Below, piece after piece: positions 1-64,000 of a DNA stretch of 64,000 nucleotides (the stretch's first letter is position 1; every line of letters begins with the position of its first letter). A model generated the notes under the pieces. That model was given only the letters and a program-made list of their open reading frames with translations, had not been told where the DNA came from and made no database searches. The DNA is from Nostoc sp. FACHB-280 (lineage in GTDB: Bacteria > Cyanobacteriota > Cyanobacteriia > Cyanobacteriales > Nostocaceae). The stretch covers positions 1 to 64,000 of the forward strand of contig NZ_JACJSD010000015.1 of the NCBI RefSeq assembly GCF_014697615.1. Direction: 5' to 3'. The position numbers and the translations under genes are program-made.

Positions 1-54
1 TTTTGACAAATACTCAGCACTTTCTTGAACTTCTAGATTGAAAGGGCGTGCCAT
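1..54 (-). CDS. 5' end of a gene running off the left edge, possibly an IS630-type transposase
   Basis: Eighteen codons are visible, starting at an ATG (complement of 52-54) and reading MARPFNLEVQESAEYLSK before leaving the window. A GAGG ribosome-binding sequence lies five bases before the ATG, which supports a real start. The N-terminal style resembles the helix-turn-helix subunit of cyanobacterial IS630-family transposases, but this is from memory and only 18 residues are visible, so the family call is weak. The rest of the gene is outside the window. Confidence 0.35.
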   Translation of the reverse strand, partial: MARPFNLEVQESAEYLSK

Positions 55-259
55 TGCTTCCTCATGAGTCTTTTTCTTCCATGTTCTTTATTCTACAGTT
101 CTATGCACGCTCATTTAGACTTGGTATAATGATTCATCAACATCATTATAAAATTCATTTTTCAACCTTTTTTAAATCGCCGATAATTACGATAAACCGA
201 TTAAAAATATCAGGACTTAAATTTAGTCAATAAATAAGTCCTGATCTACCAAACTCAAA

Positions 260-625
260 TTAGTTAACGAGGTTATTCCTAACAAAACTATCTAGAGAAT
301 TTTTGACAGAGTTAATGTATGCTTGGTCATTTAAAACTTGTGATGGTAATTTGTTAGCTAAAACTGCGCTACGAACAACATCTTTAGCACTAATTTGTCT
401 AGTTTGATAAGCTTGAAGCAAACTAGCATAACCAGGAATTCCTTGATTTCTCAACTGTCCTTGATAAGCCAAACCAGCAATTTCAAAAGGGTCGATTGCA
501 GTAGTGACTTCTGAAATACCACCTAAAGCTTTGGAATTATCTACTATCGCTTCTCTGCTATAAGCAGGACTGAGAGTAGTAGATATCAACAATAAAGTTA
601 AACCACTAAAAATTATGCTTTTCAT
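260..625 (-). CDS. small secreted hypothetical protein
   Basis: About 121 residues from the ATG at 625, chosen because it gives a clean signal peptide: MKSI, a hydrophobic stretch through TLLLISTTLS, then a cleavage-like PAYSREA. An in-frame start at 685 would only add a non-signal-like leader. The mature part is helical and polar with no cysteine pair or recognisable catalytic motif. I do not recognise the family. It stands alone, with no close co-directional neighbour; cysA downstream on the same strand is over 300 bases away. Export to the periplasm is the only property I can support. Confidence 0.6.
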   Translation of the reverse strand: MKSIIFSGLTLLLISTTLSPAYSREAIVDNSKALGGISEVTTAIDPFEIAGLAYQGQLRNQGIPGYASLLQAYQTRQISAKDVVRSAVLANKLPSQVLNDQAYINSVKNSLDSFVRNNLVN

Positions 626-946
626 GATAGATTTATATGTGTGAGCCAACAAAGTAAAGCAAATTGTCCCCTGCTTAAAAAGCACAAAGACATTAATAAA
701 CCTATCTATTACTAGACAAGTTATTTGCTACGAAACTTAATTTAATTTTGTCTTGAAAATTTAGTAAGTGACCTCTGACTTTAGAATGTTAATTATGTTG
801 TTTTTAATAACAATTTTTTCTATATATATATGTCTAATGAAATATTGACAAGTTAGGTAAAAATTTTTGTAGTCAAGGCAATAAAAAAATGGGAATTAGG
901 AATTTTTTAACTCCTATTCCCTCAACTTAAATATCGATTTTCACTA
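626..946. other. AT-rich intergenic stretch
   Basis: About 320 bases between a secreted hypothetical gene and the cysA stop codon. It is very AT-rich, with an alternating TA run near 822-832. I see no ORF with a ribosome-binding site, no RNA gene and no clear terminator hairpin. Confidence 0.5.
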
Positions 947-1963
947 TTAGACGGAGTAATAAGCGGGAAAAGATTTAGCATCTTTTGGTTTGACGTAAAC
1001 CTGTTGTTGTGGCTCTAACTGCAATTCGTTGAAGCGATCGCGTGTTAGATGTGCTGTCACAACTTGACCATCGTCTATAGTTAATTCCACCTGAATTTCC
1101 CAACCTAGATGAATCAGACGGCTGACTTTAGCTGATGCTGTTGCGTCTTGAGCGTACTTTTCGATAATCACATCTTGGGGACGCAAAAAGACTTTTGGGT
1201 GTGCTGCATTAAATCCGGTGCTTTGGAAAATTCTGGCGGTGTTGGGTAAGACATTCACCGGGCCGATAAAACTCATCACAAATGCGGAAGCGGGATTGTC
1301 GTAAATATCTGCGGGTGAACCTACTTGTTCTACACGTCCTTTATTCATCACTACGACTTCATCAGATACTTCCATCGCCTCTTCTTGATCGTGAGTAACA
1401 AATACAGTGGTGACATTCACCTCATCATGAAGATGACGTAACCAGATTCTTAAATCTTTCCGCACTTTCGCATCAAGCGCACCAAAAGGTTCATCCAATA
1501 ATAATATTTCTGGTTCTACAGCCAAGGCTCTTGCTAATGCTACCCGTTGCCTTTGACCACCTGATAATTGTGAAGGATAGCGATCGCCTAATTCCTTTAA
1601 TTGCACTAACTCTAATAACTGTTCAACTCGTCCCTTGATTTTTTTATCTTGAACTTTGCGAATTTCTAAACCAAAAGCAATATTTTGTCGCACAGTCATG
1701 TGCTTGAACAAAGCATACTGCTGAAATACAAACCCAATATTTCGCTCTTGGACATTTTTATATGTAGCATCTTTCCCCGTGAGGATGATTTTACCGCTAT
1801 CGGGCATTTCTAACCCGGCAATTAGTCTCAGTAAAGTAGATTTACCAGAACCAGATGGCCCCAGTAATGCCACTAAAGACCCACTCCTAACTGTTAAATC
1901 AACTTGATCAACTGCTTTAAAACTTCCGAAATGCTTGGATACATTCTCAACTACTATGCCCAC
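947..1963 (-). CDS. cysA: sulfate/thiosulfate ABC transporter ATP-binding protein CysA
   Basis: 338 residues, the usual CysA length. It powers sulfate/thiosulfate import at the cytoplasmic face of the inner membrane. The N-terminal ATPase domain shows Walker [10 protein letters not shown] (about residues 35-43), the Q-loop FVFQQYALF, the signature LSGGQRQR, Walker [13 protein letters not shown] and the switch histidine in [15 protein letters not shown]-type C-terminal region with FLRPQDV follows, as in the CysA/PotA/MalK group. No cysT, cysW or sbp gene is next to it. A TACGGTAAA element 38-51 bases before the start matches elements upstream of the organosulfur genes further right, suggesting shared sulfur control. 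PotA-type importers are the alternative, but the overall sequence reads as CysA. Confidence 0.85.
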
Positions 1964-2000
1964 TGCCGTTATCCCTTTATTAATTAACTACGGCTTATTA

Positions 2001-2014
2001 ATAGGTTTACCGTA
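2001..2014 (-). promoter_or_regulatory. candidate sulfur-response element upstream of cysA
   Basis: On the gene's strand this reads TACGGTAAACCTAT, 38-51 bases upstream of the cysA start. Its first nine bases are the same as in the elements at 9731-9747, 20716-20733 and 35360-35377. The direct-repeat second half seen at 20716 and 35360 is not conserved here. Regulatory function is inferred from recurrence and position. Confidence 0.45.
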
Positions 2015-2196
2015 TTGTATCTAACATATACCATTGCTAACAAATTAAATACAAGTAAATTTTGTCAATATATCTTTAAGTAGAAGTAAACATATATATC
2101 AATAATTCCTAACAAGAAATTGACAAAAACCCTACTATCAAGTGTGACAATAGGGTTCAAAAAGCAAATATTCACTGATACTCAAGCTAAGTATTG

Positions 2197-2718
2197 TTAG
2201 TAGTTTGTTAAGCCTGGTGGCGTAATGGCTTTTTCTAAATCAGCACCTTGAAAGTTTGCACCGACAATACTTGTACCTGTCAGATTAGCCTTCTCCAAAT
2301 CGGCATCAAATAAGTTAGCATTATCTAAATTTGCGCCTATAATGCTTGCCTTACCTAAATCTGCACCTTGAAGATTAGCACCTTTGAGATTAGTTCCTTG
2401 TAAATTAGCTCTTTCTAAATCAACACCTTGTAAATTTGCATTTTCTAAATTCGCATTTTGCAGATTAGTATCTTTTAGTGATGCTCCTATCAGGTTACAA
2501 CCAACACATTCATTCGTTGTCAGCAAATGTCTCACATTTTCTGCAACAGTTTTTACAGGTGCAGGTGTAGCTTCTGTTGTAGCTTCTGTTGTTACAGGTG
2601 GTGTTAATGATTGAGCCTTAGCACTGTGTTGGTCAAATAGCGAAAATCCTGCCACTAATACTACAAGCAATACAGTTATTAAGCAGTTAGTTAGCGTCTT
2701 AAAAATTGATTTCTTCAT
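2197..2718 (-). CDS. secreted pentapeptide-repeat protein
   Basis: 173 residues. An N-terminal signal peptide (KTLTNCLITVLLVVLVAGF, then AKA) is followed by a Thr/Ala/Pro linker and, from about residue 78 to 165, tandem A(N/D)LxX pentapeptides such as ANLQG, ADLEK and ANLEN. These fold as a right-handed quadrilateral beta-helix. A CVGC pair lies just before the repeats, a common arrangement in cyanobacterial periplasmic or lumenal pentapeptide proteins. No enzymatic function can be assigned. It is a single gene, divergent from the ABC exporter operon at 2990. Confidence 0.85.
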   Translation of the reverse strand: MKKSIFKTLTNCLITVLLVVLVAGFSLFDQHSAKAQSLTPPVTTEATTEATPAPVKTVAENVRHLLTTNECVGCNLIGASLKDTNLQNANLENANLQGVDLERANLQGTNLKGANLQGADLGKASIIGANLDNANLFDADLEKANLTGTSIVGANFQGADLEKAITPPGLTNY

Positions 2719-2989
2719 GCTACCTCTTTTGGTAAATGCTGAGTTTTGGTTTTACGTTTTGAGTTCTTTAGTTGATATTTACTGTAGATAAGTTAATTTT
2801 GAAAAACAAATACTATTTTTGTTCAAATCTATAAATTCCAGTGATAGCTGCTGTAGTGCTGAGGCATGAAGAAGGCAGGAGGAAAAATAGATTTATTTCT
2901 CCTGAGCATAAGGAATTGCTCAAAGGTTTAGTGAAATGTGAAAAGTTTTGTAGTATATATGTAATATGTTTTTGAGGAGTTCATCGGTA

Positions 2990-3967
2990 ATGACAGCCGT
3001 AGAACTGGAAAATTTACGCAAGACCTTTACCTTAACGCAAGGTTGGGCTAGAAACCGCAGACAGACTGAGATTGTGGCGGTGGATGACATTACGCTGAGT
3101 GTTCCCGATGGTCAAGCGATCGCATTTATTGGGCCAAATGGTGCAGGCAAGTCTACAACCATTAAAATGCTTACGGGGATTTTATATCCCACATCTGGGC
3201 AAGCTACTTTGTTGGGGTTGAATCCTTGGAAAAAGCGGCGGGAATTGGCTTATCAGATTGGGGTAGTATTTGGACAGCGATCGCAACTTTGGTATCACTT
3301 ACCGCCCCGCGACACCTTAGAATTATTAGCACGTATCTATAACCTAGACCACAAAGAATATATCAAACGCCGTGATGTCCTAGTAGAGCGTTTTGACCTC
3401 AAACCCTTTTGGCATACCCCAGTGCGTAAACTATCATTGGGACAAAGAATGCGAGCCGAAGTAGCAGCCAGTTTACTCCACAAACCAAGATTATTATTTC
3501 TGGATGAGCCGACTATTGGTCTAGATGTCATCGCCCGTCAAGAATTACGCGACCTCATCCGTGAATGGAATCGCACTGAAGGTATCACTGTATTTCTCAC
3601 CAGCCATGATGCAGGCGACATTGAACGAGTCGCCCAACGAGTCGTAGTTATTAACCACGGTAAAGTCGTCCTGGATGACAAAATTTCCGCTATGCGTCGA
3701 GACTACCTCGGCTCAAAAATCCTCAGTGTGAGATTTCATGACGCAGCCCCGCAAATTATCCTTCCTGGTGTTACTGAACTCAAAAAAACCGAATACGCCC
3801 TCAAATTAGAAGTTAATACTCGCATTACCCCCATTGAAGCGGTGATGAGTCACATTCTACAAGCAGGTTCCGTGGCGGATATTGCCATTGAAGATCCACC
3901 ACTAGAAGAAGTGATTGCTCACATTTACTCCCAAACCGCCCCCAGCCCCAAAACGCAAACAAGATGA
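2990..3967 (+). CDS. ABC-2 type exporter ATP-binding protein
   Basis: 325 residues from the ATG at 2990, chosen because GAGGAG (2974-2979) is ten bases upstream; an in-frame ATG at 2966 lacks such a site. It contains Walker A GPNGAGKST, signature LSLGQRMR, Walker B LLFLDEPTIGLD and the switch SHD, followed by an extended C-terminal domain seen in NatA-like exporter ATPases. The stop overlaps the next gene's start by four bases (ATGA), so it is translationally coupled to two membrane proteins. This ATPase plus two-permease organisation matches DUF990 (ABC2_membrane_6) exporters, which include the cyanobacterial viologen exporter. The substrate here is unknown. Confidence 0.85.
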   Translation: MTAVELENLRKTFTLTQGWARNRRQTEIVAVDDITLSVPDGQAIAFIGPNGAGKSTTIKMLTGILYPTSGQATLLGLNPWKKRRELAYQIGVVFGQRSQLWYHLPPRDTLELLARIYNLDHKEYIKRRDVLVERFDLKPFWHTPVRKLSLGQRMRAEVAASLLHKPRLLFLDEPTIGLDVIARQELRDLIREWNRTEGITVFLTSHDAGDIERVAQRVVVINHGKVVLDDKISAMRRDYLGSKILSVRFHDAAPQIILPGVTELKKTEYALKLEVNTRITPIEAVMSHILQAGSVADIAIEDPPLEEVIAHIYSQTAPSPKTQTR

Positions 3968-4761
3968 ATAAAATCACCAAATATATCTGGATAGCTTGGA
4001 CTTCAGCCCGTTCTAACCTGGCTTACATCACAGAAGTAGCTTCAAGGGCTGTTTTTTTGTTTGTCATTCTCTATATCTTTCTGCAATTGTGGCGTGTGAC
4101 TTATGCAGAGACTAACGCTCAACAGTTAGGAGACTTCACCTTAACGCAGATGCTGTGGTATTTGGGTATAACCGAATCAATTGTGCTTTCTGCCCCCACA
4201 ATAGCCCAAGAAGTAGACGAAGATGTCCGCACAGGTGCTTTAGCAGTGCAATTAATTCGTCCTTTATCTTACCCTTTGTATCGTTTGTGGACGAGTTTAG
4301 GAGAGCGTACAGTTCGCTTTGGGCTAAATCTCTCTGTCTCCATCGCATTAGCTTTACTATTCGTTGGCTTGATTCCCTTAAATTTGTTAGGTATTTTGTT
4401 ATTTTTATTATCCCTACCGTTAGCCTTTGTCCTCGATTTTTTAGCAACATTTTTGGTAGGTTTGGGAGCTTTTTGGTTAGAAAACACCACAGGTTTGTTG
4501 CTGATTTATTCCCGCATCAACATGATTTTAGGCGGAATGCTCATCCCTTTAGATTTATTCCCCGAACAATGGCAAGTAATTTTAAGAAATCTACCTTTTG
4601 CCAGCATTATCTATGGCCCGGCGCGTTTGTTTGTCCAACCAGACTTAAGCTTTGCCGGACAATTACTCATTCGCCAAACATTAGCTATAGGTGTACTCAG
4701 TTTATTAGTAACTTTCGTTTACAGCACAGCCGTTAAACGCATCCATGCCAATGGAGGATAA
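3964..4761 (+). CDS. ABC-2 (DUF990-type) exporter permease, first subunit
   Basis: 265 residues with about six membrane segments (for example AVFLFVILYIFLQLW, LSVSIALALLFVGLIPL and the leucine-rich GILLFLLSLPLAFVLDFLA). The N-terminal pattern of a short cytoplasmic helix carrying YIWIAWTSARSNLAYITE is typical of ABC2_membrane_6 permeases. It overlaps the ATPase gene and is followed nine bases later by a second permease of the same length, so the pair probably forms a heterodimeric channel. Substrate is not predictable from sequence. Confidence 0.8.
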   Translation: MNKITKYIWIAWTSARSNLAYITEVASRAVFLFVILYIFLQLWRVTYAETNAQQLGDFTLTQMLWYLGITESIVLSAPTIAQEVDEDVRTGALAVQLIRPLSYPLYRLWTSLGERTVRFGLNLSVSIALALLFVGLIPLNLLGILLFLLSLPLAFVLDFLATFLVGLGAFWLENTTGLLLIYSRINMILGGMLIPLDLFPEQWQVILRNLPFASIIYGPARLFVQPDLSFAGQLLIRQTLAIGVLSLLVTFVYSTAVKRIHANGG

Positions 4762-4770
4762 TTAATCATC

Positions 4771-5568
4771 ATGTTTAGGCGTATAGTTTCATACTTGCAA
4801 TTAGCTGCGGCTTATGTGCGGCTGAACTTCAAAGCCCATTTAGAATACCGTGGTGCATTTATTACCCAAATCGTAGCAATGGTGTTAAATAACTTAGTTT
4901 GGGTAACATTTTGGGTCTTATTTTTTCAACGCTTTCCTGTATTGCGCGGATGGAATGTGCAAGATGTAATTACTTTGTGGGCTTTAGCCGCCACTGGTTT
5001 TGGTTTAGCGCATTCTATCTGTGGGAATGCTTTACGAGTTAGTAGTTTAATTGTCCGGGGACAGTTAGATGTGTGGATGCTCTATCCACGTACTCTCTTA
5101 TCTCACTTATTGTTGGGACAGATGAGTGCTACAGCTTGGGGTGATTTGTTATTTGGCTATGGCGTGTACTTGTTTTTTATCAAACCAGATATCCTACATT
5201 TGGCTATGTTCACAGGATTAACAGTTTCATCTGCTGGGGTATACATCGGTTTTAATGTGTTGGTAGGCAGTTTAAGCTTTTACATTGGCAATTCTGAAGG
5301 ATTAACACAGCAGTGGCGAAATGCAATGCTGACCTTCTGCACTTATCCAGCAACTTTGTTTGAAGGCTGGGTGAAGTTACTGTTATACACTTTAATTCCG
5401 GCGGGATTTGTCACTTATTTACCTATCGAAGCACTCAGAACTTTATCTTTAACGCATACATTACTAGCTTTAGCAGGAGCCATTGCTGTATTGTGCGTGG
5501 GTGCAGGTGCATTTTATCTAGGTCTGCGGCGTTATACTTCCGGTAATTTAATGGAAATGCGTGGTTGA
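4771..5568 (+). CDS. ABC-2 (DUF990-type) exporter permease, second subunit
   Basis: 265 residues, multi-spanning, with the family-typical N-terminus (LQLAAAYVRLNFKAHLEYRG followed by a first membrane segment) and the conserved middle IVRGQLDVWMLYPRTLL. It is nine bases downstream of its partner permease and is the last gene of the three-gene operon; a perfect 15-bp hairpin starts at its stop codon. It probably pairs with the preceding subunit. In Synechocystis a similar ATPase plus two DUF990 permeases exports viologens, but that set is not in one operon as far as I recall, so I do not transfer the name. Confidence 0.8.
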   Translation: MFRRIVSYLQLAAAYVRLNFKAHLEYRGAFITQIVAMVLNNLVWVTFWVLFFQRFPVLRGWNVQDVITLWALAATGFGLAHSICGNALRVSSLIVRGQLDVWMLYPRTLLSHLLLGQMSATAWGDLLFGYGVYLFFIKPDILHLAMFTGLTVSSAGVYIGFNVLVGSLSFYIGNSEGLTQQWRNAMLTFCTYPATLFEGWVKLLLYTLIPAGFVTYLPIEALRTLSLTHTLLALAGAIAVLCVGAGAFYLGLRRYTSGNLMEMRG

Positions 5569-5606
5569 AAAGTAAAAAGTCAGACAATCTTTGACTTTTT
5601 ACTTTT
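5568..5606 (+). terminator. strong hairpin after the ABC exporter operon
   Basis: Perfect 15-bp inverted repeat: AAAAGTAAAAAGTCA at 5568-5582 and TGACTTTTTACTTTT at 5592-5606, with a nine-base loop. The arms end in A- and T-runs, so it could act as a bidirectional terminator. It begins inside the last permease stop codon. Confidence 0.65.
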
Positions 5607-5829
5607 GCCTTTTAACTTCCCTATATGGGTGTATGTATCTAAAACCCCTACACCCCTTCTTCACAGATAATCCTAGTACATAAGTTTTAAAAGCTTAAAA
5701 TTCGTCAATTGTGAAAAAAAAGTAAAAGCTAAATCATCCGATCGCCTGTTGACTCAAGCAGATTAGCGATTATCATATAATGACTGTTAGCTAATCTAAT
5801 AGTTAGTAGAACATATTAAAGCTTCCCCT

Positions 5830-7128
5830 ATGAAAGTTTGGCATAGACAACTAGGCGATCGCATCAGTCAGGCGATTTACCATTATTTACCTGCCTTCCG
5901 TTGGCGGAATTTTCGGTTGTTTTTTGGGGGACAGTTACTATCTATGTCTGGGACATTTATGACCCAGCAGTTAACTATTCCTTGGCTTGTCTATGATTTG
6001 ACTAAATCAGCTTGGTTGTTGGGAGTAGCTGGTTTTGTACAATTTCTACCGACGTTATTACTGATTCCTTTTTCGGGGGTATTATCCGATCGCTGGAGTC
6101 GTCGTGACTTGTTAATGATAGTGCAGATATCGGGAATTAGTGTCTCTTTAGCCTTAACAATTCTGACCTTTGCGAATTTGATTACCTTTCCCATCCTCTT
6201 GGTCTTGAGTGTACTTAATGGTTTGCTCAAGGGGTTAGATATGCCGGTGCGTCACACTATTGTGACTGAAACCGTAGATGATAAAGCTGATTGGAGTAAT
6301 GCGATCGCTCTCAATTCAGTCATGTTAAGTTCTTCCCTCGTATTAGGGCCAGCAATGGGCGGGATTTTGATTGCAACCCTCGGAGTGAAATACTGTTTTC
6401 TCTACGATACCCTCAGCTATATTCCTGCTATCTTTACTCTGTTAGCAATGGAATTAAAAGCCAGACCAATGCAGAGCCTCACTAGCTTCCGCGATACTTT
6501 TGGAAAGTTACGAGAAGGCTTTGAATATGTTTCTCAGTTTCAGCCCATCAGAGCCATTTTATTGATGCTGGCCTTACATGGTTTAGTCGGGATGTCTCAT
6601 GTCGCACTCATGCCTATATTTGCTGCCAAGATTCTCAATGGAGATGCAACGACAATGGCTCACCTCAGCACTTCAGCCCCCATTGGTTCTTTCTTTGCTT
6701 GCTTGTTTTTGAGCATCAGACGAGGCATCATCGGATTAGAGCGTGTAATTGTTACATCTCAAGTATTGATTGGGATGAGTCTGATATCCTTCTCACTCTC
6801 GCGTCAAGTTAGTTTATCTATCATTATTCTGGTGTTGGTTGGTTGTTTTTCTATTCTCAGCATTACCAGCAGTAACATGATTATCCAAACCCTAGTCGCT
6901 GAAGATAAACGTGGAAGAGTAATGAGTTTTTATGCCTTAGCAATGGTAGGTACAATGCCCTTTGGCAATCTCCTGGCTGGAACATTAGCCCAGAATTTTG
7001 GGGCGACTGAGGCCTTGATTATTTGTGGTAGTTTGTATGTCTTGGGTGCGTGTTGGTTTTATGCACAATTACCAGGAGTCAGACATTGGATAGCTGGCGA
7101 AAAAAAAGCTTGTCTTGGAAAAATTTGA
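5830..7128 (+). CDS. MFS transporter, EntS/MFS_3-like
   Basis: 432 residues with about 12 membrane helices. Visible family features are FRWRNFRLFFGGQLLSMSG at the N-terminus, the loop 2-3 motif GVLSDRWSRRDLLM and a second-half counterpart VAEDKRGRVMSF. This pattern fits the EntS-like MFS_3 exporters for siderophores, macrolides or other small molecules. It is preceded by a 260-base gap and is not close to another plus-strand gene. It borders the organosulfur island but nothing in it points to a sulfur substrate. Confidence 0.8.
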   Translation: MKVWHRQLGDRISQAIYHYLPAFRWRNFRLFFGGQLLSMSGTFMTQQLTIPWLVYDLTKSAWLLGVAGFVQFLPTLLLIPFSGVLSDRWSRRDLLMIVQISGISVSLALTILTFANLITFPILLVLSVLNGLLKGLDMPVRHTIVTETVDDKADWSNAIALNSVMLSSSLVLGPAMGGILIATLGVKYCFLYDTLSYIPAIFTLLAMELKARPMQSLTSFRDTFGKLREGFEYVSQFQPIRAILLMLALHGLVGMSHVALMPIFAAKILNGDATTMAHLSTSAPIGSFFACLFLSIRRGIIGLERVIVTSQVLIGMSLISFSLSRQVSLSIIILVLVGCFSILSITSSNMIIQTLVAEDKRGRVMSFYALAMVGTMPFGNLLAGTLAQNFGATEALIICGSLYVLGACWFYAQLPGVRHWIAGEKKACLGKI

Positions 7129-7211
7129 ATTAGCTTTGTAGCTTCTGTAAAGATGACTTGACTGTAAAGAATGGGTGTAATACCAATTTTTTATAAAGCT
7201 GCATAGAATTC

Positions 7212-7284
7212 GATCCCCCTAGCCCCCCTTTTTAAGGGGGGAAATTCTTCAAGTCCCCCTTTTTAAGGGGGATTTAGGGGGATC
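7212..7284. repeat. palindromic C/G-run intergenic repeat
   Basis: A 73-bp element with terminal inverted repeats (GATCCCCCTA at the left, TAGGGGGATC at the right) and two internal CCCCC-TTTTTAA-GGGGG hairpins. Similar elements occur at 23923-24099. It occupies the middle of the 305-base gap between the converging MFS and binding-protein genes; I see no gene in that gap. Confidence 0.75.
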
Positions 7285-7433
7285 AGGATATGTGCAACTT
7301 CACATTAAATTGGTGTAAGGGTTTTGAACACCTGAACCCCTACACCCTTCCTTACTTAATCCCCTGATTTTTCTTCTTACTGATAAATTGCATCTTGATC
7401 AAAAAACAGATCAAAATTTTAGAATATTTAAAA

Positions 7434-8495
7434 TTAAGCTCTATTTCTCACCGCATCAGGTGTAATTGCTGCATATTCTTGAGCAGTTAATGTGGCTTCT
7501 TGAATATTGACTTGTTTCGGTACAACTTTCAGTTGATATAAAAGGTCAGCAATCTTTTGTTGAGCATTGATTACTTCTTCTGTAATTGGTCGCATATCAA
7601 ACTTTCTTCTGGTCAGTGCTAACTCCATAGTATCTACATCAGTCTTAACCTTGGGAGCCAGAATTTCGGCGGCTGCACGTCTATTTTTATTCGCCCACTG
7701 ACCTACTTGATAATATTCTTCTAAAATCGCTTTGAGCAAATCAGCGTTATTAGTAGCAAAATCTCTAGATGCTAAGTAATAACTTCCTGGTGTATTAATT
7801 CCTTGTGCATTTCGTAAAATCCGAATGCTACCTTCTCTTTGAAGCTTAATCAAATTCGGATCGCCTTCTACAAAAGCATCTACTGTCTTATTCAGAAATG
7901 CTGCACGTCCATCTGCAATTGGTAAGTTTACAGATTCAACATCACTAATTTTTAGTCCGGCTTTTTCTAATGCTTTCACCACAAAATAGGTCTGAGCTGT
8001 ACCTCTGGAATAAGCAATTTTTTTACCTTTAATATCTGCCAATGTTTGAATAGGCGAATCTTTTAATACAACAATTGCCGAACCTTCTCCTGTTCCTGGT
8101 GGAGTGTTAACTAAATAAATCAAATTTGTGCCAGCAGCTTGAGCAAAAATTGGTGGTGTTTCACCTGTTGGCCCCAAGTCAATACTACCTACATTTAAAG
8201 CTTCTAATAGTGGTGGCCCAGAGACAAACTGAGACCAAGTAACATTAATTCCTTGCGGATTTAGACGTTTTTCGATCGCACCTTTTTCATGAGTCAAATC
8301 TCCTGAAACTTGATAGCCAATCCGCACAACTTTATTACTAGTGCTTTTAGCGTTAGTTGTGCTGACATTACTACTACCTGTACTAGCATTATTTTTGCCA
8401 CAACTAACTAAAGTCGTAAACGAAACTAACCCATAAACAGCATAAAGTAAGTCTCGTCTGGATATTCCATAATTACCAATTTGGACTTTTTTCAT
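7434..8495 (-). CDS. sulfonate ABC transporter substrate-binding lipoprotein (SsuA-like)
   Basis: 353 residues. The N-terminus has an RRD twin-arginine-like pair (residues 13-15), a hydrophobic stretch and a lipobox ending at Cys32 (LVSCG), indicating a membrane-anchored periplasmic binding protein. The mature part shows the SsuA/TauA/NMT1 fold signatures: RIGYQVSGDL, LEALNVGSIDLGPTGETPPIFAQAAG, and PIQTLADIKGKKIAYSRGTA. It is about 150 bases downstream of a TauD-type dioxygenase on the same strand, so import and desulfonation are likely coupled. The binding gene has no permease or ATPase of its own here. Its substrate could be any aliphatic sulfonate. Confidence 0.85.
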   Translation of the reverse strand: MKKVQIGNYGISRRDLLYAVYGLVSFTTLVSCGKNNASTGSSNVSTTNAKSTSNKVVRIGYQVSGDLTHEKGAIEKRLNPQGINVTWSQFVSGPPLLEALNVGSIDLGPTGETPPIFAQAAGTNLIYLVNTPPGTGEGSAIVVLKDSPIQTLADIKGKKIAYSRGTAQTYFVVKALEKAGLKISDVESVNLPIADGRAAFLNKTVDAFVEGDPNLIKLQREGSIRILRNAQGINTPGSYYLASRDFATNNADLLKAILEEYYQVGQWANKNRRAAAEILAPKVKTDVDTMELALTRRKFDMRPITEEVINAQQKIADLLYQLKVVPKQVNIQEATLTAQEYAAITPDAVRNRA

Positions 8496-8643
8496 AACTT
8501 TTGACTCAACTTTGAGTCCTATAGATGTAACAGTGAAGAGGGAACAGGGAACGGGTAACAGGCAATAAGGAAATCCCCATAATTAAAATTAGGGGATTTG
8601 GATAGACGACCTTTGTAAGTGAGTGCTGATAGTATCAGCACCT

Positions 8644-9606
8644 TTAAGAAAGTACTGCTTCTACTTTTTTGGACTCGACTTTTTGTTGGAGAACGTTAGG
8701 GACTTCTGCACTGAAGGCTTCACCATGAACTACTTCTGAACGGAAACCATCAACTCCTACAGGAACATCACCAGTAATAGTTGTCCGATAAAGTAACCGT
8801 TCAACATCCAAATGATCCAAATCTTGGGGAGCTAAATGCACAGTGGCGCGATTGTCCCAAAAGGCGATATCACCGTTATTCCAACGGAAGCGAGTGGTGT
8901 AAGCTGGCTTGGTGATTTGGTTGAAAAATAGTTCTAGCAACAACTTACTTTCTTGTGGTGATACACCAACAATATGTGAAGTGAAGCCAGGGTTGACAAA
9001 CAACGCACGTTCACCAGTTTCAGGATGAACTCTGACGACTGGATGAATGGAAATCAGTGGGTTAACAGCAATTCGCTCGGCAAATTTGCCATTTTCAGGT
9101 TGATAGCCACCTCCATTGAAGCGATGTTCCGCTTTTAAGGTATCGGCTAAAGCACGTATAGGTGCTGATAGTCCTTCATAGGCGGCTACAAGATTACTCC
9201 ATTGGGTATCGCCACCAAAACTAGGAACATTAACTGCACGTAAAACAGAGGCGGCTGGTGGGTTAATTGCTGCTGTTACATCTGTGTGCCAAGGGCCTCC
9301 ACTGCGAAAACCATACTGTCTTTCATACAGCTTCCGGTCTACAGGTTTAAGTTGGGGAAATCCTGGTACTGGTTCAACTTCTCCTAAAGGATGAGCAAAG
9401 GTGACTTCGCCAAAACGAGATGTAAACTCGACTTGAGCCGCATGATCAATATTTTGACCCCGAAAGAATAATACTTTCCATTTCAATAAGGCTTTGCGAA
9501 TCTCTTTAACTTGCTCATCAGACAAAGGACGTTTGAGGTCTACGTTGTTGATTTCTGCACCGATGAAACCAGCTACTTGTTTGACTTCTATATGTTTGTA
9601 GCCCAT
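8644..9606 (-). CDS. tauD: TauD/TfdA-family Fe(II)/2-oxoglutarate dioxygenase
   Basis: 320 residues, close to the family length. TauD hydroxylates the carbon next to the sulfonate using Fe(II), O2 and 2-oxoglutarate, releasing sulfite. The metal triad is visible: His107 and Asp109 in WHTDVT and His257 in NRATVHLAP, with the 2-oxoglutarate-binding arginine at about Arg274 (YRTTITGD). A second paralogue with the same architecture lies at 10237-11205. It is transcribed ahead of an SsuA-like binding protein, and a candidate sulfur-response element lies 125 bases before the start. Taurine is the classic substrate, but other sulfonates or alkyl sulfates fit as well. Confidence 0.88.
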   Translation of the reverse strand: MGYKHIEVKQVAGFIGAEINNVDLKRPLSDEQVKEIRKALLKWKVLFFRGQNIDHAAQVEFTSRFGEVTFAHPLGEVEPVPGFPQLKPVDRKLYERQYGFRSGGPWHTDVTAAINPPAASVLRAVNVPSFGGDTQWSNLVAAYEGLSAPIRALADTLKAEHRFNGGGYQPENGKFAERIAVNPLISIHPVVRVHPETGERALFVNPGFTSHIVGVSPQESKLLLELFFNQITKPAYTTRFRWNNGDIAFWDNRATVHLAPQDLDHLDVERLLYRTTITGDVPVGVDGFRSEVVHGEAFSAEVPNVLQQKVESKKVEAVLS

Positions 9607-9730
9607 GAAAATTCTCCAGAGTTTGAATGTTGAATGATGTTCACACTCCCTTGCTATCTATGGAATTTTGCTGATAGGTAATCAGAAAATTTTGATATTG
9701 GAAGCATAACTAAATATATTATACGTTATT

Positions 9731-9747
9731 CCGATAGATTTACCGTA
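9731..9747 (-). promoter_or_regulatory. candidate sulfur-response element upstream of tauD-like gene
   Basis: On the minus strand it reads TACGGTAAATCTATCGG. The leading TACGGTAAATC is the same as at 20716-20733 and 35360-35377. It lies 125 bases upstream of the dioxygenase start. The rest of the 630-base gap 9607-10236 holds a dispersed repeat (9977-10008), a terminator for the incoming gene (10156-10186) and no supportable ORF. Confidence 0.5.
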
Positions 9748-9976
9748 GTATGCAGTTAGTATTTAGCAATTTTTTGTTCTTTTGGCTTGACATAACATTT
9801 TTTAGGCTACAGATGTACAAATTTATCTGCGTTAATCTGCGTCCATCTGCGGTTAATTATTCCTGTCTAGTACTCAATAGAGTAAGTACGTACGTAAGAT
9901 ATGTTAGCAACAGCGTCATACCATTTCTTTTTAGGACTTACGCAAGAACTCTCTCAAAATCTTCTAACTTCTTGTC

Positions 9977-10008
9977 CTACCCTGCGGGAAGCCGCTATCG
10001 CGTCTATG
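9977..10008 (+). repeat. dispersed repeat, copy 1
   Basis: 32 bases beginning CTACCCTGCGGGAAGCCGCT and ending CGCGTCTATG. The reverse complement occurs at 21822-21853 with a single mismatch (31 of 32 bases). Both copies are intergenic. Confidence 0.8.
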
Positions 10009-10155
10009 AATAATATGAAAATATCCTAGGTATTTTTGCAAAAATAATTTTATATAGAAAAGTTGTAATTTGTGATTATGAGCTGGGAATTTGAATTCTA
10101 AGTGGGAATGGCTTCAAACTTCAGCATCAAAATTGCTGACTTGAGAAAAAGGTGT

Positions 10156-10186
10156 AGGGGGAGATGAAAATATAACCCCTCCCCCT
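10156..10186 (-). terminator. rho-independent terminator after the second dioxygenase gene
   Basis: An 8-bp GC-rich stem (AGGGGGAG at 10156-10163, CTCCCCCT at 10179-10186) with a 15-base loop. On the minus strand it is followed by a TTTTT run, and it lies 50-80 bases past the stop codon at 10237. Confidence 0.65.
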
Positions 10187-10236
10187 GCTTCAAGAACTTA
10201 CCAAACATTCAAAGTTTGCTTGGTAGACTAATAGTC

Positions 10237-11205
10237 TTAATTGAGTGCTGGTTCTGCTAACGCCTTCTCAGATTTTTGCTTCAGAACAGTTGGTAAATCA
10301 CTGGTTAACGGCTCACCTTCAACTATTTGCGATTTAAAGCCATCAGGCCCGACTGGAATATCACCTGTAATAGTGGTGCGATAGAGTACGCGCTCCACTT
10401 CTACATGATCTAAATCTTGGGGTGCTAAATGTGAGGTGGCGCGGTTATCCCAGAAGGCAATATCACCATTGTTCCACCGGAAGCGAGTGGTATAAGCAGG
10501 TTTGGTGATTTGGTTGAAGAACAACTCAAGCAATAATTCACTTTCTTGTGGTGAGACATCGAGAATATGTGAAGTAAAGCCAGGGTTCACAAACAATGCT
10601 TTTTCACCAGTCTCAGGATGAACGCGCACTACTGGGTGAATTGAAACTTGGGGATTAGCGGCAATACGCTGGGCATATTTGCTGTTGCTGGGTATTCGCA
10701 AACGTGCATTAAACCGATGTTCGGCTTTTAATCCATCAGCTAACTTCCGTATAGGTTCTGATAGACCTTCGTAAGCTGCGACTAGATTAGTCCACTGTGT
10801 GTCACCACCAAAGCTAGGAACATTCACCGCCCGCAAAATTGAACCCGTAGGAGGATTTACAACCGCAGTCACATCGGTGTGCCAACGGCTTTCGTAGCTG
10901 GTACGGCGTAGACCATTGCGACGCTCAAAGCGGCTACGATCAATTGGTAAGATTTGGGAAAAGCCTTCTATTGGCTCGTCTTCGTGGGGGTGCGCGTAGG
11001 TCACTTCACCAAAACGAGCCGTGAAGGCAATCTGGGCTGCATGATCTATGTTTTGATTGCGAAAGAATACGACTTTCCACTTCAATAATGCTTTGCGAAT
11101 TTCGGCAATTACCTCATCTTGCAAAGGACGTGAAAGATCAACGCCGTTAATTTCAGCACCAGTGAACCCAGAAGTAGGTTTAACTTCAATATGTTTGTAA
11201 CCCAT
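10237..11205 (-). CDS. TauD/TfdA-family Fe(II)/2-oxoglutarate dioxygenase, second copy
   Basis: 322 residues, clearly paralogous to the dioxygenase at 8644-9606: both begin MGYKHIEVK and share long identical blocks. Metal ligands are His109, Asp111 (WHTDVT) and His259 (NRATSHL); the cosubstrate arginine lies in LYRTTITGD. The divergence is concentrated at about residues 76-105 and 165-175, loops that in this family shape the substrate pocket, so the two copies may take different sulfonates. It is last in a three-gene minus-strand run with a CmcJ-type hydroxylase and a flavin monooxygenase, and a terminator follows it. Confidence 0.87.
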   Translation of the reverse strand: MGYKHIEVKPTSGFTGAEINGVDLSRPLQDEVIAEIRKALLKWKVVFFRNQNIDHAAQIAFTARFGEVTYAHPHEDEPIEGFSQILPIDRSRFERRNGLRRTSYESRWHTDVTAVVNPPTGSILRAVNVPSFGGDTQWTNLVAAYEGLSEPIRKLADGLKAEHRFNARLRIPSNSKYAQRIAANPQVSIHPVVRVHPETGEKALFVNPGFTSHILDVSPQESELLLELFFNQITKPAYTTRFRWNNGDIAFWDNRATSHLAPQDLDHVEVERVLYRTTITGDIPVGPDGFKSQIVEGEPLTSDLPTVLKQKSEKALAEPALN

Positions 11206-11269
11206 GTTTATTCTCCAATGTTTGTATAACAGAAGGTAGAAAACAACCCTGATGAAATCTGCTGCACCA

Positions 11270-12163
11270 CTAATCGGGATAGAAAACGAATGTCCGTAAC
11301 TCTATACTTTCTCTGGGTGGTGCATCTGAAGGACTGGTAGGATCTTCAAAAGCTGTATGAGCCGCAAATCTGGCGCGTCCGTCTTCCGCAGAATCGAAAC
11401 ATTTGATAAACAGTAGTTCGTCTCTTTGCATTTGCGGAAAGTAGAACCATTGGTGTTCTTGGTTATAGGTCACTGCGTAGGTTTCACCAATGCGATGTCT
11501 AGCGACAAGCCGCAAAGCGTCTACGCGGTATACTAAATCTCCGGCTACAAGGTCGCTTTGTGCAATACTTTGAGCATCACACACTGCCAACGGTGACTCT
11601 TGAATTGTTTGAGCAATCCCCCGCCAAACATTGATAATGGCAAACCTTTTTTGTAATAAACTACCAATGTCTTGTATACCTCTTGCGCCCAATTCTTTAT
11701 AAGCCCTGGTATAACCAGATTTGGCAGTGAAATCGTTGTGTACGCGCTTGGCAGGCTCTTTAATATTGTTTTCACCGGGCTTTGATTGTGCCGCATTCCG
11801 CAAAGTGTGATCAAAAATCACCACTTGAGTTGCACCCGTCAGTTCTTTGAGTATTTGCTCGGCTTCTGGGTAATAGACTTGACGGATTTCGTCTTCATCA
11901 TAAAAGTCGCGGACGCTGGTATTGTAGGCATTAAAGGCAAAACCTTGCTGATCTAAAGAGATGTTTTCCGCGATGGCACGAGCATTATAAATAGGTAGTT
12001 GATAAGTCTGGAAAGTGCCGTTGGTGCGGGGAACCCCTGGAGGTGGTTCATAAGTATAGTTGACAGGCTTTTCTGCCATTGGGATGAGATAGCTGAGATT
12101 AGCTTCTACCGATGGCAAACCATAAGCAAGCGGTTTATCTAGAACTTGATGATTGAAGCTCAT
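11270..12163 (-). CDS. CmcJ/NvfI-family oxygenase
   Basis: 297 residues. The sequence shows the features of the CmcJ/NvfI (7-alpha-cephem-methoxylase P8-like) family: an N-terminal Y-x-P/L-x-I-x-N-A-R segment, VVIFDHTLR, the HxD pair His142/Asp144 in VHNDFT, the NVWRG block and a late His269 (AAHTAFEDP). These proteins are related to Fe(II)/2-oxoglutarate enzymes, and the three residues are arranged like such a metal triad. It sits between a flavin monooxygenase gene (39 bases upstream) and a TauD-type dioxygenase (64 bases downstream), so a role in the same oxidative route is likely. Its substrate is unknown. Confidence 0.75.
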   Translation of the reverse strand: MSFNHQVLDKPLAYGLPSVEANLSYLIPMAEKPVNYTYEPPPGVPRTNGTFQTYQLPIYNARAIAENISLDQQGFAFNAYNTSVRDFYDEDEIRQVYYPEAEQILKELTGATQVVIFDHTLRNAAQSKPGENNIKEPAKRVHNDFTAKSGYTRAYKELGARGIQDIGSLLQKRFAIINVWRGIAQTIQESPLAVCDAQSIAQSDLVAGDLVYRVDALRLVARHRIGETYAVTYNQEHQWFYFPQMQRDELLFIKCFDSAEDGRARFAAHTAFEDPTSPSDAPPRESIELRTFVFYPD

Positions 12164-12202
12164 AGGTTATACCTATTGGAAAATGATCAAAACTACGCAG
12201 AT

Positions 12203-13645
12203 TTAGCCGACTCCTGCTTTGGCTGGCTGTTGCCACACGGCATTGGCATACAGTGATGGCTCAAAGTCTGGTGCAACATTGTCACTGGTAATTCGGGCTT
12301 CGTGTAGTGACCAGTCAGCAAAGAATAAATCGTGGCTAATGCGTGAGACTATTGCTGGCACATCCCGCCGGATGCTGGGGACATCGCCGATGGGTAGACC
12401 AAAACTGACGAAGCCAGCCGGATTAAACACATGAATATCTTTGAGGTAAGAAGCCGTACCAGGGACTTTTTCTAGATATTCATGAGCAGAACCAAGGTAA
12501 GGATAGGTGCTAAGTTGCTCGTTGCGCTGGTCGGCTGGCGGTTCGTAGCGATCGCGCCACAGGACAATATGATGAGCAAAATCAGCTAGTTCTGTCCGTC
12601 TGGTGGGATCGACAAAGTAGCCAGTCCCTGCGATCGCAAAATCGAACTCAAACACATCATCATTCACTTGCGCCACGATGCGATCGCCTTGAGCCTGAGC
12701 TTCTTGCCACGGTGCAGATAAATGCAGATGGAAATTAGCAAAGGCTGTGACTCGCTCAATCGCATCCGGTGGTGGTGTTGAGCCAACTTGATTAAACCGC
12801 CAAGCTTGAAACCACCGCGCTGCATCAGGTAATTGCCAATAGTTACTGTAAGCTCCAGGATAACCCCGCACACGAATCACAGGCAAAGAAGCGATTTGCG
12901 ATCGGCGTGCAAATAAATGTACTTCCTTCGCACCTGATTCTAGTGCCACACCAGCCGCATCAAAAGCCGAAGCCGCCGCACCTAAAACAGCTACCTTTTT
13001 ACCACGCAACGCCTCAAAGTCAATTGCTTCTGAGGTATGTGCATACAAATTGCGCGGCAGAGATGTTAATGCAGAGGGGATGTTTGCCCCACCAGTACCA
13101 GCGACACCATTAGCAAAGATAATCTTTCGTGTGGTTTCTATTTGGGTGACACCATTCACTTCCAGATGTAGGCGAAAGAAACCTGCGGCTGGTTCAACTC
13201 GCACCAACTTTGTCTGATACCGAACTGGAATGTCTAAGAAATGCCGATACCAACTAAGATACTCCGCCCATAATACTCTGGGTATGCGGTCAATTGCGGC
13301 GTATGCTTCAGTTCCGTGTCGCGCCTCGTACCAAGCCTGAAACGACAGTTCGGGAATTCCCAGTTCTGGCCCTGGGAGATTTTTCGGTGTGCGTAGCTTT
13401 TTCATCCGCGCTCGCGTCAGCCATACACCTGCTTTAGCTTCGTTTTCAGCTGCATCAATAATTGTCACGCGGCCAATACCTGCACGCCGCAGCGCAAATG
13501 CAAAAGTACTACCACTGCCACTACCACCCACTATGGTGACGTTGTGGTCAATCTCTGGATGATCAGGTATCCAGTTTTCGGGATCGGGGCCGATGAGGCG
13601 CAACGCTTCGCGTGCGGCAAAATCAGCGTCAGTCGTTGTTGTCAT
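12203..13645 (-). CDS. FAD/NAD(P)-dependent oxidoreductase (flavin monooxygenase-like)
   Basis: 480 residues with two Rossmann folds: an N-terminal FAD-binding GGSGSGS (from residue 40) and a second dinucleotide-binding GAAASAF (from residue 222). Between them lies the ATG-like ANGVAG motif, and a C-terminal GTGYFVD motif is present. This layout is that of class B flavin monooxygenases and related lysine/ornithine N-hydroxylase-type enzymes. It is first in the run with the CmcJ-type hydroxylase and the second TauD-like dioxygenase. Oxygenation of an organosulfur compound is an inference from context only. Confidence 0.75.
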   Translation of the reverse strand: MTTTTDADFAAREALRLIGPDPENWIPDHPEIDHNVTIVGGSGSGSTFAFALRRAGIGRVTIIDAAENEAKAGVWLTRARMKKLRTPKNLPGPELGIPELSFQAWYEARHGTEAYAAIDRIPRVLWAEYLSWYRHFLDIPVRYQTKLVRVEPAAGFFRLHLEVNGVTQIETTRKIIFANGVAGTGGANIPSALTSLPRNLYAHTSEAIDFEALRGKKVAVLGAAASAFDAAGVALESGAKEVHLFARRSQIASLPVIRVRGYPGAYSNYWQLPDAARWFQAWRFNQVGSTPPPDAIERVTAFANFHLHLSAPWQEAQAQGDRIVAQVNDDVFEFDFAIAGTGYFVDPTRRTELADFAHHIVLWRDRYEPPADQRNEQLSTYPYLGSAHEYLEKVPGTASYLKDIHVFNPAGFVSFGLPIGDVPSIRRDVPAIVSRISHDLFFADWSLHEARITSDNVAPDFEPSLYANAVWQQPAKAGVG

Positions 13646-13965
13646 ATCGGTCTTTCAGGATGAAACGAGGTTTAAGCGAGATTCGTACTGGAAGAAAAAT
13701 AATCGTTTGTCTGATGCCAAGATATGGATCAATTACCTAATGTTTTCTTACAACCAAAGTTTAGTTGCAGACATTTACTAATTACTACGCCAAGAGTGAG
13801 ATAAGTCCCAAGGATTTCGTGTTGTGAGTGATTGACCACAAATTTTTGTAGTAATTTACTCAGCAGATACAGCTTACATCTGTTGATACCAAAAATATGT
13901 ACTGACGATCACAATCTTTGTGACCCTAATAATTAGTTTATCTAATATTAAGTTTTGCAAACAGC
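13646..13965. other. intergenic region upstream of the flavin monooxygenase operon
   Basis: 320 bases with no supportable gene. At 13884-13901 the minus strand reads TACATATTTTTGGTATCA, a weak (11 of 18) match to the element at 25714-25731, so it may hold a degenerate version of the shared site. Confidence 0.3.
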
Positions 13966-14187
13966 TTATGGTTCATGAAACCAGGTAAAAGAAAGGCTTT
14001 TTAGCTTACTAAAAAATCCCACTTTCTTTGTTTTTGGTGGAGGAAAACATTGAGCATCAGGAGATATTTGTGGTGGTAATTCCCAAATATCGTGGCTTTT
14101 ATATCCTTCCCGTTCTGCTAAAGGATAATGTTGATTAATTAATCCAAATTCCCCGTCTAATAATTCTCTTTCTATTTCGTGAAACAT
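13966..14187 (-). CDS. small hypothetical protein
   Basis: A 73-residue reading frame with an ATG and a weak GGTGA ribosome-binding sequence, lying between the acyl-CoA-dehydrogenase-like gene and the flavin monooxygenase operon. It is polar, with PLAEREGYKSHDIWELPP and a PPPKTKK stretch, and no signal peptide or membrane segment. I do not recognise it. It could be the remnant of a larger protein or a spurious ORF. Confidence 0.35.
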   Translation of the reverse strand: MFHEIERELLDGEFGLINQHYPLAEREGYKSHDIWELPPQISPDAQCFPPPKTKKVGFFSKLKSLSFTWFHEP

Positions 14188-14303
14188 ATTTTCACCATGA
14201 ATAAAATTTTGAGAATCTGTACTTTGCTAGATAAGATTCATATCCTATTTCTGCGTTCCTACTCCCTATCTACACAAGCAAATTCGGCAAGAAAACCACA
14301 TTT

Positions 14304-15491
14304 TTATACCTTTAATGCTGACTTACCCAAAGAAGAACAAATCACATCATTTTGTGGCGTATGAATCCGACTACATAGCACATCTCGATAATGTCTTTCC
14401 AGGGGATTTTTTTTAGATAAACCCGGATTTCCGATTAGTTGTAAACCAGTTTCTACCGCTTTAATTGCATTACTGGTGACTAAATATTTAACTGTTTGTG
14501 CTTGTAAATTTACCTTCGCGTCTAGTTCACCTTTATCAATATCTGCTGCGAGACTATAAATTAATCGCTGGTTAGCATAAAGTAAGGCTTCAATTTCACC
14601 AACAGCTACTTGAAAGCGGGGTAAAGTTGCGAGAGTTGCGCCTAAATTGGTGGGCGATCGCTCATTCAAATATTCCACTAACCAATCTCTGGCGGCTGTT
14701 GCTACACCTTGATACAAAGCACTCAACAATAAACTGCCAGCAGCCAACATCAAAGGATCGGGTTGTGACCAAGCTTTTAAAGGACGCACATCTAAGGCAT
14801 ATTCTGAAGGAATGCAGACATCTTCTAAAATCAAATCGTGACTGCCTGTTGCCCGCATACCCAAGTGATCCCAAGTTTCCACAATCTTGATCCCTGGAAG
14901 ATTTCGTGGAACCAAAAAACTCCCTATTTGCGATTCCTCATCTTCTGTTCGCGCCCACACTACAAAGTAACGCAAAATCGGACTGCCTGTAGTGTATTGT
15001 TTATGACCAGTGATTAACCAACCATCAGATGTCCGTTTAGCAATGGTGGCTGGTAATCCGCCTCTGGCTGGTGTGCCTAATTCCGGTTCCACACGGGCAG
15101 CATTGAGTAAAGCAATACCTTGCACAGACTCTCGACACAATCTTTCATAAACAACCGGATGCCAACGTCGATGTCGGGCGGCGTTAGCGTGTTGTAAGTA
15201 GTGCATTGTTAGCACCAAAGCAGTAGAAGCATCTCCACTGGCGATTTTTTCAATTACCCGACAGGCTGTAGTGTATCCCACCGCTAACCCGCCAAACTCT
15301 ACAGGTATAGTCAGACTTAATAATCTAGCTTTGTGCAGTGCATCAAAGTTTTCAAAGGGAAAAGAACTATCACTGTCATGGATAGCGGCGCGGGTAGCAA
15401 AATCAGCAGCCAGAGAATCCACAAGTTCAAATAGATTGGGTAATAATTTTGCTGTTGTGGTAGCTGCTTCTAAAACAGGTGGTTTGGACAT
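14304..15491 (-). CDS. acyl-CoA dehydrogenase-fold flavin enzyme (SfnB/DszC-like)
   Basis: 395 residues with the three-domain acyl-CoA dehydrogenase fold. The N-terminal helical domain has IPVEFGGL, the middle beta domain has ITGHKQYTTGSP and WDHLGMRATGSHD, and the C-terminal domain has VETGLQLIGNPG. In sulfur clusters this fold is used by reduced-flavin monooxygenases such as SfnB and DszC, which oxygenate sulfones or thiophenes rather than dehydrogenate acyl-CoA. The context of SsuA-like, SsuD-like and dioxygenase genes supports that reading. A second member of the family is at 24143-25381, which fits sub-functionalisation. True fatty-acid dehydrogenase activity is unlikely. Confidence 0.75.
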   Translation of the reverse strand: MSKPPVLEAATTTAKLLPNLFELVDSLAADFATRAAIHDSDSSFPFENFDALHKARLLSLTIPVEFGGLAVGYTTACRVIEKIASGDASTALVLTMHYLQHANAARHRRWHPVVYERLCRESVQGIALLNAARVEPELGTPARGGLPATIAKRTSDGWLITGHKQYTTGSPILRYFVVWARTEDEESQIGSFLVPRNLPGIKIVETWDHLGMRATGSHDLILEDVCIPSEYALDVRPLKAWSQPDPLMLAAGSLLLSALYQGVATAARDWLVEYLNERSPTNLGATLATLPRFQVAVGEIEALLYANQRLIYSLAADIDKGELDAKVNLQAQTVKYLVTSNAIKAVETGLQLIGNPGLSKKNPLERHYRDVLCSRIHTPQNDVICSSLGKSALKV

Positions 15492-15526
15492 TTAGCTAAT
15501 CCTGAATTGGGGGTGTAAGGGGGTTA

Positions 15527-15598
15527 GGGTGTAGGGGTGTTAGGGTTCCAGGGTGCAATTTTTCCCCTATACCCCTATACGCCTACACCCCTACACCC
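15527..15598. repeat. inverted octamer-type repeat between two sulfur genes
   Basis: GGGTGTAGGGGTGT at 15527-15540 is perfectly complementary to ACACCCCTACACCC at 15585-15598, with a 44-base spacer of similar composition. Runs of the same CCCTACAC octamer occur near 22600, 23870, 24105-24140 and 63460-63510. It ends at the next gene's stop codon and could form an intercistronic hairpin. Confidence 0.65.
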
Positions 15599-16639
15599 TT
15601 AGTTTGATTTGCATTTATTGATATCTTCGTTAAAACTGTTATCCCACAGTTGTTTGACCTCAACCTTGGCAGGAATTACACCTGCTTGAAAGAAGGTATC
15701 TGCAACTTTTTGTTGAGAAGCTATGGCTTCGTCAGAAATAGGTAGGATTTCTTGACGGCGTTGTTTTTGACCTTGTTGGGCATCTTGATAAACTATGCCT
15801 TCATCAACATTAATGGCGGTTGAATATGTCTTTGACCATTCCTTGAGGTTAGATTCCCGCCAGTTTTGGGATTTTTGTAAGCGACATAAGAAATCTGCGA
15901 TCGCTCCTTTTTTTTGTGGATCTGCGATCGCATTTGGTGAAGCAATAATCACAAAATTACCGCTTAAAATATCTTTTGCCGATTCCAACACCCGCGCCCC
16001 TTCTTTTTGGGCTTGGGGAATAGAGTAACCATAAGTCGCCCAAGCATCTAGTTCGCCTTTGCGAAAAGCCGAAAGTCCATCGGGTATAGATAAAGGAACT
16101 GCATTGATATCCTTCATTGTCAGCCCGACTTTTTCCAACATCTTAATTAAGAAGTAGTGGGCAGTTGTAGCTTTAACGTAACCGACTTTTTTACCTTTGA
16201 GATCAGCGATAGTTTTGGCGGTTGAGTTCTTCGGTACAAGTACAACTTGACCAGTCGTCGGCCCTTTGAGGGTAGCGATAATTTTGACCGATGCTTTCGA
16301 TTCAATCGCAAAAATCGGCGGAATTTCACTAGCCGAAGCCAAGTCAATTGCACCAGCATTGATGGCTTGTACCATCAAATTACCGCCAGTAAACTCAGTA
16401 AACTGCGTTTTGTAAGGAAAACTATCTTGTCCAGCTAACTTTAAACTCAAATCCCAGCCACCTTTATACTTAGCCACACGTAATTGAGTTGTATCCGGTG
16501 CTGCAACTTCATAAGGGGCGGGATTTGCTGCGATCGTTGTTGGACTGGTAGACTTAACCTCTGAGCAAGCCGTTGTTCCTAAAGCCAGAAAACAACCCAG
16601 AGAAAAAATAAAATTCTGCCGCAACCAATTAGTAGACAC
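15599..16639 (-). CDS. sulfonate-type ABC transporter substrate-binding lipoprotein (SsuA-like)
   Basis: About 346 residues from a GTG at 16639. This start was chosen because it leaves a proper lipoprotein signal: VSTNWLRQN, a hydrophobic segment and a lipobox ending at Cys25 (TTACSE). The open frame continues upstream to 16804, but that part is translated from a palindromic repeat and looks non-coding; no strong ribosome-binding site marks the GTG. The mature protein has the SsuA/NMT1 features GGWDLSLKLAG, INAGAIDLASASEIPPIFAIES and TIADLKGKKVGYVKATTAHY. It follows an aldolase-like gene on the same strand and precedes the SfnB-like gene. No cognate permease is in the window. Confidence 0.8.
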   Translation of the reverse strand: MSTNWLRQNFIFSLGCFLALGTTACSEVKSTSPTTIAANPAPYEVAAPDTTQLRVAKYKGGWDLSLKLAGQDSFPYKTQFTEFTGGNLMVQAINAGAIDLASASEIPPIFAIESKASVKIIATLKGPTTGQVVLVPKNSTAKTIADLKGKKVGYVKATTAHYFLIKMLEKVGLTMKDINAVPLSIPDGLSAFRKGELDAWATYGYSIPQAQKEGARVLESAKDILSGNFVIIASPNAIADPQKKGAIADFLCRLQKSQNWRESNLKEWSKTYSTAINVDEGIVYQDAQQGQKQRRQEILPISDEAIASQQKVADTFFQAGVIPAKVEVKQLWDNSFNEDINKCKSN

Positions 16640-16691
16640 GTTAGTTTTTAGGTATAAAAAGACAATAAAAATATTAAGATTTCCATTTTGT

Positions 16692-16776
16692 CTTGTGGGG
16701 TGGGCATACTTCGGCAAGCTCAGTACAAGTCTTGCCCGCCCAAAATTGAGGACAGGCAAGATGCCCATCCTACAAG
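16692..16776. repeat. MITE-like palindromic repeat
   Basis: An 85-bp element whose ends are inverted repeats matching at 14 of 16 bases (CTTGTGGGGTGGGCAT at the left, ATGCCCATCCTACAAG at the right). It sits between the aldolase-like gene and the following binding-protein gene and extends the latter's open frame artificially. Confidence 0.65.
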
Positions 16777-16804
16777 AAAATGTGGGATAGTTCTGATCCA
16801 CCAA

Positions 16805-17566
16805 CTACTCCAATAAATCCGGTTCTTCCCGCACAATCCGGTCATAGAGAGGCTGAAAACTGAACCAACCGCCCGTATGGGTTCCCACTTGACCATGAGT
16901 GAAAGTAGCAGTTTCATGATCAATCGGTAGGGGTTTGCCAGCCGCTTCTGCCAACAATTGGGCTTGAGTCGATCGCTCAAAAGAGATGTACCAAAAAGCA
17001 GCCTCGTCTACTGTCTGTCCCACGGTCAAAAAGCCATGATTTCTCAGGATGACAGCCTTTTTATCTCCCAAAGATTCAGCAATTCTTTTACCTTCGGAAG
17101 TATCTAAAACTACACCTTTGTAGTCATCAAATAGCGTATGGTCTTGATAAAAAGCACAAGCATCTTGAGTTAAAGGGTCAAGCAAACGACCCAAACTTGA
17201 CCAAGCTTTGCCATGTAGGGAATGAGCGTGAGCGGCTGCAACTATATCAGGACGTGCTTCATGCACCTGGGAATGAATCGCAAAGGCGGCGCGATTTACA
17301 GGCGCATTACCTTTGACCACTTCCCCTTCTCTATCAACTAACAACAAGTCAGACACACGGATATGACCAAAGTATTTACCCAAGGGATTCACCCAAAAAT
17401 GGTCGGTAAATTCAGGGTCACGGGCGGTAATGTGTCCGGCTATTCCTTCGCTAAAGCCAAAACGACCAAACAGGCGGAATGCTGCTGCTAGGCGTTGTTT
17501 GCGATAAAGACGTTCTTCTTCCACCCGTTCAAATACTGGTGGTTCTGGTCTAGTGAAATTTGGCAT
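16805..17566 (-). CDS. class II aldolase/adducin-family protein
   Basis: 253 residues from the ATG at 17566, chosen over an in-frame start at 17689 because a GGAAAA sequence precedes it and MPNFTRPEPP is a normal beginning. The class II aldolase fold is indicated by GRFGFSEGIAGHITARD, the zinc ligands of AAAHAHSLHG and the late histidine of ILRNHGFLTVG. Known activities include cleavage of phosphorylated sugars and decarboxylase or epimerase variants. In this neighbourhood it could process the carbon backbone left after desulfonation, which is inference. It lies 45 bases after the cysteine-dioxygenase-like gene. Confidence 0.8.
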   Translation of the reverse strand: MPNFTRPEPPVFERVEEERLYRKQRLAAAFRLFGRFGFSEGIAGHITARDPEFTDHFWVNPLGKYFGHIRVSDLLLVDREGEVVKGNAPVNRAAFAIHSQVHEARPDIVAAAHAHSLHGKAWSSLGRLLDPLTQDACAFYQDHTLFDDYKGVVLDTSEGKRIAESLGDKKAVILRNHGFLTVGQTVDEAAFWYISFERSTQAQLLAEAAGKPLPIDHETATFTHGQVGTHTGGWFSFQPLYDRIVREEPDLLE

Positions 17567-17610
17567 AATTTTTTCCAGTGCTAAACAATTAGGTGTGGGT
17601 TTTCCTTGTT

Positions 17611-18255
17611 TTATTTGAAAAGTACATTGGAATATCCAGAGCGAAAAGACCGCACACTCTGTTGTTGGGGATGATAATGATGTCGCCAAATGCTACCAGT
17701 ATCATTCCCCATAACATGAATTGAGATTGATGGAGCGAAGACGTTAGTAGCTTTGACAGAGTGAATATCGTTATCTGGAGGTAATAAATGATAAATATCC
17801 CCAGTTTTCACTTGATAAGTTCCTACCGTTTCCAAATAGGCGTATCCTTCTAATTCACCGTTATCTACGCGACGATATACTGTTTCTTCTTGTTTACCTT
17901 GATACAGTCCGACTAGTCCCCAAGATAAATGATCGTGGACAGGTGTAATTTCATCGGGAGGAATCACCAAACTAAAAATAGTTAAAGAGCGATCCTGGGA
18001 GCGATAAAGTAACCATTGTCCGATTCCCCCGCCTAAACCACTGTCAGGATTTGGCTGGGCAAAATTTGTTGGTAGCCAGTTCTCTTTTTTTAGCAGTGCT
18101 GCAAAGTACGGTTCTAGAGTATTGAGAGTTTCGGCGCGGTTATGAGTCGTGCTAGAGATAATGTCTTTAGCTGTTGCTACAAACTCACGCAAATCAGGGC
18201 TATCAACAAACCATTGGTCTGCTTGTAAAGGTTCAAGAACAGTTGTCTGAGGCAT
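17611..18255 (-). CDS. cysteine dioxygenase-like cupin
   Basis: 214 residues from the ATG at 18255; further upstream the open frame runs into a GGCAGGAGG repeat. The cupin metal site shows His107 and His109 in PVHDHLSWGLVG and a third His165 in NDIHSV, the pattern of the thiol dioxygenases (cysteine dioxygenase and 3-mercaptopropionate dioxygenase), which turn a thiol into a sulfinate with O2. It lies between an SsuD-like monooxygenase and a class II aldolase. A role in oxidising an organic thiol before C-S cleavage would fit, although family members are also found with broad or unknown substrates. Confidence 0.78.
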   Translation of the reverse strand: MPQTTVLEPLQADQWFVDSPDLREFVATAKDIISSTTHNRAETLNTLEPYFAALLKKENWLPTNFAQPNPDSGLGGGIGQWLLYRSQDRSLTIFSLVIPPDEITPVHDHLSWGLVGLYQGKQEETVYRRVDNGELEGYAYLETVGTYQVKTGDIYHLLPPDNDIHSVKATNVFAPSISIHVMGNDTGSIWRHHYHPQQQSVRSFRSGYSNVLFK

Positions 18256-18271
18256 AGATTTAGCTGATTTA

Positions 18272-18412
18272 ATGGAGGCAGGAGTTGAAAGGCAGGAGGC
18301 AGGAGGCCGATTAGAGGGGGACTTAAACCCAAATAGGCGAGTCAAAAAGGCTTTATTCTTAATTCAAAATTTTCCCTTCTGCCTCCTGCCCTCTGCCTTC
18401 TGCCTCGCCCGA
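18272..18412. repeat. GGCAGGAGG-type repeat pair
   Basis: The left part contains GGCAGGAGGCAGGAGG and the right part the complementary series CTGCCTCCTGCCCTCTGCC. This forms a degenerate inverted repeat filling the gap between the SsuD-like and cysteine-dioxygenase-like genes. The same sort of CCCTGCC run appears at about 25826-25858 and inside the coding region at 57981. Confidence 0.5.
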
Positions 18413-18419
18413 AGGACAT

Positions 18420-19505
18420 TTAAGCTACGGTTGCTGTTTGTCTTTCTAGTCGTTGGACTTCTTGACGCACTAAAGGAATTACATCTCGACCATAAGCGAT
18501 CGCATCTTCCACTGGGTCAAAACCACGAATCAAGAGTGTTGTGACCCCAGCTTTGTAGTAATCAAATAATGATTCTGCTACTTGTTCTGGAGTCCCAACC
18601 AAGGCTGTAGTATTACCCCGCGCACCCGTAGCAGCTGCAATTGGTGTCCATAAACGCTTATCGTGGATTTCCCTTTCTTTGGCAAAGTCCAACAAACGCA
18701 AGGAACCCACAGCTTCAGGTACTGCCGGAGCCTGACCACGAATTTCATTAATCCGCGAGAGAATATAATGGGCTTTTTCCCAGGCCTTTGCTTCGGTTTC
18801 GCCTAAAATTGGACGCAAGGAAATACTGAAACGTAAATCTTTTCCTGGCGGTGCTGCGGCTTTGACTTCAGCAATGCGTTGTTTAATTGCAGCTATGGGT
18901 TCTCCCCAAAACGCATAAACATTACTGTGCTTTGCACCTACACCCACAGCTGCACCAGAAGCACCACCAAAATATATAGGAATATGTGGTTGCTGTAAGG
19001 GTTTAACATCCGAAAATGCGCCTTTGAATTGGTAAAACTCGCCTTCATAATCGAAAGGTTCTTGGCTTGTCCATACTCGTCGCACAACATCAAGATATTC
19101 ATCAGTTCGACGATAGCGAGTATCATGGTCAAGCCAGTCACCATCACGCTGTTGTTCAGCATCACTACCACCAGTAATAATATGTACGGCAACACGACCA
19201 TTGCTAAAGTGATCTAATGTAGCTAATTTACGTGCGGCTAAAGAAGGAGACACAAAACCCGGTCTATGAGCCAGTAAAAACTTGAGTCGTTCTGTTGCAG
19301 CCGCCACATAACTAACAACATTAAAGCCATCTGGCCCTGTGGAACTATAACCAACTAGCACCCTGTCAAAGCCCCCATCTTCATGGACTTTGGCAAAGTT
19401 ACGCACATAGTTTAAATCTATGCTTCCCCCCGTAATTGATACGGTTGGGCTATGTAACTCTGACGCATTTCGCGTACCAATCATGCCAATAAATTCAACA
19501 GGCAT
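18420..19505 (-). CDS. ssuD: alkanesulfonate monooxygenase, SsuD-like (LLM flavin family)
   Basis: 361 residues in the bacterial-luciferase-like monooxygenase family. SsuD uses FMNH2 and O2 to turn alkanesulfonates into aldehyde plus sulfite. Family landmarks are FLLAHRPGFVSPSLAARKLA, the phosphate-binding IITGGSDAE, the DHDTRYRRTDEY segment and IPIYFGGASG. The gene is 55 bases downstream of an SsuA-like binding protein, the usual ssuA-ssuD pairing. The required flavin reductase (SsuE type) is not seen in this window. Start ATG at 19505 is preceded by GGAG. Confidence 0.85.
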   Translation of the reverse strand: MPVEFIGMIGTRNASELHSPTVSITGGSIDLNYVRNFAKVHEDGGFDRVLVGYSSTGPDGFNVVSYVAAATERLKFLLAHRPGFVSPSLAARKLATLDHFSNGRVAVHIITGGSDAEQQRDGDWLDHDTRYRRTDEYLDVVRRVWTSQEPFDYEGEFYQFKGAFSDVKPLQQPHIPIYFGGASGAAVGVGAKHSNVYAFWGEPIAAIKQRIAEVKAAAPPGKDLRFSISLRPILGETEAKAWEKAHYILSRINEIRGQAPAVPEAVGSLRLLDFAKEREIHDKRLWTPIAAATGARGNTTALVGTPEQVAESLFDYYKAGVTTLLIRGFDPVEDAIAYGRDVIPLVRQEVQRLERQTATVA

Positions 19506-19560
19506 AAATATCTTTACTCCAAGTTATTAATCATGAGTCAAAAATTCTTCTCCCCCTACC

Positions 19561-20637
19561 TCACCTAGAAGCAGTAGTTCCCAAGGGACACACAGATGCA
19601 GCAATATCTACTTTTTGGGGAATAATTTTTTGTTCTAATAACCAATCAGCAGTTTTCTGGAGTTTGGCAACATCTTCACTGTTGGGAAATACGTAAGACT
19701 CTGGGCCGCGATTTTGAGTTACTTGTTTGGCTACTGCATCCGAAAGTTTTAATTCTTTAACTAAAAAATCTGATGCGGCATTAGTATTTTTATTTAGCCA
19801 GTCACCATCTTCACTTAAAGCAGTCAGCGCAGCTTTAACTGCTACAGGGTTTTCTTTCGCTGCATCACCACGCACAACCATAATGCCGTAGGTAGGTGCA
19901 GGGTGTGTAGTAGTAATTCTTCTGGCTTTATGTTCTAATTCGGCAATAGAAATATAAGGTTCCCACACAGCCCAACCATCAACAGAGCCTTGATATAACG
20001 CAGGTGCAGCGTCATTTGGTGATAGATAAACTCGCTGGACTTTCTCTTTAGGAATCTTTTCTTTTTCCAAAACTTTTAATAGTAAATATTCGCCTGCGCC
20101 ACCTTGATTCACTGCAACTTTTTTACCGACTAAATCAGCAGGTTTACGAATAGTAGAATCACCACGAACAACGATCGCACTGCTCAAAGAATCGGGACTC
20201 GGACGCTGTACAGAACCAATACAAAGAGGTTGTCCCGCCGCAATTCCAGAGATGGTAGGAATATCACCACACCCGCCAATATCGGCTCGATTACCATTAA
20301 GAGAACTTAATAGCGTAGCACAACGATCAAATGGGCCACTCCATTCAACTTTAATATTTTGTGCTGTTAACTGACGCTCTAACTCACCTCTTTGACGGGC
20401 TAGGGGAATAATCCCACCTTTTTGGTAGCCCAAGCGAATGACATTGTTTTTCTCTGTTGTTTTGGTAGCAACAGTATTTGAATTTGAGGTTGTATCGGAC
20501 TTAGCTGAGACATTAGTAGCTGTTTGTTGGCTGCAACTAGAAGCGATTAGTCCTAAAAAAGAAGCTGCGATCGCTAATATCTTACCAGCAGAATATTTTT
20601 GTGTATCCGCAAAGCGGGGGTCTTGGCAATTGTTCAC
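19561..20637 (-). CDS. ssuA: aliphatic sulfonate ABC transporter substrate-binding lipoprotein (SsuA-like)
   Basis: 358 residues. A long leader ends in a lipobox with Cys35 (IASSCS). The mature part has VIRLGYQKGGIIPLARQRGELE, the RADIGGCGDIPTISGIAAGQP region, and TIRKPADLVGKKVAVNQGGAG, all typical of SsuA/TauA-type binding proteins. It is the first gene of a run with ssuD-like, cysteine-dioxygenase-like, aldolase-like, a second SsuA-like and an SfnB-like gene. A candidate sulfur-response element lies about 80-96 bases before the start. Of the four SsuA-like genes here, this one has the most canonical context for alkanesulfonate uptake. Confidence 0.85.
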   Translation of the reverse strand: MNNCQDPRFADTQKYSAGKILAIAASFLGLIASSCSQQTATNVSAKSDTTSNSNTVATKTTEKNNVIRLGYQKGGIIPLARQRGELERQLTAQNIKVEWSGPFDRCATLLSSLNGNRADIGGCGDIPTISGIAAGQPLCIGSVQRPSPDSLSSAIVVRGDSTIRKPADLVGKKVAVNQGGAGEYLLLKVLEKEKIPKEKVQRVYLSPNDAAPALYQGSVDGWAVWEPYISIAELEHKARRITTTHPAPTYGIMVVRGDAAKENPVAVKAALTALSEDGDWLNKNTNAASDFLVKELKLSDAVAKQVTQNRGPESYVFPNSEDVAKLQKTADWLLEQKIIPQKVDIAASVCPLGTTASR

Positions 20638-20715
20638 TACAATTTACTCCTTGATGTCAATTTTTAGGAGTTTAAGCAGCCATTATTGATGATGATAGCG
20701 ACTTAAATACATTAA

Positions 20716-20733
20716 ATCGACCGATTTACCGTA
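20716..20733 (-). promoter_or_regulatory. candidate sulfur-response element upstream of ssuA-like gene
   Basis: The minus strand reads TACGGTAAATCGGTCGAT, an imperfect direct repeat (CGGTAAAT then CGGTCGAT). It differs by one base from the element at 35360-35377 and lies 79-96 bases before the ssuA-like start. Confidence 0.55.
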
Positions 20734-20837
20734 TTTAATAAAAATCAGCATACCATTTTTCGATAGACTACCCAAACCAAATCAATATTTCTTTATCTCT
20801 GAAGCAGAGAATAAAACCTTGGCACGACACATTTTTG

Positions 20838-21686
20838 CTAAAAAACTGGTACAAGCCTACCCTTATATTCCTGATTGATAAAATCTTTGACTTTAGGGTT
20901 AACTAGTAGCTTGTTTAACTTTTGAATCTTGGCTTCATTTTCTCGACCCTGCAACGTCACGAACGCCAGCGCATATTTTTTATCTTTGGCTGTTTCCTGA
21001 CCCATAGAATTAGGTTCTATCCCCGCCAGCGCAACAGTTTGAGCCGAAGATACAATAAAATCTACGTCATTAATGGCGCGGACTACTTGTACACCTTCGA
21101 CTTCTTTGATTCGCAAGTTTTTGGGATTAGCAGCAATATCTCTGCGGGTCACAAATTGTGGAGCATTTTCTTTTAACTTAATTAGACCATTTGCTGCTAA
21201 TAATCGCAATCCTCGGTCGTTATTGATGACATCATTCGCAATGGTGACGGTTGCATTTTGCGGAATTTCGCCGACTGATTTGAGATTTTTTGAGAAAAGA
21301 CCAAGTGTGTTTAAATAAACTGTATTTAATGCTACTAAATTTATTTTCAATTCCTTCACAGCATTATTCATAAATGGTCTGTGCTGAAAGAAATTGGCAT
21401 CAATTACCTTATCTCTCAAGGCGGTGTTGGGTTGTATCCAGTCATTAAAGGTAACAACTTGAATTTCTAAGCCTTCTGCTGCGGCAAGATTATTATTGAC
21501 AAATTTCAAGATATCCTGAGAGACTATACCGGTTACGCCGACTTTAATGATTTCTTTTTGCTCTTTTTGGCTAATTGTCTGCGTACTATTATTAGATTCT
21601 TGGGTTGCGGGTTGGCTACAACTGGCAAAAACTAAAGAAGCAGTTAGGGAACCTAAAGCTGTTAAGAAAAATCTGCGTGTATTCAT
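20838..21686 (-). CDS. metQ: MetQ/NlpA-family substrate-binding lipoprotein
   Basis: 282 residues. An N-terminal MNTRRFFLTALGS leader ends in a lipobox at Cys23. The mature part shows the MetQ pattern: IKVGVTG near the start, ANFFQHRPFMNN, NDVINNDRGLRLL and a C-terminal VNPKVKDFINQEYKG. MetQ proteins deliver D- or L-methionine, or related sulfur compounds, to MetNI. It lies about 250 bases downstream of MetI on the same strand, with a dispersed repeat in between. It is one of four MetQ-type genes in the island, so the ligands probably differ. Confidence 0.85.
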   Translation of the reverse strand: MNTRRFFLTALGSLTASLVFASCSQPATQESNNSTQTISQKEQKEIIKVGVTGIVSQDILKFVNNNLAAAEGLEIQVVTFNDWIQPNTALRDKVIDANFFQHRPFMNNAVKELKINLVALNTVYLNTLGLFSKNLKSVGEIPQNATVTIANDVINNDRGLRLLAANGLIKLKENAPQFVTRRDIAANPKNLRIKEVEGVQVVRAINDVDFIVSSAQTVALAGIEPNSMGQETAKDKKYALAFVTLQGRENEAKIQKLNKLLVNPKVKDFINQEYKGRLVPVF

Positions 21687-21821
21687 AAAAATTTTAATTA
21701 AGAATGATGATGGGAATTTCTGCTGAATATGGGATTTTTAACGTAAAGGTACGCGGAGGTTTGATGAAGAGATTGTTATACCAATTCTGTGTGAAGTTGC
21801 GCTTAATTAAGAAACGAACCG

Positions 21822-21853
21822 CATAGACGCGGTAGCGGCTTCCCGCAGGGTAG
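21822..21853 (-). repeat. dispersed repeat, copy 2
   Basis: The reverse complement matches 9977-10008 at 31 of 32 bases. It lies between metI-like and metQ-like genes, within a potential operon. Confidence 0.8.
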
Positions 21854-21934
21854 AGCGCAAAGTACGCGAAGAGAAGAAAAGAATAAGAGAGAGTTTGGCG
21901 CAGTTTTGTAAAGAAATGGTTTTACGGTTTTTGT

Positions 21935-22591
21935 TTAGCGTTTTCGCATACGTTGGGCAATTAAATCACCTAAGAATTGAATAATTTGCACCAATGCAAT
22001 TAAAACTACAATGGTAGAAAACATTACCCCTACATCAAAACGTTGGTAGCCGTATTGAATTGCTAAATTACCTAATCCACCGCCACCTACAGCCCCAGCC
22101 ATTGCAGAGGAGTTAAGTAAACTCACGATTAAAATTGTCATCCCTAATATCAGTGAGGGGAAGGCTTCAGGAATCAATACTTTAAGAACAATTTGCCAAT
22201 AATTGCATCCCATTGCTTGGGCGGCTTCAATGAGTCCCTTATCAACCTCTAAAATGCTGGTTTCTGCAATGCGTCCAAAAAATGGAATGGCAGCGAGGGT
22301 AAGAGGAACTAAGGCGGCAGTGCTACCGATGGAAGTACCAACAATTAAGCGGGTGAGTGGTGTTAAAACGACAAGCAGAATAATAAACGGAAATGACCGT
22401 CCCGTATTCACGATCGCACCCAATACTTTATGCAGTTGGGGAAAATCCAGCAAGTTACCGGGGCCTGTCATCACTAAAAATAAACCTAACGGCAAGCCTA
22501 AAACTATGGCAACTAGGGCAGATATCCCAACCATATAAAAAGTTTCACTAGTGGCTTGCAATAAGCTTTGGAGTAATTCTTGTCCTTGCAT
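21935..22591 (-). CDS. metI: methionine-type ABC transporter permease MetI
   Basis: 218 residues, the usual MetI size, with about five membrane segments. The EAA loop that contacts the ATPase is clear (EAAQAMGCNYWQIVLKVLIPEA as a continuous helix-loop, residues about 142-163), and an N-terminal TFYMVGISALVAIVLGLPLG matches MetI. It is the only MetI-type permease in the window, so it probably serves all four MetQ-type binding proteins together with the MetN ATPase at 28799, which lies about 6 kb away across unrelated oxygenase genes. Confidence 0.85.
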   Translation of the reverse strand: MQGQELLQSLLQATSETFYMVGISALVAIVLGLPLGLFLVMTGPGNLLDFPQLHKVLGAIVNTGRSFPFIILLVVLTPLTRLIVGTSIGSTAALVPLTLAAIPFFGRIAETSILEVDKGLIEAAQAMGCNYWQIVLKVLIPEAFPSLILGMTILIVSLLNSSAMAGAVGGGGLGNLAIQYGYQRFDVGVMFSTIVVLIALVQIIQFLGDLIAQRMRKR

Positions 22592-22640
22592 CTTTTCAGA
22601 AGGGTGTAAGGGTTTAGGGCTGTGAGGGTGTAGGGTTTGA

Positions 22641-23834
22641 TTAAAGTCTTAGACCAGCCTGCTTCAATAGTGGTAGAACGCGCTTACCAAATAAATCTAA
22701 ATCCGGCTCGAAATCGTAAAAAGCTATCTGGAAACCATCAACACCAGCTTTATTGAGTTGCACAAGTTGTTCGGTGATTTGTTCTGGCGAACCAATGAGT
22801 TGCACATTACCACCGATCGCACTACCAACGCTATGACGCAGATTTCCCTTTTTATGCCCTCTCCAAGCGTGTGCATCGCTGCTAACAAGGGAACGTCCCG
22901 CAATTGATTCATGATCAGCCTGATCAACAATGGCTTGGGCATATTCTTCTGCCTCTTTTTCCGTTTCTCGCAAAACAATCAACGGATTTAGCAGCGTGCG
23001 GACTTGTCTACCTTGAGCGATCGCAGATTGTTTCACCCGTTCTGTATGGGCGGGTAAGGATGACAAAGCACTGTCTATATCTCCGCCAGCCGGACTGGTA
23101 ATAAACACAATATCAGAATGGCGGCCTGCAAACTCGATACCCGCATCTGAACCAGTGGCGTTAACTAAAACAGGACGACCATAAAGCGGACGAGGGCTAA
23201 TGTAAGCATCTTTGAACTGCCAAGAGCTTTTTTGACTCTGGTAAGAAAAGTTCTCGGTTTCTGACCAAAGTCTCTTTAAGACAGTGACAAACTCATCCGC
23301 CATTTCATAGCGGCGATCGTGTTCGATTTGACTCCAACCGAACAATTCATGCTCATAAGCCCGGTGTCCGGTGACAACGTTAATTCCCCACCGACCTTTG
23401 GAAATGTGGTCTAATGTCGCCCCAAATTTAGCTAAATGAATGGGATGCCAAGGCCCATAAAGAACGTGAATAGTAGAAATTAAGAGAATCCGCGAAGTCA
23501 TCCCAGCTAGAGAAGCTGTTGCAATGAAGGCATCTAAACCCGCTTCCGTGCGAGTCGGCCCCTGTCCACCCTTGGGTTGCCATGTAGAATAACCAAAAAC
23601 GAGGTCAAATCCCAATTCCTCAGCCTTTTGGGTCAACTTGGCATTATAGTCAAACGACCAATCGGTAGTGCGAGGTAAATATGATGAACTCCAGCCACCG
23701 TGATGAATTGGTAAGAATAACCCTAGTAATACAGGCTGTTTCAGAGCTTGGGATAATGGACTATCAGGATAGTCTGTGGGAGAGGCGATCGCTTTTATCT
23801 CCGTTCTGACAGCAGTAGTATCAATTACGCTCAT
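22641..23834 (-). CDS. LLM-class FMN-dependent monooxygenase (SfnG/SsuD-like)
   Basis: 397 residues. The barrel landmarks are LGLFLPIHHGGWSSSY, TTDWSFDYNAKLTQKAEELGFD (shared in style with SfnG), the phosphate-binding WGINVVTGHRA, EHDRRYEMADEF and RPVLVNATGSDAG. SfnG converts dimethyl sulfone to methanesulfinate with FMNH2. Relative to SsuD this protein carries an extra N-terminal leader of about 35 residues. It is transcribed before MetI and after an SfnB/DszC-like enzyme, so the pair could form a sulfone-to-sulfite route. The exact substrate is not defined by sequence. Confidence 0.75.
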   Translation of the reverse strand: MSVIDTTAVRTEIKAIASPTDYPDSPLSQALKQPVLLGLFLPIHHGGWSSSYLPRTTDWSFDYNAKLTQKAEELGFDLVFGYSTWQPKGGQGPTRTEAGLDAFIATASLAGMTSRILLISTIHVLYGPWHPIHLAKFGATLDHISKGRWGINVVTGHRAYEHELFGWSQIEHDRRYEMADEFVTVLKRLWSETENFSYQSQKSSWQFKDAYISPRPLYGRPVLVNATGSDAGIEFAGRHSDIVFITSPAGGDIDSALSSLPAHTERVKQSAIAQGRQVRTLLNPLIVLRETEKEAEEYAQAIVDQADHESIAGRSLVSSDAHAWRGHKKGNLRHSVGSAIGGNVQLIGSPEQITEQLVQLNKAGVDGFQIAFYDFEPDLDLFGKRVLPLLKQAGLRL

Positions 23835-23922
23835 AGTTAAATTTCACAAATAAAAGTCTTGTTAAGAAAGGGTGTGGGGGTGTAGGGGCAATACATTTCG
23901 GTGAACATTTCTATCTTGTTCA

Positions 23923-24099
23923 GATCCCCCCAACCCCCCTTTTTAAGGGGGGCTATATGGCGATTTTCACTTGGGTAGAATACAAATTCATCCGCGTTCA
24001 TCTGCGGTTAATTATTTTCTCTTGTAGCTCACTGAGTGGAGAATCGCTATAACTTTCTTTTACCCCCTTTTTAAGGGGGTCGCCGTAGGCGGGGGGATC
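23923..24099. repeat. composite C/G-run palindromic repeat
   Basis: Terminal inverted repeats GATCCCCCC and GGGGGGATC bracket two CCCCC-TTTTTAA-GGGGG hairpins. The inside resembles the element at 7212-7284. It fills the space between the SfnG-like and SfnB-like genes, and CCCTACAC octamers follow up to 24140. Confidence 0.6.
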
Positions 24100-24142
24100 T
24101 AATCTTCCCCCTACACCCCTACACCCTTAAACCCCTACACCC

Positions 24143-25381
24143 CTAAAAGAATCCTCTCTGCGGCAACGGTGTACCATTTATCTCATAGTCGCCAATCGCA
24201 CGCGCCTTAAAGTGATTGGGATTATGTGAGGATAAAGTACGGGCATTGCGCCAGTGACGGTCAAAGTTTGAGCTTTTCTTGGTTGTGGAAGCCCCGCCGA
24301 CTTCAAATAGTAAGGTGGCTGAACGTAACGCTAAATCATCAACAATTAATTTGGCTTTGGCTGCATTCAAAGAAGTTTCTAACGCTACAGCCGTCTCTGC
24401 TTCTTCACCTTGGGCTTTAGCCGCAGGCAGGCGATCGAGTCCGTCGGCGGCGGCTAAAACGATCGCTTCTGCGGCAAAGGCATTGGCCGCAATTTGTCCG
24501 ACGGTTTGCTGTAAGATGGGGTCTTCTGCTGCTTGCTCGGATACAGCATGGTAAAAAGTCCGAGGACGTTTATGAACGAGGTTTGTGGCATCACGCAGCA
24601 CGCTACGAATAATGCCAGCGTTGATTGCCGTCAAAAATAATTGCGGGATGATATTGTATGGCAAATTGTCTTTGTCTGTGTCTGTCTCAAAAAATACTTC
24701 ACTTCTCTCAACACGGACATTAGTAAAGTTAGTTGTTCCTGTGCCTGTAAGCCTTTGACCAAAGCCATCCCAGTCATCTATAAGCTCAATTCCATCGCGG
24801 TTTGTCGGGATGAGAATAAACGCCGTAGTGCCATCTGGTACTAGTACACGCACAAAAATCAAGTCTGCATAAAGGCTGCCAGTGCTGTAATACTTCGTGC
24901 CATTCAGACGATAACCGTCGCCATCGGGTGTTAATTTTGTATTCACAACTTGACCACCGCCAGCCCGTTTAACTTCTAATTCGGTGGAAGCGAGGCCAAT
25001 AATTGCCCCATCAACTACTTCCTTTAGCCAGCGACGATTTCTTTCGGTGCGTTCTGAGCGCAAAATTCGCTCTGTGACAGAAAAATGATTCCGCACAATG
25101 TGAGCTACGTTCGGGTCAGCATCGCCTAACTTAATCACCACCTCAAATAATTCCCGCGCCGTGCTACCACCGCCACCTTCAGCAACGGGGATTCGTAATG
25201 CACCCAACCGAGAACGCCGGATTAATTCAACTACATCAAAAGGTAAGATGCGATCGCGGTCGCGTTCACTTGCTCCCAGAGCTATATGATCAAACAACTG
25301 CTGGAGTTCCGGTGAGTTAGTTCTGACTGGAGCCGAAAACTGGATTGTTGTATCTGCAACTTTTTCTAGACTTTTAATCAT
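24143..25381 (-). CDS. SfnB/DszC-like flavin monooxygenase (acyl-CoA dehydrogenase fold)
   Basis: 412 residues from the ATG at 25381, chosen because GGAG lies nine bases before it; an in-frame start at 25429 lacks one. It has the acyl-CoA dehydrogenase fold with LGALRIPVAEGGGG, GTKYYSTGSLYADLIFV, DDWDGFGQRLTGTGTTNF and a C-terminal NARTLSSHNP, a set of motifs typical of SfnB and DszC. These use reduced flavin and O2 to oxygenate sulfur compounds. It leads the unit with the SfnG-like enzyme, MetI and a MetQ. A candidate sulfur-response element lies about 333-350 bases upstream. Confidence 0.8.
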   Translation of the reverse strand: MIKSLEKVADTTIQFSAPVRTNSPELQQLFDHIALGASERDRDRILPFDVVELIRRSRLGALRIPVAEGGGGSTARELFEVVIKLGDADPNVAHIVRNHFSVTERILRSERTERNRRWLKEVVDGAIIGLASTELEVKRAGGGQVVNTKLTPDGDGYRLNGTKYYSTGSLYADLIFVRVLVPDGTTAFILIPTNRDGIELIDDWDGFGQRLTGTGTTNFTNVRVERSEVFFETDTDKDNLPYNIIPQLFLTAINAGIIRSVLRDATNLVHKRPRTFYHAVSEQAAEDPILQQTVGQIAANAFAAEAIVLAAADGLDRLPAAKAQGEEAETAVALETSLNAAKAKLIVDDLALRSATLLFEVGGASTTKKSSNFDRHWRNARTLSSHNPNHFKARAIGDYEINGTPLPQRGFF

Positions 25382-25506
25382 TATTTTTATCTCCGATGTA
25401 GAAAATCTATGTTGGCGAGTTGTAAGCAACTAGTACAGGTCGGCGTAAATAAACTTTCATCGCCCTTTTGCTGATTCGCCTAGAACACCAATTCAGTAAT
25501 CTTGAA

Positions 25507-25596
25507 AGAACCTCTCCCCCTACCCCTCTCCTACGAGGAGAGGGGAGTTTGGCTCCCCCTTCCCTCGTAGGGAAGGGGGCTGGGGGGTTAGGTTTG
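25507..25596. repeat. C/G-rich double-hairpin repeat
   Basis: Two adjacent palindromes: CCTCTCCTACGAGGAGAGG, then CCCTTCCCTCGTAGGGAAGGG, flanked by ACCCC- and GGGGT-type ends. It is the type of intergenic repeat common in Nostocales. The surrounding 509-base gap 25382-25890 also carries a candidate operator at 25714-25731 and CCCTGCC runs near 25830. Confidence 0.65.
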
Positions 25597-25713
25597 AGAG
25601 AAAGTTGCACACGGCGTTATATATGGAGAGAATGTCAAGAATGCTTTTATATCTGCGGCGATTACCTCTGGTAACAAATTTAAGTTAAGCTAAACACCAA
25701 GAAAGAACTAAAA

Positions 25714-25731
25714 ATCTACCAAAATACCGTA
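25714..25731 (-). promoter_or_regulatory. candidate sulfur-response element, divergent copy
   Basis: The minus strand reads TACGGTATTTTGGTAGAT, with the outer TACGGTA and GGTAGAT the same as the 35360-35377 element. It lies upstream of the SfnB-like gene (start 25381), at the unusually long distance of about 333 bases. Confidence 0.45.
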
Positions 25732-25890
25732 GATTAATAATCCTAAATTTTCCCTAAGTTGTCAATCTTTTAAGCTAATCGTCATTTAAATTGCACCATG
25801 TTCATGGTAATCAAAGCTGCAAACCCTCTCCCCTGCTCCCTGCCCCCTGCCCCCTGCGGTCTTAATTGGCTTTCTTAGATGCTTAACAGC

Positions 25891-26529
25891 TTATCCGCCC
25901 AAGGGCTGGCGTTGCTGATTGACCCATAACTGAACAGATGGCCGTTGCCATTGATGTTTAGCGTATGTCACCAAATTCTCTGGTACTGGGTCGCCATTCA
26001 AAATTAGGCGATGGAGTATGAGTGCGAGGTCAACATCGGCGATAGACCACTGACCAAAGAGGTTTTCTGTATTGGCAGATAGTAGTAACTCAGCAGCGAA
26101 GAACAATTTCTCGGCGGCTGTTTGCGCCTTTTGTGATAAAGGTGGCTTTGTTGCCCCGGAGAATATCACTTCAGTAGGACGCTCTTGTTTGATCGGGTTA
26201 AGATCGCTGCGTAGCCATGCTTGCACCTGACGCGCTCTGGCCCGATTTTGTGGTTCTGCTGGGTATAACGGAGTACCAGGAAAAACTTCATCAATGTATT
26301 CTGCGATCGCCGAAGACTCCGACAATGAGAATCCATCGTGAATTAAAGTCGGTACGCGGCTCGTCAAAGACTTAGTGGCAAAGCCTGGTTCATGCTGGGC
26401 TTTAGCCGCAAGGTCAATGGTCTGGATGTCGAATGACAGTCCTTTTTCATGCAGAGACACGAATGCCGACAGTGCATAAGGGCTGAGGTACTGAGTATCG
26501 ACATAGAGAAGGATAGATGTGGATGACAA
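25891..26529 (-). CDS. yfcF: glutathione transferase, YfcF family
   Basis: 212 residues. The thioredoxin-like N-domain includes the segment from SPYALSAFVSLHEKGLSFDI with an SP turn, and the helical domain has SLSESSAIAEYIDE (glutathione-binding), RARARQVQAWLRSDL and IADVDLALILHR. The pattern matches E. coli YfcF closely in order and spacing. YfcF-type enzymes have glutathione transferase or peroxidase-like activity. Its position directly after a DszA-like monooxygenase (32 bases) suggests thiol or conjugate handling in organosulfur breakdown, for example glutathione-linked C-S cleavage, which is inference. Confidence 0.85.
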   Translation of the reverse strand: MSSTSILLYVDTQYLSPYALSAFVSLHEKGLSFDIQTIDLAAKAQHEPGFATKSLTSRVPTLIHDGFSLSESSAIAEYIDEVFPGTPLYPAEPQNRARARQVQAWLRSDLNPIKQERPTEVIFSGATKPPLSQKAQTAAEKLFFAAELLLSANTENLFGQWSIADVDLALILHRLILNGDPVPENLVTYAKHQWQRPSVQLWVNQQRQPLGG

Positions 26530-26561
26530 TGTTTTCTCCTGTGAGGACTGTTGATTACTAA

Positions 26562-27911
26562 CTAAATCACTGCTGGCGATCGCTCTGATTGAAAGAAACG
26601 GTTAGCGGGGCGGGGAAGTCCCAGATTTTCCCGCAAAGTTGTTCCCTCATACTCGGTGCGGAAAATTCCCCGGCTTTGGAGTTCTGGCACAACCTTGTCA
26701 ACAAAATCATTCAACCCTTCCGGTAGATAAGGGAACATAATATTAAAGCCGTCCGAGCCTTCTTCCTTCAGCCATTGCTCCATTTCATCAGCGATGGTTT
26801 GGGGAGTTCCCACGAAAGCTAACCCGCCGTAACTGCCAACACGTTGCGCTAGTTGCCGAATGGTCAAGTTTTCACGCTGTGCTAAGGCGATGACTCTTTC
26901 CCGTGAAGAGTGTCCAGCATTGGTTGGGGGAATTTCTGGTAAGGGGCCATCAGGGTCGAAACCAGAAACATCGTAGCCCAGCGCACCATTTAAGCTGGCA
27001 ATTCCACTGTCATAATGTACGAGGCTATCTAAATAAACGCGCTTGGCTTGGGCTTCAGCAACGGTTTCCCCGACCACAACTAAAGCACCAGGTAAGATTT
27101 TTATACTATCGGGGTCACGTCCAATTGCTTTCGCCCGTCCTTTGATGTCTGCAAATAAAGCTTTGCCAGCCTCCAGATTACCAGCCGGCGCAAACACAGC
27201 CTCGGCAGTTTCGGCGGCTAATTGTCGTCCGGCTTCCGATGCACCCGCCTGGACAATTACAGGCCAGCCTTGGACAGGTCTTGCAATATTTAATGGCCCC
27301 CGCACCGAGAGATATTTGCCTTTGTGATTCAGAACGTGAAGCTTTTCGGGGTCAAAATAAATTCCGGCTTCCACATCCCGAACGAAGGCATCATCAGCAA
27401 AGGAATCCCAAAGCCCCGTAACCACATCATAAAATTCCCTCGCCCGACGGTAGCGTTCATCATGCTCTATCTCTTCTTCTAAATTAAAGTTGAGTGCTGC
27501 ATCGGGATTGGCTGTGGTGACGATGTTCCAGCCAGCGCGACCGCCACTGATATGGTCGAGAGAGGCAAAACGACGCGCGATGTGAAAGGGCGCGTCATAA
27601 GTTGTAGAAGCTGTAGCTACTAATCCGATGTGTTCGGTGACAGTAGAGAGGGCAGAAAGCAGAGTAAACGGCTCGAAAGATGTCACAGTATGACTGCGTT
27701 TCAGGGCATTTATGGGCATATTCAGCACGGCTAAGTGATCTGCCATGAAGAATGCGTCAAACTTGCCTGCTTCGAGTTTTTGGATGAATTTTTTCAGTGC
27801 TGGGAAGTTGAAATTAGCATCAGGTATAGCCCCAGGATAACGCCAAGCACCTGTATGGATGCTGACGGGGCGCATGAACGCACCTAGTTTTAATTGCTTT
27901 ATTCTACTCAT
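26562..27911 (-). CDS. LLM monooxygenase of the NtaA/SnaA/DszA family
   Basis: 449 residues, the length of the long luciferase-like class typified by nitrilotriacetate monooxygenase NtaA and dibenzothiophene sulfone monooxygenase DszA. Diagnostic blocks are LKLGAFMRPVSIHTGAWRYP, ADHLAVL, DHISGGRAGWNIVTTANPDAALNF, EHDERYRRAREFYDVVTGLWDS and PVIVQAGASEAGR. These enzymes need an external flavin reductase, which is not seen in the window. It is followed by yfcF and preceded by a MetQ-type gene. Together with the SfnB/DszC-like enzyme it parallels the first steps of sulfone cleavage, but the natural substrate is unknown. Confidence 0.83.
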   Translation of the reverse strand: MSRIKQLKLGAFMRPVSIHTGAWRYPGAIPDANFNFPALKKFIQKLEAGKFDAFFMADHLAVLNMPINALKRSHTVTSFEPFTLLSALSTVTEHIGLVATASTTYDAPFHIARRFASLDHISGGRAGWNIVTTANPDAALNFNLEEEIEHDERYRRAREFYDVVTGLWDSFADDAFVRDVEAGIYFDPEKLHVLNHKGKYLSVRGPLNIARPVQGWPVIVQAGASEAGRQLAAETAEAVFAPAGNLEAGKALFADIKGRAKAIGRDPDSIKILPGALVVVGETVAEAQAKRVYLDSLVHYDSGIASLNGALGYDVSGFDPDGPLPEIPPTNAGHSSRERVIALAQRENLTIRQLAQRVGSYGGLAFVGTPQTIADEMEQWLKEEGSDGFNIMFPYLPEGLNDFVDKVVPELQSRGIFRTEYEGTTLRENLGLPRPANRFFQSERSPAVI

Positions 27912-27929
27912 TATCCCTCCGTATCATGT

Positions 27930-28796
27930 TTAGAATGCAGGGGCGATCGTCCCTTTGAGATAGTTATTGATGTAGTCTTTCAATTTGGGATCGACCACCA
28001 ATTGATTTAGCTTTTGGATATTTGGATCATTTACTTTTGATTGTACAGTTGCTAAACCCACTGCATAATTTTTGTTAGCCATACCAATTTCGTCTAACAC
28101 AATTGGGTCTAGGGATACTTTTGCTTGGACTAAAAAAGATGCCGAGGTCACGGCTAAATCAACATCATCCAATGCTCTGACGATCGCATAATTATCTAAT
28201 TCTTGAATTTGCAGATTTTTGGGATGCTTAATTACATCTTTGACGCTGTAATACTCTCCCGTCTTTTCTTTTAAATTGATTAAGTTAATTTGTTTGAGAA
28301 ATTTTAAAGCCCGATCCTGATTGCTATCATCGTTAGAAATAGCGATGGTTGCTCCAGTAGGAATGTCCTTAAGGGATTTTGTTTTGAATTTTTTTGAATA
28401 TAGCCCTGTGATAGTAGTATAGCTACGGTTTAACATGACAAAATCAGCATTCAGTCTTTTAGCAGCTTGTTTCATAAATGGTTCATGCTGGAAAAAGTTA
28501 GCATCAATTTCGCCATTTTTAAGAGCATCGTTAATTTTGACAGAATCAGCAATAGTCACAATTTGAAAGTCAAAGCCGTGACTGGGGGCTATTTCTTTTT
28601 GAATGAACTTTAAAACATCTTCGGTGGTGGTATTGCGAGAACCAACTTTGAGTAATGTTGTCTTGGTTGATTGACTCACCAATTGACTAGTAGAAGTAGG
28701 TTGTTTTGGTGTACAACTGGCGAAAGAAATAGATGCGATCGCACTTCCGATACCTAAAAGAAAATATCGCCGATTGATTCTTGTTAAACTAGCCAT
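27930..28796 (-). CDS. metQ: MetQ/NlpA-family substrate-binding lipoprotein
   Basis: 288 residues from an ATG at 28796, two bases after the MetN stop codon; an in-frame TTG at 28802 overlaps metN but is less likely. The leader MASLTRINRRYFLL ends in a lipobox (SFASC). The mature chain has LKVGSRNTTTEDVLKFIQKE, ANFFQHEPFMKQ, and a C-terminal VVDPKLKDYINNYLKG. Direct coupling to metN supports methionine-type import. It is clearly more divergent from the two tandem MetQ copies upstream than those are from each other. Confidence 0.85.
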   Translation of the reverse strand: MASLTRINRRYFLLGIGSAIASISFASCTPKQPTSTSQLVSQSTKTTLLKVGSRNTTTEDVLKFIQKEIAPSHGFDFQIVTIADSVKINDALKNGEIDANFFQHEPFMKQAAKRLNADFVMLNRSYTTITGLYSKKFKTKSLKDIPTGATIAISNDDSNQDRALKFLKQINLINLKEKTGEYYSVKDVIKHPKNLQIQELDNYAIVRALDDVDLAVTSASFLVQAKVSLDPIVLDEIGMANKNYAVGLATVQSKVNDPNIQKLNQLVVDPKLKDYINNYLKGTIAPAF

Positions 28797-28798
28797 GA

Positions 28799-29776
28799 TC
28801 AATGTACTTCCACTTCAAATTCGGCTTCGTGTAAATAGTTCAAAGCTTGCGTTACCTTTTGTCCTGCTAATTCAATGTGGAACTGACCAACCCGGCGATC
28901 GCCTACAGTTTCCACACTCCCACTCAGGATATTGACATCTACATCAAAATTACGTGCTAAGGTGGCGAAAATTGGCTGACTGGCTTGTTCTCCCGCAAAG
29001 GCGATCGTGGCGAGAACAGCACCAGGTTTTGCTCTATAACCATTCCGCCGGGGAAAAAATTCTTGGGCAAGAAATGATTCTGGTCTAGCGATTAAATCAC
29101 TCACATATCCCTTTTCGACAATTCTGCCAGCATTGAGTATTGCCACACTATCGCAGATTTGCTTGACCACACCCATTTCATGAGTAATCAGTAAGATTGT
29201 CAAACCCATACGCTTATTCAAGTCACGCAACAAGTCCAGAATTGACCTTGTAGTTTGGGGATCAAGTGCAGATGTCGCCTCATCAGATAATAAAACTTTC
29301 GGTTCTCCCGCCAAAGCCCTAGCAATACCGACTCGTTGCTTTTGTCCCCCAGACAGTTGCGCCGGATAAGTATCAGCTTTACCTTGCAAACCCACAAGTG
29401 AAATTAATTCTTCTACCTTAGCCCGACGTTGTAGCCTACTAAGACCCATCACTTCCAAAGGAAAAGCAATGTTTTCTGCCACCGTTCTGCAACTTAGTAA
29501 GTTGAAATGTTGAAAAATCATGCCGATATGTTGACGAGCGACACGTAATTTATCTCCCGTCAATTTTGTTATTTCCTGTCCATCAACCACAACTGAACCT
29601 GATGTTGGTTTTTCTAGTTGATTAACACAACGAATTAACGTGCTTTTACCTGCGCCACTTTGACCTAAAACGCCAAAAATTTCTCCTGGTTTAACAAACA
29701 GACTCACTCCATCTAAAGCGACAACTTTTTGAGTACCTTGGTGATAAATTTTGCGAACATCAGTAAATGTGATCAT
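28799..29776 (-). CDS. metN: methionine-type ABC transporter ATP-binding protein MetN
   Basis: 325 residues from the ATG at 29776 (a purine-rich GGGGGG is ten bases before it). Walker A is GQSGAGKST, the signature LSGGQKQR, Walker B VLLSDEATSALD, and the switch histidine THEMG. A C-terminal NIL domain (about residues 250-325), with VETVGDRRVGQFHIELAG, is the MetN regulatory domain that inhibits transport when methionine is bound. It is the only importer ATPase inside the sulfur island, and its MetI partner is 6 kb downstream. Confidence 0.9.
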   Translation of the reverse strand: MITFTDVRKIYHQGTQKVVALDGVSLFVKPGEIFGVLGQSGAGKSTLIRCVNQLEKPTSGSVVVDGQEITKLTGDKLRVARQHIGMIFQHFNLLSCRTVAENIAFPLEVMGLSRLQRRAKVEELISLVGLQGKADTYPAQLSGGQKQRVGIARALAGEPKVLLSDEATSALDPQTTRSILDLLRDLNKRMGLTILLITHEMGVVKQICDSVAILNAGRIVEKGYVSDLIARPESFLAQEFFPRRNGYRAKPGAVLATIAFAGEQASQPIFATLARNFDVDVNILSGSVETVGDRRVGQFHIELAGQKVTQALNYLHEAEFEVEVH

Positions 29777-29811
29777 TTCAGAATCCCCCCACAATTAATC
29801 ATGACTATTTT

Positions 29812-30705
29812 TTAAGGAATGGGAATCACTGCGCCTTGATATTTATCTCTAATAAATTGTTTGACTTGATCATCCCGTAACAACTTATAAAGTTTTTGAA
29901 TTCTGGGGTCATTTTCCTGCCCTTGTAATGTTGTCACTGTCACCGCATAAATCGGATTTTTACTGGATTCTAACGCCAAGGCATCTTTATCTGTTTTTAG
30001 TCCTCCTGCAAGCACTGTTGCACCCGTCATAACAGCTAAATCAACATCAGGAAGCGAAGGAATCATTTGAGTGGCTGGTACTTCTTTGACTTGTAAGTTT
30101 TTAGGATTTTCGGCAATATCTTTAGGACTAACTAAACCTTTAGCAGTAGTTTTTAACTTTACCAATCCAGCTTCTTCAATTACCTTTAAAGCCCGATGAG
30201 CATTATTAATATCACCAGGAATAATCACAGTGCCATTTTTAGGTAATTCTGCTAAAGATTTGTGTCTTTTGGAATATACACCCACTGGATTTAAGTGAAT
30301 TGGCGGATTTAAAGCCACCATTTTAATATTATGTTGCTGCCCAAAATCCTCCATAAAAGGAACGTGCTGAAAGTAATTAGCATCAATTTGTTTATCTCTC
30401 AGCGCAAAGTTATTTTGTACACTGTCACTAAAGGTGAAAATTTCAATATCTAGTCCCGCTTCTGGTGCGAGATTTTTCTTGACAAACTCTAAAATTTCTC
30501 CGGCTGGAACTGGTGAAACTCCAACTTTAATTTTTTCTTTGGTTGCTGTTGTTGTTGTGTTAGAAGCTGTGGTTGCAGATGGATTAATATTTGTATTAGC
30601 AGAGTTATTTTGTGTTGCACTACAACTCGTAAAAACTGTAGAAGCTGTAAAAGAGACAACTGCTATACGAAAAAACCGACGATTGATGTTGTTAAGCAAA
30701 GTCAT
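29812..30705 (-). CDS. metQ: MetQ/NlpA-family substrate-binding lipoprotein, tandem copy
   Basis: 297 residues. Leader MTLLNNINRRFFRIAVVS with a lipobox at Cys28, then an Asn/Thr/Ala-rich linker. Mature motifs: KIKVGVSPVPAGEILEFVKK, ANYFQHVPFME, NNAHRALKVI and C-terminal FIRDKYQGAVIPIP. It is a tandem duplicate of the gene 24 bases upstream; both end with the same residues. The ligand pocket region around NPPIHLNPVGVYSK is nearly the same in both copies, whereas the next MetQ in the unit differs, suggesting a recent duplication. Confidence 0.87.
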   Translation of the reverse strand: MTLLNNINRRFFRIAVVSFTASTVFTSCSATQNNSANTNINPSATTASNTTTTATKEKIKVGVSPVPAGEILEFVKKNLAPEAGLDIEIFTFSDSVQNNFALRDKQIDANYFQHVPFMEDFGQQHNIKMVALNPPIHLNPVGVYSKRHKSLAELPKNGTVIIPGDINNAHRALKVIEEAGLVKLKTTAKGLVSPKDIAENPKNLQVKEVPATQMIPSLPDVDLAVMTGATVLAGGLKTDKDALALESSKNPIYAVTVTTLQGQENDPRIQKLYKLLRDDQVKQFIRDKYQGAVIPIP

Positions 30706-30729
30706 TGATTTAATTACAAAGAATGAAAA

Positions 30730-31623
30730 TTAAGGGATGGGAATCACTGCGCCTTGATATTTATCTCTAATAAATTGTTTAACTTTATCGTCCCGCAACA
30801 ACTTATAGAGTTTCTGCACTCTGGGGTCAGTTTCTTTACCTTTTAATGTTGTGACAGTCACCGCATAAATTGGGTCTTTAGCTGTCTCTAAAGCTAAAGC
30901 ATCTTTATCGGTTTTTAATCCAGCTTGGACAATCCAATTACCTGTAACTCCGGCTAAATCCACATCAGGAAGACTGGGAATTGCTTGCGCTCCTGGTATT
31001 TCTTTAATTTGAATATTTTTGGGATTTTCAACAATATCTTTAGGACTCGCCGGACGAACATTTTCCTTCAGTTTGATTAATCCTGATGATTCTAAGACTT
31101 TTAAAGCCCGATGAGCATTGCTAGGATCATCAGGAATTGTCACCAGAGCTTTGTTAGGTACATCTTTGAGTGACTTATATTTTTTAGAAAAGAGTCCCAC
31201 GGGATTTAAATGAATTTGCGGCGTAAAAGCATACATTTCAAAATTATGTTTCTTGCCATAGTCCTCCATAAAAGGAATATGTTGGAAATAATTGGCATCA
31301 ATCACACCATCTTTCAAAGCAGTGTTATTCTGCACAAAGTCATTGAAAGTAACTATTTCGATATCTAGTCCCGCTTCTGGTGCTAAATTCTTTTTGACAA
31401 ACTCTAATATTTCGCCGGCTGGAACTGGTGTGACACCAACTTTGATTTTTTCTTTGGCAGGAGTTGTGGTTGTATTGGCTGCTGTGGTTGCTGAAGGATT
31501 CACATTGGTATTCACAGCCGAATTATTCTGCGGTGAACTACAACTAGCAAAGACTGTAGAAGCTGCAAATGATGTGATGGCAATTAAAAAGAATCGGCGG
31601 TTAATGTTAGTAGGTAATTTCAT
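30730..31623 (-). CDS. metQ: MetQ/NlpA-family substrate-binding lipoprotein, tandem copy
   Basis: 297 residues, same length and layout as the adjacent copy at 29812-30705. The leader MKLPTNINRRFFLIAITSF ends in a lipobox at Cys28, followed by a linker containing NPSATTAANTTTT. The mature part has KIKVGVTPVPAGEILEFVKK, ANYFQHIPFMED and ends FIRDKYQGAVIPIP. The pair shares most residues, with differences scattered over the surface and in the central EIPGAQAIPSLPD region, so the ligands may be similar. It precedes the tandem copy, metN and a third metQ in what looks like one transcription unit. Confidence 0.87.
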   Translation of the reverse strand: MKLPTNINRRFFLIAITSFAASTVFASCSSPQNNSAVNTNVNPSATTAANTTTTPAKEKIKVGVTPVPAGEILEFVKKNLAPEAGLDIEIVTFNDFVQNNTALKDGVIDANYFQHIPFMEDYGKKHNFEMYAFTPQIHLNPVGLFSKKYKSLKDVPNKALVTIPDDPSNAHRALKVLESSGLIKLKENVRPASPKDIVENPKNIQIKEIPGAQAIPSLPDVDLAGVTGNWIVQAGLKTDKDALALETAKDPIYAVTVTTLKGKETDPRVQKLYKLLRDDKVKQFIRDKYQGAVIPIP

Positions 31624-31648
31624 AGTTGTAATTACGAGTTAATTTGAC

Positions 31649-31785
31649 TGTAAGAACTCAGCACCCAGAAATCAAAAGTCAGATATTGATCAGGAATGCA
31701 GCCTGATTTATCTATTTAGTCATTCAATATTATTCAGATTCTTTAACTATTCTGGCTCCTGACTTCTGACTCCTGAATTCTTACA
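31649..31785. repeat. long imperfect palindrome
   Basis: The left arm begins TGTAAGAACTCAG and the right arm ends CTGAATTCTTACA; these ends are complementary at 12 of 13 bases, with further partial matches inward (CAGAAATCA, TGACTTCTG). The element at 46541-46641 has arms of the same sequence. It separates the MetQ gene cluster from an SsuA-like gene. Confidence 0.55.
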
Positions 31786-31792
31786 TATTGAT

Positions 31793-32878
31793 TTACCACT
31801 TTTGGTCAGGAATCCAGTTGTAGTTTTTATCTTTGACATCTATTTTTTTCGGAATGATTTTAAGTTCATAAAATGTATCCGCCATCCGTTGCAGACCGCT
31901 CAAAACTTCATCTGTAACTGGTAATACTTCCCGTTTACCACCTCGTTCTTCTACTGTTTCCATTGTTTTTAGGTCAATTTTGTACAGTTTAGAAAGTAGT
32001 TTTGCAGAATCTTTGTAGTTTTCTCTCGACCAAGTACCCGCTTTTTCTAACTCTTGCAAAATTACTTTGAGAACGTCTGGATGATCGCGGACAAAATCTG
32101 GAGCAGCATAATAAAAACTAGGGCTTTCGAGTGCTGCTTGATCTCCAAATACGGCGCTATTATCTGCCAGTAAGCGAGTGCGGAGTTTGCGTTCAGCTTC
32201 AGCTGTGTAAGGGTCCCAAATTAACCACGCATCAATATCACCACGTTCAAATGCTGGTAAGGCTTCTGCTGGTGTCAGATATAGAGGTTGAATATCACTA
32301 AATTTCAATCCAACTTTTTCTAAAGCACGCACAATAATATAGTGTTGACCAGAACCTTTTGCAAAAGCAACTTTTTTACCTTTTAAATCAGTAAGTGTTT
32401 TGATTGGGGAATTTTCTTGGACTAAAATAGCAGAACCTCTGGTGCTACCTGTACCAGCTGCAACTCTGACAAAGGGTTTATCACCAGCTTGAGCAAACAC
32501 GCTTCCTGTACCGCCACCACCACCAAAAACGATCGCACCTGCTCCCATCCCATCCAAAAGCGGTGCTGTGGAAGAAAACTCATTCCACGTTACAGATATT
32601 CCCAAGGGTTGTAATCGCTTTTCTAAACTTCCTTGGGCTTTGATAATATTCAACAACGCCATCCCTTTTTGATGACCCATTTTCAGGACTGTGAGCTTGG
32701 GTGCTTGGGCTTTTTGGGTGGATGTATCAGCTGAATTACTGGGGGCGCAAGATGCGATCGCTAAACTCAATCCTATACCCAGCACAAATAATACAGCAAA
32801 AGTCTTAATTCTTTGATTCTGAAATAATCCCCACTTTCTGAAAGAACTTAACAATTTATTTAGTATTTGCTCTATCAT
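31793..32878 (-). CDS. sulfonate-type ABC transporter substrate-binding lipoprotein (SsuA-like)
   Basis: 361 residues. A long leader (MIEQILNKLL onwards) with a hydrophobic segment ends in a lipobox at Cys44 (IASCAPS). The mature part carries TVLKMGHQKGMALLNIIKAQGSLE, the glycine-rich AIVFGGGGGTGSVFAQAG, PIKTLTDLKGKKVAFAKGSGQHY, and DIDAWLIWDPYTAEAE. This is the SsuA/NMT1 type; the glycine-rich turn is unusual compared with the other three copies. It is upstream of the MetQ pair and after the ferritin-like gene, on the same strand. Confidence 0.83.
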   Translation of the reverse strand: MIEQILNKLLSSFRKWGLFQNQRIKTFAVLFVLGIGLSLAIASCAPSNSADTSTQKAQAPKLTVLKMGHQKGMALLNIIKAQGSLEKRLQPLGISVTWNEFSSTAPLLDGMGAGAIVFGGGGGTGSVFAQAGDKPFVRVAAGTGSTRGSAILVQENSPIKTLTDLKGKKVAFAKGSGQHYIIVRALEKVGLKFSDIQPLYLTPAEALPAFERGDIDAWLIWDPYTAEAERKLRTRLLADNSAVFGDQAALESPSFYYAAPDFVRDHPDVLKVILQELEKAGTWSRENYKDSAKLLSKLYKIDLKTMETVEERGGKREVLPVTDEVLSGLQRMADTFYELKIIPKKIDVKDKNYNWIPDQKW

Positions 32879-33248
32879 AAATTAACCCTCCTTTGTGTCA
32901 CATTATTCCAATGCAAATCTTGGGGTTTTTGCAAGTATTATGAACTAATATTAGGCATAGAAAAATATCTTTTCTCTATGCCAAAAATATCGTTAAAGCT
33001 GGTTGAAACCTGTCTGCAAATTAGTTCTATTAGAAAGGATATAATATATCTATTCTCTAAATAGTTGTTGTGTTCCTTGCGACTAAATTTGAAATTTTTA
33101 CATATTAGTATTTAACCCAAAATTTTTCTGCAATTAAACAAAGAAAAGATTACTAATTATGGAAATAATTAGTAATACTTAAAGACGTTATGAATACAGC
33201 TTCAATAAATCACAAAGTAGTTTTATACTACTTTTGATTTAATATTTA
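32879..33248. other. AT-rich intergenic region
   Basis: 370 bases between the ferritin-like gene stop and the SsuA-like gene start. Apart from a small hairpin at 33214-33234, I see only AT-rich sequence without a supportable ORF. It probably contains the promoter of the SsuA-like gene. Confidence 0.4.
33214..33234 (-). terminator. small hairpin after the ferritin-like gene
   Basis: AAAGTAG (33214-33220) pairs with CTACTTT (33228-33234), with a seven-base loop, 15 bases past the stop codon. The arm is AT-rich and the following U-run is short, so termination is uncertain. Confidence 0.35.
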
Positions 33249-34064
33249 TTAATCATTAACACTCACAAGTTTGGGTAGCTTAGATACAGGTATATCTAAG
33301 AAATAAGCAAGTACCTCTCGCCGCCAAGTGTCATAAAGTACTGGCAAATTATCAATTTCAACTCCAATAGCTTTTTGACTCAATTGCCAATGATTGCGAA
33401 GATAAGAATTGCGCCGACGTTGACCTTCTTCATCAGCTTCTAAAACTTGGGCAATTAAATCTTCTTTCTCGGCTTGTGAAGCCTGATCAAATTTACGTTG
33501 CCACCAATCAACCACACCTAAACGATGAACGGCTTCATCTGGTAAGATTTTTTCTGCTGCATATTTGGCAGAGTCTGGGTCATTAATTTTGCTAGTACGG
33601 CTATTGATAAATAACAAAGCCACAATATGCAGTTCATAATGTAATTCAAATGCTAAAAAGCCTTGCCAATTACGAATAGGTAAATCACCCATATAATCCC
33701 AATGTTTCTGCACTTGCTTTTGGATATCTTCAATGGGGTCATGTCCCGATATTGCCTGCGCTCTTAAACGAGTGTTTTGAGCGTGTGCGCCATCATCTCC
33801 TATTTGTCTGCTCAAAAATAGTTGTAATTCTGGGTCTGGAAAGGAGTCAATTATCTTAGCGCAGACTTGCACAATAAATAAATCATGGGCTGCACCAGCT
33901 ACACGAAAACGATAAAAATTCTCTCTTTCTTCATCAGTTTCCGGTGGTCTTGGTTCAACTAATCGCTTTTTGGGAATGTGCGGTGCGTGTTTATCAACTA
34001 ATTTATCGAAGATTTCCAGTTCTAAATCTGTAGTCCAAGCTGGACGAGTTAAGATTGCAGTCAT
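33249..34064 (-). CDS. ferritin-like di-iron domain protein, possible oxygenase
   Basis: 271 residues, all-helical and soluble, with no signal peptide. Residues that could form a di-iron centre are visible in order: Asp91 with His94 (DGAH), Glu140, His142, Glu144 and His146 in FELHYELH, and Glu177 with His180 (DEAVH). The ExxH spacing resembles ferritin-like oxygenases such as the phenylacetyl-CoA epoxidase subunits. I do not know a named family for it. It sits in the sulfur island between an SfnG-like monooxygenase (126 bases upstream) and an SsuA-like gene, so an oxidative role on an organosulfur compound is possible but unproven. Confidence 0.6.
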   Translation of the reverse strand: MTAILTRPAWTTDLELEIFDKLVDKHAPHIPKKRLVEPRPPETDEERENFYRFRVAGAAHDLFIVQVCAKIIDSFPDPELQLFLSRQIGDDGAHAQNTRLRAQAISGHDPIEDIQKQVQKHWDYMGDLPIRNWQGFLAFELHYELHIVALLFINSRTSKINDPDSAKYAAEKILPDEAVHRLGVVDWWQRKFDQASQAEKEDLIAQVLEADEEGQRRRNSYLRNHWQLSQKAIGVEIDNLPVLYDTWRREVLAYFLDIPVSKLPKLVSVND

Positions 34065-34189
34065 AAAGTTACCTTTGGGTAATGAGAATTAGGAAAAGAT
34101 GTTTGGATTCAATCTAAAATTCTTAATACCAATTCACTAAAATTACGAAACAGATGTCAATCCCCAAAACCTTGATTAATCAGGCTTTG

Positions 34190-35302
34190 TTAATTGCGAA
34201 TTGAGAATTGCGAATTGGTATTAGCCCCTATTTTGGCGTTGGCGATCGCTTCACTTTCTCCTGTTATCGCTCTTACTCTTGGTATAATCTCCGCAGCAAA
34301 ACGCTCCATTTCTGTAGCGAAAGGTTGGAATTGCAGCATAAACGTATCAATTCCTACTTTGGTAAATTCAGCAATGCGCTGGGCTACGGTTTCATAACTC
34401 CCAACCAAACCAGCCGCAGTCCCGCCATTACTCGCCACACCTGGATATTTCGCCATGTTTTTGAACATAACCACTTCGGAATCTACGCCTTTGAGTAGTT
34501 CTGTGCGATCGTCCTGGGCGAGTACCATTGCTCTGAGGTTTTGATATTCTGCTTCGGCTTCTGCGTCTGTTGGTCGAGCAATGACAAAGGCTGACATTGC
34601 AAAGCCAATAGGTTGAGAGCGAGATTGAGTTTTTTGCCGCACTTGAGCAATTGTTTCGCGGATAACTTCTATCGGACGACCATTGAGAAAGAATGTATGC
34701 GCTTGTTTTGCAGCTAGTTCTTGCGCTGGTTCTGACTCTCCCCCGACATACACACGCGGATGGGGTTTAGCAATAGGTGGAGGATTCAGCTTCAAATCAT
34801 TGATGTGAAAATAGTCGCCGTGGAAGTTAACGTTTTCCCCACTCCACAAAGCTTTGACAACTCTTATCCATTCATCAGAATAGCGATAACGTTCGTCGTG
34901 AGACAAAAAATTGATCCCTGGTTTTTCCATTTCTGGTCTAAACCAAGCACTCACTAAGTTAATTGCAAAACGTCCTTGGCTAATTGCATCAATTCCTAAA
35001 GCCATCTTGGCTAAGACGGCGGGATGAAATAGTAATGGCTTAACAGCTGCAATAATCTCAATAGAACTTGTCGCTTCTGCGAGTGCTGCGGCGGCTGTCC
35101 AGGTTTCTAATTGGTCAAGTTGTTGGTTCCTGGGATTGATGATATGTTGCGCTATTAAAGTTGTGGTAAATCCGCACCTTTCAGCCAACCGAATTAAACT
35201 CTTAGCTCGTGAGTAACTAGCATCACGAGGTTCAAGAGGATGGTTCATCACGCCGCAGTTGCCGTAAACGGGAATCCATATCCCATAGCGTGGTTCAGAC
35301 AT
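34190..35302 (-). CDS. LLM-class FMN monooxygenase (SfnG-like)
   Basis: 370 residues. It begins SEPRYGIWIPVYGN and shows LETWTAAAALAEATSSIEII, FHPAVLAKMALGIDAISQGR, the phosphate-binding INLVSAWF, SHDERYRYSDEWIRVVKALWSG and PHPRVYVGGESEPAQELA. The order and spacing match SfnG (dimethyl sulfone monooxygenase) and related SsuD-type enzymes more closely than DszA. A divergently transcribed near-copy lies at 35672-36727. A candidate sulfur-response element lies between the two. A reduced-flavin supply from elsewhere in the genome is needed. Confidence 0.82.
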   Translation of the reverse strand: MSEPRYGIWIPVYGNCGVMNHPLEPRDASYSRAKSLIRLAERCGFTTTLIAQHIINPRNQQLDQLETWTAAAALAEATSSIEIIAAVKPLLFHPAVLAKMALGIDAISQGRFAINLVSAWFRPEMEKPGINFLSHDERYRYSDEWIRVVKALWSGENVNFHGDYFHINDLKLNPPPIAKPHPRVYVGGESEPAQELAAKQAHTFFLNGRPIEVIRETIAQVRQKTQSRSQPIGFAMSAFVIARPTDAEAEAEYQNLRAMVLAQDDRTELLKGVDSEVVMFKNMAKYPGVASNGGTAAGLVGSYETVAQRIAEFTKVGIDTFMLQFQPFATEMERFAAEIIPRVRAITGESEAIANAKIGANTNSQFSIRN

Positions 35303-35671
35303 AGCTTTCTAGAACCTTTGTAGTCGGCACTAAAACTCAAGTTTTGTACCCAGATATCCTACGGTAAATCGGTAGATTTATAGTAGTATACTATGAGGTT
35401 TGCATATATGAGCATAAAAAACAAGGGGATATTGAGATTTTTCTCTCCTAGGGCTTATGTACAAAAGTTGTTTGTTGAGGCTGGTTCAGGTTGAGTTTAA
35501 GAGTTGAGGGGTAAGTAGTTCACTAACCCAAAATTGCTGTGTAGACCTAGCAGGGGGCAAGGGAGAAAATATTTAGACCCTTACATACATTCACCCTGAC
35601 TCAAACCCTTGATTTTGCTGATTAATACCTCAGCCTTATTTCTGTTGTGTTTGTTGAACTTGGAGGTAAAA
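35303..35671. other. divergent promoter region between two SfnG-like genes
   Basis: 369 bases separating two divergent paralogues. It contains the direct-repeat element at 35360-35377, followed at once by an AT-rich TTATAGTAGTATACTATGA stretch that could serve as a promoter. No ORF with a ribosome-binding site is seen. Confidence 0.5.
35360..35377 (+). promoter_or_regulatory. candidate sulfur-response element (best copy)
   Basis: Reads TACGGTAAATCGGTAGAT on the plus strand, a direct repeat of CGGTARAT. It lies 58-75 bases upstream of the minus-strand SfnG-like start and about 295 bases before the plus-strand one. Its orientation follows the plus-strand gene, while the other four copies follow minus-strand genes. 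Confidence 0.6.
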
Positions 35672-36727
35672 GTGTCAGAACCACGTTATGGTATTTGGTC
35701 GCCTGTTGGCGGTAACTTTGGCCCATTAAATACACCGGATGAGCCGCTTGATGCTAGTTATGAGCGCACGCGATCGCTAGTATTAGAAGCAGAACGTTTA
35801 GGATATGTCACAACCTTAGTTGCCCAGCACATTGCCAACCCCCGCAGTTTAGATTTAGAACAGTTAGAAACTTGGACAGCCTGTGCAGCCTTAGCCGAAG
35901 CCACAGAAACTATCGAAATTATCGCCGCCATTAAACCTTTATTATTTCACCCAGCCGTCTTAGCCAAAATGGCTTTAGGTATTGATGCCATTAGTCAGGG
36001 ACGTTTTGCCATTAACTTAATTAGTGCTTGGTTCCGTCCAGAAATGGAACGGACGAATATTCCCTTTCCCCCCCACGATGAACGTTATCGCTATTCAGGT
36101 GAGTGGTTGCAAGTAGTCAGAGCCTTGTGGAGTGGTGAGAAAGTAAACTTTGAAGGCGAATATTTCAAAATTCAAGATTTAAGTTTTCGACCCTTTCCTG
36201 TTGCTCAACCTTATCCACGGATTTATCTTGGCGGCGCATCAGATCCAGCGCAGATATTAGCAGTGCAACAAGCTGATGTTTACTTTATCAATGGTCAACC
36301 AATTGCAGATGTCCGCAAAGTAATTCAACAAGTTATCAGCCGTCCCCGTTCCTTACCCCAACCAGTGCGTTTTGGTTTGTCAGCCTTTGTCATTGCGCGT
36401 CCCACCGACGAAGAAGCACAAGCAGAACTAGAGCGACTGATGGCGCTGCAAAAGCTGGAAGAACAATATAAATTGAGTGTTGCCAAAGGCGTTGACAAAG
36501 AAGCAGTTATGTTTCAACTCTTTGCCAAAAATCCTGCTGTTGGCGGGAATGGTGGCACAGCCGCAGGTTTAGTTGGCAGTTATGATACAGTTGCTACTCG
36601 CGTTGCAGCTTTTGTGGATGCCGGGATCAATACTTTTATGCTGCAATTTAATCCCTTTGTCCGAGAGATGACACGTTTTGCCGAAGAAATTATGCCGCGT
36701 GTGCGACACTTGCAAAAAGTTGCTTAG
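35672..36727 (+). CDS. LLM-class FMN monooxygenase (SfnG-like), divergent paralogue
   Basis: 351 residues from the GTG at 35672. This start was chosen because GGAGG lies five bases before it and the protein then starts VSEPRYGIW, aligned with its paralogue's MSEPRYGIW; an upstream in-frame ATG at 35609 would add an unsupported leader. Shared blocks include LETWTACAALAEATETIEII, INLISAWFRPEME and HDERYRYSGEWLQVV. It probably oxygenates a related sulfonate or sulfone using FMNH2. It is followed after about 320 bases by the flavoprotein/ferredoxin pair on the same strand. Confidence 0.82.
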   Translation: MSEPRYGIWSPVGGNFGPLNTPDEPLDASYERTRSLVLEAERLGYVTTLVAQHIANPRSLDLEQLETWTACAALAEATETIEIIAAIKPLLFHPAVLAKMALGIDAISQGRFAINLISAWFRPEMERTNIPFPPHDERYRYSGEWLQVVRALWSGEKVNFEGEYFKIQDLSFRPFPVAQPYPRIYLGGASDPAQILAVQQADVYFINGQPIADVRKVIQQVISRPRSLPQPVRFGLSAFVIARPTDEEAQAELERLMALQKLEEQYKLSVAKGVDKEAVMFQLFAKNPAVGGNGGTAAGLVGSYDTVATRVAAFVDAGINTFMLQFNPFVREMTRFAEEIMPRVRHLQKVA

Positions 36728-37049
36728 GAATTTCTCAGCAGACAAAGTAACAAAATTAACTTGTGTTACCTAATGTTTGACAAACTAATAGTTAGAGTAT
36801 CATACTATCTGTAATTCGTTTTACATACTCTTTGTGCATAGCAGGGGACAGGTAATAGGTGACAGGTGACAGGGTTAAAAACTTTGTGGTGTCTAAGTTT
36901 TATTATTTATCGATGTCCTAACTAACTTGGCTACTGCAATATGTTGTGCAGACTCTATTTTCTGCATAATTAGTCCGAAGAAATAGCACTCATTCATCAC
37001 AAACAAATCAGCGACTACCGCTAAGGCAATACCAAAAAGGAGAAAAAAA
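36728..37049. other. intergenic region before the flavoprotein gene
   Basis: 322 bases. It includes a GGTGACAGGTGACAGG short duplication (36858-36873) and AT-rich DNA. AGGAG at 37038-37042 is the ribosome-binding site of the next gene. No ORF or RNA is supported. Confidence 0.4.
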
Positions 37050-38687
37050 TTGCTCACAGAAAATGAACTACAACTAAATGCTGACGTGCTGGTGATTGGT
37101 GGTGGCCCTGCCGCAGCATGGGCAGCATGGTCAGCAGCATCTCAAGGTGTCAAAGTCATCATTGTTGATAAAGGTTTTCTGGGTACGAGTGGTGCTGCTG
37201 CGGCGAGTGGTAATGGCATCATGGCTCCTTCTCCAGAGAACTGGGAAAAAGTTGTCTCAGAGCGTTATCGTGCAGGAAAAGACTTAGCTAACTTGCGTTG
37301 GATAGAGCGTGTAGTTGAAAAAACTTGGCTGAGTTTGCCCTTATTAGAAGATTGGGGTTATCGTTTCCCGAAAGAAAATGGGGAATCTGTGCGTCAGAGT
37401 TACTACGGCCCGGAATATATGCGGGTAATGCGAAAAAACCTGCTGCGTTCTGGGGTGCAGATTCTCGACCAAAGTCCGGCTCTTGAGCTTTTAGTCGCTG
37501 AAGATGGTTCTGTGGCTGGGGCAAGGGGTGTACAAAGACAACATCATCGTTTTTATACAGTTCGTGCTGGTGCAGTAGTATTAGCGAATGGTGGCTGTGC
37601 ATTCTTAAGTAAAGCATTAGGTTGCAACACTAATACAGGTGATGGAATGCTAATGGCGGTAGAAGCTGGCGGTGAACTCTCTAGTATGGAAGCTTCTAAT
37701 CACTATGCAATCTCCACTGCTTTTAATGCCACAGTCACACGAGGTGTTCCCTTTGGTTGGGCAAGTTATAGCGATGAAGAGGGGAATGATTTAGGTGGCT
37801 ATATTAATGGTCGTCGTGATCCTAGCTTCTTACCAAATGCTTTGATGAAAGGGTCTGTTTATGCTCGTTTAGATAGAGCTATACCAGAAGTTAAAGCTGT
37901 GATTGAAAAGTCCCATTTCATCGCTTTTTTACCATATAAAAAGGCTGGGATTGATCCCTATACAGAAAGAGTACCTGTGACATTGATTTTAGAAGGGACA
38001 GTCCGGGGTACAGGTGGCATTCGGATTATTGATGATAGTTGCGCGACAAAAGTACCTGGACTCTATGCGTCTGGGGATGCGGCATCGCGGGAATTTTTAG
38101 CTGGTTTAGCTTCTGGTGGTGGTGGCCCGAATGCGGCTTGGGCAATCTCTACAGGGCAGTGGGCAGGAGAAGGGGCGGCTAAGTTTGCCAAGAGTCTGGG
38201 CGCACGTGCAAATGAAAGAACTGTACGTGCAGCTGGTCAGGTGGGAATGCGATCGCCCTCCACATCTTCTGATACTTTTGATCATGAGGCGATCGTGCGT
38301 GGTGTGCAAGCCCAGATGTTCCCATTAGAGAAAAACTACTTGCGTTCCGAACAGAAGCTTCTAGACTCCCTGGCTAAATTAGAAACGCTGTGGCAACAAG
38401 TACAAGGTAATCCAAAACAGGATACTGTACGCGATATCGAATTTTCTCGGCGTGCGGTTGCTCTGACATCTGTCGCCAGATGGGCATATTTTAGTGCATT
38501 ACATCGCACAGAAACCCGCAGCGAACATATCCGCATAGATCATCCCCAAACTGATCCCAACCAGCGATATTACCAAGCCACAGGCGGTTTAGATAAGCTG
38601 TGGGTGAGACGCGATTGGATTACGGATGCTTCTGTTACATCACCAGTAGAAACTACTCAAGCCACACCCGTTGTATCAAAGTTGTAG
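37050..38687 (+). CDS. FAD-binding fumarate reductase/AprA-like flavoprotein
   Basis: 545 residues from a TTG at 37050, preceded by AGGAG eight bases earlier. FAD-binding GGGPAA lies at residues 17-22, followed by VDKGFLGTSGAAAASGNG, a C-terminal GLYASGDAAS motif and GGGGPNAAWAISTG. The fold is that of the succinate dehydrogenase/fumarate reductase/adenylylsulfate reductase alpha-subunit family; it is shorter than AprA (about 650 residues). The downstream 2[4Fe-4S] protein starts 13 bases after its stop, an arrangement like AprA-AprB. A role as an oxidoreductase of an oxidised sulfur intermediate is inference from location. Confidence 0.78.
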   Translation: MLTENELQLNADVLVIGGGPAAAWAAWSAASQGVKVIIVDKGFLGTSGAAAASGNGIMAPSPENWEKVVSERYRAGKDLANLRWIERVVEKTWLSLPLLEDWGYRFPKENGESVRQSYYGPEYMRVMRKNLLRSGVQILDQSPALELLVAEDGSVAGARGVQRQHHRFYTVRAGAVVLANGGCAFLSKALGCNTNTGDGMLMAVEAGGELSSMEASNHYAISTAFNATVTRGVPFGWASYSDEEGNDLGGYINGRRDPSFLPNALMKGSVYARLDRAIPEVKAVIEKSHFIAFLPYKKAGIDPYTERVPVTLILEGTVRGTGGIRIIDDSCATKVPGLYASGDAASREFLAGLASGGGGPNAAWAISTGQWAGEGAAKFAKSLGARANERTVRAAGQVGMRSPSTSSDTFDHEAIVRGVQAQMFPLEKNYLRSEQKLLDSLAKLETLWQQVQGNPKQDTVRDIEFSRRAVALTSVARWAYFSALHRTETRSEHIRIDHPQTDPNQRYYQATGGLDKLWVRRDWITDASVTSPVETTQATPVVSKL

Positions 38688-38700
38688 CCAAAATAAAATT

Positions 38701-39042
38701 ATGATTGAGCTTGTCAGCCATAAACTCTGTATTAATTGCAATCTTTGTGTTCAAGTTTGTCCGACTAATGTTTTTGATGCAGTTCCTAACCAACCACCTG
38801 TGATTGCTCGCAAAGAAGACTGTCAAACTTGTTTTATGTGTGAAGCTTATTGTCCTGCGGATGCGCTTTATGTTGCACCCCAGTCTCATACGGAGATTGC
38901 AGTTAATGAGGATGATTTGATTGAAAGTGGCATTATGGGTGAATATCGTAAGATATTAGGTTGGGGATATGGCAGAAAAAATAATAGTGAATTAGATACG
39001 GCGCATAAATTACGCCAATTACCGCGCCCATATCAAAGTTAA
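38701..39042 (+). CDS. 2[4Fe-4S] ferredoxin-type subunit
   Basis: 113 residues from the ATG at 38701; an upstream in-frame start at 38671 overlaps the flavoprotein and is less likely. Two CxxCxxCxxxCP cluster motifs are complete: Cys10, 13, 16, 20 and Cys41, 44, 47, 51. The C-terminal tail (about residues 70-113) is specific to this family of partner subunits. Being 13 bases after the flavoprotein, it probably carries electrons to or from its FAD. AprB-like or other flavoprotein partner subunits are the nearest models. Confidence 0.85.
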   Translation: MIELVSHKLCINCNLCVQVCPTNVFDAVPNQPPVIARKEDCQTCFMCEAYCPADALYVAPQSHTEIAVNEDDLIESGIMGEYRKILGWGYGRKNNSELDTAHKLRQLPRPYQS

Positions 39043-39094
39043 ACAGATTTTCTGGGGAGACTGGGTGATACCATGTTCGGTAAATCACTTACGA

Positions 39095-39385
39095 TTAAAG
39101 CCCGATTTTAATCCACGAGTGAAAACCAGTTAACCCTTGAATCAACTCTTGCTGTTGAAGCAAAGATTGACAGCGATGAAATAAAATTTCCTCCAAATCA
39201 TCAAGTGTCTCAAATGTTGTATTGGCAATTGGTTCATCAACCAAAGTCCACAATCTTTCTGCGGGTTGTAATTCAGGGGAATGAGGTGGGAAAAAAGTTA
39301 AGTGAAGTCCTTCGGGAATCTTTAAATTCTTGCTGGTATCCCATCCAGCTCGGTCAATAGCTAAAAGAATGCTGACTTTTATTAT
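39095..39385 (-). pseudogene. IS630-family transposase, C-terminal remnant
   Basis: An open frame on the minus strand with no start, ending at TAA (39095-39097). It reads from VSILLAIDRAGWDTS through LTFFPPHSPELQPAERLW to GFHSWIKIGL. The FPPHSPELQPAERLW block is the characteristic C-terminal part of the DDE domain of IS630-type transposases. The upstream two thirds of the gene are missing. It abuts the 3' end of the sulfur island, and a similar element may begin at the left edge of the window. Confidence 0.8.
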
Positions 39386-39455
39386 AAAAAATTAATAGGT
39401 TCCATCGTTAATCCTTGATATGTCAGCTTTCGATGTATCTAAGATACATACAGCC

Positions 39456-39498
39456 AAAATAGGGTGCGTTACTTTATTTGCGTAACTCACCCTATTTT
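39456..39498 (-). terminator. strong hairpin after the CAP-family gene
   Basis: AAAATAGGGTGCGTTAC (39456-39472) pairs with GTAACTCACCCTATTTT (39482-39498) with one mismatch and a nine-base loop. It is 28 bases past the stop of the minus-strand gene and carries A/T tracts on both sides. Confidence 0.65.
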
Positions 39499-39525
39499 TA
39501 AGCAAGTTTTAACTGAATTATCTTC

Positions 39526-40065
39526 CTAACGTCTGCGGATAAATATTTGGGTGAAGTAAACTGCACCTCTGCTATTTGCCGCCACACCAACACCTGTGAG
39601 GTTGTAATTACCTTTGATATTAGCCAAATGTCCTGTGCTTCTCAGCCAACCTTGCACAGCCTGGGTTGCAGGATCGCTATATCCCTGATTGTAAGCCACA
39701 TTTTCTGCTGCTGCGCTGTAGGGTATTGTAACTGCGATCGCTTGAATTCTTGCGCCAAAACCATCATGACCAAATGCAACTCGCCCCTGAGCCATGTTTT
39801 GACTATGAGTCCTAGCTTGATTGTCAATAGTTGAGTTACGTGTTAATGCTGGTAGACCAACAGAAGCTCGATATTGATTAATTTGGTTGAATACTGTAAG
39901 TTCTAACGCCGCAGTATTTACAGTTGATTGTGCCAGTTGGATGCTGTGGTCTGACATCTTAGGTTGTTGCAAGGTAGCAGGTTGAACTGGTGCGGAAAAA
40001 GCGGTTACGCCTCCAATTAAGGCTAGAGTCGCTACACCAGCACTGTATATTTTATTCTGAATCAT
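39526..40065 (-). CDS. secreted CAP/SCP-domain protein
   Basis: 179 residues. A signal peptide (KIYSAGVATLALIGGVTAF, then SAPVQPA) is followed by a CAP (SCP/PR-1) domain from about residue 50. Recognisable features are FNQINQYRASVGLPALTRN, ARTHSQNMAQG, the FGHDGF metal-binding-like histidine, AENVAYN and WLRSTGHLANI. These are small cysteine-poor bacterial CAP proteins of unknown enzymatic role. It stands alone between an IS remnant and trpB, transcribed on the minus strand. Confidence 0.85.
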   Translation of the reverse strand: MIQNKIYSAGVATLALIGGVTAFSAPVQPATLQQPKMSDHSIQLAQSTVNTAALELTVFNQINQYRASVGLPALTRNSTIDNQARTHSQNMAQGRVAFGHDGFGARIQAIAVTIPYSAAAENVAYNQGYSDPATQAVQGWLRSTGHLANIKGNYNLTGVGVAANSRGAVYFTQIFIRRR

Positions 40066-40348
40066 TAATAGGTAGCCCTAAACACACTGAAAGAGAACAC
40101 TTCCAGATAATGTACCGGACTCATGTAAACTGGACAAATAGGCTATGAGCCAGCATCTGGGGATTTATGCTGCTCTACCTTGCAAAATTGCCAACCAACT
40201 TACGTATTCATCAATTTTCATACATCATCATTCTCTAGGCAGAGAAATAAATGCTGACACACCTAAATTATGTGTTCAGTTGGCAGAGGTGTAGAGGAAG
40301 AATATCTTACTCTACACTCAGCACTCAGCACTTTCTACTCAGCACTTT

Positions 40349-41590
40349 TTACTGTGGAGTTAAAAACTTAGCGACGGTTTGCACATCTTTGTCACCGCGT
40401 CCAGAACAGTTAATGATAATTTTGGGACTACCGTTAAGTTGGGGACAGAGGGTTTCCAGATAGGCGATCGCATGAGAAGTTTCCAAAGCTGGGATAATAC
40501 CTTCTAAGCGAGAAAGCTTTTGGAATGCTGCCAAAGCTTCTGCATCTGTCACACTGTAATATTCTGCCCGATTCGTATCTTTTAAATAACTGTGTTCTGG
40601 CCCTACACCGGGATAATCTAACCCCGCGCTAATTGAGTGCGCCTCGGTGACTTGTCCATCTTCATCTTGTAGTAGATAACTCATCGCGCCGTGCAGTACC
40701 CCAACCCGTCCTTTTGTCAAGGTAGCGGCGTGTTTATCTGTATTCACACCTTCGCCAGCAGCCTCTACCCCAATTAACCGCACAGATGGCTCATTGACAA
40801 ACTCATAAAACAGCCCCATTGCATTGGAACCACCACCCACACAAGCCAAGAGAATATCAGGTAAACCGCCCCACTTTTCTAAAGCTTGGGCGCGAGTTTC
40901 TTGACCAATCACCGCGTGAAAATCGCGCACCATCATTGGGTAAGGATGCGGCCCGGCTACAGAACCAAGAATGTAGTGAGTTGTTTCAACATTTGTCACC
41001 CAATCCCGAATTGCTTCCGAAGTCGCATCCTTGAGAGTACCTGTACCAGCTTCCACCGGACGGACTTCTGCTCCCATCAACCGCATTCTAAACACGTTCA
41101 AAGCTTGGCGTTCCATATCGTGAACACCCATGTAAATCACACATTCCAAGCCAAATCGGGCGCAAACTGTGGCTGTTGCAACGCCATGCTGTCCAGCGCC
41201 AGTTTCGGCAATAATTCGCTGCTTACCCATGCGCTTGGCTAATAATACTTGACCCAAAGCGTTATTAATTTTGTGTGCGCCCGTGTGATTTAAATCTTCC
41301 CGCTTTAAATAAATCTGCGCCCCTGTACCATCAGGTCGGGCATAATGAGCAGTCAGCCGTTCAGCAAAATACAACGGTGTAGCGCGTCCCACATAATCCC
41401 GCAGCAGTTGTTGGAGTTCTGCTTGAAACTCTGGGTCATGACGATATTGCTGATAAGCTGTTTCCAATTCAGCTAAAGCAGGCATCAGGGTTTCCGGGAC
41501 GTACTTACCGCCAAAGCGTCCAAAGCGTCCTTGTGTATCGGGAACCTGAGCAGTTGTGGAAGAATTTGGAGAGAGGGGAGTAATAGTCAC
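40349..41590 (-). CDS. trpB: tryptophan synthase beta chain
   Basis: 413 residues, typical of TrpB. It makes tryptophan from indole and serine in the alpha2-beta2 complex. The PLP-binding lysine is Lys107 in [11 protein letters not shown], with the KREDLNHTG block before it, the ETGAGQHG segment and the phosphate-binding GGGSNAMG near residues 255-262. The catalytic acid region EAAGEG follows. The start at 41590 is supported by the standard N-terminus ([15 protein letters not shown]). It is not in a trp operon here; the gene upstream is a divergent SUI1-type factor. Confidence 0.95.
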
Positions 41591-41788
41591 GGAATTATCT
41601 TGATGACAAGTAAAGACTTCATTAATTATAAAGAGTCTAGAACAGTAATTCGTAACTCCTCAACAATCTCTCTAAAAATACCTCCGCACACCTTTGCGTT
41701 GAAAACGGTAAATTGCGAACCACTGTGAAACTCGCCTTACCTGACACCATAATGGATGTAGTAGAACTGATCACTACCGCAATTTTGT

Positions 41789-42133
41789 ATGTCTGCTTCC
41801 AAATCCAACTCTGATAAAAAGATTGTCTATCAAGAATTCGGTAACGATAACTCCGCCGCTATCGAACGACCAATTCAGGAACTTCCACCGCAACAACAAA
41901 ACTTGAGAATCCAAGCCACACGCACCGGACGCAAGGGAAAAACGGTAACGGTGGTTACTGGGTTTCAAGCCAAACCGGAAACTTTAGCAGATTTAGTCAA
42001 GCAGTTAAAAACCCAATGCGGTACAGGTGGGACAGTCAAAGAGAACACCATCGAAATTCAAGGCGAACACAAGCAGAAAATTTTAGAGATTGTTACCAAA
42101 TTAGGTTACAAAGCCAAACTCAGTGGCGGCTAA
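41789..42133 (+). CDS. SUI1/YciH-type translation initiation factor
   Basis: 114 residues. The N-terminus is disordered and polar, and from about residue 45 it carries the SUI1 fold with KTVTVVTGFQAKPETLADLVKQLKTQCGTGGTVKEN, IEIQGEHKQKI and a terminal YKAKLSGG. These small eIF1-like proteins bind the ribosome and influence start-codon choice in other systems. It is divergent from trpB and followed by a separate small membrane-protein gene. Confidence 0.88.
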   Translation: MSASKSNSDKKIVYQEFGNDNSAAIERPIQELPPQQQNLRIQATRTGRKGKTVTVVTGFQAKPETLADLVKQLKTQCGTGGTVKENTIEIQGEHKQKILEIVTKLGYKAKLSGG

Positions 42134-42204
42134 TGAATCAGATAGACCACATTTTTGCGATGCTATCTTTGAGGAGTATAAACATAGTCTGACAGGAGGC
42201 TTAC

Positions 42205-42363
42205 ATGGACTTAATTAGGCTAGTAGCGGCAATTTTTCTACCGCCTTTGGGAGTATTTTTACAAGTCGGTTTAGGGAAAGATTTTTGGATTAATATCCTT
42301 TTGACATTTCTAGGGTATATTCCGGGGATTGTACATGCAGTTTGGATAATCGCCAAGAAATAA
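42205..42363 (+). CDS. Pmp3/YqaE-family small membrane protein
   Basis: 52 residues with an excellent AGGAGG site (42194-42199) five bases before the ATG. It has two membrane helices: LVAAIFLPPLGVFLQVGLG and a second ending in YIPGIVHAVWIIAKK. The PPLGVFLQ and GYIPGIVHA blocks are diagnostic for the Pmp3 family (salt-stress-related small hydrophobic proteins). It follows the SUI1-type gene by 71 bases on the same strand and may be co-transcribed. Confidence 0.85.
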   Translation: MDLIRLVAAIFLPPLGVFLQVGLGKDFWINILLTFLGYIPGIVHAVWIIAKK

Positions 42364-42618
42364 TCGCGATCGCTTGATGATCATCCATTATCGATAGTAT
42401 GTAAGCAATAGTGGTTTTCATCAAGCATTGTGACAATTTTGGCAAAACCTGAACTTTGTGCCTCAGTGTGTTGGGAAAATATTAATTTTTCAGGTAATAA
42501 TACTACTTCTCCAAGACGTGAAGACCGATCCAGTTAGTTGCGCTATGCTTCATACAATAACCATATAAGAATTTGTTTTCTCTGCGCTTCATATTTGGAG
42601 TGGTTATTCAAAAAGCCT

Positions 42619-45237
42619 ATGCAACCTACTAACCCTAACCAATTTACCGAAAAAGCTTGGGAAGCGATCGCCCACACGCCGGAGATTGCTAAACAATATC
42701 ACCAACAACAAATCGAAAGCGAACACCTGCTCAAAGCACTGCTAGAACAAGAAGGTTTAGCCAGCAGCATTTTAACCAAGGCAAGTGTGAATCTGCAAAA
42801 AATCCGCGATCGCACTGATCAATTTCTCCAGCGTCAGCCAAAGGTGTCTGGTACAAGTAGTTCTGTGTTCTTGGGACGCAGTTTAGACACCCTGTTAGAC
42901 CGGGCGGAGAACTATCGCAAAGATTTTAAAGACGAATATATTTCGATTGAACACTTGTTGCTTGGTTATGCCAAAGATGACCGCTTTGGCAAAAGTCTAC
43001 TCCAAGAGTTCGGTTTAGACGAAGGCAAGTTGAAAAATATTATTAAACAAATTCGTGGGAGCCAGAAAGTGACCGACCAAAATCCAGAAGGTAAATACGA
43101 AGCACTGGAAAAATATGGACGTGACCTCACCGAAGCCGCCCGCAAAGGTCAACTCGATCCGGTGATTGGTCGGGATGACGAGATTCGCCGGACTGTGCAG
43201 ATTCTCTCCCGTCGTACCAAGAATAATCCGGTGTTGATTGGGGAACCTGGGGTTGGTAAAACTGCGATCGCCGAAGGATTGGCCCAACGTATTGTAGCTG
43301 GTGATGTTCCCCAATCCCTGAAAGACCGCAAACTCATCGCCCTAGATATGGGTGCTTTGATTGCGGGGGCGAAATTCCGGGGTGAATTTGAAGAACGCCT
43401 GAAAGCAGTTTTAAAAGAAGTTACCGAATCTGGCGGGAATATAGTTCTATTTATTGATGAAATTCATACCGTTGTCGGTGCGGGTGCAACCCAAGGGGCG
43501 ATGGATGCGGGAAACTTGTTAAAACCGATGTTGGCGCGGGGTGAGTTGCGTTGTATTGGGGCGACAACTTTAGATGAGTATCGCAAATATATCGAAAAAG
43601 ATGCCGCTTTAGAAAGACGCTTCCAACAAGTTTATGTTGATCAGCCCAGCGTTGAAGATACGATTTCGATTTTGCGCGGCTTGCGGGAACGCTATGAAAA
43701 CCACCACGGGGTGAAGATTTCTGATAGTGCTTTAGTTGCTGCGTCTACATTATCGAGTCGGTATATTAGCGATCGCTTTTTACCAGATAAAGCCATTGAC
43801 TTAGTAGACGAAGCCGCCGCCCGGTTGAAAATGGAAATTACCTCTAAACCGGAAGAACTCGACGAAATTGATCGCAAAATTCTCCAATTAGAAATGGAGA
43901 AATTATCTTTGCAAAAAGAAAGTGATGCAGCTTCTCGTGAACGGTTGGAAAGATTAGAAAAAGAAATTGCCGACCTTAAAGAAGAACAAAGAACTCTCAG
44001 CGCCCAATGGCAGTCTGAAAAAGATATTATCAACAAAATTCAGTCTGTTAAAAAAGACATTGAACGGGTAAACTTAGAAATTCAGCAAGCAGAAAGAAAC
44101 TACGACCTCAACCGTGCGGCAGAATTAAAATACGGTCAGTTAACTGATTTACACCGCAAACTTGAAATTGCTGAAAGTGAATTAGCCAACGCCCAAAGAA
44201 GTGGTAAATCTCTGCTACGGGAAGAAGTTACGGAATCTGATATTGCGGAAGTTATTTCTAAATGGACAGGAATTCCGATTAGTAAATTGGTGGAATCTGA
44301 GAAAGAAAAGCTGCTGCATTTAGAAGATGAATTACATCATCGAGTAGTTGGACAAGCAGAAGCCGTGACAGCAGTCGCCGATGCAATTCAGCGATCGCGT
44401 GCTGGGTTAGCTGACCCCAATCGTCCCATCGCCAGCTTTGTTTTCCTTGGCCCTACAGGTGTGGGTAAAACCGAGTTAGCCAAAGCCTTAGCGGCGTATA
44501 TGTTCGACACGGAAGACGCACTGGTGCGAATTGATATGTCGGAGTACATGGAAAAACACGCCGTGTCGCGGTTAATTGGTGCGCCTCCGGGATATGTAGG
44601 TTATGAAGAAGGCGGACAACTCACGGAAGCAATTCGCCGTCGTCCTTACGCCGTGATTTTGTTTGACGAAATTGAAAAAGCCCACCCCGATGTATTTAAT
44701 ATATTTCTGCAAATTTTAGATGATGGGCGCGTCACCGATGCTCAAGGTCATACTGTGGACTTCAAGAACACAATTATTATTATGACTAGCAACATCGGTT
44801 CACAGTTCATTCTTGATATTGCTGGGGATAATTCTCGCTACGACGAAATGCGTCATCGGGTAATGGAAGCAATGCGGAATAGTTTCCGTCCAGAGTTCCT
44901 CAACCGGATTGATGAAGTTATTATCTTCCACAGTTTAGATAAGAAAGAACTGCGGCATATTGTCCAATTGCAAGTTGGTAGATTAAGAGACAGGTTGAGC
45001 GATCGCAAAATATCTCTCAAACTCTCCGATGCTGCGCTAGACTTTTTGGCAGAAGTTGGTTACGACCCTGTATTTGGCGCACGTCCACTCAAACGCGCCA
45101 TCCAACGCGAGTTAGAAACCCAAATCGCCAAAGCCCTACTCCGCAGCGAATTCCACGACGGCGACACCATCTTTGTCGATGTGCAGAATGAACGCTTGGC
45201 GTTTAGTCGCTTACCTGTGGAAGTATTTAGCAGTTAA
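42619..45237 (+). CDS. clpB: ATP-dependent chaperone ClpB
   Basis: 872 residues from the ATG at 42619, which gives the standard [17 protein letters not shown] start; an in-frame ATG at 42538 would add an unsupported 27 residues. ClpB is the AAA+ disaggregase that works with DnaK. The Clp N-domain spans about residues 1-145, NBD1 has Walker A GEPGVGKT (near 207) and Walker B LFIDEIHT, then a coiled-coil middle domain (about 405-525), and NBD2 has GPTGVGKT (near 610) and the C-terminal small domain. Its own terminator follows. It is one of the clearest calls in the window. Confidence 0.95.
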
Positions 45238-45260
45238 TTTGTAAATATTTCGCGCAAAGG

Positions 45261-45294
45261 CGCAAAGGCATAAAGGGTGTCTTTGCGTTTTTTT
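45261..45294 (+). terminator. rho-independent terminator after clpB
   Basis: CGCAAAG (45261-45267) pairs with CTTTGCG (45281-45287) around a 13-base loop, followed by seven Ts. It lies 24 bases past the clpB stop. Confidence 0.7.
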
Positions 45295-45360
45295 ATGGGT
45301 TGTTATCTGGTTCTGTATACTTGCAGAAAACGTTAATGCCGATTTTGAGGATATATAAGA

Positions 45361-45822
45361 CTACAATTGTAGCGATCGCACTGCATAACCGTTGAGACTG
45401 CGATACATTCCCCTTAAAGATGGTGCCAGAAATTGATAATCAGGGGTATACAGCAACTCCCAAGGCAAATTTAATACTTTGGGGTCATCAGAAGAAATAT
45501 TAATTTCGCACTTGTCTAGCCCTTCCCTTGTCGCTTCTTGAAAAAAATCCCAAGCTTTGGTGGTGCGAGGAAACACTAACTCAAATAACTGTTGTCCCCA
45601 CTCTTGAAACTTTTGCTCGATTTTCTCGGCTTGCTCAGGGAAAATACCGTAAGGAAAATCTAAATACTCTTCTAAATACCAGCGTAATTCGGTTAACGTC
45701 TGTTCATTAAATGGATGCTCAAAGGTGACTGGAGGTGCTGAACGTGGCGCAGATTGTTCTCTTTGCCAGGAAAGTTGGATTTTGTCATCTTGGTGAGTAA
45801 TCCGCAACCAATTCTGCGCCAT
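45361..45822 (-). CDS. CHAT-protein N-terminal-like short protein
   Basis: 153 residues from an ATG at 45822, with GAGGGAG just before it. The C-terminal half (EINISSDDPKVLNLPWELLYTP and then a SLRGMYRSL segment) resembles the region that precedes the catalytic core in cyanobacterial CHAT-domain (caspase-like) proteins. The catalytic His and Cys region is absent: the frame ends soon after. So this is either a truncated CHAT protein or a free-standing N-terminal domain. It lies between clpB and a group of small hypothetical genes. Confidence 0.6.
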   Translation of the reverse strand: MAQNWLRITHQDDKIQLSWQREQSAPRSAPPVTFEHPFNEQTLTELRWYLEEYLDFPYGIFPEQAEKIEQKFQEWGQQLFELVFPRTTKAWDFFQEATREGLDKCEINISSDDPKVLNLPWELLYTPDYQFLAPSLRGMYRSLNGYAVRSLQL

Positions 45823-46002
45823 AACTCCCTCTATCACTGGTTAGTTAATCTGATGGTAACTTAACTCAGTAATTCACGTAGAGGTCGGTTGATTACGTAA
45901 AATCGATATTGTTTTGATGGTTTGTTCCCAATCTTTCCTAGCATCTGTGAACTTTATGATACTGCGTTGCGATCGCCCATCAATCACCTGCTATTTTAAA
46001 TG

Positions 46003-46215
46003 TCATTTCCCTTCACGATAGTTAGCATCTAACCAACAGCGAGGTAAGCTTTCTCCAGAGGGAAAAACAAGATTTTCCTTGGCAAAAGTATCTACATCTT
46101 GTTCTTCTTGACCTTTTTGGTCTTTTGCATGAACCACATTCACATTCGGGTCAATTAATTCCTGAATATCAGCAATTTTTACTAAATCACTGGTGTTTTT
46201 GATTTGTAATAACAT
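46003..46215 (-). CDS. small conserved-looking hypothetical protein
   Basis: 70 residues from an ATG at 46215, with GGAGG eight bases before it; the in-frame ATG at 46230 is part of that ribosome-binding site. The sequence has ADIQELIDPNVNVVHAKDQKGQEEQD and ends CWLDANYREGK. There is no signal peptide or membrane helix. I do not recognise it. The strong ribosome-binding site makes it likely to be translated. It is transcribed after another small hypothetical gene at 46274, with about 58 bases between them. Confidence 0.6.
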   Translation of the reverse strand: MLLQIKNTSDLVKIADIQELIDPNVNVVHAKDQKGQEEQDVDTFAKENLVFPSGESLPRCWLDANYREGK

Positions 46216-46273
46216 ATAATTAACCTCCAAAAAATATTTAAAGTATCAACCGTTAAATTGAATACAAGAATGG

Positions 46274-46492
46274 CTACTCACCAGATGTTTCGACTAACTT
46301 TTTAAAGCACATATATGCTTGTTCTGGTGTGAGCGGTTGAGATTCTTGTTCGTTAGGAATGTAGTACTGCCGACTATCAGCAAAATAACGTACGACAAAA
46401 CTAGGTATCAGGTTTAAATTTAAAGCCTTTTGTCCTAGTTTATCTGCTGTTTCTGCCAGAGTATATTCATCATGAAACTCATAGGCAGGCAT
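46274..46492 (-). CDS. small hypothetical protein
   Basis: 72 residues from an ATG at 46492, with GAGGTG eight bases before it. It has LAETADKLGQKALNLNL, FVVRYFADSRQYYIP and PLTPEQAYMCFKKLVET, with no membrane segment or motif I recognise. It is likely cytoplasmic. It is in a group of small same-strand genes between DUF3181 (46649) and the CHAT-like gene, so they may form a unit. Confidence 0.6.
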   Translation of the reverse strand: MPAYEFHDEYTLAETADKLGQKALNLNLIPSFVVRYFADSRQYYIPNEQESQPLTPEQAYMCFKKLVETSGE

Positions 46493-46540
46493 ATATTTCA
46501 CCTCTTACAGATAGGGGTGCTAAAACATAATTTGTAAAAA

Positions 46541-46641
46541 GTAAGAACACAGAAGTCAGAATTGCTCAAAGTTTAATAAGTAAATTATTAAACTCTCTGT
46601 CTAGGAGCAAATTAAAATTATTCTGACTCCTGAATTCTTAC
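46541..46641. repeat. inverted repeat
   Basis: The left arm starts GTAAGAACACAGAAGTCAGAAT (46541-46562, given here only as shorter blocks GTAAGAA and AGTCAGAAT) and the right arm ends ATTCTGACT ... TTCTTAC at 46620-46641. The arms match the palindrome at 31649-31785. It separates two same-strand small genes. Confidence 0.55.
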
Positions 46642-46648
46642 AGCTAAA

Positions 46649-46957
46649 TTAGAATTCGCGTTGATATTTTTCTAAAATATCCACTAGATTCACCTGACAT
46701 TGCAGGGGAAGTAAATCAATGAGTGCTAGTTCTCTTCTACCGCCGCCTATCTTGACTGGTATCGATTCTAATACTTTAGTTACGCGGTCTTCATTAACAT
46801 TATTAGAAGTTATTAAAGGATATAACTGTTCAGCGACAACGGTGTGCAGTTTGGCATCAGATAAATAAAGATGCCATTTGGCAATATCTATATAGACATT
46901 TTCGCCAATTTCCGATGCTAGGGCTTCTAGTAATTCTGCGGTGTTAGTCTTAGCCAT
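46649..46957 (-). CDS. DUF3181-family protein
   Basis: 102 residues from an ATG at 46957, with GGTGA six bases before it. It has AELLEALASEIGENVYIDIAK with WHLYLSDAKLHTVVAEQLYPL, which I recognise as the cyanobacterial DUF3181 family. It is small, soluble and cyanobacteria-specific, with no known activity. It heads the group of small minus-strand genes leading to the CHAT-like gene. Confidence 0.75.
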   Translation of the reverse strand: MAKTNTAELLEALASEIGENVYIDIAKWHLYLSDAKLHTVVAEQLYPLITSNNVNEDRVTKVLESIPVKIGGGRRELALIDLLPLQCQVNLVDILEKYQREF

Positions 46958-46966
46958 AAAAATCAC

Positions 46967-47328
46967 CCTATATTAAGAAAGAGCCAATGCTCCCAACCTA
47001 TATATTATTATCGCTCAATTAATCAAGCTAACTCTACCCCCACAGGTTACAAATTCCTTAGCATCAACTGTACATCTCCAGGTGGATTTAGGTGGTGCAG
47101 ATGAAGAGAGAGCCTCACTAATCATTTTACCAAGCAAGGCTGAGATGAAACAGAACAGTTGTCATAACCTAACGATGAGGGTAGGGGTTTAAAAAAGCAA
47201 CAAAACAGGAGGTAAAATAAACTACAATTGTCAAACCAGAAAAAATTCACAAAAAGATGCAGTGAACAATTGCCTCTGGGGACTAAATATACAAATTAAA
47301 TGCTTAACAGCTTATTAAATCTTGATAA
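46967..47328. other. promoter region before natG-natH
   Basis: 361 bases between DUF3181 and the plus-strand transporter. It contains a GTA-N8-TAC site at 47212-47225 and no ORF with a good ribosome-binding site. The natF-type binding-protein gene that precedes natG in Anabaena is not here. Confidence 0.5.
47212..47225 (+). promoter_or_regulatory. candidate NtcA-binding site
   Basis: GTAAAATAAACTAC fits the GTA-N8-TAC consensus exactly. It lies about 104-117 bases before the natG-like start. No clear -10 hexamer is seen at the usual 22-base spacing, so this is tentative. Confidence 0.4.
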
Positions 47329-48255
47329 ATGACCAATTCCAAACCCCTTATTTGGCGTGATCATCGTTTTTGGAAAATCACAGCACAATTTTTTGCTGTA
47401 TTTTTAGCGGCAATTTTAGTAATCATACTTTGGAGTAATCTGAACCGCAATTTACAACAATTAGGTATTCAATTCGGATTTGATTTTCTCAAACAACAAG
47501 CATCTTTTGATATTGGTGAAACACCAATTGCTTACAAAGCGACTGATACATATACCCGTGCTTTGTGGGTGGGATTAATTAACTCCTTACGTGTAGCGAT
47601 CGCAGGCATTTTTTTTACGACAATTGTCGGTGTAACTGCTGGGATAGCACGGTTATCTGATAATTGGTTAGTGCGAAATCTCAGCTTAATTTATGTAGAG
47701 ATTTTTCGGAATACGCCTTTACTGTTGCAATTACTATTTTGGTACTTTGCTGTTTTTTTGAGTTTTCCCAAAGTTGAAAATAAAGTTTCTTTGTGGGGTT
47801 TTGTTAGCTTTAGTCAAGGTGGAATTGATTTACCTTGGATTCATTTTTCACCAGAGTTTTCGGCTTTACTTTTGGGATTAATTTTTTACACAGGTGCGTT
47901 TATTGCAGAAATTGTCCGGGGTGGGATTAAATCAGTACCTAAAGGACAATGGGAAGCGGCGCGATCGCTTGGTTTAAAACCAGGGCTAGTAATGCGCTTG
48001 GTAGTTTTTCCCCAAGCCTTGCGGGTAATCATTCCGCCGTTAACGAGTCAATATCTGAATTTGACGAAAAATTCCAGTTTAGCGATCGCTATTGGTTATC
48101 CAGATATTTATTTTGTGGCTTCCACCACCTTTAATCAAACCGGGAGAGCTGTAGAAGTAATGTTAATACTTATGTTGGCTTACCTTACCTTGAGCCTAAC
48201 CATCTCTATTATGATGAATTTGCTCAATCTTACTGTACAAATTCCAGAGAGATAA
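47329..48255 (+). CDS. natG: polar amino-acid ABC transporter permease (NatG-like)
   Basis: 308 residues in the His/Glu/Gln/Arg permease family. Several membrane segments are visible (KITAQFFAVFLAAILVIILW; LINSLRVAIAGIFFTTIVGV; the C-terminal LILMLAYLTLSLTISIMMNL). The EAA loop is EAARSLGLKPGLVMRLVVFPQALR. In Anabaena sp. PCC 7120, natF-natG-natH-bgtA encode the N-II neutral/acidic amino-acid importer; this gene and the next fit natG and natH. The upstream natF is missing here. The next gene starts 20 bases downstream. Confidence 0.8.
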   Translation: MTNSKPLIWRDHRFWKITAQFFAVFLAAILVIILWSNLNRNLQQLGIQFGFDFLKQQASFDIGETPIAYKATDTYTRALWVGLINSLRVAIAGIFFTTIVGVTAGIARLSDNWLVRNLSLIYVEIFRNTPLLLQLLFWYFAVFLSFPKVENKVSLWGFVSFSQGGIDLPWIHFSPEFSALLLGLIFYTGAFIAEIVRGGIKSVPKGQWEAARSLGLKPGLVMRLVVFPQALRVIIPPLTSQYLNLTKNSSLAIAIGYPDIYFVASTTFNQTGRAVEVMLILMLAYLTLSLTISIMMNLLNLTVQIPER

Positions 48256-48275
48256 AAAGATATAGAAAAGAACAA

Positions 48276-49424
48276 ATGATAAATTATCAATTAGCTTGGC
48301 TGCGGAAAAACTTATTCAATACTTGGTACAACGGCTTACTAACTGTTGTCTGTTTAGTATTTATATTTTGGTCATTAAGTAGTGTAGTAACTTGGGCAAC
48401 TACTCAAGCACAATGGACGGTAATTCAAGTTAACTTGCGCTTATTCTTAGTCGGAAGGTTTCCCCAAACACTGTATTGGCGTGCTTGGATTGTTTTGGCG
48501 ATCGCGTCTGCTTTATTCTCTATAACTAGCGGTATTGTATTTAATAAACAGCAGATTACTAAGCTGGGATTTACTATTTTTGCTTTTATTTATAGTGTAC
48601 TATTAATTTTTCTGCCTTTGGATTTCACCGCGCGTATATGGTTACTGTTTATTGCAGCATTAACATTAACAAGCTTTTGGCTGGGCAAAACATTTTATAA
48701 AACCATAACTCCTTGCCTATCTCCACTCTGGGTATTATCATTTCCTGTAATTATTTGGCTAATTGGTGGTGGATTAGGCTTACAAACTGTCCCGACAAAT
48801 TTATGGAATGGTTTACTACTGACTGTTTTAATGGCAGTTGTGAGTATTATACTTTCGTTTCCTTTAGGGGTTTTATTAGCTTTAGGACGTACTAGTAATT
48901 TGCCTATTTTACGTTGGTTTTCTATTCTATATATAGAGATTGTAAGAGGATTACCACTAATCGGTATCTTATTTCTCGCTCAGGTAATGTTACCTTTATT
49001 TCTCCCACCAGATTGGCGGTTAGATAGAGTAATTAGAGGAATTGCCGGATTAGTTTTATTCAGTGGAGCTTACATGGCAGAAAACGTACGTGGCGGACTG
49101 CAAGCAATTCCTCGTGGGCAAATTGAAGCCGCCAAAGCATTAGGATTAAAAACACCATTGGTAATCTTATTAATTGTCCTTCCCCAAGCCTTACGGGCGG
49201 TTATTCCGGCAATTGTCGGACAATTTATTGGCTTATTTAAAGATACTTCACTCTTATCTTTAGTAGCTTTAGTAGAATTAACGGGTATTTCCCGTTCCAT
49301 CTTGGCACAGCCACAATTTATCGGGCGCTATGCAGAAGTTTATTTATTTGTTGGGTTAATTTATTGGCTATTTTGTTATTCAATGTCGTTAGTGTCTCAG
49401 CGTTTAGAAAGACAGTTTAATTAA
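48276..49424 (+). CDS. natH: polar amino-acid ABC transporter permease (NatH-like)
   Basis: 382 residues. An N-terminal extension of about 120 residues with extra membrane helices precedes the typical permease module (NLWNGLLLTVLMAVVSIILS, RWFSILYIEIVRGLPLIGILFL). The EAA loop is EAAKALGLKTPLVILLIVLPQALR. Such an extended partner is characteristic of NatH/AapM-type subunits. The stop codon (49422-49424) is directly adjacent to the stop codon of the minus-strand Rpn/DUF4351 gene, leaving no intergenic DNA. Confidence 0.8.
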   Translation: MINYQLAWLRKNLFNTWYNGLLTVVCLVFIFWSLSSVVTWATTQAQWTVIQVNLRLFLVGRFPQTLYWRAWIVLAIASALFSITSGIVFNKQQITKLGFTIFAFIYSVLLIFLPLDFTARIWLLFIAALTLTSFWLGKTFYKTITPCLSPLWVLSFPVIIWLIGGGLGLQTVPTNLWNGLLLTVLMAVVSIILSFPLGVLLALGRTSNLPILRWFSILYIEIVRGLPLIGILFLAQVMLPLFLPPDWRLDRVIRGIAGLVLFSGAYMAENVRGGLQAIPRGQIEAAKALGLKTPLVILLIVLPQALRAVIPAIVGQFIGLFKDTSLLSLVALVELTGISRSILAQPQFIGRYAEVYLFVGLIYWLFCYSMSLVSQRLERQFN

Positions 49425-50354
49425 TTATTGCGTGGCATCACTTTCATCAGATAAGACAGCCAGAAATTCTGCCAAAGAACTGACAGTAATAGCCGCATCC
49501 ATGAGATTTTCTAACTGTTCTACACTCGCACTTTCCAAACTTGCGATTAATGAAGGTGGAACTTCACCAAAGCGTCGTTGTAAAACCCGTATTAATTGCC
49601 GTCGCGCACCTTGCTCTAAGCCTTGTTCTAAGCCTTGTTCTAAGCCTTGTTCTAAGCCTTGTTCTAAGCCTTGCTGAAGACCTAATACTTTACCTTCAGT
49701 TAAAATTTCTTCATACCAAGGTGATTCTCTTAACACTGTCACATCCCACCTCATAATTTGCTGTACTAAAGGTGTCTCTAACACAAAACTAGCAAAAAAA
49801 GCCAGCAATGATTCTAACTGGTTGAACTGTTCATCTGCTCGTAGTATTTGTAGTGCGCGTTGTACAACAGATGCGTCTCCTCCGCCTCGCAATATTGGCA
49901 CAAATGGTAATAAAGATGGTATTGGTTGCTGAAACACAATCTCAGCATCTACTTCCCACAAATTAATCACGCGATAATCTTGGATAGCACGTAATCCGAA
50001 AAATTCTTGCTCGTAACTACTGACAACTTTTACTGTCGTTGGCGGTGGCAAGATGTTGATTAATACTGGATAAGTAGGCAGTTGGTAACGTTCCTCTGCC
50101 AAAGCTGCATAAGCCCTCATCCTTAAAGGCATTTTGGTTGTGTAGCGCAATTGCAATTCGGTGAGTACCAAAAAATCGCCACAAACCTCACTGTATGCTT
50201 TTACAAGCACATCTGTTTCGCGGCTAATCCACTGAAACTCAGAACCTAAAATTTCTTTTGCTATAACTTCTGGACGCTGAGTCACCCATTTTACCCAGGC
50301 ATCGGGAGCGAGACTAATTAATCGCTTACCACCTGTATCTGCTGGTTTAGACAC
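49425..50354 (-). CDS. Rpn-family nuclease/putative transposase with DUF4351 tail
   Basis: 309 residues. An N-terminal PD-(D/E)xK-like nuclease region (about residues 1-150) has ISRETDVLVKAY for the acidic residue and LTELQLRY for the ExQ pair. A Gln/Glu-Gly-Leu (EQGL) repeat of about five units at residues 237-260 follows, and then a C-terminal DUF4351 (RVLQRRFGEVPPSLIASLESAS). Rpn proteins are recombination-promoting nucleases. It lies in opposite orientation between natH and bgtA, which are contiguous in Anabaena, so it is likely an insertion into that operon. Confidence 0.8.
   Translation of the reverse strand: MSKPADTGGKRLISLAPDAWVKWVTQRPEVIAKEILGSEFQWISRETDVLVKAYSEVCGDFLVLTELQLRYTTKMPLRMRAYAALAEERYQLPTYPVLINILPPPTTVKVVSSYEQEFFGLRAIQDYRVINLWEVDAEIVFQQPIPSLLPFVPILRGGGDASVVQRALQILRADEQFNQLESLLAFFASFVLETPLVQQIMRWDVTVLRESPWYEEILTEGKVLGLQQGLEQGLEQGLEQGLEQGLEQGARRQLIRVLQRRFGEVPPSLIASLESASVEQLENLMDAAITVSSLAEFLAVLSDESDATQ
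49609..49680 (-). repeat. 12-bp coding minisatellite
   Basis: Five copies of CCTTGTTCTAAG (the first has CTC for TTC) on the plus strand, with a sixth degenerate unit. In the protein they encode EQGL repeats. The unit is a multiple of three, so copy-number change keeps the frame. Confidence 0.85.
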
Positions 50355-50487
50355 CGACTTTTTTGTAACAGTACTAATATTTAATAATACATCAATTGCT
50401 AATTTCTGGAGCCGTTATTTGATACAATTCAGGCACTATTTTTATTGACTAGATGTTATTAAAAATACAATTTAGGTAGAAAAATTC

Positions 50488-51231
50488 ATGATGACAGATA
50501 AGGAATCAATTATTATTGCTGAGAATGTTCATAAATGGTATGGAAAATTTCATGCCCTCCAAGGTGTGAGTTTAACTGTTAACCGAGGAGAAGTAGTTGT
50601 ATTAATGGGGCCTTCTGGCTCAGGAAAATCAACTTTTATTCGGACATTTAATGCTTTAGAAGAATATCAAAAAGGAAAAATTATTATTGGCGGTATTACC
50701 CTAAGTAATGACTTGCGGAATATTGAAGCAATTCGGCAAGAAGTTGGTATGGTTTTTCAACAATTTAATTTGTTTCCCCATCTCACCGTACTGCAAAATA
50801 TTACCTTAGCGCCAATTTGGGTACGTCGCTGGTCAAAAGCGAAAGCTGAAGAATTGGCAATGCAACTGTTAGAAAGAGTAGGAATATTAGAACAAGCACG
50901 GAAATATCCTGGACAGTTATCTGGTGGACAACAACAACGGGTAGCGATCGCGCGTGCGTTAGCTATGCAGCCTAAAATTATGCTATTCGACGAACCCACA
51001 TCAGCTTTAGACCCAGAAATGGTACGCGAAGTATTAGATGTGATGCGTACTCTAGCCCGTGATGGAATGACGATGGTTGTAGTTACCCACGAAGTTGGAT
51101 TCGCCCGTGAAGTTGCTGACCGAGTAATTCTCATGGATAGCGGTTCTCTTGTAGAGTCAGCAACACCTGATATCTTTTTTACCAACCCTCAAGAGGACAG
51201 AACGCGCCAATTTTTATCTCAAATTCTTTAA
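50488..51231 (+). CDS. bgtA: polar amino-acid ABC transporter ATP-binding protein (BgtA-like)
   Basis: 247 residues. Walker A is GPSGSGKST, the Q-loop VFQQFNLFP, signature LSGGQQQR, Walker [13 protein letters not shown], and the switch histidine THEVG. This is the GlnQ/HisP type. In Anabaena PCC 7120 the ATPase BgtA serves both the basic and the N-II amino-acid importers and is encoded after natH. Here it lies one inverted Rpn gene (about 1 kb) beyond natH. Its stop overlaps the dnaN stop by three of four bases (convergent genes). Confidence 0.82.
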
Positions 51232-52379
51232 CTACGTAGCTGCACCGGCATAGCTAAATAAGTCATCTTCAACCCTCCCAGGGGTGTAAAAATGACTGGT
51301 GTGAGGTTTTGATTAATGTGCATTTGAATTTCGGAAGATGGCAAAGCTTTGAGTCCTTCCATTAAATATTTGACATTAAAAGCAATTTCGATATCTTCGC
51401 CAGAGATTTCTGCAGGTATGGACTCTCTACCACTGCCCATTTCTTGGGCTTCACAAGATAAAGTTAATTCTTGGGCAGCATGATCAATGGTGAGTTTAAC
51501 TATATTATTCTTTTGATCTGCTAGTACAGCAATTCTTTCTAATGTACTTAAAAATTGTTTGCGATCAACTGTAACTTGGCGCTCAAATTGGCGGGGAATA
51601 AGTTGGCGATAGGCGGGATATTGCCCTTCTAATGTGCGGCTAGTTAAGCGTTGGTTTTGCCACTCAAAGATAACCTGACCTTGGTCTAAGTATAGGGCGA
51701 TCGCATCTTCAGCCGCATGATGCCCCAACATCCTCTCTAGTTCTCGTAAGGCTTTGCTGGGTACTGTCACTTCTAATTGACCACCACCAGCCAAAGGACT
51801 CTCGTTTGTGGTTTCTACAACAGCTAGGCGATGTCCATCAGTCGCACCAAATTCTAGGGTGTCTTGTTTCACACTCAAATGTACACCTGTGAGAACTTGC
51901 TTGGTTTCATCAGCACTGGTAGCAAATAATGAACCCCGCAGTCCTTCAATTAAGGCGGCGGCTGTTAAATTAATTGGTTCTGCATCTTCAATTATGGGGA
52001 GTTCGGGAAAATCTTCCGCACTCATGGCGCGTAATTGATAATAGCCGCTTTTGGGTGTGAGGGTGACAATTAAACCTTCACCAGTAGATGCTTCTGATGC
52101 TTCGTCATCTAAAGTGATTTCCCCTTCTGGTAAACGCGAGGTAATATCTACCAAGAGTTTAGCAGGTATAGCGATCGCACCTCCTTGCCAAACTTCTGCA
52201 CTAAAACTAGTACGGATACCCAAACTCAAATCAAAAGCCGTTAAACTAACTTGGTTCGTTTCCGCATCCGCTTGTAAAAGTATATTCGCCAATACAGGAT
52301 GATTCGGTCGTGAAGGTACAGCACGACTCACAAGGGAAAGATTAGTGCTGAGGTCGCTTTGAGAACAAAGTAATTTCAT
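51228..52379 (-). CDS. dnaN: DNA polymerase III beta sliding clamp
   Basis: 383 residues in three similar domains, as in all bacterial clamps. The start [21 protein letters not shown] and domain-1 [15 protein letters not shown], domain-2 [17 protein letters not shown] and the C-terminal [22 protein letters not shown] with the terminal MPVQLRS are typical. It encircles DNA and tethers polymerases. It lies 417 bases downstream of dnaA on the same strand with the presumed origin in between. The stop codon overlaps that of convergent bgtA. Confidence 0.95.
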
Positions 52380-52579
52380 AGGTGAGGAACTAGAAGCTAG
52401 GAGTTAGAGGTAGGGATGAGTATTTTTTACTTTAGTCAATATTCACATTTTCTAGCTATAGCAATCCTAAATGATTTATCAACATCTCTCTCCCTTGTCT
52501 ACCCCCTCTTCCTTGTCTCCCTTGTCTTTGTTGTTCACGCCTCTAGCCTCTAACCTCTTAAATAAACAGTGTCAATACC

Positions 52580-52789
52580 TGTGGAAAACCTGTGGAAAAC
52601 TTTTATGGTTTTTCCACAAGGTAATTATACTGGATTGAGTTTTCCACAGAATTATCGGTTTTTTTCCACAGAAAAGAATTATTTTTCCACAGAGAGATTT
52701 AATTTTAATCGTTTTTTATACTTAACTTAATATTTGGAATTTATTACTTAACCATTTCGATCAGTAATTAGTTTGCAGGCTGTGGAAAA
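52580..52789. other. probable chromosomal replication origin (oriC) with seven DnaA boxes
   Basis: Seven perfect TTTTCCACA boxes occur between dnaA and dnaN: reverse-complement copies at 52580-52588, 52591-52599 and 52781-52789, and forward copies at 52610-52618, 52640-52648, 52662-52670 and 52683-52691. Box sequence matches the cyanobacterial DnaA box. The stretch 52691-52750 is AT-rich and could be the unwinding element. The dnaA-boxes-dnaN layout is the classic bacterial origin context. Confidence 0.8.
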
Positions 52790-52796
52790 CTCCAGA

Positions 52797-54185
52797 TTAA
52801 TTCCTTGATGATTTTTGTGAACGACTGTTCATATTAATCCGATCGCTCAGTTGACGAAGTGTGTTTCCTAAGTTGCGATCGCTTTCTTTGAGTTGAGTGA
52901 TTTTCTCACAACTATACAACACGGTTGTATGATCTTTGCCACCAAACTCTTCCCCAATTCTCGGTAAACTTAAATCAGTGTGTTGACGCATTAAATACAT
53001 CCCGATTTGCCTAGCCCAGCTAATTTCCCGCCGTCGGGAGTTACCTTTGAGGTCTTCAATTGACACATCAAAATTCGCCGCCACCGCGTTTAAAATAGCC
53101 TCTGGAGTCGCAGCCACTTTCTCGCTTGGCGTTTCTAAAACTGGGGTAATATTTTCTACTGTCATCGGCAAACCCCAAATCGAAATATAAGCCAAAGCCC
53201 TAATCAATGCTCCTTCCAATTCCCGAATATTAGATTTGTAGTTAGTTGCTATATACTCAATTACATCCTTGGGCAAACGAATATTTTCATACTCCGCCTT
53301 TTTTTGTAAAATTGCCATTCTTGTTTCTAAATCAGGCGGTTGAATATCAGCTATTAACCCCATAGAAAAGCGTGAAGATAACCGCTCTTGCAATTGAGGA
53401 ATTTGGTTTGGTGGACGGTCAGAAGCAATGACAACTTGCTTACCCGCTTCATGTAATGTATTAAAAGTATGGAAAAATTCTTCTTGGGTATATTCTTTAC
53501 CTTCAATAAACTGAATATCATCCACTAACAGCACATCAGCCGCCCGATAATGTTCTCGGAAACTCTGCATACTATCATTACGGATGGCTGTAATTAAGTC
53601 ATTGGTGAATTGCTCGGTAGAAACGTAAAATATTTTAGAATTTGAGCAAATCTCCCAGCGATAATGACCGATCGCTTGCATCAGGTGAGTTTTGCCTAAA
53701 CCAACACCACCACACAAAAACAACGGATTAAACTCTCTACCTGGAGATTCAGCAACGGCTAGGGATGCTGCGTGCGCCATACGGTTATTTGCACCCACTA
53801 CAAACCGTGAAAACACATATTTGGAATTTAAATCGGCGTTAGTTTGAGTTTTCTGTGTCAGGCTTTCTGAGACGAAATTAGCACTAGCCAATTCTGGGAT
53901 AGTTTCTCGTGCTTCTATGGGCGAAACTTCATCCCCTTGTGCGACGGTAATGTAAATGTCTACCGGATAACCCAAAATACTCTGCACGACATTGGCAATG
54001 GTATTGATGTAATACTTTTGTAACCAATTGCGAGCAAAGGGGTTGGGCGTAATAATCACTAAACAATTATTCTCGAACCGTTCCGCTTGGGCAGTTTTAA
54101 TCCAAGTTTCAAAGGTAGGACGGGATAATTCTAGCTGTAGGCGCTCCAGCACCTGAGACCACAGACTGTCAAGAGAAATTTCCAT
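52797..54185 (-). CDS. dnaA: chromosomal replication initiator DnaA
   Basis: 462 residues from the ATG at 54185, with AGGTGA six bases before it; the GTG three bases earlier is less likely. DnaA binds 9-mer boxes and opens the origin. The N-terminal domain runs to about residue 85, the AAA+ domain has Walker [10 protein letters not shown] and Walker B LLVDDIQF, and the C-terminal DNA-binding domain has the signature [16 protein letters not shown] short linker between domains is typical of cyanobacteria. It is followed on its strand by the DnaA-box region and dnaN. Confidence 0.95.
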
Positions 54186-54352
54186 CACATATCACCTTTG
54201 CTGCTAACCGCCAGAATAGAAGATATGAGCAAACACCAATTTAGCATCCAGATACTCTAGACCTAAGCTAAACTTTGAGTTCTAATCATTTTGGGACTAC
54301 CCAGTAGGCAATATCCTATCACCCACTGACCAACACGGAGAAGCAAAGACAC

Positions 54353-55591
54353 ATGAAGACAACAGTGCATAATATTGATAGCTGGGATTGGCTATTGAGC
54401 AAAATGGCTAAAAATGTGAAGTTAATGCTGCTCAGTGGGGTAGCAGTGGTGTCCTTGGGGGGCTGTGGCTTTCTACCAACTAAAACCTTTGAAAATTCTG
54501 TCAATCAACCTGGAACATCCGAGGACAAAACATCGAATTCCGAATCTGCGATCGCACTTTCACCGATTTCATCTGGTGATCCAAATTTTGTGGTTGGCGT
54601 GGTGAAAAATGTTGGCGGTGCAGTTGTGCGAATCGACTCCGCCAGAACAATTACATCGCGCATTCCCGACGAATTTAACGATCCTTTCTTTCGGCGGTAT
54701 TTTCGGGATTCCCAACCCAGACAGCGTGTTGAACGGGGTAGTGGTTCAGGATTTATCATTAGTTCCTCTGGGCAAATTTTGACTAATTCCCATGTCGTTG
54801 ACGGTGCTGATAAAGTAACCGTGACGCTTAAAGATGGCAGAACTTTTGATGGTCAAGTCTTGGGAGAAGACCAAGTTACAGATGTCGCTGTGATTAAAAT
54901 CGATGCCAATAACTTGCCAACTGTATCGTTAGGTAATTCGGACGTTTTACAACCAGGGGAAGCGGTAATTGCCATTGGTAATCCTTTGGGGTTAAACAAT
55001 ACTGTGACATCCGGGATTATTAGTGCAACAGATCGGTCTAGCAGTGATATTGGTGCTAGTGATAAGCGAGTTGACTATCTGCAAACAGACGCAGCGATTA
55101 ATCCAGGGAATTCTGGTGGCCCATTGCTGAATGCACGCGGTCAAGTTATTGGGATGAACACAGCAATTTTGCGTGGCGCTCAAGGTTTGGGATTTGCTAT
55201 TCCGATTAACACAGTCCAGAAAATTTCTCAAGAATTAATTACGAAAGGTCGGGTTGATCATCCTTATTTGGGTGTGCAGATGGTGTCACTCACACCAGAA
55301 ATTAAAGACAGGATAAACGAACGATTTGGCGATCGCATTACTCTGACGGCAGATAAAGGTGTATTGTTAGTGCGTATTGTGCCTAACTCTCCGGCTGCGG
55401 CGGCGGGACTGAGACCAGGAGATGTAATTCAGCAAATTAATAACCAATCTGTCACTAAGCCAGAGGAAGTACAAAGAATCCTAGAGAAAAGCCAAATCGG
55501 TAATCCTTTATCAGTACAAATTGAGCGTAACGGACAAATTACCCAAGTCACCGTTAGTCCTGCACCTTTACCTGTACAACGCGAAAACTAA
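54353..55591 (+). CDS. HtrA/Deg-family serine protease
   Basis: 412 residues, or about 395 if translation begins at the internal MAKNVKLML, which would make a typical signal with a lipobox (LGGCGF). The trypsin-like domain has the catalytic triad: His in NSHVVDG (near residue 146), Asp in TDVAVIKI (near 176) and Ser in GNSGGPL (near 252). One C-terminal PDZ domain (VLLVRIVPNSPAAAAGLRPGDVI) follows. Cyanobacteria have three related paralogues (HtrA, HhoA, HhoB); I cannot say which this is. A periplasmic or lumenal quality-control role is expected. Confidence 0.87.
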   Translation: MKTTVHNIDSWDWLLSKMAKNVKLMLLSGVAVVSLGGCGFLPTKTFENSVNQPGTSEDKTSNSESAIALSPISSGDPNFVVGVVKNVGGAVVRIDSARTITSRIPDEFNDPFFRRYFRDSQPRQRVERGSGSGFIISSSGQILTNSHVVDGADKVTVTLKDGRTFDGQVLGEDQVTDVAVIKIDANNLPTVSLGNSDVLQPGEAVIAIGNPLGLNNTVTSGIISATDRSSSDIGASDKRVDYLQTDAAINPGNSGGPLLNARGQVIGMNTAILRGAQGLGFAIPINTVQKISQELITKGRVDHPYLGVQMVSLTPEIKDRINERFGDRITLTADKGVLLVRIVPNSPAAAAGLRPGDVIQQINNQSVTKPEEVQRILEKSQIGNPLSVQIERNGQITQVTVSPAPLPVQREN

Positions 55592-55769
55592 TTAAAGTAT
55601 GAAGTGTGAAGTCTGAAGTTCATGACTAAATACTTTAGGTTAAAAAACTTACATACTATATATTAGTAAATTTTATGTCTGCAAAAATTGACAATGCACC
55701 TTTGTCAACTTTTATTTAATTAGCACTCTTTTGATTAATTATCTGCTAGTTACCAATGGAGTTTTCGAT

Positions 55770-56321
55770 ATGGCTGACTTATTACCAATTATCCAGTTAG
55801 GCGACCCAGTGATTCGGCAAACCGCAGCTTGGGTTGATAACATTCATGATGAGAAAATTCAAAAATTAATTGATGATTTAATTGCCACAGTTTCCCAAGC
55901 AAATGGTGTAGGGATTGCTGCACCGCAAGTTGCCGAACAACAGCGTTTATTTATTGTCGCCTCTCGTCCCAATCCCAGGTATCCCAATGCTCCCACAATG
56001 GAACCTACAGCTATGATTAACCCTAGGATAGTGTCACATTCAACAGAAATTGTTAAGGGTTGGGAAGGTTGTTTATGTATCCCTGGTATCAGAGGATTAG
56101 TACCGAGATATCAAGCAATAGAAGTTGAATATTATGACCGCGATGGAAAATTACAAAAGCAAGAATTAACTGACTTTGTAGCGCGAATTTTTCAGCATGA
56201 GTATGATCATTTAGATGGAATTGTATTTATAGACCGTGTTGAAAGTACTCACGATATCATCACCGAGCAAGAATACCAAAACCGAATAGTTAACATTACT
56301 TCATCTAAAAATAAATCTTGA
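55770..56321 (+). CDS. def: peptide deformylase
   Basis: 183 residues from the ATG at 55770, with GGAG eight bases upstream; the in-frame leader from 55731 is not supported. It removes the formyl group from nascent protein N-termini. All three metal motifs are present: GVGIAAPQV (near 46), EGCLCIPG (near 99, Cys ligand) and HEYDHLDG (near 142, two His ligands and the catalytic Glu). It lies in the same direction as the HtrA gene with about 180 bases between them and is followed by the HMA2 gene cluster. Confidence 0.92.
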   Translation: MADLLPIIQLGDPVIRQTAAWVDNIHDEKIQKLIDDLIATVSQANGVGIAAPQVAEQQRLFIVASRPNPRYPNAPTMEPTAMINPRIVSHSTEIVKGWEGCLCIPGIRGLVPRYQAIEVEYYDRDGKLQKQELTDFVARIFQHEYDHLDGIVFIDRVESTHDIITEQEYQNRIVNITSSKNKS

Positions 56322-56400
56322 GGATGAGTTCACATACGGAATTTATGAGTTATATTTAACCTATTGTTAACCTTTGAGCCTTGGTGCAACTATCGAGTAA

Positions 56401-57540
56401 ATGACAAAAACTCTCAGTAGTCGCGGATTAAGTCCGAAAGAGGCTTTGTCTCCTGACTTAATCTCTACTCAGCGTCACAGTGATCAATCACAAGTGAATA
56501 GACATACTAGTTTGGCAACTGCAAAGTTAGAGACGCATTTACCAACTGGTTGCCTAGAAATCATCCATGCAACCCACGGTCGCATCCGTATCCGCGCTAC
56601 TGACGGCAGTTTAAACGCAAGCTTAGAATTAGTATCCCAACATTTACAACAGCACAAAGGAGTCATTGAAGTTACGACAAACGAGCAATTAGGCAGTTTA
56701 GTCGTTAACTATGACGAAAATGATTTGACATTACCTCAAATGTTGGGAATACTAGAAAAACTGAATATTTATCCTTCCCTAAATTCGCCTCAATCAATGA
56801 GCAGCAAAGATCCCTTTGCAGTGTGGAAATCTCCTGACTTTTGGATGGAGCAAACAATTTCCTTTATTCCTCTGATGACTGGTTTAGCAGTTACAGGAGG
56901 TCTAGGGATTAGTGGATTTGCATCGATTCCAGTCTATATGATTACCGCAGATGCCACACGTCGGGTAATCGACTATCTAGAACCGCAAATTGCTAAGTCA
57001 GACAGCAATAGCCAATCTGTAAAATCAAATAACACAACTAGACAACCGAAATTGACACAAACAGTAACTAAACCTGTTGCTGAACAAGTTAGGCAAGACG
57101 TAAAACCGTCAGCCAAGATTGCCTACACTGTAGTTCATCACATTCCGGGCAGAATTAGGTTTCATTTAACCCGCATTGCCCAGGATCAAGCTTATGCGAG
57201 ACGGCTGGAAAGGTTATTGAAAAGCGATGCTTATGTAACTAACGTGCGGATGAATTGTGATGCAGCCTCAATTGCGATCGCATATCATCCAGATGAAGTT
57301 GCACTCAGCCATTGGGTAACACTGATGGAGTTGGCTTTGCAGGCTCATCCTGCCGTACCTAGTGTTCAAATCGCAGAACCACAACAGCCTGAAGAACAAA
57401 ATACTCAGCTTGTTGTATCGGCTGATACAACAAAAACACTAGCAGAAAGTAACAATCTAAACATATCGAGTATTTGGGCTGAGATGAAGCCCGCAGCTAT
57501 GTCTTTTTCTTTAGCCTATATGGCGAACTTTCCGTTGTAG
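56401..57540 (+). CDS. HMA2-domain protein with two HMA2-like domains
   Basis: 379 residues. It has two HMA2-type ferredoxin-like domains, around residues 50-125 (LEIIHATHGRIRIRATDG) and 235-315 (AKIAYTVVHHIPGRIRFHLTRIAQ). Neither has the CxxC metal pair of classical HMA domains; in the second domain PGRIRFH takes that place. Between them lies a hydrophobic hairpin (FIPLMTGLAVTGGLGISGFA, VYMI). It is first in the cluster with a second HMA2 protein and a P-type ATPase. HMA2 domains are found in P-ATPase and magnetosome-type proteins. Its partner role is likely regulatory or structural. Confidence 0.7.
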   Translation: MTKTLSSRGLSPKEALSPDLISTQRHSDQSQVNRHTSLATAKLETHLPTGCLEIIHATHGRIRIRATDGSLNASLELVSQHLQQHKGVIEVTTNEQLGSLVVNYDENDLTLPQMLGILEKLNIYPSLNSPQSMSSKDPFAVWKSPDFWMEQTISFIPLMTGLAVTGGLGISGFASIPVYMITADATRRVIDYLEPQIAKSDSNSQSVKSNNTTRQPKLTQTVTKPVAEQVRQDVKPSAKIAYTVVHHIPGRIRFHLTRIAQDQAYARRLERLLKSDAYVTNVRMNCDAASIAIAYHPDEVALSHWVTLMELALQAHPAVPSVQIAEPQQPEEQNTQLVVSADTTKTLAESNNLNISSIWAEMKPAAMSFSLAYMANFPL

Positions 57541-57572
57541 ATCGTTCCGTGAAGGAACACAGGAGGATGAAA

Positions 57573-58400
57573 ATGGAGGGTTCTGTATCCTCATCGGCCT
57601 CGCAGCCTCCTGGGCATAGCCCCTGGAAAATAGCAGCCAAACCAAACCAAATCGCCCATCAACCATCTGCCAAGGTAGCTTATAGTATTACTGCGGCACT
57701 TCCCGGCACAGTCGCATTTTGTATACCAAAAATTAATGATGATCCCCAATATTTGCAACGCCTCCAAGCGTTAATTAAAGAGCAAGAATGGGTGATTAAT
57801 CAACAAGTTAATCGAGAAGCGGGATCAGTCGTCATTACCTACAAAACAGGGATGATGTCTGATTTTGAAATGCGCTCAAATTTAGCGAGTCTATTGCAGA
57901 CTGCTGATACAGTTCAAGTAGAAGAGGTAGAGAAGACAATTAATAGGGATCAGGTAAGAGAAACGGACAGAGACTTTTCTCCCTTGCCCCCTGCCCCCTG
58001 CCCCGTTTCCTCTTCCGACTCAGCACTCAGCACTCACACTTCGACTAATTCGGCTGCGCTCAGTACAAGTCCGCTCAGTGTACAGCACTCAAAATTAGCC
58101 TATACTATCGTTCACGCCATACCTGGACGAATTAGGTTTCATATACCGCAAATATCCCGCGATCGCCATTATGTGCAACGCTTAGAGAACTTGCTCAAAG
58201 CAGATCCAGTGGTGACAAGTGAGCGCATCAATAAAGATGCAGCCTCATTGGTGATTACCTATAACACTGGAAAACTGCGAGACTCTCAAGAGCGAATACA
58301 CAGTGTGGAAGCAGCAGCCAAAACATATTTAATTTGTTTGATTCAATCTGCCAACGAAGCAACGGCAGGTATCGCCGCCAACCCAACCAGCAGAATTTAA
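57573..58400 (+). CDS. HMA2-domain protein with two HMA2-like domains and an inserted repeat linker
   Basis: 275 residues from the ATG at 57573, six bases after an AGGAGG site; the ATG at 57567 is too close. Two HMA2-like domains lie at about 20-120 (KVAYSITAALPGTVAFCIP) and 165-245 (KLAYTIVHAIPGRIRFHIPQ). Between them a low-complexity linker (PLPPAPCPVSSSDSALSTHT) is translated from a DNA repeat of the kind otherwise found between genes. It begins only 32 bases after the previous HMA2 gene. The pair could arise by duplication. Confidence 0.65.
   Translation: MEGSVSSSASQPPGHSPWKIAAKPNQIAHQPSAKVAYSITAALPGTVAFCIPKINDDPQYLQRLQALIKEQEWVINQQVNREAGSVVITYKTGMMSDFEMRSNLASLLQTADTVQVEEVEKTINRDQVRETDRDFSPLPPAPCPVSSSDSALSTHTSTNSAALSTSPLSVQHSKLAYTIVHAIPGRIRFHIPQISRDRHYVQRLENLLKADPVVTSERINKDAASLVITYNTGKLRDSQERIHSVEAAAKTYLICLIQSANEATAGIAANPTSRI
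57981..58091. repeat. intergenic-type repeat captured in a coding region
   Basis: CCCCCTGCCCCCTGCCCC followed by GACTCAGCACTCAGCACTCA, both of which match typical intergenic repeats of this window (25826-25858 and 40311-40345). Here it is in frame inside the HMA2 gene, between two domains, and appears to serve as linker. Confidence 0.7.
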
Positions 58401-58592
58401 CAACATCTCGGCAAATTTTTAGCAGTAACTCACTAGTCTTCAGTGATTGGAGAGAGAAATTCGCTCTCAAATATATCTACCAACTTGGTTGGAATGATTG
58501 ATAAATCTAGATTCCAATCTCAAATCCCAAATTTGGTATGAGAGCCGACCACCTTATAAATCCAGTCTTTCATCATTTTAGCGAGATCAGGA

Positions 58593-60923
58593 ATGACACC
58601 ATTGACAGCACAACTAGTATCGCCCGCAGTTCAAAAATCTTCGGAAATTGAAGTTAAAGAAGAGGTACCTTTGGGTACGAAAGCTTACGAAACCGTCAGC
58701 CCAGTAATTTTAGCCCAACCGATTCACAAGAATCTAGCTAACTTCAATAGACGCACTCATCAGCCAGTCTCCAAGGTTGTCTATAGCGTTGTCCATGCAG
58801 TTCCCGGAAGAATGCGGTTGCGTATCCCACAGTTGCGTGATAACAACGCATACATGCAACGTCTACAAACCTTGTTAGAAGTTGATCCCCTGATTACCAG
58901 CGTCAGAATTAAACCTGCGGCGGCCTCGTTAGTTGTGACTTATAAAGCAAGTCAAGTCAACGATGCCAAAATGCGATCGCGTTTGAGTTGTCTGATTATG
59001 ACAGCTAATGATGCCAATGTTGTGCTGTTGGATCAGAAAAAGCCGATAAATCAGAAATCCCAAGAGGATGGTGAAGAAGTTGCTTGGCCTGGTTTGCAAC
59101 TGTCGATGGTTGCTACAGGACTAGCAGTCTTAGGTGGGCCATTGGGGCTATCTGTACCGCCAGTTATGGTGGCTGGAACCATTGCTCTCGCCACATTGCC
59201 CGTATTTCAACGAGCCATCGTTGGACTAGTAATGCAGCGAAAACTAACAATTGATGTCTTGGACTTCTTGGCAATTGTGATTACCACAGTCCAAGGTCAA
59301 TTTCTGACACCTGCATTGATGCTGAGTTTAATTGAAATTGGTGAAAATATCCGCGATCGCACTGCCCGTTCTTCTAAAATGCAGACATTAGACTTGCTCA
59401 ACTCTCTAGGGCAATTTGTCTGGGTAGAACGTGATGGTGAAAAGATACAAATCTCCATCAAAGAAGTCAAGAGTGGTGACACGGTAATTGTCTATCCTGG
59501 TGAACAAGTCCCGGTAGATGGCAGTATTCTGCGGGGTAAAGCCTTACTAGATGAGCAAAAACTCACTGGTGAATCAGTCCCAGTCTTAAAAACTCAAGGA
59601 CAACCTGTATTTGCGTCTACATTGGTGCGGGAAGGCAGCATCTATATCTTGGCAGAACGGGTAGGTAACGATACCCGCGCCGGACAAAGCATCAAACTCA
59701 TGGAAGAAGCCCCCGTCCATGACACGCGGATGGAAAACTGCGCCATCAAAATTGCGGAAAAAGCAGTCCTACCCACCTTATTATTAGGTGCAGGAGTATT
59801 TGCAATTACCCGCAACGCCGCCAGAGCCGCCAGTGTCCTCACCCTGGATTTTGCCACGGGGATCAGAGTCTCGGTGCCAACAACAGTTTTGGCAGCTTTG
59901 ACTTATGCTGCCCGCCACGGTATTCTCATCCGTAGTGGTCGCGCCTTAGAACAACTGGCAGAAGTTGATACCATCGTTTTTGATAAGACTGGTACTTTAA
60001 CTAAGGGCGAAGTTGCGGTTATTGGTGTTGATAGTTTCAATCCTGAAGTTGCAAGCGATAGAGTTTTAGCTATAGCCGCCGCCGCCGAGCAACGGTTAAC
60101 ACATCCAGTCGCGGAGGCTGTAATTCGCTATGTCGAAGCCCAAAAAGTTGAGATTCCTAGCCGTAGCAAGTGGAATTACAAACTTGGTTTAGGTGTGGAA
60201 GCAGAGATTTACGGCGAGGCTGTGTATGTTGGTAGCGAACGCTTCTTGCGGCAACAAGGCGTAAACATGGAAGCCCTCAACAACGTTAACCGCGTTAATT
60301 CTGTAATTTATGTTGCTAGTAATGGGCAACTTCTCGGTAGAATAAGATATAGTGATATTCTGCGTCCAGAAACACGAGAAGTAATTAACCATCTGTTGAG
60401 CGTCGAAGGTGTAGAAGTTCACATGCTCACCGGCGACAACCAACGCACAGCTAAAGCTGTAGCGGCAGAACTCGGAATTGCCCCAGCCAATACCCACGCA
60501 GAAGCATTCCCCGAACAAAAAGCCGCCGTTGTCCGTGAACTGCACGAACAAGGCAAAACAGTTGCCTTTGTGGGAGATGGAATTAACGACTCCCCAGCTT
60601 TAGCATTCGCCGATGTTTCTATATCCTTTGCTCACGGTTCCGAAATTGCCCGTGAGACAGCAGACGTAGTGCTGATGGAAAACGACTTACATGGAATTTT
60701 AGAAGCGATCGCCCTAGCACGCAACGCCAAAAAACTCATTCGCCAAAATACTAGTATTGTTGCTATTCCTAATATTGCAGCAATGGCGATCGCGGTGCTA
60801 TTTGGACTAAACCCACTAGGTGCAACGGTAGTTAACAATGGTTCAACAATCGTTGCAGGCGTTAACGGCTTGCGTCCAATTCTTAAAAATTCCCCAAAGA
60901 AAGCTCTACCATCAGCAAGATGA
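58593..60923 (+). CDS. P-type ATPase with N-terminal HMA2 domain and no CPx motif
   Basis: 776 residues. An HMA2 domain covers about 58-140 (PGRMRLRIP). The actuator motif TGES is at 325-328, the phosphorylated Asp464 lies in DKTGTLT, the HP pair is at 504-505 and the hinge GDGIND at 661-666, so catalysis is intact. In the position of the CPC/CPx transport motif the sequence reads LDFATGIRVSVP (from 418), with no Cys or Pro at the key sites. Only two cysteines occur in the whole protein. It therefore belongs to a P1B-like class with an unassigned ion. It is downstream of two HMA2 genes and is followed by DUF5132. Confidence 0.85.
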   Translation: MTPLTAQLVSPAVQKSSEIEVKEEVPLGTKAYETVSPVILAQPIHKNLANFNRRTHQPVSKVVYSVVHAVPGRMRLRIPQLRDNNAYMQRLQTLLEVDPLITSVRIKPAAASLVVTYKASQVNDAKMRSRLSCLIMTANDANVVLLDQKKPINQKSQEDGEEVAWPGLQLSMVATGLAVLGGPLGLSVPPVMVAGTIALATLPVFQRAIVGLVMQRKLTIDVLDFLAIVITTVQGQFLTPALMLSLIEIGENIRDRTARSSKMQTLDLLNSLGQFVWVERDGEKIQISIKEVKSGDTVIVYPGEQVPVDGSILRGKALLDEQKLTGESVPVLKTQGQPVFASTLVREGSIYILAERVGNDTRAGQSIKLMEEAPVHDTRMENCAIKIAEKAVLPTLLLGAGVFAITRNAARAASVLTLDFATGIRVSVPTTVLAALTYAARHGILIRSGRALEQLAEVDTIVFDKTGTLTKGEVAVIGVDSFNPEVASDRVLAIAAAAEQRLTHPVAEAVIRYVEAQKVEIPSRSKWNYKLGLGVEAEIYGEAVYVGSERFLRQQGVNMEALNNVNRVNSVIYVASNGQLLGRIRYSDILRPETREVINHLLSVEGVEVHMLTGDNQRTAKAVAAELGIAPANTHAEAFPEQKAAVVRELHEQGKTVAFVGDGINDSPALAFADVSISFAHGSEIARETADVVLMENDLHGILEAIALARNAKKLIRQNTSIVAIPNIAAMAIAVLFGLNPLGATVVNNGSTIVAGVNGLRPILKNSPKKALPSAR

Positions 60924-60994
60924 GGTAAGACCTTGGGTAGATTAAGCTAGATAGCTTTCTAACAATTTTTCAATTCAACTGGAGATACTAAACT

Positions 60995-61300
60995 ATGCCG
61001 AAAATTACTGATTTTGTTGAAGATGCTGGCGCTCCTGGAATTATAGCTGGTATCGGTGCAGTTCTACTTGCACCCGTCCTAATTCCTGTTGTTGCTGGAA
61101 TTGGTAAACCCATTGCTAAAAGCATCATCAAAGGCGGAATTGTCGCTTACGAAAAAAGCAAAGGCGCATTTGCCGAACTAGGCGAAACCTGGGAAGACAT
61201 CGTAGCTGAAGCTAAAGCCGAACTCGCAGAAGACAGAGAAACCCCATTATTTGAAGCTGCGGGTACTCCAGTGGACACTGCATCTGATAATGGTGCATAA
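60995..61300 (+). CDS. DUF5132-family small membrane protein
   Basis: 101 residues. An N-terminal hydrophobic segment (GIIAGIGAVLLAPVLIPVVAG) is followed by a positively charged turn (KPIAKSIIKGG) and a charged helical tail with ETWEDIVAEAKAELAED. I recognise this as DUF5132. It sits 71 bases after a P-type ATPase. In mycobacteria small membrane proteins called PacL accompany P-type ATPases; this may be a functional counterpart, though it lacks their metal-binding tail. A hairpin follows at 61405. Confidence 0.72.
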   Translation: MPKITDFVEDAGAPGIIAGIGAVLLAPVLIPVVAGIGKPIAKSIIKGGIVAYEKSKGAFAELGETWEDIVAEAKAELAEDRETPLFEAAGTPVDTASDNGA

Positions 61301-61404
61301 GCTAGGCTATGTTTTGGAAAGGATGAAGAATCAAGTTGCAGACTCAATACTTCAAACTTTCCTATTCATTAGATATAGCAGTTATCAATCGTGACTAAAT
61401 CAAA

Positions 61405-61437
61405 AGATCCCCGACTTCTTATAGAAGTCGGGGATCT
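61405..61437 (+). terminator. perfect hairpin after DUF5132
   Basis: AGATCCCCGACTTCT (61405-61419) and AGAAGTCGGGGATCT (61423-61437) form a perfect 15-bp stem with a three-base loop. It is not followed by a strong U-run. A shorter palindrome of the same sequence is at 62112-62137. Confidence 0.6.
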
Positions 61438-61493
61438 GAGCAACATAATTTATCTATCAAATAGGATTCAAAGTATTACTCAGGAGGGTGGAT

Positions 61494-62093
61494 GTGTTTA
61501 CAAATAATCATGGTAATGTCACTATGATGCCTAAAGTTGTGGAGGCAAATACCTTGAACACGCCATCCCAGCCTATATCTACAAAAATCATCAGCGATAC
61601 TCCAGGCAGACTACGCTTAAGAATTGCCCCATCTCATCGCCATACTGGGGAAATAAAACGCATTGTCAAGATGTTGAATGCTCAACCCAACATCAGTCAG
61701 GTAAATACTAATATCCAAAATGGCAGTATCGTCATTCACCACGATCGCAATGATGAAAGCTGGCAAAATGTCTTAGCTACACTCAAAGATATTGGCATAA
61801 TTTTCGCTGATGTAACTACCGGAAGTGAAAGCCACTCCGACGCAGCCGCTACAGTTGCTAATGCGGTTTTTGACTTAAACGAAAAAGTCGAAAAATCCAC
61901 AAATGGCGTAGTTGATTTACGCTTTATCTTTCCTTTGGCACTGGGATGTTTATCGGTGAGACAGTTGCTAGTTAAAGGTTTGCAACTAGAAATTATCCCT
62001 TGGTATGTTTTAGCATGGTACGCCTTTGATAGTTTCATCAAACTGCATGGAGTTAAAAAACCAGAACCTATTACTGTGTCTGAAAAACATTAA
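61494..62093 (+). CDS. HMA2-domain protein with C-terminal membrane helices
   Basis: 199 residues from a GTG at 61494, six bases after AGGAGG. One HMA2 domain spans about 33-105 (TKIISDTPGRLRLRIAP) and then two membrane segments (LRFIFPLALGCLSVRQLLV; IIPWYVLAWYAFDSFIKL). It lacks CxxC. It lies downstream of the P-ATPase and DUF5132 genes and may be a membrane-anchored adaptor. Two palindromes of the same family flank it (61405 and 62112). Confidence 0.62.
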   Translation: MFTNNHGNVTMMPKVVEANTLNTPSQPISTKIISDTPGRLRLRIAPSHRHTGEIKRIVKMLNAQPNISQVNTNIQNGSIVIHHDRNDESWQNVLATLKDIGIIFADVTTGSESHSDAAATVANAVFDLNEKVEKSTNGVVDLRFIFPLALGCLSVRQLLVKGLQLEIIPWYVLAWYAFDSFIKLHGVKKPEPITVSEKH

Positions 62094-62111
62094 CAATAAA
62101 TATACTCATAT

Positions 62112-62137
62112 CCCCGACTTCTTCAAAAAAGTCGGGG
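62112..62137 (+). terminator. hairpin after the HMA2 gene
   Basis: CCCCGACTT (62112-62120) pairs with AAGTCGGGG (62129-62137) through an eight-base loop, 18 bases past the stop codon. It shares the CCCCGACTTCTT core with the hairpin at 61405. Confidence 0.55.
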
Positions 62138-62239
62138 GTATTGTCAAATCTTTAAATATCCACTACTAACAGATAAATGTATACAAACTATAGTACGCAC
62201 TTCAAGGAGCGAGAGTGACTGCCTACGCAGACTATCTGA

Positions 62240-62295
62240 AAACCCGCGCAGGCGGGTTTAGTTTGTATAGCCCCAGACTGAAGTCTGAGGGCTAT
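62240..62295. repeat. two consecutive hairpins between convergent genes
   Basis: AAACCCGC and GCGGGTTT (62240-62259), then ATAGCCCCAGACT and AGTCTGAGGGCTAT (62267-62295). They lie between the plus-strand HMA2 gene and the minus-strand HEAT gene and could terminate either. The second is of the common AGACT-AGTCT intergenic class. Confidence 0.55.
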
Positions 62296-62317
62296 TTGCT
62301 GAACGTAGATGTGGATA

Positions 62318-63376
62318 TTATCTATTCCTGCGTGCTGCTTGCAGAGCATTAATAGCTAAACTCACACCAGCTTTTTCATTGTTATAAAAATGGTTTTGTG
62401 GGTTTTGTAAAATTTGCTGAACTGTTTGCAATTCATCTATGGCATTCAAGTCAGATGCAGTGAAAAAATTCGCCCTGGATTTTTCTTGAAGATTTGTAGT
62501 TATTCTCACCACTGCTCTAGCGGCTTTGCTACGCACAGTCCAATCTGGATCTTGCAAACCTTGGATTAAATAAGGCAAAGTTGCACTAGTATCTGTACCA
62601 ATACTACCAATAGTCTCCAAAGCTAAACCTCGCACTGATGGTTCGCCGTGTTTTAAGGCTTTCCCAAGATTTGGAAGAATGGGAGTAACTTCGGTACTGA
62701 TGTTATTTAAGTTTTCCGCAGTTACAAGGCGAGTTTGGGGATCATTCGTATTGCTGAGATTGGAAATTAAGCGAGATACGATAAAAGCAGATTTAGTATT
62801 TAACTTGACTAAAGATGTCGCTGCGCTAAAACGCACCGAAAAGTCGGAATCTTGCAGTGCATCAACTAGATAACTGGAAAACTTAGCAGCTTCAATCACC
62901 GTATTTGCGCCATTGGTATCACCAGTATCTTCAGCAACAATGTTACCAATGGCTCTAGCTGCACTACTACGGACAAACCAATTTGGGTCTTGCAGAGTTT
63001 TGACTAAGGTTGGTAGAGCATCTTTAACTAATAAACCACCTTTTTGAGACAACACTAAAGCTGCACCACTGCGTACTCGCCAATCAGGGTTTACCAAAGC
63101 CAGCTTGAGTTTATCTAATGTTTCACTACTAAACTCTCTGTCGTTAACATTGCCTAAAGTTGTAACATTATTCAGTTGTTCTAATAAATCTTCGTTGCTC
63201 AAACCTTGGATTAACTGATCAACACTCTGTCCACTAGGAGTCTGTGCCAAAGTTTGAGAAGTTATACTACTGATAATTAAAGGTGATACAAAAGTCAACA
63301 CACTTACGGCTACGCGATGTGCTAACAACCAATTAGGAATTCTAGCCCAGAAGTTGAAGTAAATGTGTTTTGCCAT
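62318..63376 (-). CDS. secreted HEAT-repeat protein
   Basis: 352 residues. The leader carries a hydrophobic segment (VAVSVLTFVSPLIISSITS) ending LAQT. From about residue 80 to 300 it has tandem helical repeats with the alternating L-x-D-P-x-W-x-V-R-S/A signature, such as LVNPDWRVRSGAALVLSQ, LQDPNWFVRSSAARAIG and LQDPDWTVRSKAARAVV. Such HEAT or PBS-lyase-like repeats mediate protein binding. It has no catalytic motif. It is a single gene, convergent with the HMA2 cluster. Confidence 0.85.
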   Translation of the reverse strand: MAKHIYFNFWARIPNWLLAHRVAVSVLTFVSPLIISSITSQTLAQTPSGQSVDQLIQGLSNEDLLEQLNNVTTLGNVNDREFSSETLDKLKLALVNPDWRVRSGAALVLSQKGGLLVKDALPTLVKTLQDPNWFVRSSAARAIGNIVAEDTGDTNGANTVIEAAKFSSYLVDALQDSDFSVRFSAATSLVKLNTKSAFIVSRLISNLSNTNDPQTRLVTAENLNNISTEVTPILPNLGKALKHGEPSVRGLALETIGSIGTDTSATLPYLIQGLQDPDWTVRSKAARAVVRITTNLQEKSRANFFTASDLNAIDELQTVQQILQNPQNHFYNNEKAGVSLAINALQAARRNR

Positions 63377-63623
63377 AATGATCTACTTCTGTATACACTA
63401 ATGCCATTTTGTCTGCTCAGTGTTTTATATTACCATTCAAAATCTTGATTGGTAAATGGGTGTAAGGGTTTAGGGGTGTGAGGGTGTATAGGTGTACAGA
63501 ATCCAATACACCCTCCTCCAGTCCTCAACATTGATGAAAACTCACCTGTAACCTGTAACCTGCTCTAACCTTTTTATCTAAGCCATAAAATAGTGATGAC
63601 AACTGCTTTGAGTCATACTACCA

Positions 63624-64000
63624 GTGAAAGCCCCTACTAGCAATTTGGAACCAACTCAGTCGCGTAAGGCAGATCATATCCGTATCTGTTTGGAAGAAGA
63701 TGTTCAGTGCCGTGAAATAACCAATGGATTGGAAAGTTATCGTTTTAGCCATTGTTGCTTACCAGAAATCGATCGCAACGATATTGATATCAGCACCAAT
63801 TTTTTAGGCAAGTACCTAGTAGCACCATTACTCATTTCTTCAATGACTGGCGGAACTGAGGAAGCGGGAATCATTAACCGACGTTTAGCGGAAGTCTGTC
63901 AGCACTACAAGTTGGCGATGGGTGTCGGCTCCCAACGGGTAGCTGTAGAAAAACCCCAGGTGGTTGATACTTTTGCGATGCGTAAATATGCACCGGATGT
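63624..64000 (+). CDS. fni: type 2 isopentenyl-diphosphate delta-isomerase, 5' part
   Basis: The gene runs off the right edge; 125 codons are visible from a GTG at 63624. It interconverts IPP and DMAPP using FMN. Diagnostic segments are [30 protein letters not shown] with the FMN-binding SMTGG and [12 protein letters not shown]. An upstream ATG at 63596 is in another frame and soon stops. The GTG has no strong ribosome-binding sequence, so the start is tentative. It is the form used by most cyanobacteria. Confidence 0.88.

Follow-up and report, generated by a model that had tools for sequence, protein, structure and literature searches.

The window analysed here is a 64,000-nucleotide stretch of Nostoc sp. 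FACHB-280 that carries genes for sulfate transport and for organosulfur uptake and cleavage, with five operator sites placed before them (Table 1). The preliminary description had reported five near-identical strings, and these were verified on the minus strand at 2001, 9731, 20716 and 25714 and on the plus strand at 35360. Their placement before cysA, tauD-like, ssuA-like and SfnB-like genes and an SfnG-like divergent pair also held, as family models name these genes.

Table 1 Genes and operator sites in the window
Feature	Position	Strand	Evidence
cysA, sulfate ABC transporter ATPase	947..1963	-	TIGR00968, 428.9 bits, above cut-off
Operator before cysA	1989..2014	-	Right arm degenerate: TACGGTAAACC-TATT-AATAAGCCGTA
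ssuA-like sulfonate-binding protein, downstream of tauD	7434..8495	-	TIGR01728, above cut-off
tauD-like dioxygenase	8644..9606	-	Best model taurine dioxygenase NF007104, below cut-off
Operator before tauD-ssuA	9722..9747	-	30.5 bits, absent from training; profile E 3.1e-4
Alkanesulfonate-monooxygenase-like LLM protein	18420..19505	-	Best model alkanesulfonate monooxygenase, below cut-off
ssuA-like sulfonate-binding protein	19561..20637	-	TIGR01728, above cut-off
Operator before ssuA/LLM monooxygenase unit	20708..20733	-	44.1 bits; 43.0 left out
sfnG-like LLM monooxygenase	22641..23834	-	Best model TIGR04021, below cut-off
sfnB-like oxidoreductase	24143..25429	-	Best model TIGR04022 SfnB, below cut-off
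Operator before sfnB-sfnG-metIQ unit	25706..25731	-	Weakest of five; 23.5 bits, absent from training
sfnG-like monooxygenase, left divergent gene	34190..35302	-	Best model TIGR04021, below cut-off
Operator between divergent sfnG-like genes	35360..35385	+	38.3 bits; 36.2 left out
sfnG-like monooxygenase, right divergent gene	35609..36727	+	Best model TIGR04021, below cut-off

When the window was scored with a symmetric matrix from which its own sequences had been excluded (55 rows), the same five sites came out on top, at 43.0, 36.2, 30.1, 27.0 and 23.9 bits, and sixth place scored 3.4. Across ten Markov-shuffled versions of the window, the full matrix reached at most 8.2. At three or fewer mismatches the 18-mer matched three times in the window versus 0.01 expected, a count reached by none of 100 shuffles. 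The 7-mer TACGGTA alone was unremarkable (6 copies versus 4.04 expected, with 19 of 100 shuffles reaching 6), and its sixth copy, at 45645, falls within an ORF. A weak sixth site suspected at 13884 was not found, the best score between 13645 and 14303 being -13.1.

The operator before the ssuA/LLM monooxygenase unit is the best profile match of the genome (E 5.3e-8). That between the divergent sfnG-like genes has a profile E of 3.2e-6, and the equivalent position is occupied in two other genomes (G004 and G007). The sfnB operator has E 0.041, and sfnB sites are also present in G004 and G010. The cysA operator scored 26.6 bits, or 27.0 with the matrix free of window sequences; its genome-wide profile E of 0.066 is on its own not significant, and sites before cysA were seen again in G122, G067, G069 and G149.

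Architecture of the operator

The element, TACGGTAAATC-N4-GATTTACCGTA, is an inverted repeat of 26 bp; AT-rich flanks extend it to about 34 bp, and its symmetric matrix holds 33 bits. The matrix was built from 59 sites in 10 genomes of the genus, with sites inside ORFs excluded; in the underlying pattern search 60 regions around a part of the matches were read, and 13 of 85 site rows lay inside ORFs. Eight positions of the right arm lie outside the search pattern; over the 59 sites they matched the mirrored left arm at a mean of 5.3 of 8, and single-orientation counts of the same sites again displayed mirror symmetry. A consensus drawn from 52 sites in both orientations (104 rows) is also an inverted repeat, with variable spacers. 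The 18-bp unit with a CGGTARAT direct repeat, as first described, was therefore not borne out and is replaced by the 26-bp inverted repeat; the direct repeat is apparent because the 4-base spacer reads GGTA (35360, 25714) or GGTC (20716).

Around 47 gene-oriented sites, no standout -35 box and no directional -10/-35 signal were found, and TAnnnT was present at both operator flanks (38% and 45% of the sites). The presence of TAnnnT on both sides, together with the lack of a standout -35 box, led us to drop the idea that a -10 box beside the operator proves a repressor. Since no such signal fixes the promoter position, the architecture does not show repression.

Genome-wide distribution and occurrence in relatives

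The genome was searched with a profile of the 52 of 55 sites remaining after a 24-bit cut, rows from rrf2 gaps having been excluded by choice; its E-values are rough and its match counts include both strands. All 34 sites at E <= 0.1, and 41 of 42 at E up to 0.70, were intergenic, compared with 75% coding sequence in the examined loci. Manual sorting placed roughly 20 of the 34 beside sulfur genes or related units with binding proteins: 14 at sulfur transport or assimilation genes, 5 at solute-binding proteins of the NMT1, phosphonate or SBP_bac_11 type, and 1 before a unit with an SsuD-like second gene. The sulfur genes with sites include ssu, tau, sfn, cysA, metYX, sulfate binding, TauE and CysR-like genes. 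The other 14 sites, by the same sorting, lie at oxidoreductases, transferases and unknowns with no known sulfur role. A reversed-pattern control gave 7 matches, none at sulfur genes and 4 in ORFs. The whole-genome scan proposed in the preliminary description thus came out in favour of the element, and the reversed control did not follow it.

The operator is common to other families of the order, and relatives repeat the pattern of this genome. Among 37 operator genomes found, 20 regions from 12 were read; in distant genomes, sites lie before cysE, cysA, cysK, metYX, sulfatase, ssu, CysR-like and rrf2 genes. One set of 14 matches includes 3 inside ORFs (L011, L012, L014). The earlier idea of a sulfur-limitation operator shared with cysA stands as regards an operator at sulfur genes, in relatives as well; sulfur limitation as its trigger is suggested by gene content.

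A CymR-like Rrf2 protein is the likely reader of the operator

No regulator was recognised among the 50 ORFs of at least 150 aa in the window (37 + 13), where the sole helix-turn-helix match was DnaA, and an in-window regulator was rejected. Outside the window, the source genome carries an rrf2 gene between cysE and cysK (G000:C31:29315-29767), with the flanking CysE and CysK both above model cut-off. The Rrf2 protein matches the winged-helix family PF02082 of Pfam at 119 bits and the NCBIfam model rrf2_super above cut-off. The CymR model NF047409 ranked second with 93.7 bits, below its cut-off of 195, and we therefore call the protein CymR-like rather than CymR.

Four of the 59 matrix sites came from cysE-rrf2 gaps, so the rrf2 counts were redone without those rows. 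With this matrix, an operator (>=12 bits, <=300 bp) lies just upstream of rrf2 in 75 of 80 loci and two operators in 55 of 80, these loci being the best 80 of 107 relatives with two strains appearing twice; by the same criterion, 40 of 1144 control windows had a site. The full matrix gave 78 and 65 of the same best 80 of 107, and 42 controls. Five of the best 80 loci have no site (L284, L304, L311, L323, L326), and in G235 (L366) the gene is present and the site absent. Profile R1, with no rrf2-promoter row in training, found sites upstream of rrf2 in G093, G111, G128, G145 and G313. The two rrf2 operators of the source genome itself are weak genome-wide (profile E 0.29 and 0.61). An intergenic repeat or promoter element that recurs with no dedicated regulator would suit the AT-rich flanks and the 14 of 34 sites beside genes without a known sulfur role, but it is highly improbable given the mirrored arms, the element's recurrence beside related sulfur genes of other families and its presence in rrf2 promoters.

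In a tree of Rrf2 proteins, all 28 operator-bearing rows fall within one clade of 31 and none among the 24 rows outside, a result identical with the matrix freed of rrf2-promoter rows. Support for the clade is 94/88, below the starred level; three clade rows have no site, and the tree is without L144 and other copies missed by a text filter. The Rrf2 protein of the source genome ends in MYYI; a C-terminal MYYI is present in 28 of 28 operator-bearing rows and in PDB chain 4cic, MFYI in 3lwf, and the MYYI tail also in paralogs without an operator. The adjacency to cysK and this tail no more than hint at a CysK complex or an O-acetylserine signal. The protein encoded between cysE and cysK is likely the reader of the operator. 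Sites without the operator-bearing rrf2 type occur in G012, G014 and G018, with 6, 8 and 4 profile matches over the two strands.

CysR of Synechococcus elongatus is a Crp-family protein, and the CysR-like gene found here is of Crp type by Pfam. The element could instead be the site of this regulator, with rrf2 merely one target, which we consider unlikely. CysR is a known sulfur regulator, termed in excerpts of PMC12016511 a global transcriptional regulator of the S. elongatus genes for sulfate assimilation. The CysR-like gene (L187:3396-3986) has an operator upstream and often adjoins rrf2, and a Crp match at E <= 1e-30 was present in 25 of 25 operator genomes checked, several of them only about 50% identical and perhaps other Crp proteins. 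Phyletic co-occurrence was rejected as a way to prove Rrf2 over CysR, since the two genes are found together so consistently that only G006, G014, G024 and G039 are informative. G014 has the Crp gene and its profile matches without an rrf2 of the operator clade, as expected for CysR. Against CysR, G024 retains the Crp gene intact (71%), yet its rrf2 is broken and it yields no profile match at E <= 0.001, with a 1-mismatch pattern match persisting just upstream of the broken gene; G039, with a CysR-like gene of 60%, lacks both an rrf2 of the clade and any profile match; and G006 has a broken CysR-like gene but 16 profile matches. Moreover, the operator arms extend 11-13 bp out from the centre and have AT flanks outside them, whereas Crp-family sites are generally shorter.

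Both proteins might act at the same promoters, with Rrf2 repressing at the operator and CysR activating from a site elsewhere; operator and sulfur response would then coincide only partly. In many genomes seen, the rrf2 and CysR-like genes are close together and each has the operator, but no second strongly conserved position appeared around the 47 gene-oriented sites, and we regard this arrangement as quite improbable.

Discussion

We read the element as a sulfur-regulon operator bound by a CymR-like Rrf2 protein, with an autoregulated cysE / rrf2-cysK locus and CymR-type control by CysK and O-acetylserine, and give this reading as a whole a probability of about 0.75. A dimer of the protein would bind the 26-bp inverted repeat. 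When sulfur is plentiful, Rrf2 and the cysteine synthase CysK would most likely occupy the operators and repress, a step we infer from CymR of Firmicutes. As sulfide and cysteine fall, O-acetylserine would rise and the Rrf2-CysK complex dissociate, which would switch on the uptake of sulfate, the uptake and cleavage of organosulfur compounds, metYX and the CysR-like regulator. We lean slightly towards a wider view, that in many cyanobacteria of the order the CymR-like Rrf2/CysK/CysE sensor locus ranks above the Crp-type CysR, and that duplicated Rrf2 copies have separate operators, TACGGTAAATC-N4-GATTTACCGTA sulfur-wide versus AAACYCCAGTGGAGAACCGGAGTATA at the rrf2-cysK unit.

Such a regulon could explain how these cyanobacteria switch on sulfur scavenging. 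The 33-bit operator and a named candidate regulator make it testable in Nostocales and beyond, and the operator gives unannotated genes probable sulfur roles. It would also connect cyanobacteria with the sensing through cysteine synthase that is known in Firmicutes.

No such cyanobacterial regulon was found in the literature searched, in which CysR was the only cyanobacterial sulfur regulator named and was given no operator; the words motif, binding site and consensus are absent from the main text of PMC12016511. Both systems involve a cyanobacterial regulator and, by the excerpts of that paper, sulfate-assimilation genes; the difference is that here the CysR-like gene is probably among the operator's targets.

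IscR shares the Rrf2 fold, and PDB matches of the protein include IscR chains, but the protein scores 74.3 bits with the IscR model of NCBIfam versus 93.7 with that of CymR, and the sites here lie at sulfur uptake genes. IscR uses three cysteines as [2Fe-2S] cluster ligands; the Rrf2 protein of the source genome has one cysteine, and operator-bearing rows have 0-1 in 21 of 28 and 2-4 in the other 7.

The closest parallel is the CymR-CysK regulon of Bacillus, Staphylococcus and Listeria, described in the portions consulted of PMC3828012, PMC2869319 and PMC9239247 as an Rrf2 repressor of cysteine and sulfur genes, ssu included, coupled to CysK. The distribution of the operator would be compatible with such control of sulfur and cysteine genes. 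The present system differs in its phylum, in cysE divergent to rrf2 and in targets that include sfn, tau and a CysR-like gene, and its operator reads TACGGTAAATC-N4-GATTTACCGTA. The two are alike in the Rrf2 family and the C-terminal M[FY]YI tail and, as far as those portions go, in the order of rrf2 then cysK, which PMC3828012 describes for Clostridium acetobutylicum.

Operator sites in the window

The five 18-bp sites named in the preliminary description were all found where it placed them (table). The core TACGGTA alone was not rare in the window (6 occurrences vs 4.04 expected); the 18-mer was unusual (3 matches vs 0.01 expected). Alignment of sites with their flanks revealed an inverted repeat, TACGGTAAATC-N4-GATTTACCGTA, flanked by AAA/TTT. 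Its left arms were chosen by the search pattern itself; the right arm has eight positions that the pattern does not cover, and of these a mean of 5.3/8 agreed with the mirrored left arm (59 sites). The CGGTARAT direct repeat proposed earlier combines the left arm with a spacer reading GGTA by chance. No one-sided promoter box was found around gene-oriented operator sites. A symmetric matrix built with all window sequences excluded ranked the five sites as the top five (43.0, 36.2, 30.1, 27.0 and 23.9 bits), followed by a place at 3.4 bits, and gave no support to a suggested further copy at 13884. The cysA, tauD and sfnB sites had never been part of the training set. Judged singly genome-wide with profile R1 (38 positions, trained without rrf2-promoter rows), the cysA (E 0.066) and sfnB (E 0.041) sites were unremarkable.

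Features and their coordinates
Feature	Location	Observation
cysA site	window 2001	minus strand
tauD-like site	window 9731	minus strand
ssuA-like site	window 20716	minus strand
SfnB-like site	window 25714	minus strand
SfnG-like divergent pair, site	window 35360	plus strand
271-aa ORF	window 33249-34064	between sfnG-like and ssuA-like genes; 95-98% conserved in G004, G007
dnaN, dnaA	window 51228-54188	adjacent
605-aa protein	L015:8732-10549	preceded by a perfect 18-mer site; sites also at its relatives in G003, G004, G007
88-aa ORF and phosphonate-type binding protein	L019:9066-12144	behind site; recurrent in several genomes
Site near contig end	L018:249	E 8.9e-5; 846 bp before nifE (1121-2539)
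Phosphatase-like (BLH) proteins	L182:3708-5476; L178:3832-4341	behind strong sites; one gene divergent from chromate-transporter gene
Interrupted rrf2	G024 C1:1048833-1049246	
Interrupted CysR-like gene	G006 C1:5049243-5049831	

The 271-aa ORF of the window matched no Pfam or NCBIfam family. With dnaN and dnaA as direct neighbours, a replication origin may be in the window.

Sites across the genome and in relatives

The genome from which the window comes (7.64 Mb, 113 contigs) had 14 matches to the 18-mer pattern, 3 of them inside ORFs, vs 7 to the reversed pattern, of which none lay beside a recognised sulfur gene and 4 lay in ORFs. R1 located 42 sites with E no higher than 0.70, and 41 were intergenic, against a coding share of 75% in the fetched loci. 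The genome-wide scan proposed in the preliminary description bore out a link to sulfur genes: at E<=0.1, 34/34 sites were intergenic by our own ORF calls, and 14 were assigned to sulfur genes in our manual sorting. These were ssuA, ssuD (two sites), the ssu cluster on contig C13 (two further sites in one gap), SDR-tauD, tauD, the sfnG pair, sfnB, cysA, metYX, a sulfate-binding protein, TauE/SafE and a CysR-like Crp gene. Five more belonged to solute-binding proteins (NMT1, phosphonate or SBP_bac_11 type) and one preceded a unit whose second gene is SsuD-like; the other 14, with no clear sulfur role, included FAD oxidoreductases, an aldo/keto reductase, SDR, GST, a methyltransferase, nifE and unknowns. 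Weaker sites preceded sbp-cysTW (E 0.13) and a SUMF1-sulfatase pair (E 0.21) or lay at cysE/rrf2 (E 0.29 and 0.61).

Several other genes stand at sites. The 605-aa protein, which matched neither Pfam (E<=1e-8) nor NCBIfam (E<=1e-5), is a candidate new sulfur gene, and the phosphatase-like proteins possibly have sulfur roles. Candidate targets of the L018 site are nifE (TIGR01283 above cut-off) and the short ORF between. A 417-aa protein near the L019 pair, which matches MamA weakly, has its own site and recurs in several genomes.

Among related genomes, 23/41 contained the 18-mer pattern at <=2 mismatches, and 11 genomes at genus level gave 55 matches vs 9 from the reversed control. In 60 fetched regions of relatives, 72/85 site rows fell outside ORFs, many of them preceding ssu, sfn, tau and related genes. 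R1 matches occurred in 37/148 genomes of the order (E<=0.001) and in 27/244 of a phylum sample (E<=1e-4). Distant sites (20 regions, 12 genomes) preceded cysE, cysA, cysK, metYX, sulfatase, ssu, CysR-like and rrf2 genes, among others.

An Rrf2 protein as candidate regulator

In G004, G008 and G009, the space separating cysE from an Rrf2 gene (151 aa, with cysK coming next) contained a pattern match. The own genome has the same locus on contig C31 with two operator sites; CysE and CysK score above their model cut-offs, and the candidate regulator belongs to the Rrf2 family (Pfam and NCBIfam). Its best PDB relatives were chain 4cic (BadM/Rrf2 regulator), Bacillus subtilis CymR 2y75 and chain 3lwf. 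Despite its training without rrf2-gap rows, R1 located sites upstream of rrf2 in G093, G111, G128 and G145, and also in G313 of another order.

The rrf2 promoters were scored for a site of >=12 bits within 300 bp upstream in the best 80 of 107 relatives (named records, two strains twice). With the operator matrix freed of its rrf2-gap rows, 75/80 loci had a site and 55/80 had two, vs 40/1144 control windows, some of which may contain genuine sites; the full matrix gave 78/80, 65/80 and 42/1144. Divergent cysE and following cysK were each found in 65/80 loci by a simple string test, some loci being cut off by the end of a contig. A tree with 55 Rrf2 rows placed every one of the 28 operator-bearing rows in a single 31-row clade (support 94/88) and 0/24 outside, a distribution unchanged with the freed matrix. 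Upstream regions of the other Rrf2 copies of the own genome lacked the main operator. Exceptions without a site were L366 of G235, five of the 80 loci and three rows within the clade.

A second Rrf2 type likewise has cysK next to it downstream and is preceded by a conserved element of its own, AAACYCCAGTGGAGAACCGGAGTATA (L133, L143, L231, L371 and similar loci). In 41 upstream regions lacking the main operator, a 21-base seed drawn from one of them matched 36/41 at <=6 mismatches, vs 1/820 shuffles.

The chief rival partner of the operator is a Crp-type CysR-like protein, whose own gene has the operator in front and is often a neighbour of rrf2. The two candidates can be told apart in four genomes. 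G014, with CysR-like present and operator-type rrf2 absent, had 8 profile matches. Conversely, G024 (rrf2 broken, CysR-like intact) had none, one pattern match being left at the broken rrf2; G039 (CysR-like at 60%, no operator-type rrf2) also had none, and G006 (CysR-like broken, rrf2 intact) had 16. Three genomes favour Rrf2 and G014 does not, which is suggestive, not decisive. G012 and G018 have operator sites with neither gene clear.

Comparison with CymR

O-acetylserine is made by CysE and used by CysK, and the cyanobacterial rrf2 adjoins the genes for both halves of a CymR-type sensor. The Rrf2 tail, MYYI, agrees with 4cic (MYYI) and 3lwf (MFYI); it also occurs on operator-less Rrf2 paralogs, and the protein did not reach the CymR model cut-off. 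Firmicutes CymR is described as a repressor acting with CysK, the pair being split by high O-acetylserine (PMC3828012, PMC2940859, PMC2869319). By analogy, we infer a CymR-like logic for the cyanobacterial Rrf2: sulfur plenty would bring Rrf2-mediated repression, as with CymR-CysK, and sulfur hunger would release it. The tail shared with operator-less paralogs, the score below the CymR cut-off and the missing one-sided promoter box all caution against pressing this analogy too far. Among the matches listed from the open-licence literature, no title or abstract described a cyanobacterial Rrf2/CymR sulfur regulon or the operator reported here, which is weak evidence of novelty. CymR-type regulation has precedent in Firmicutes; what is new here is the phylum, along with the operator and the wide range of putative organosulfur targets.
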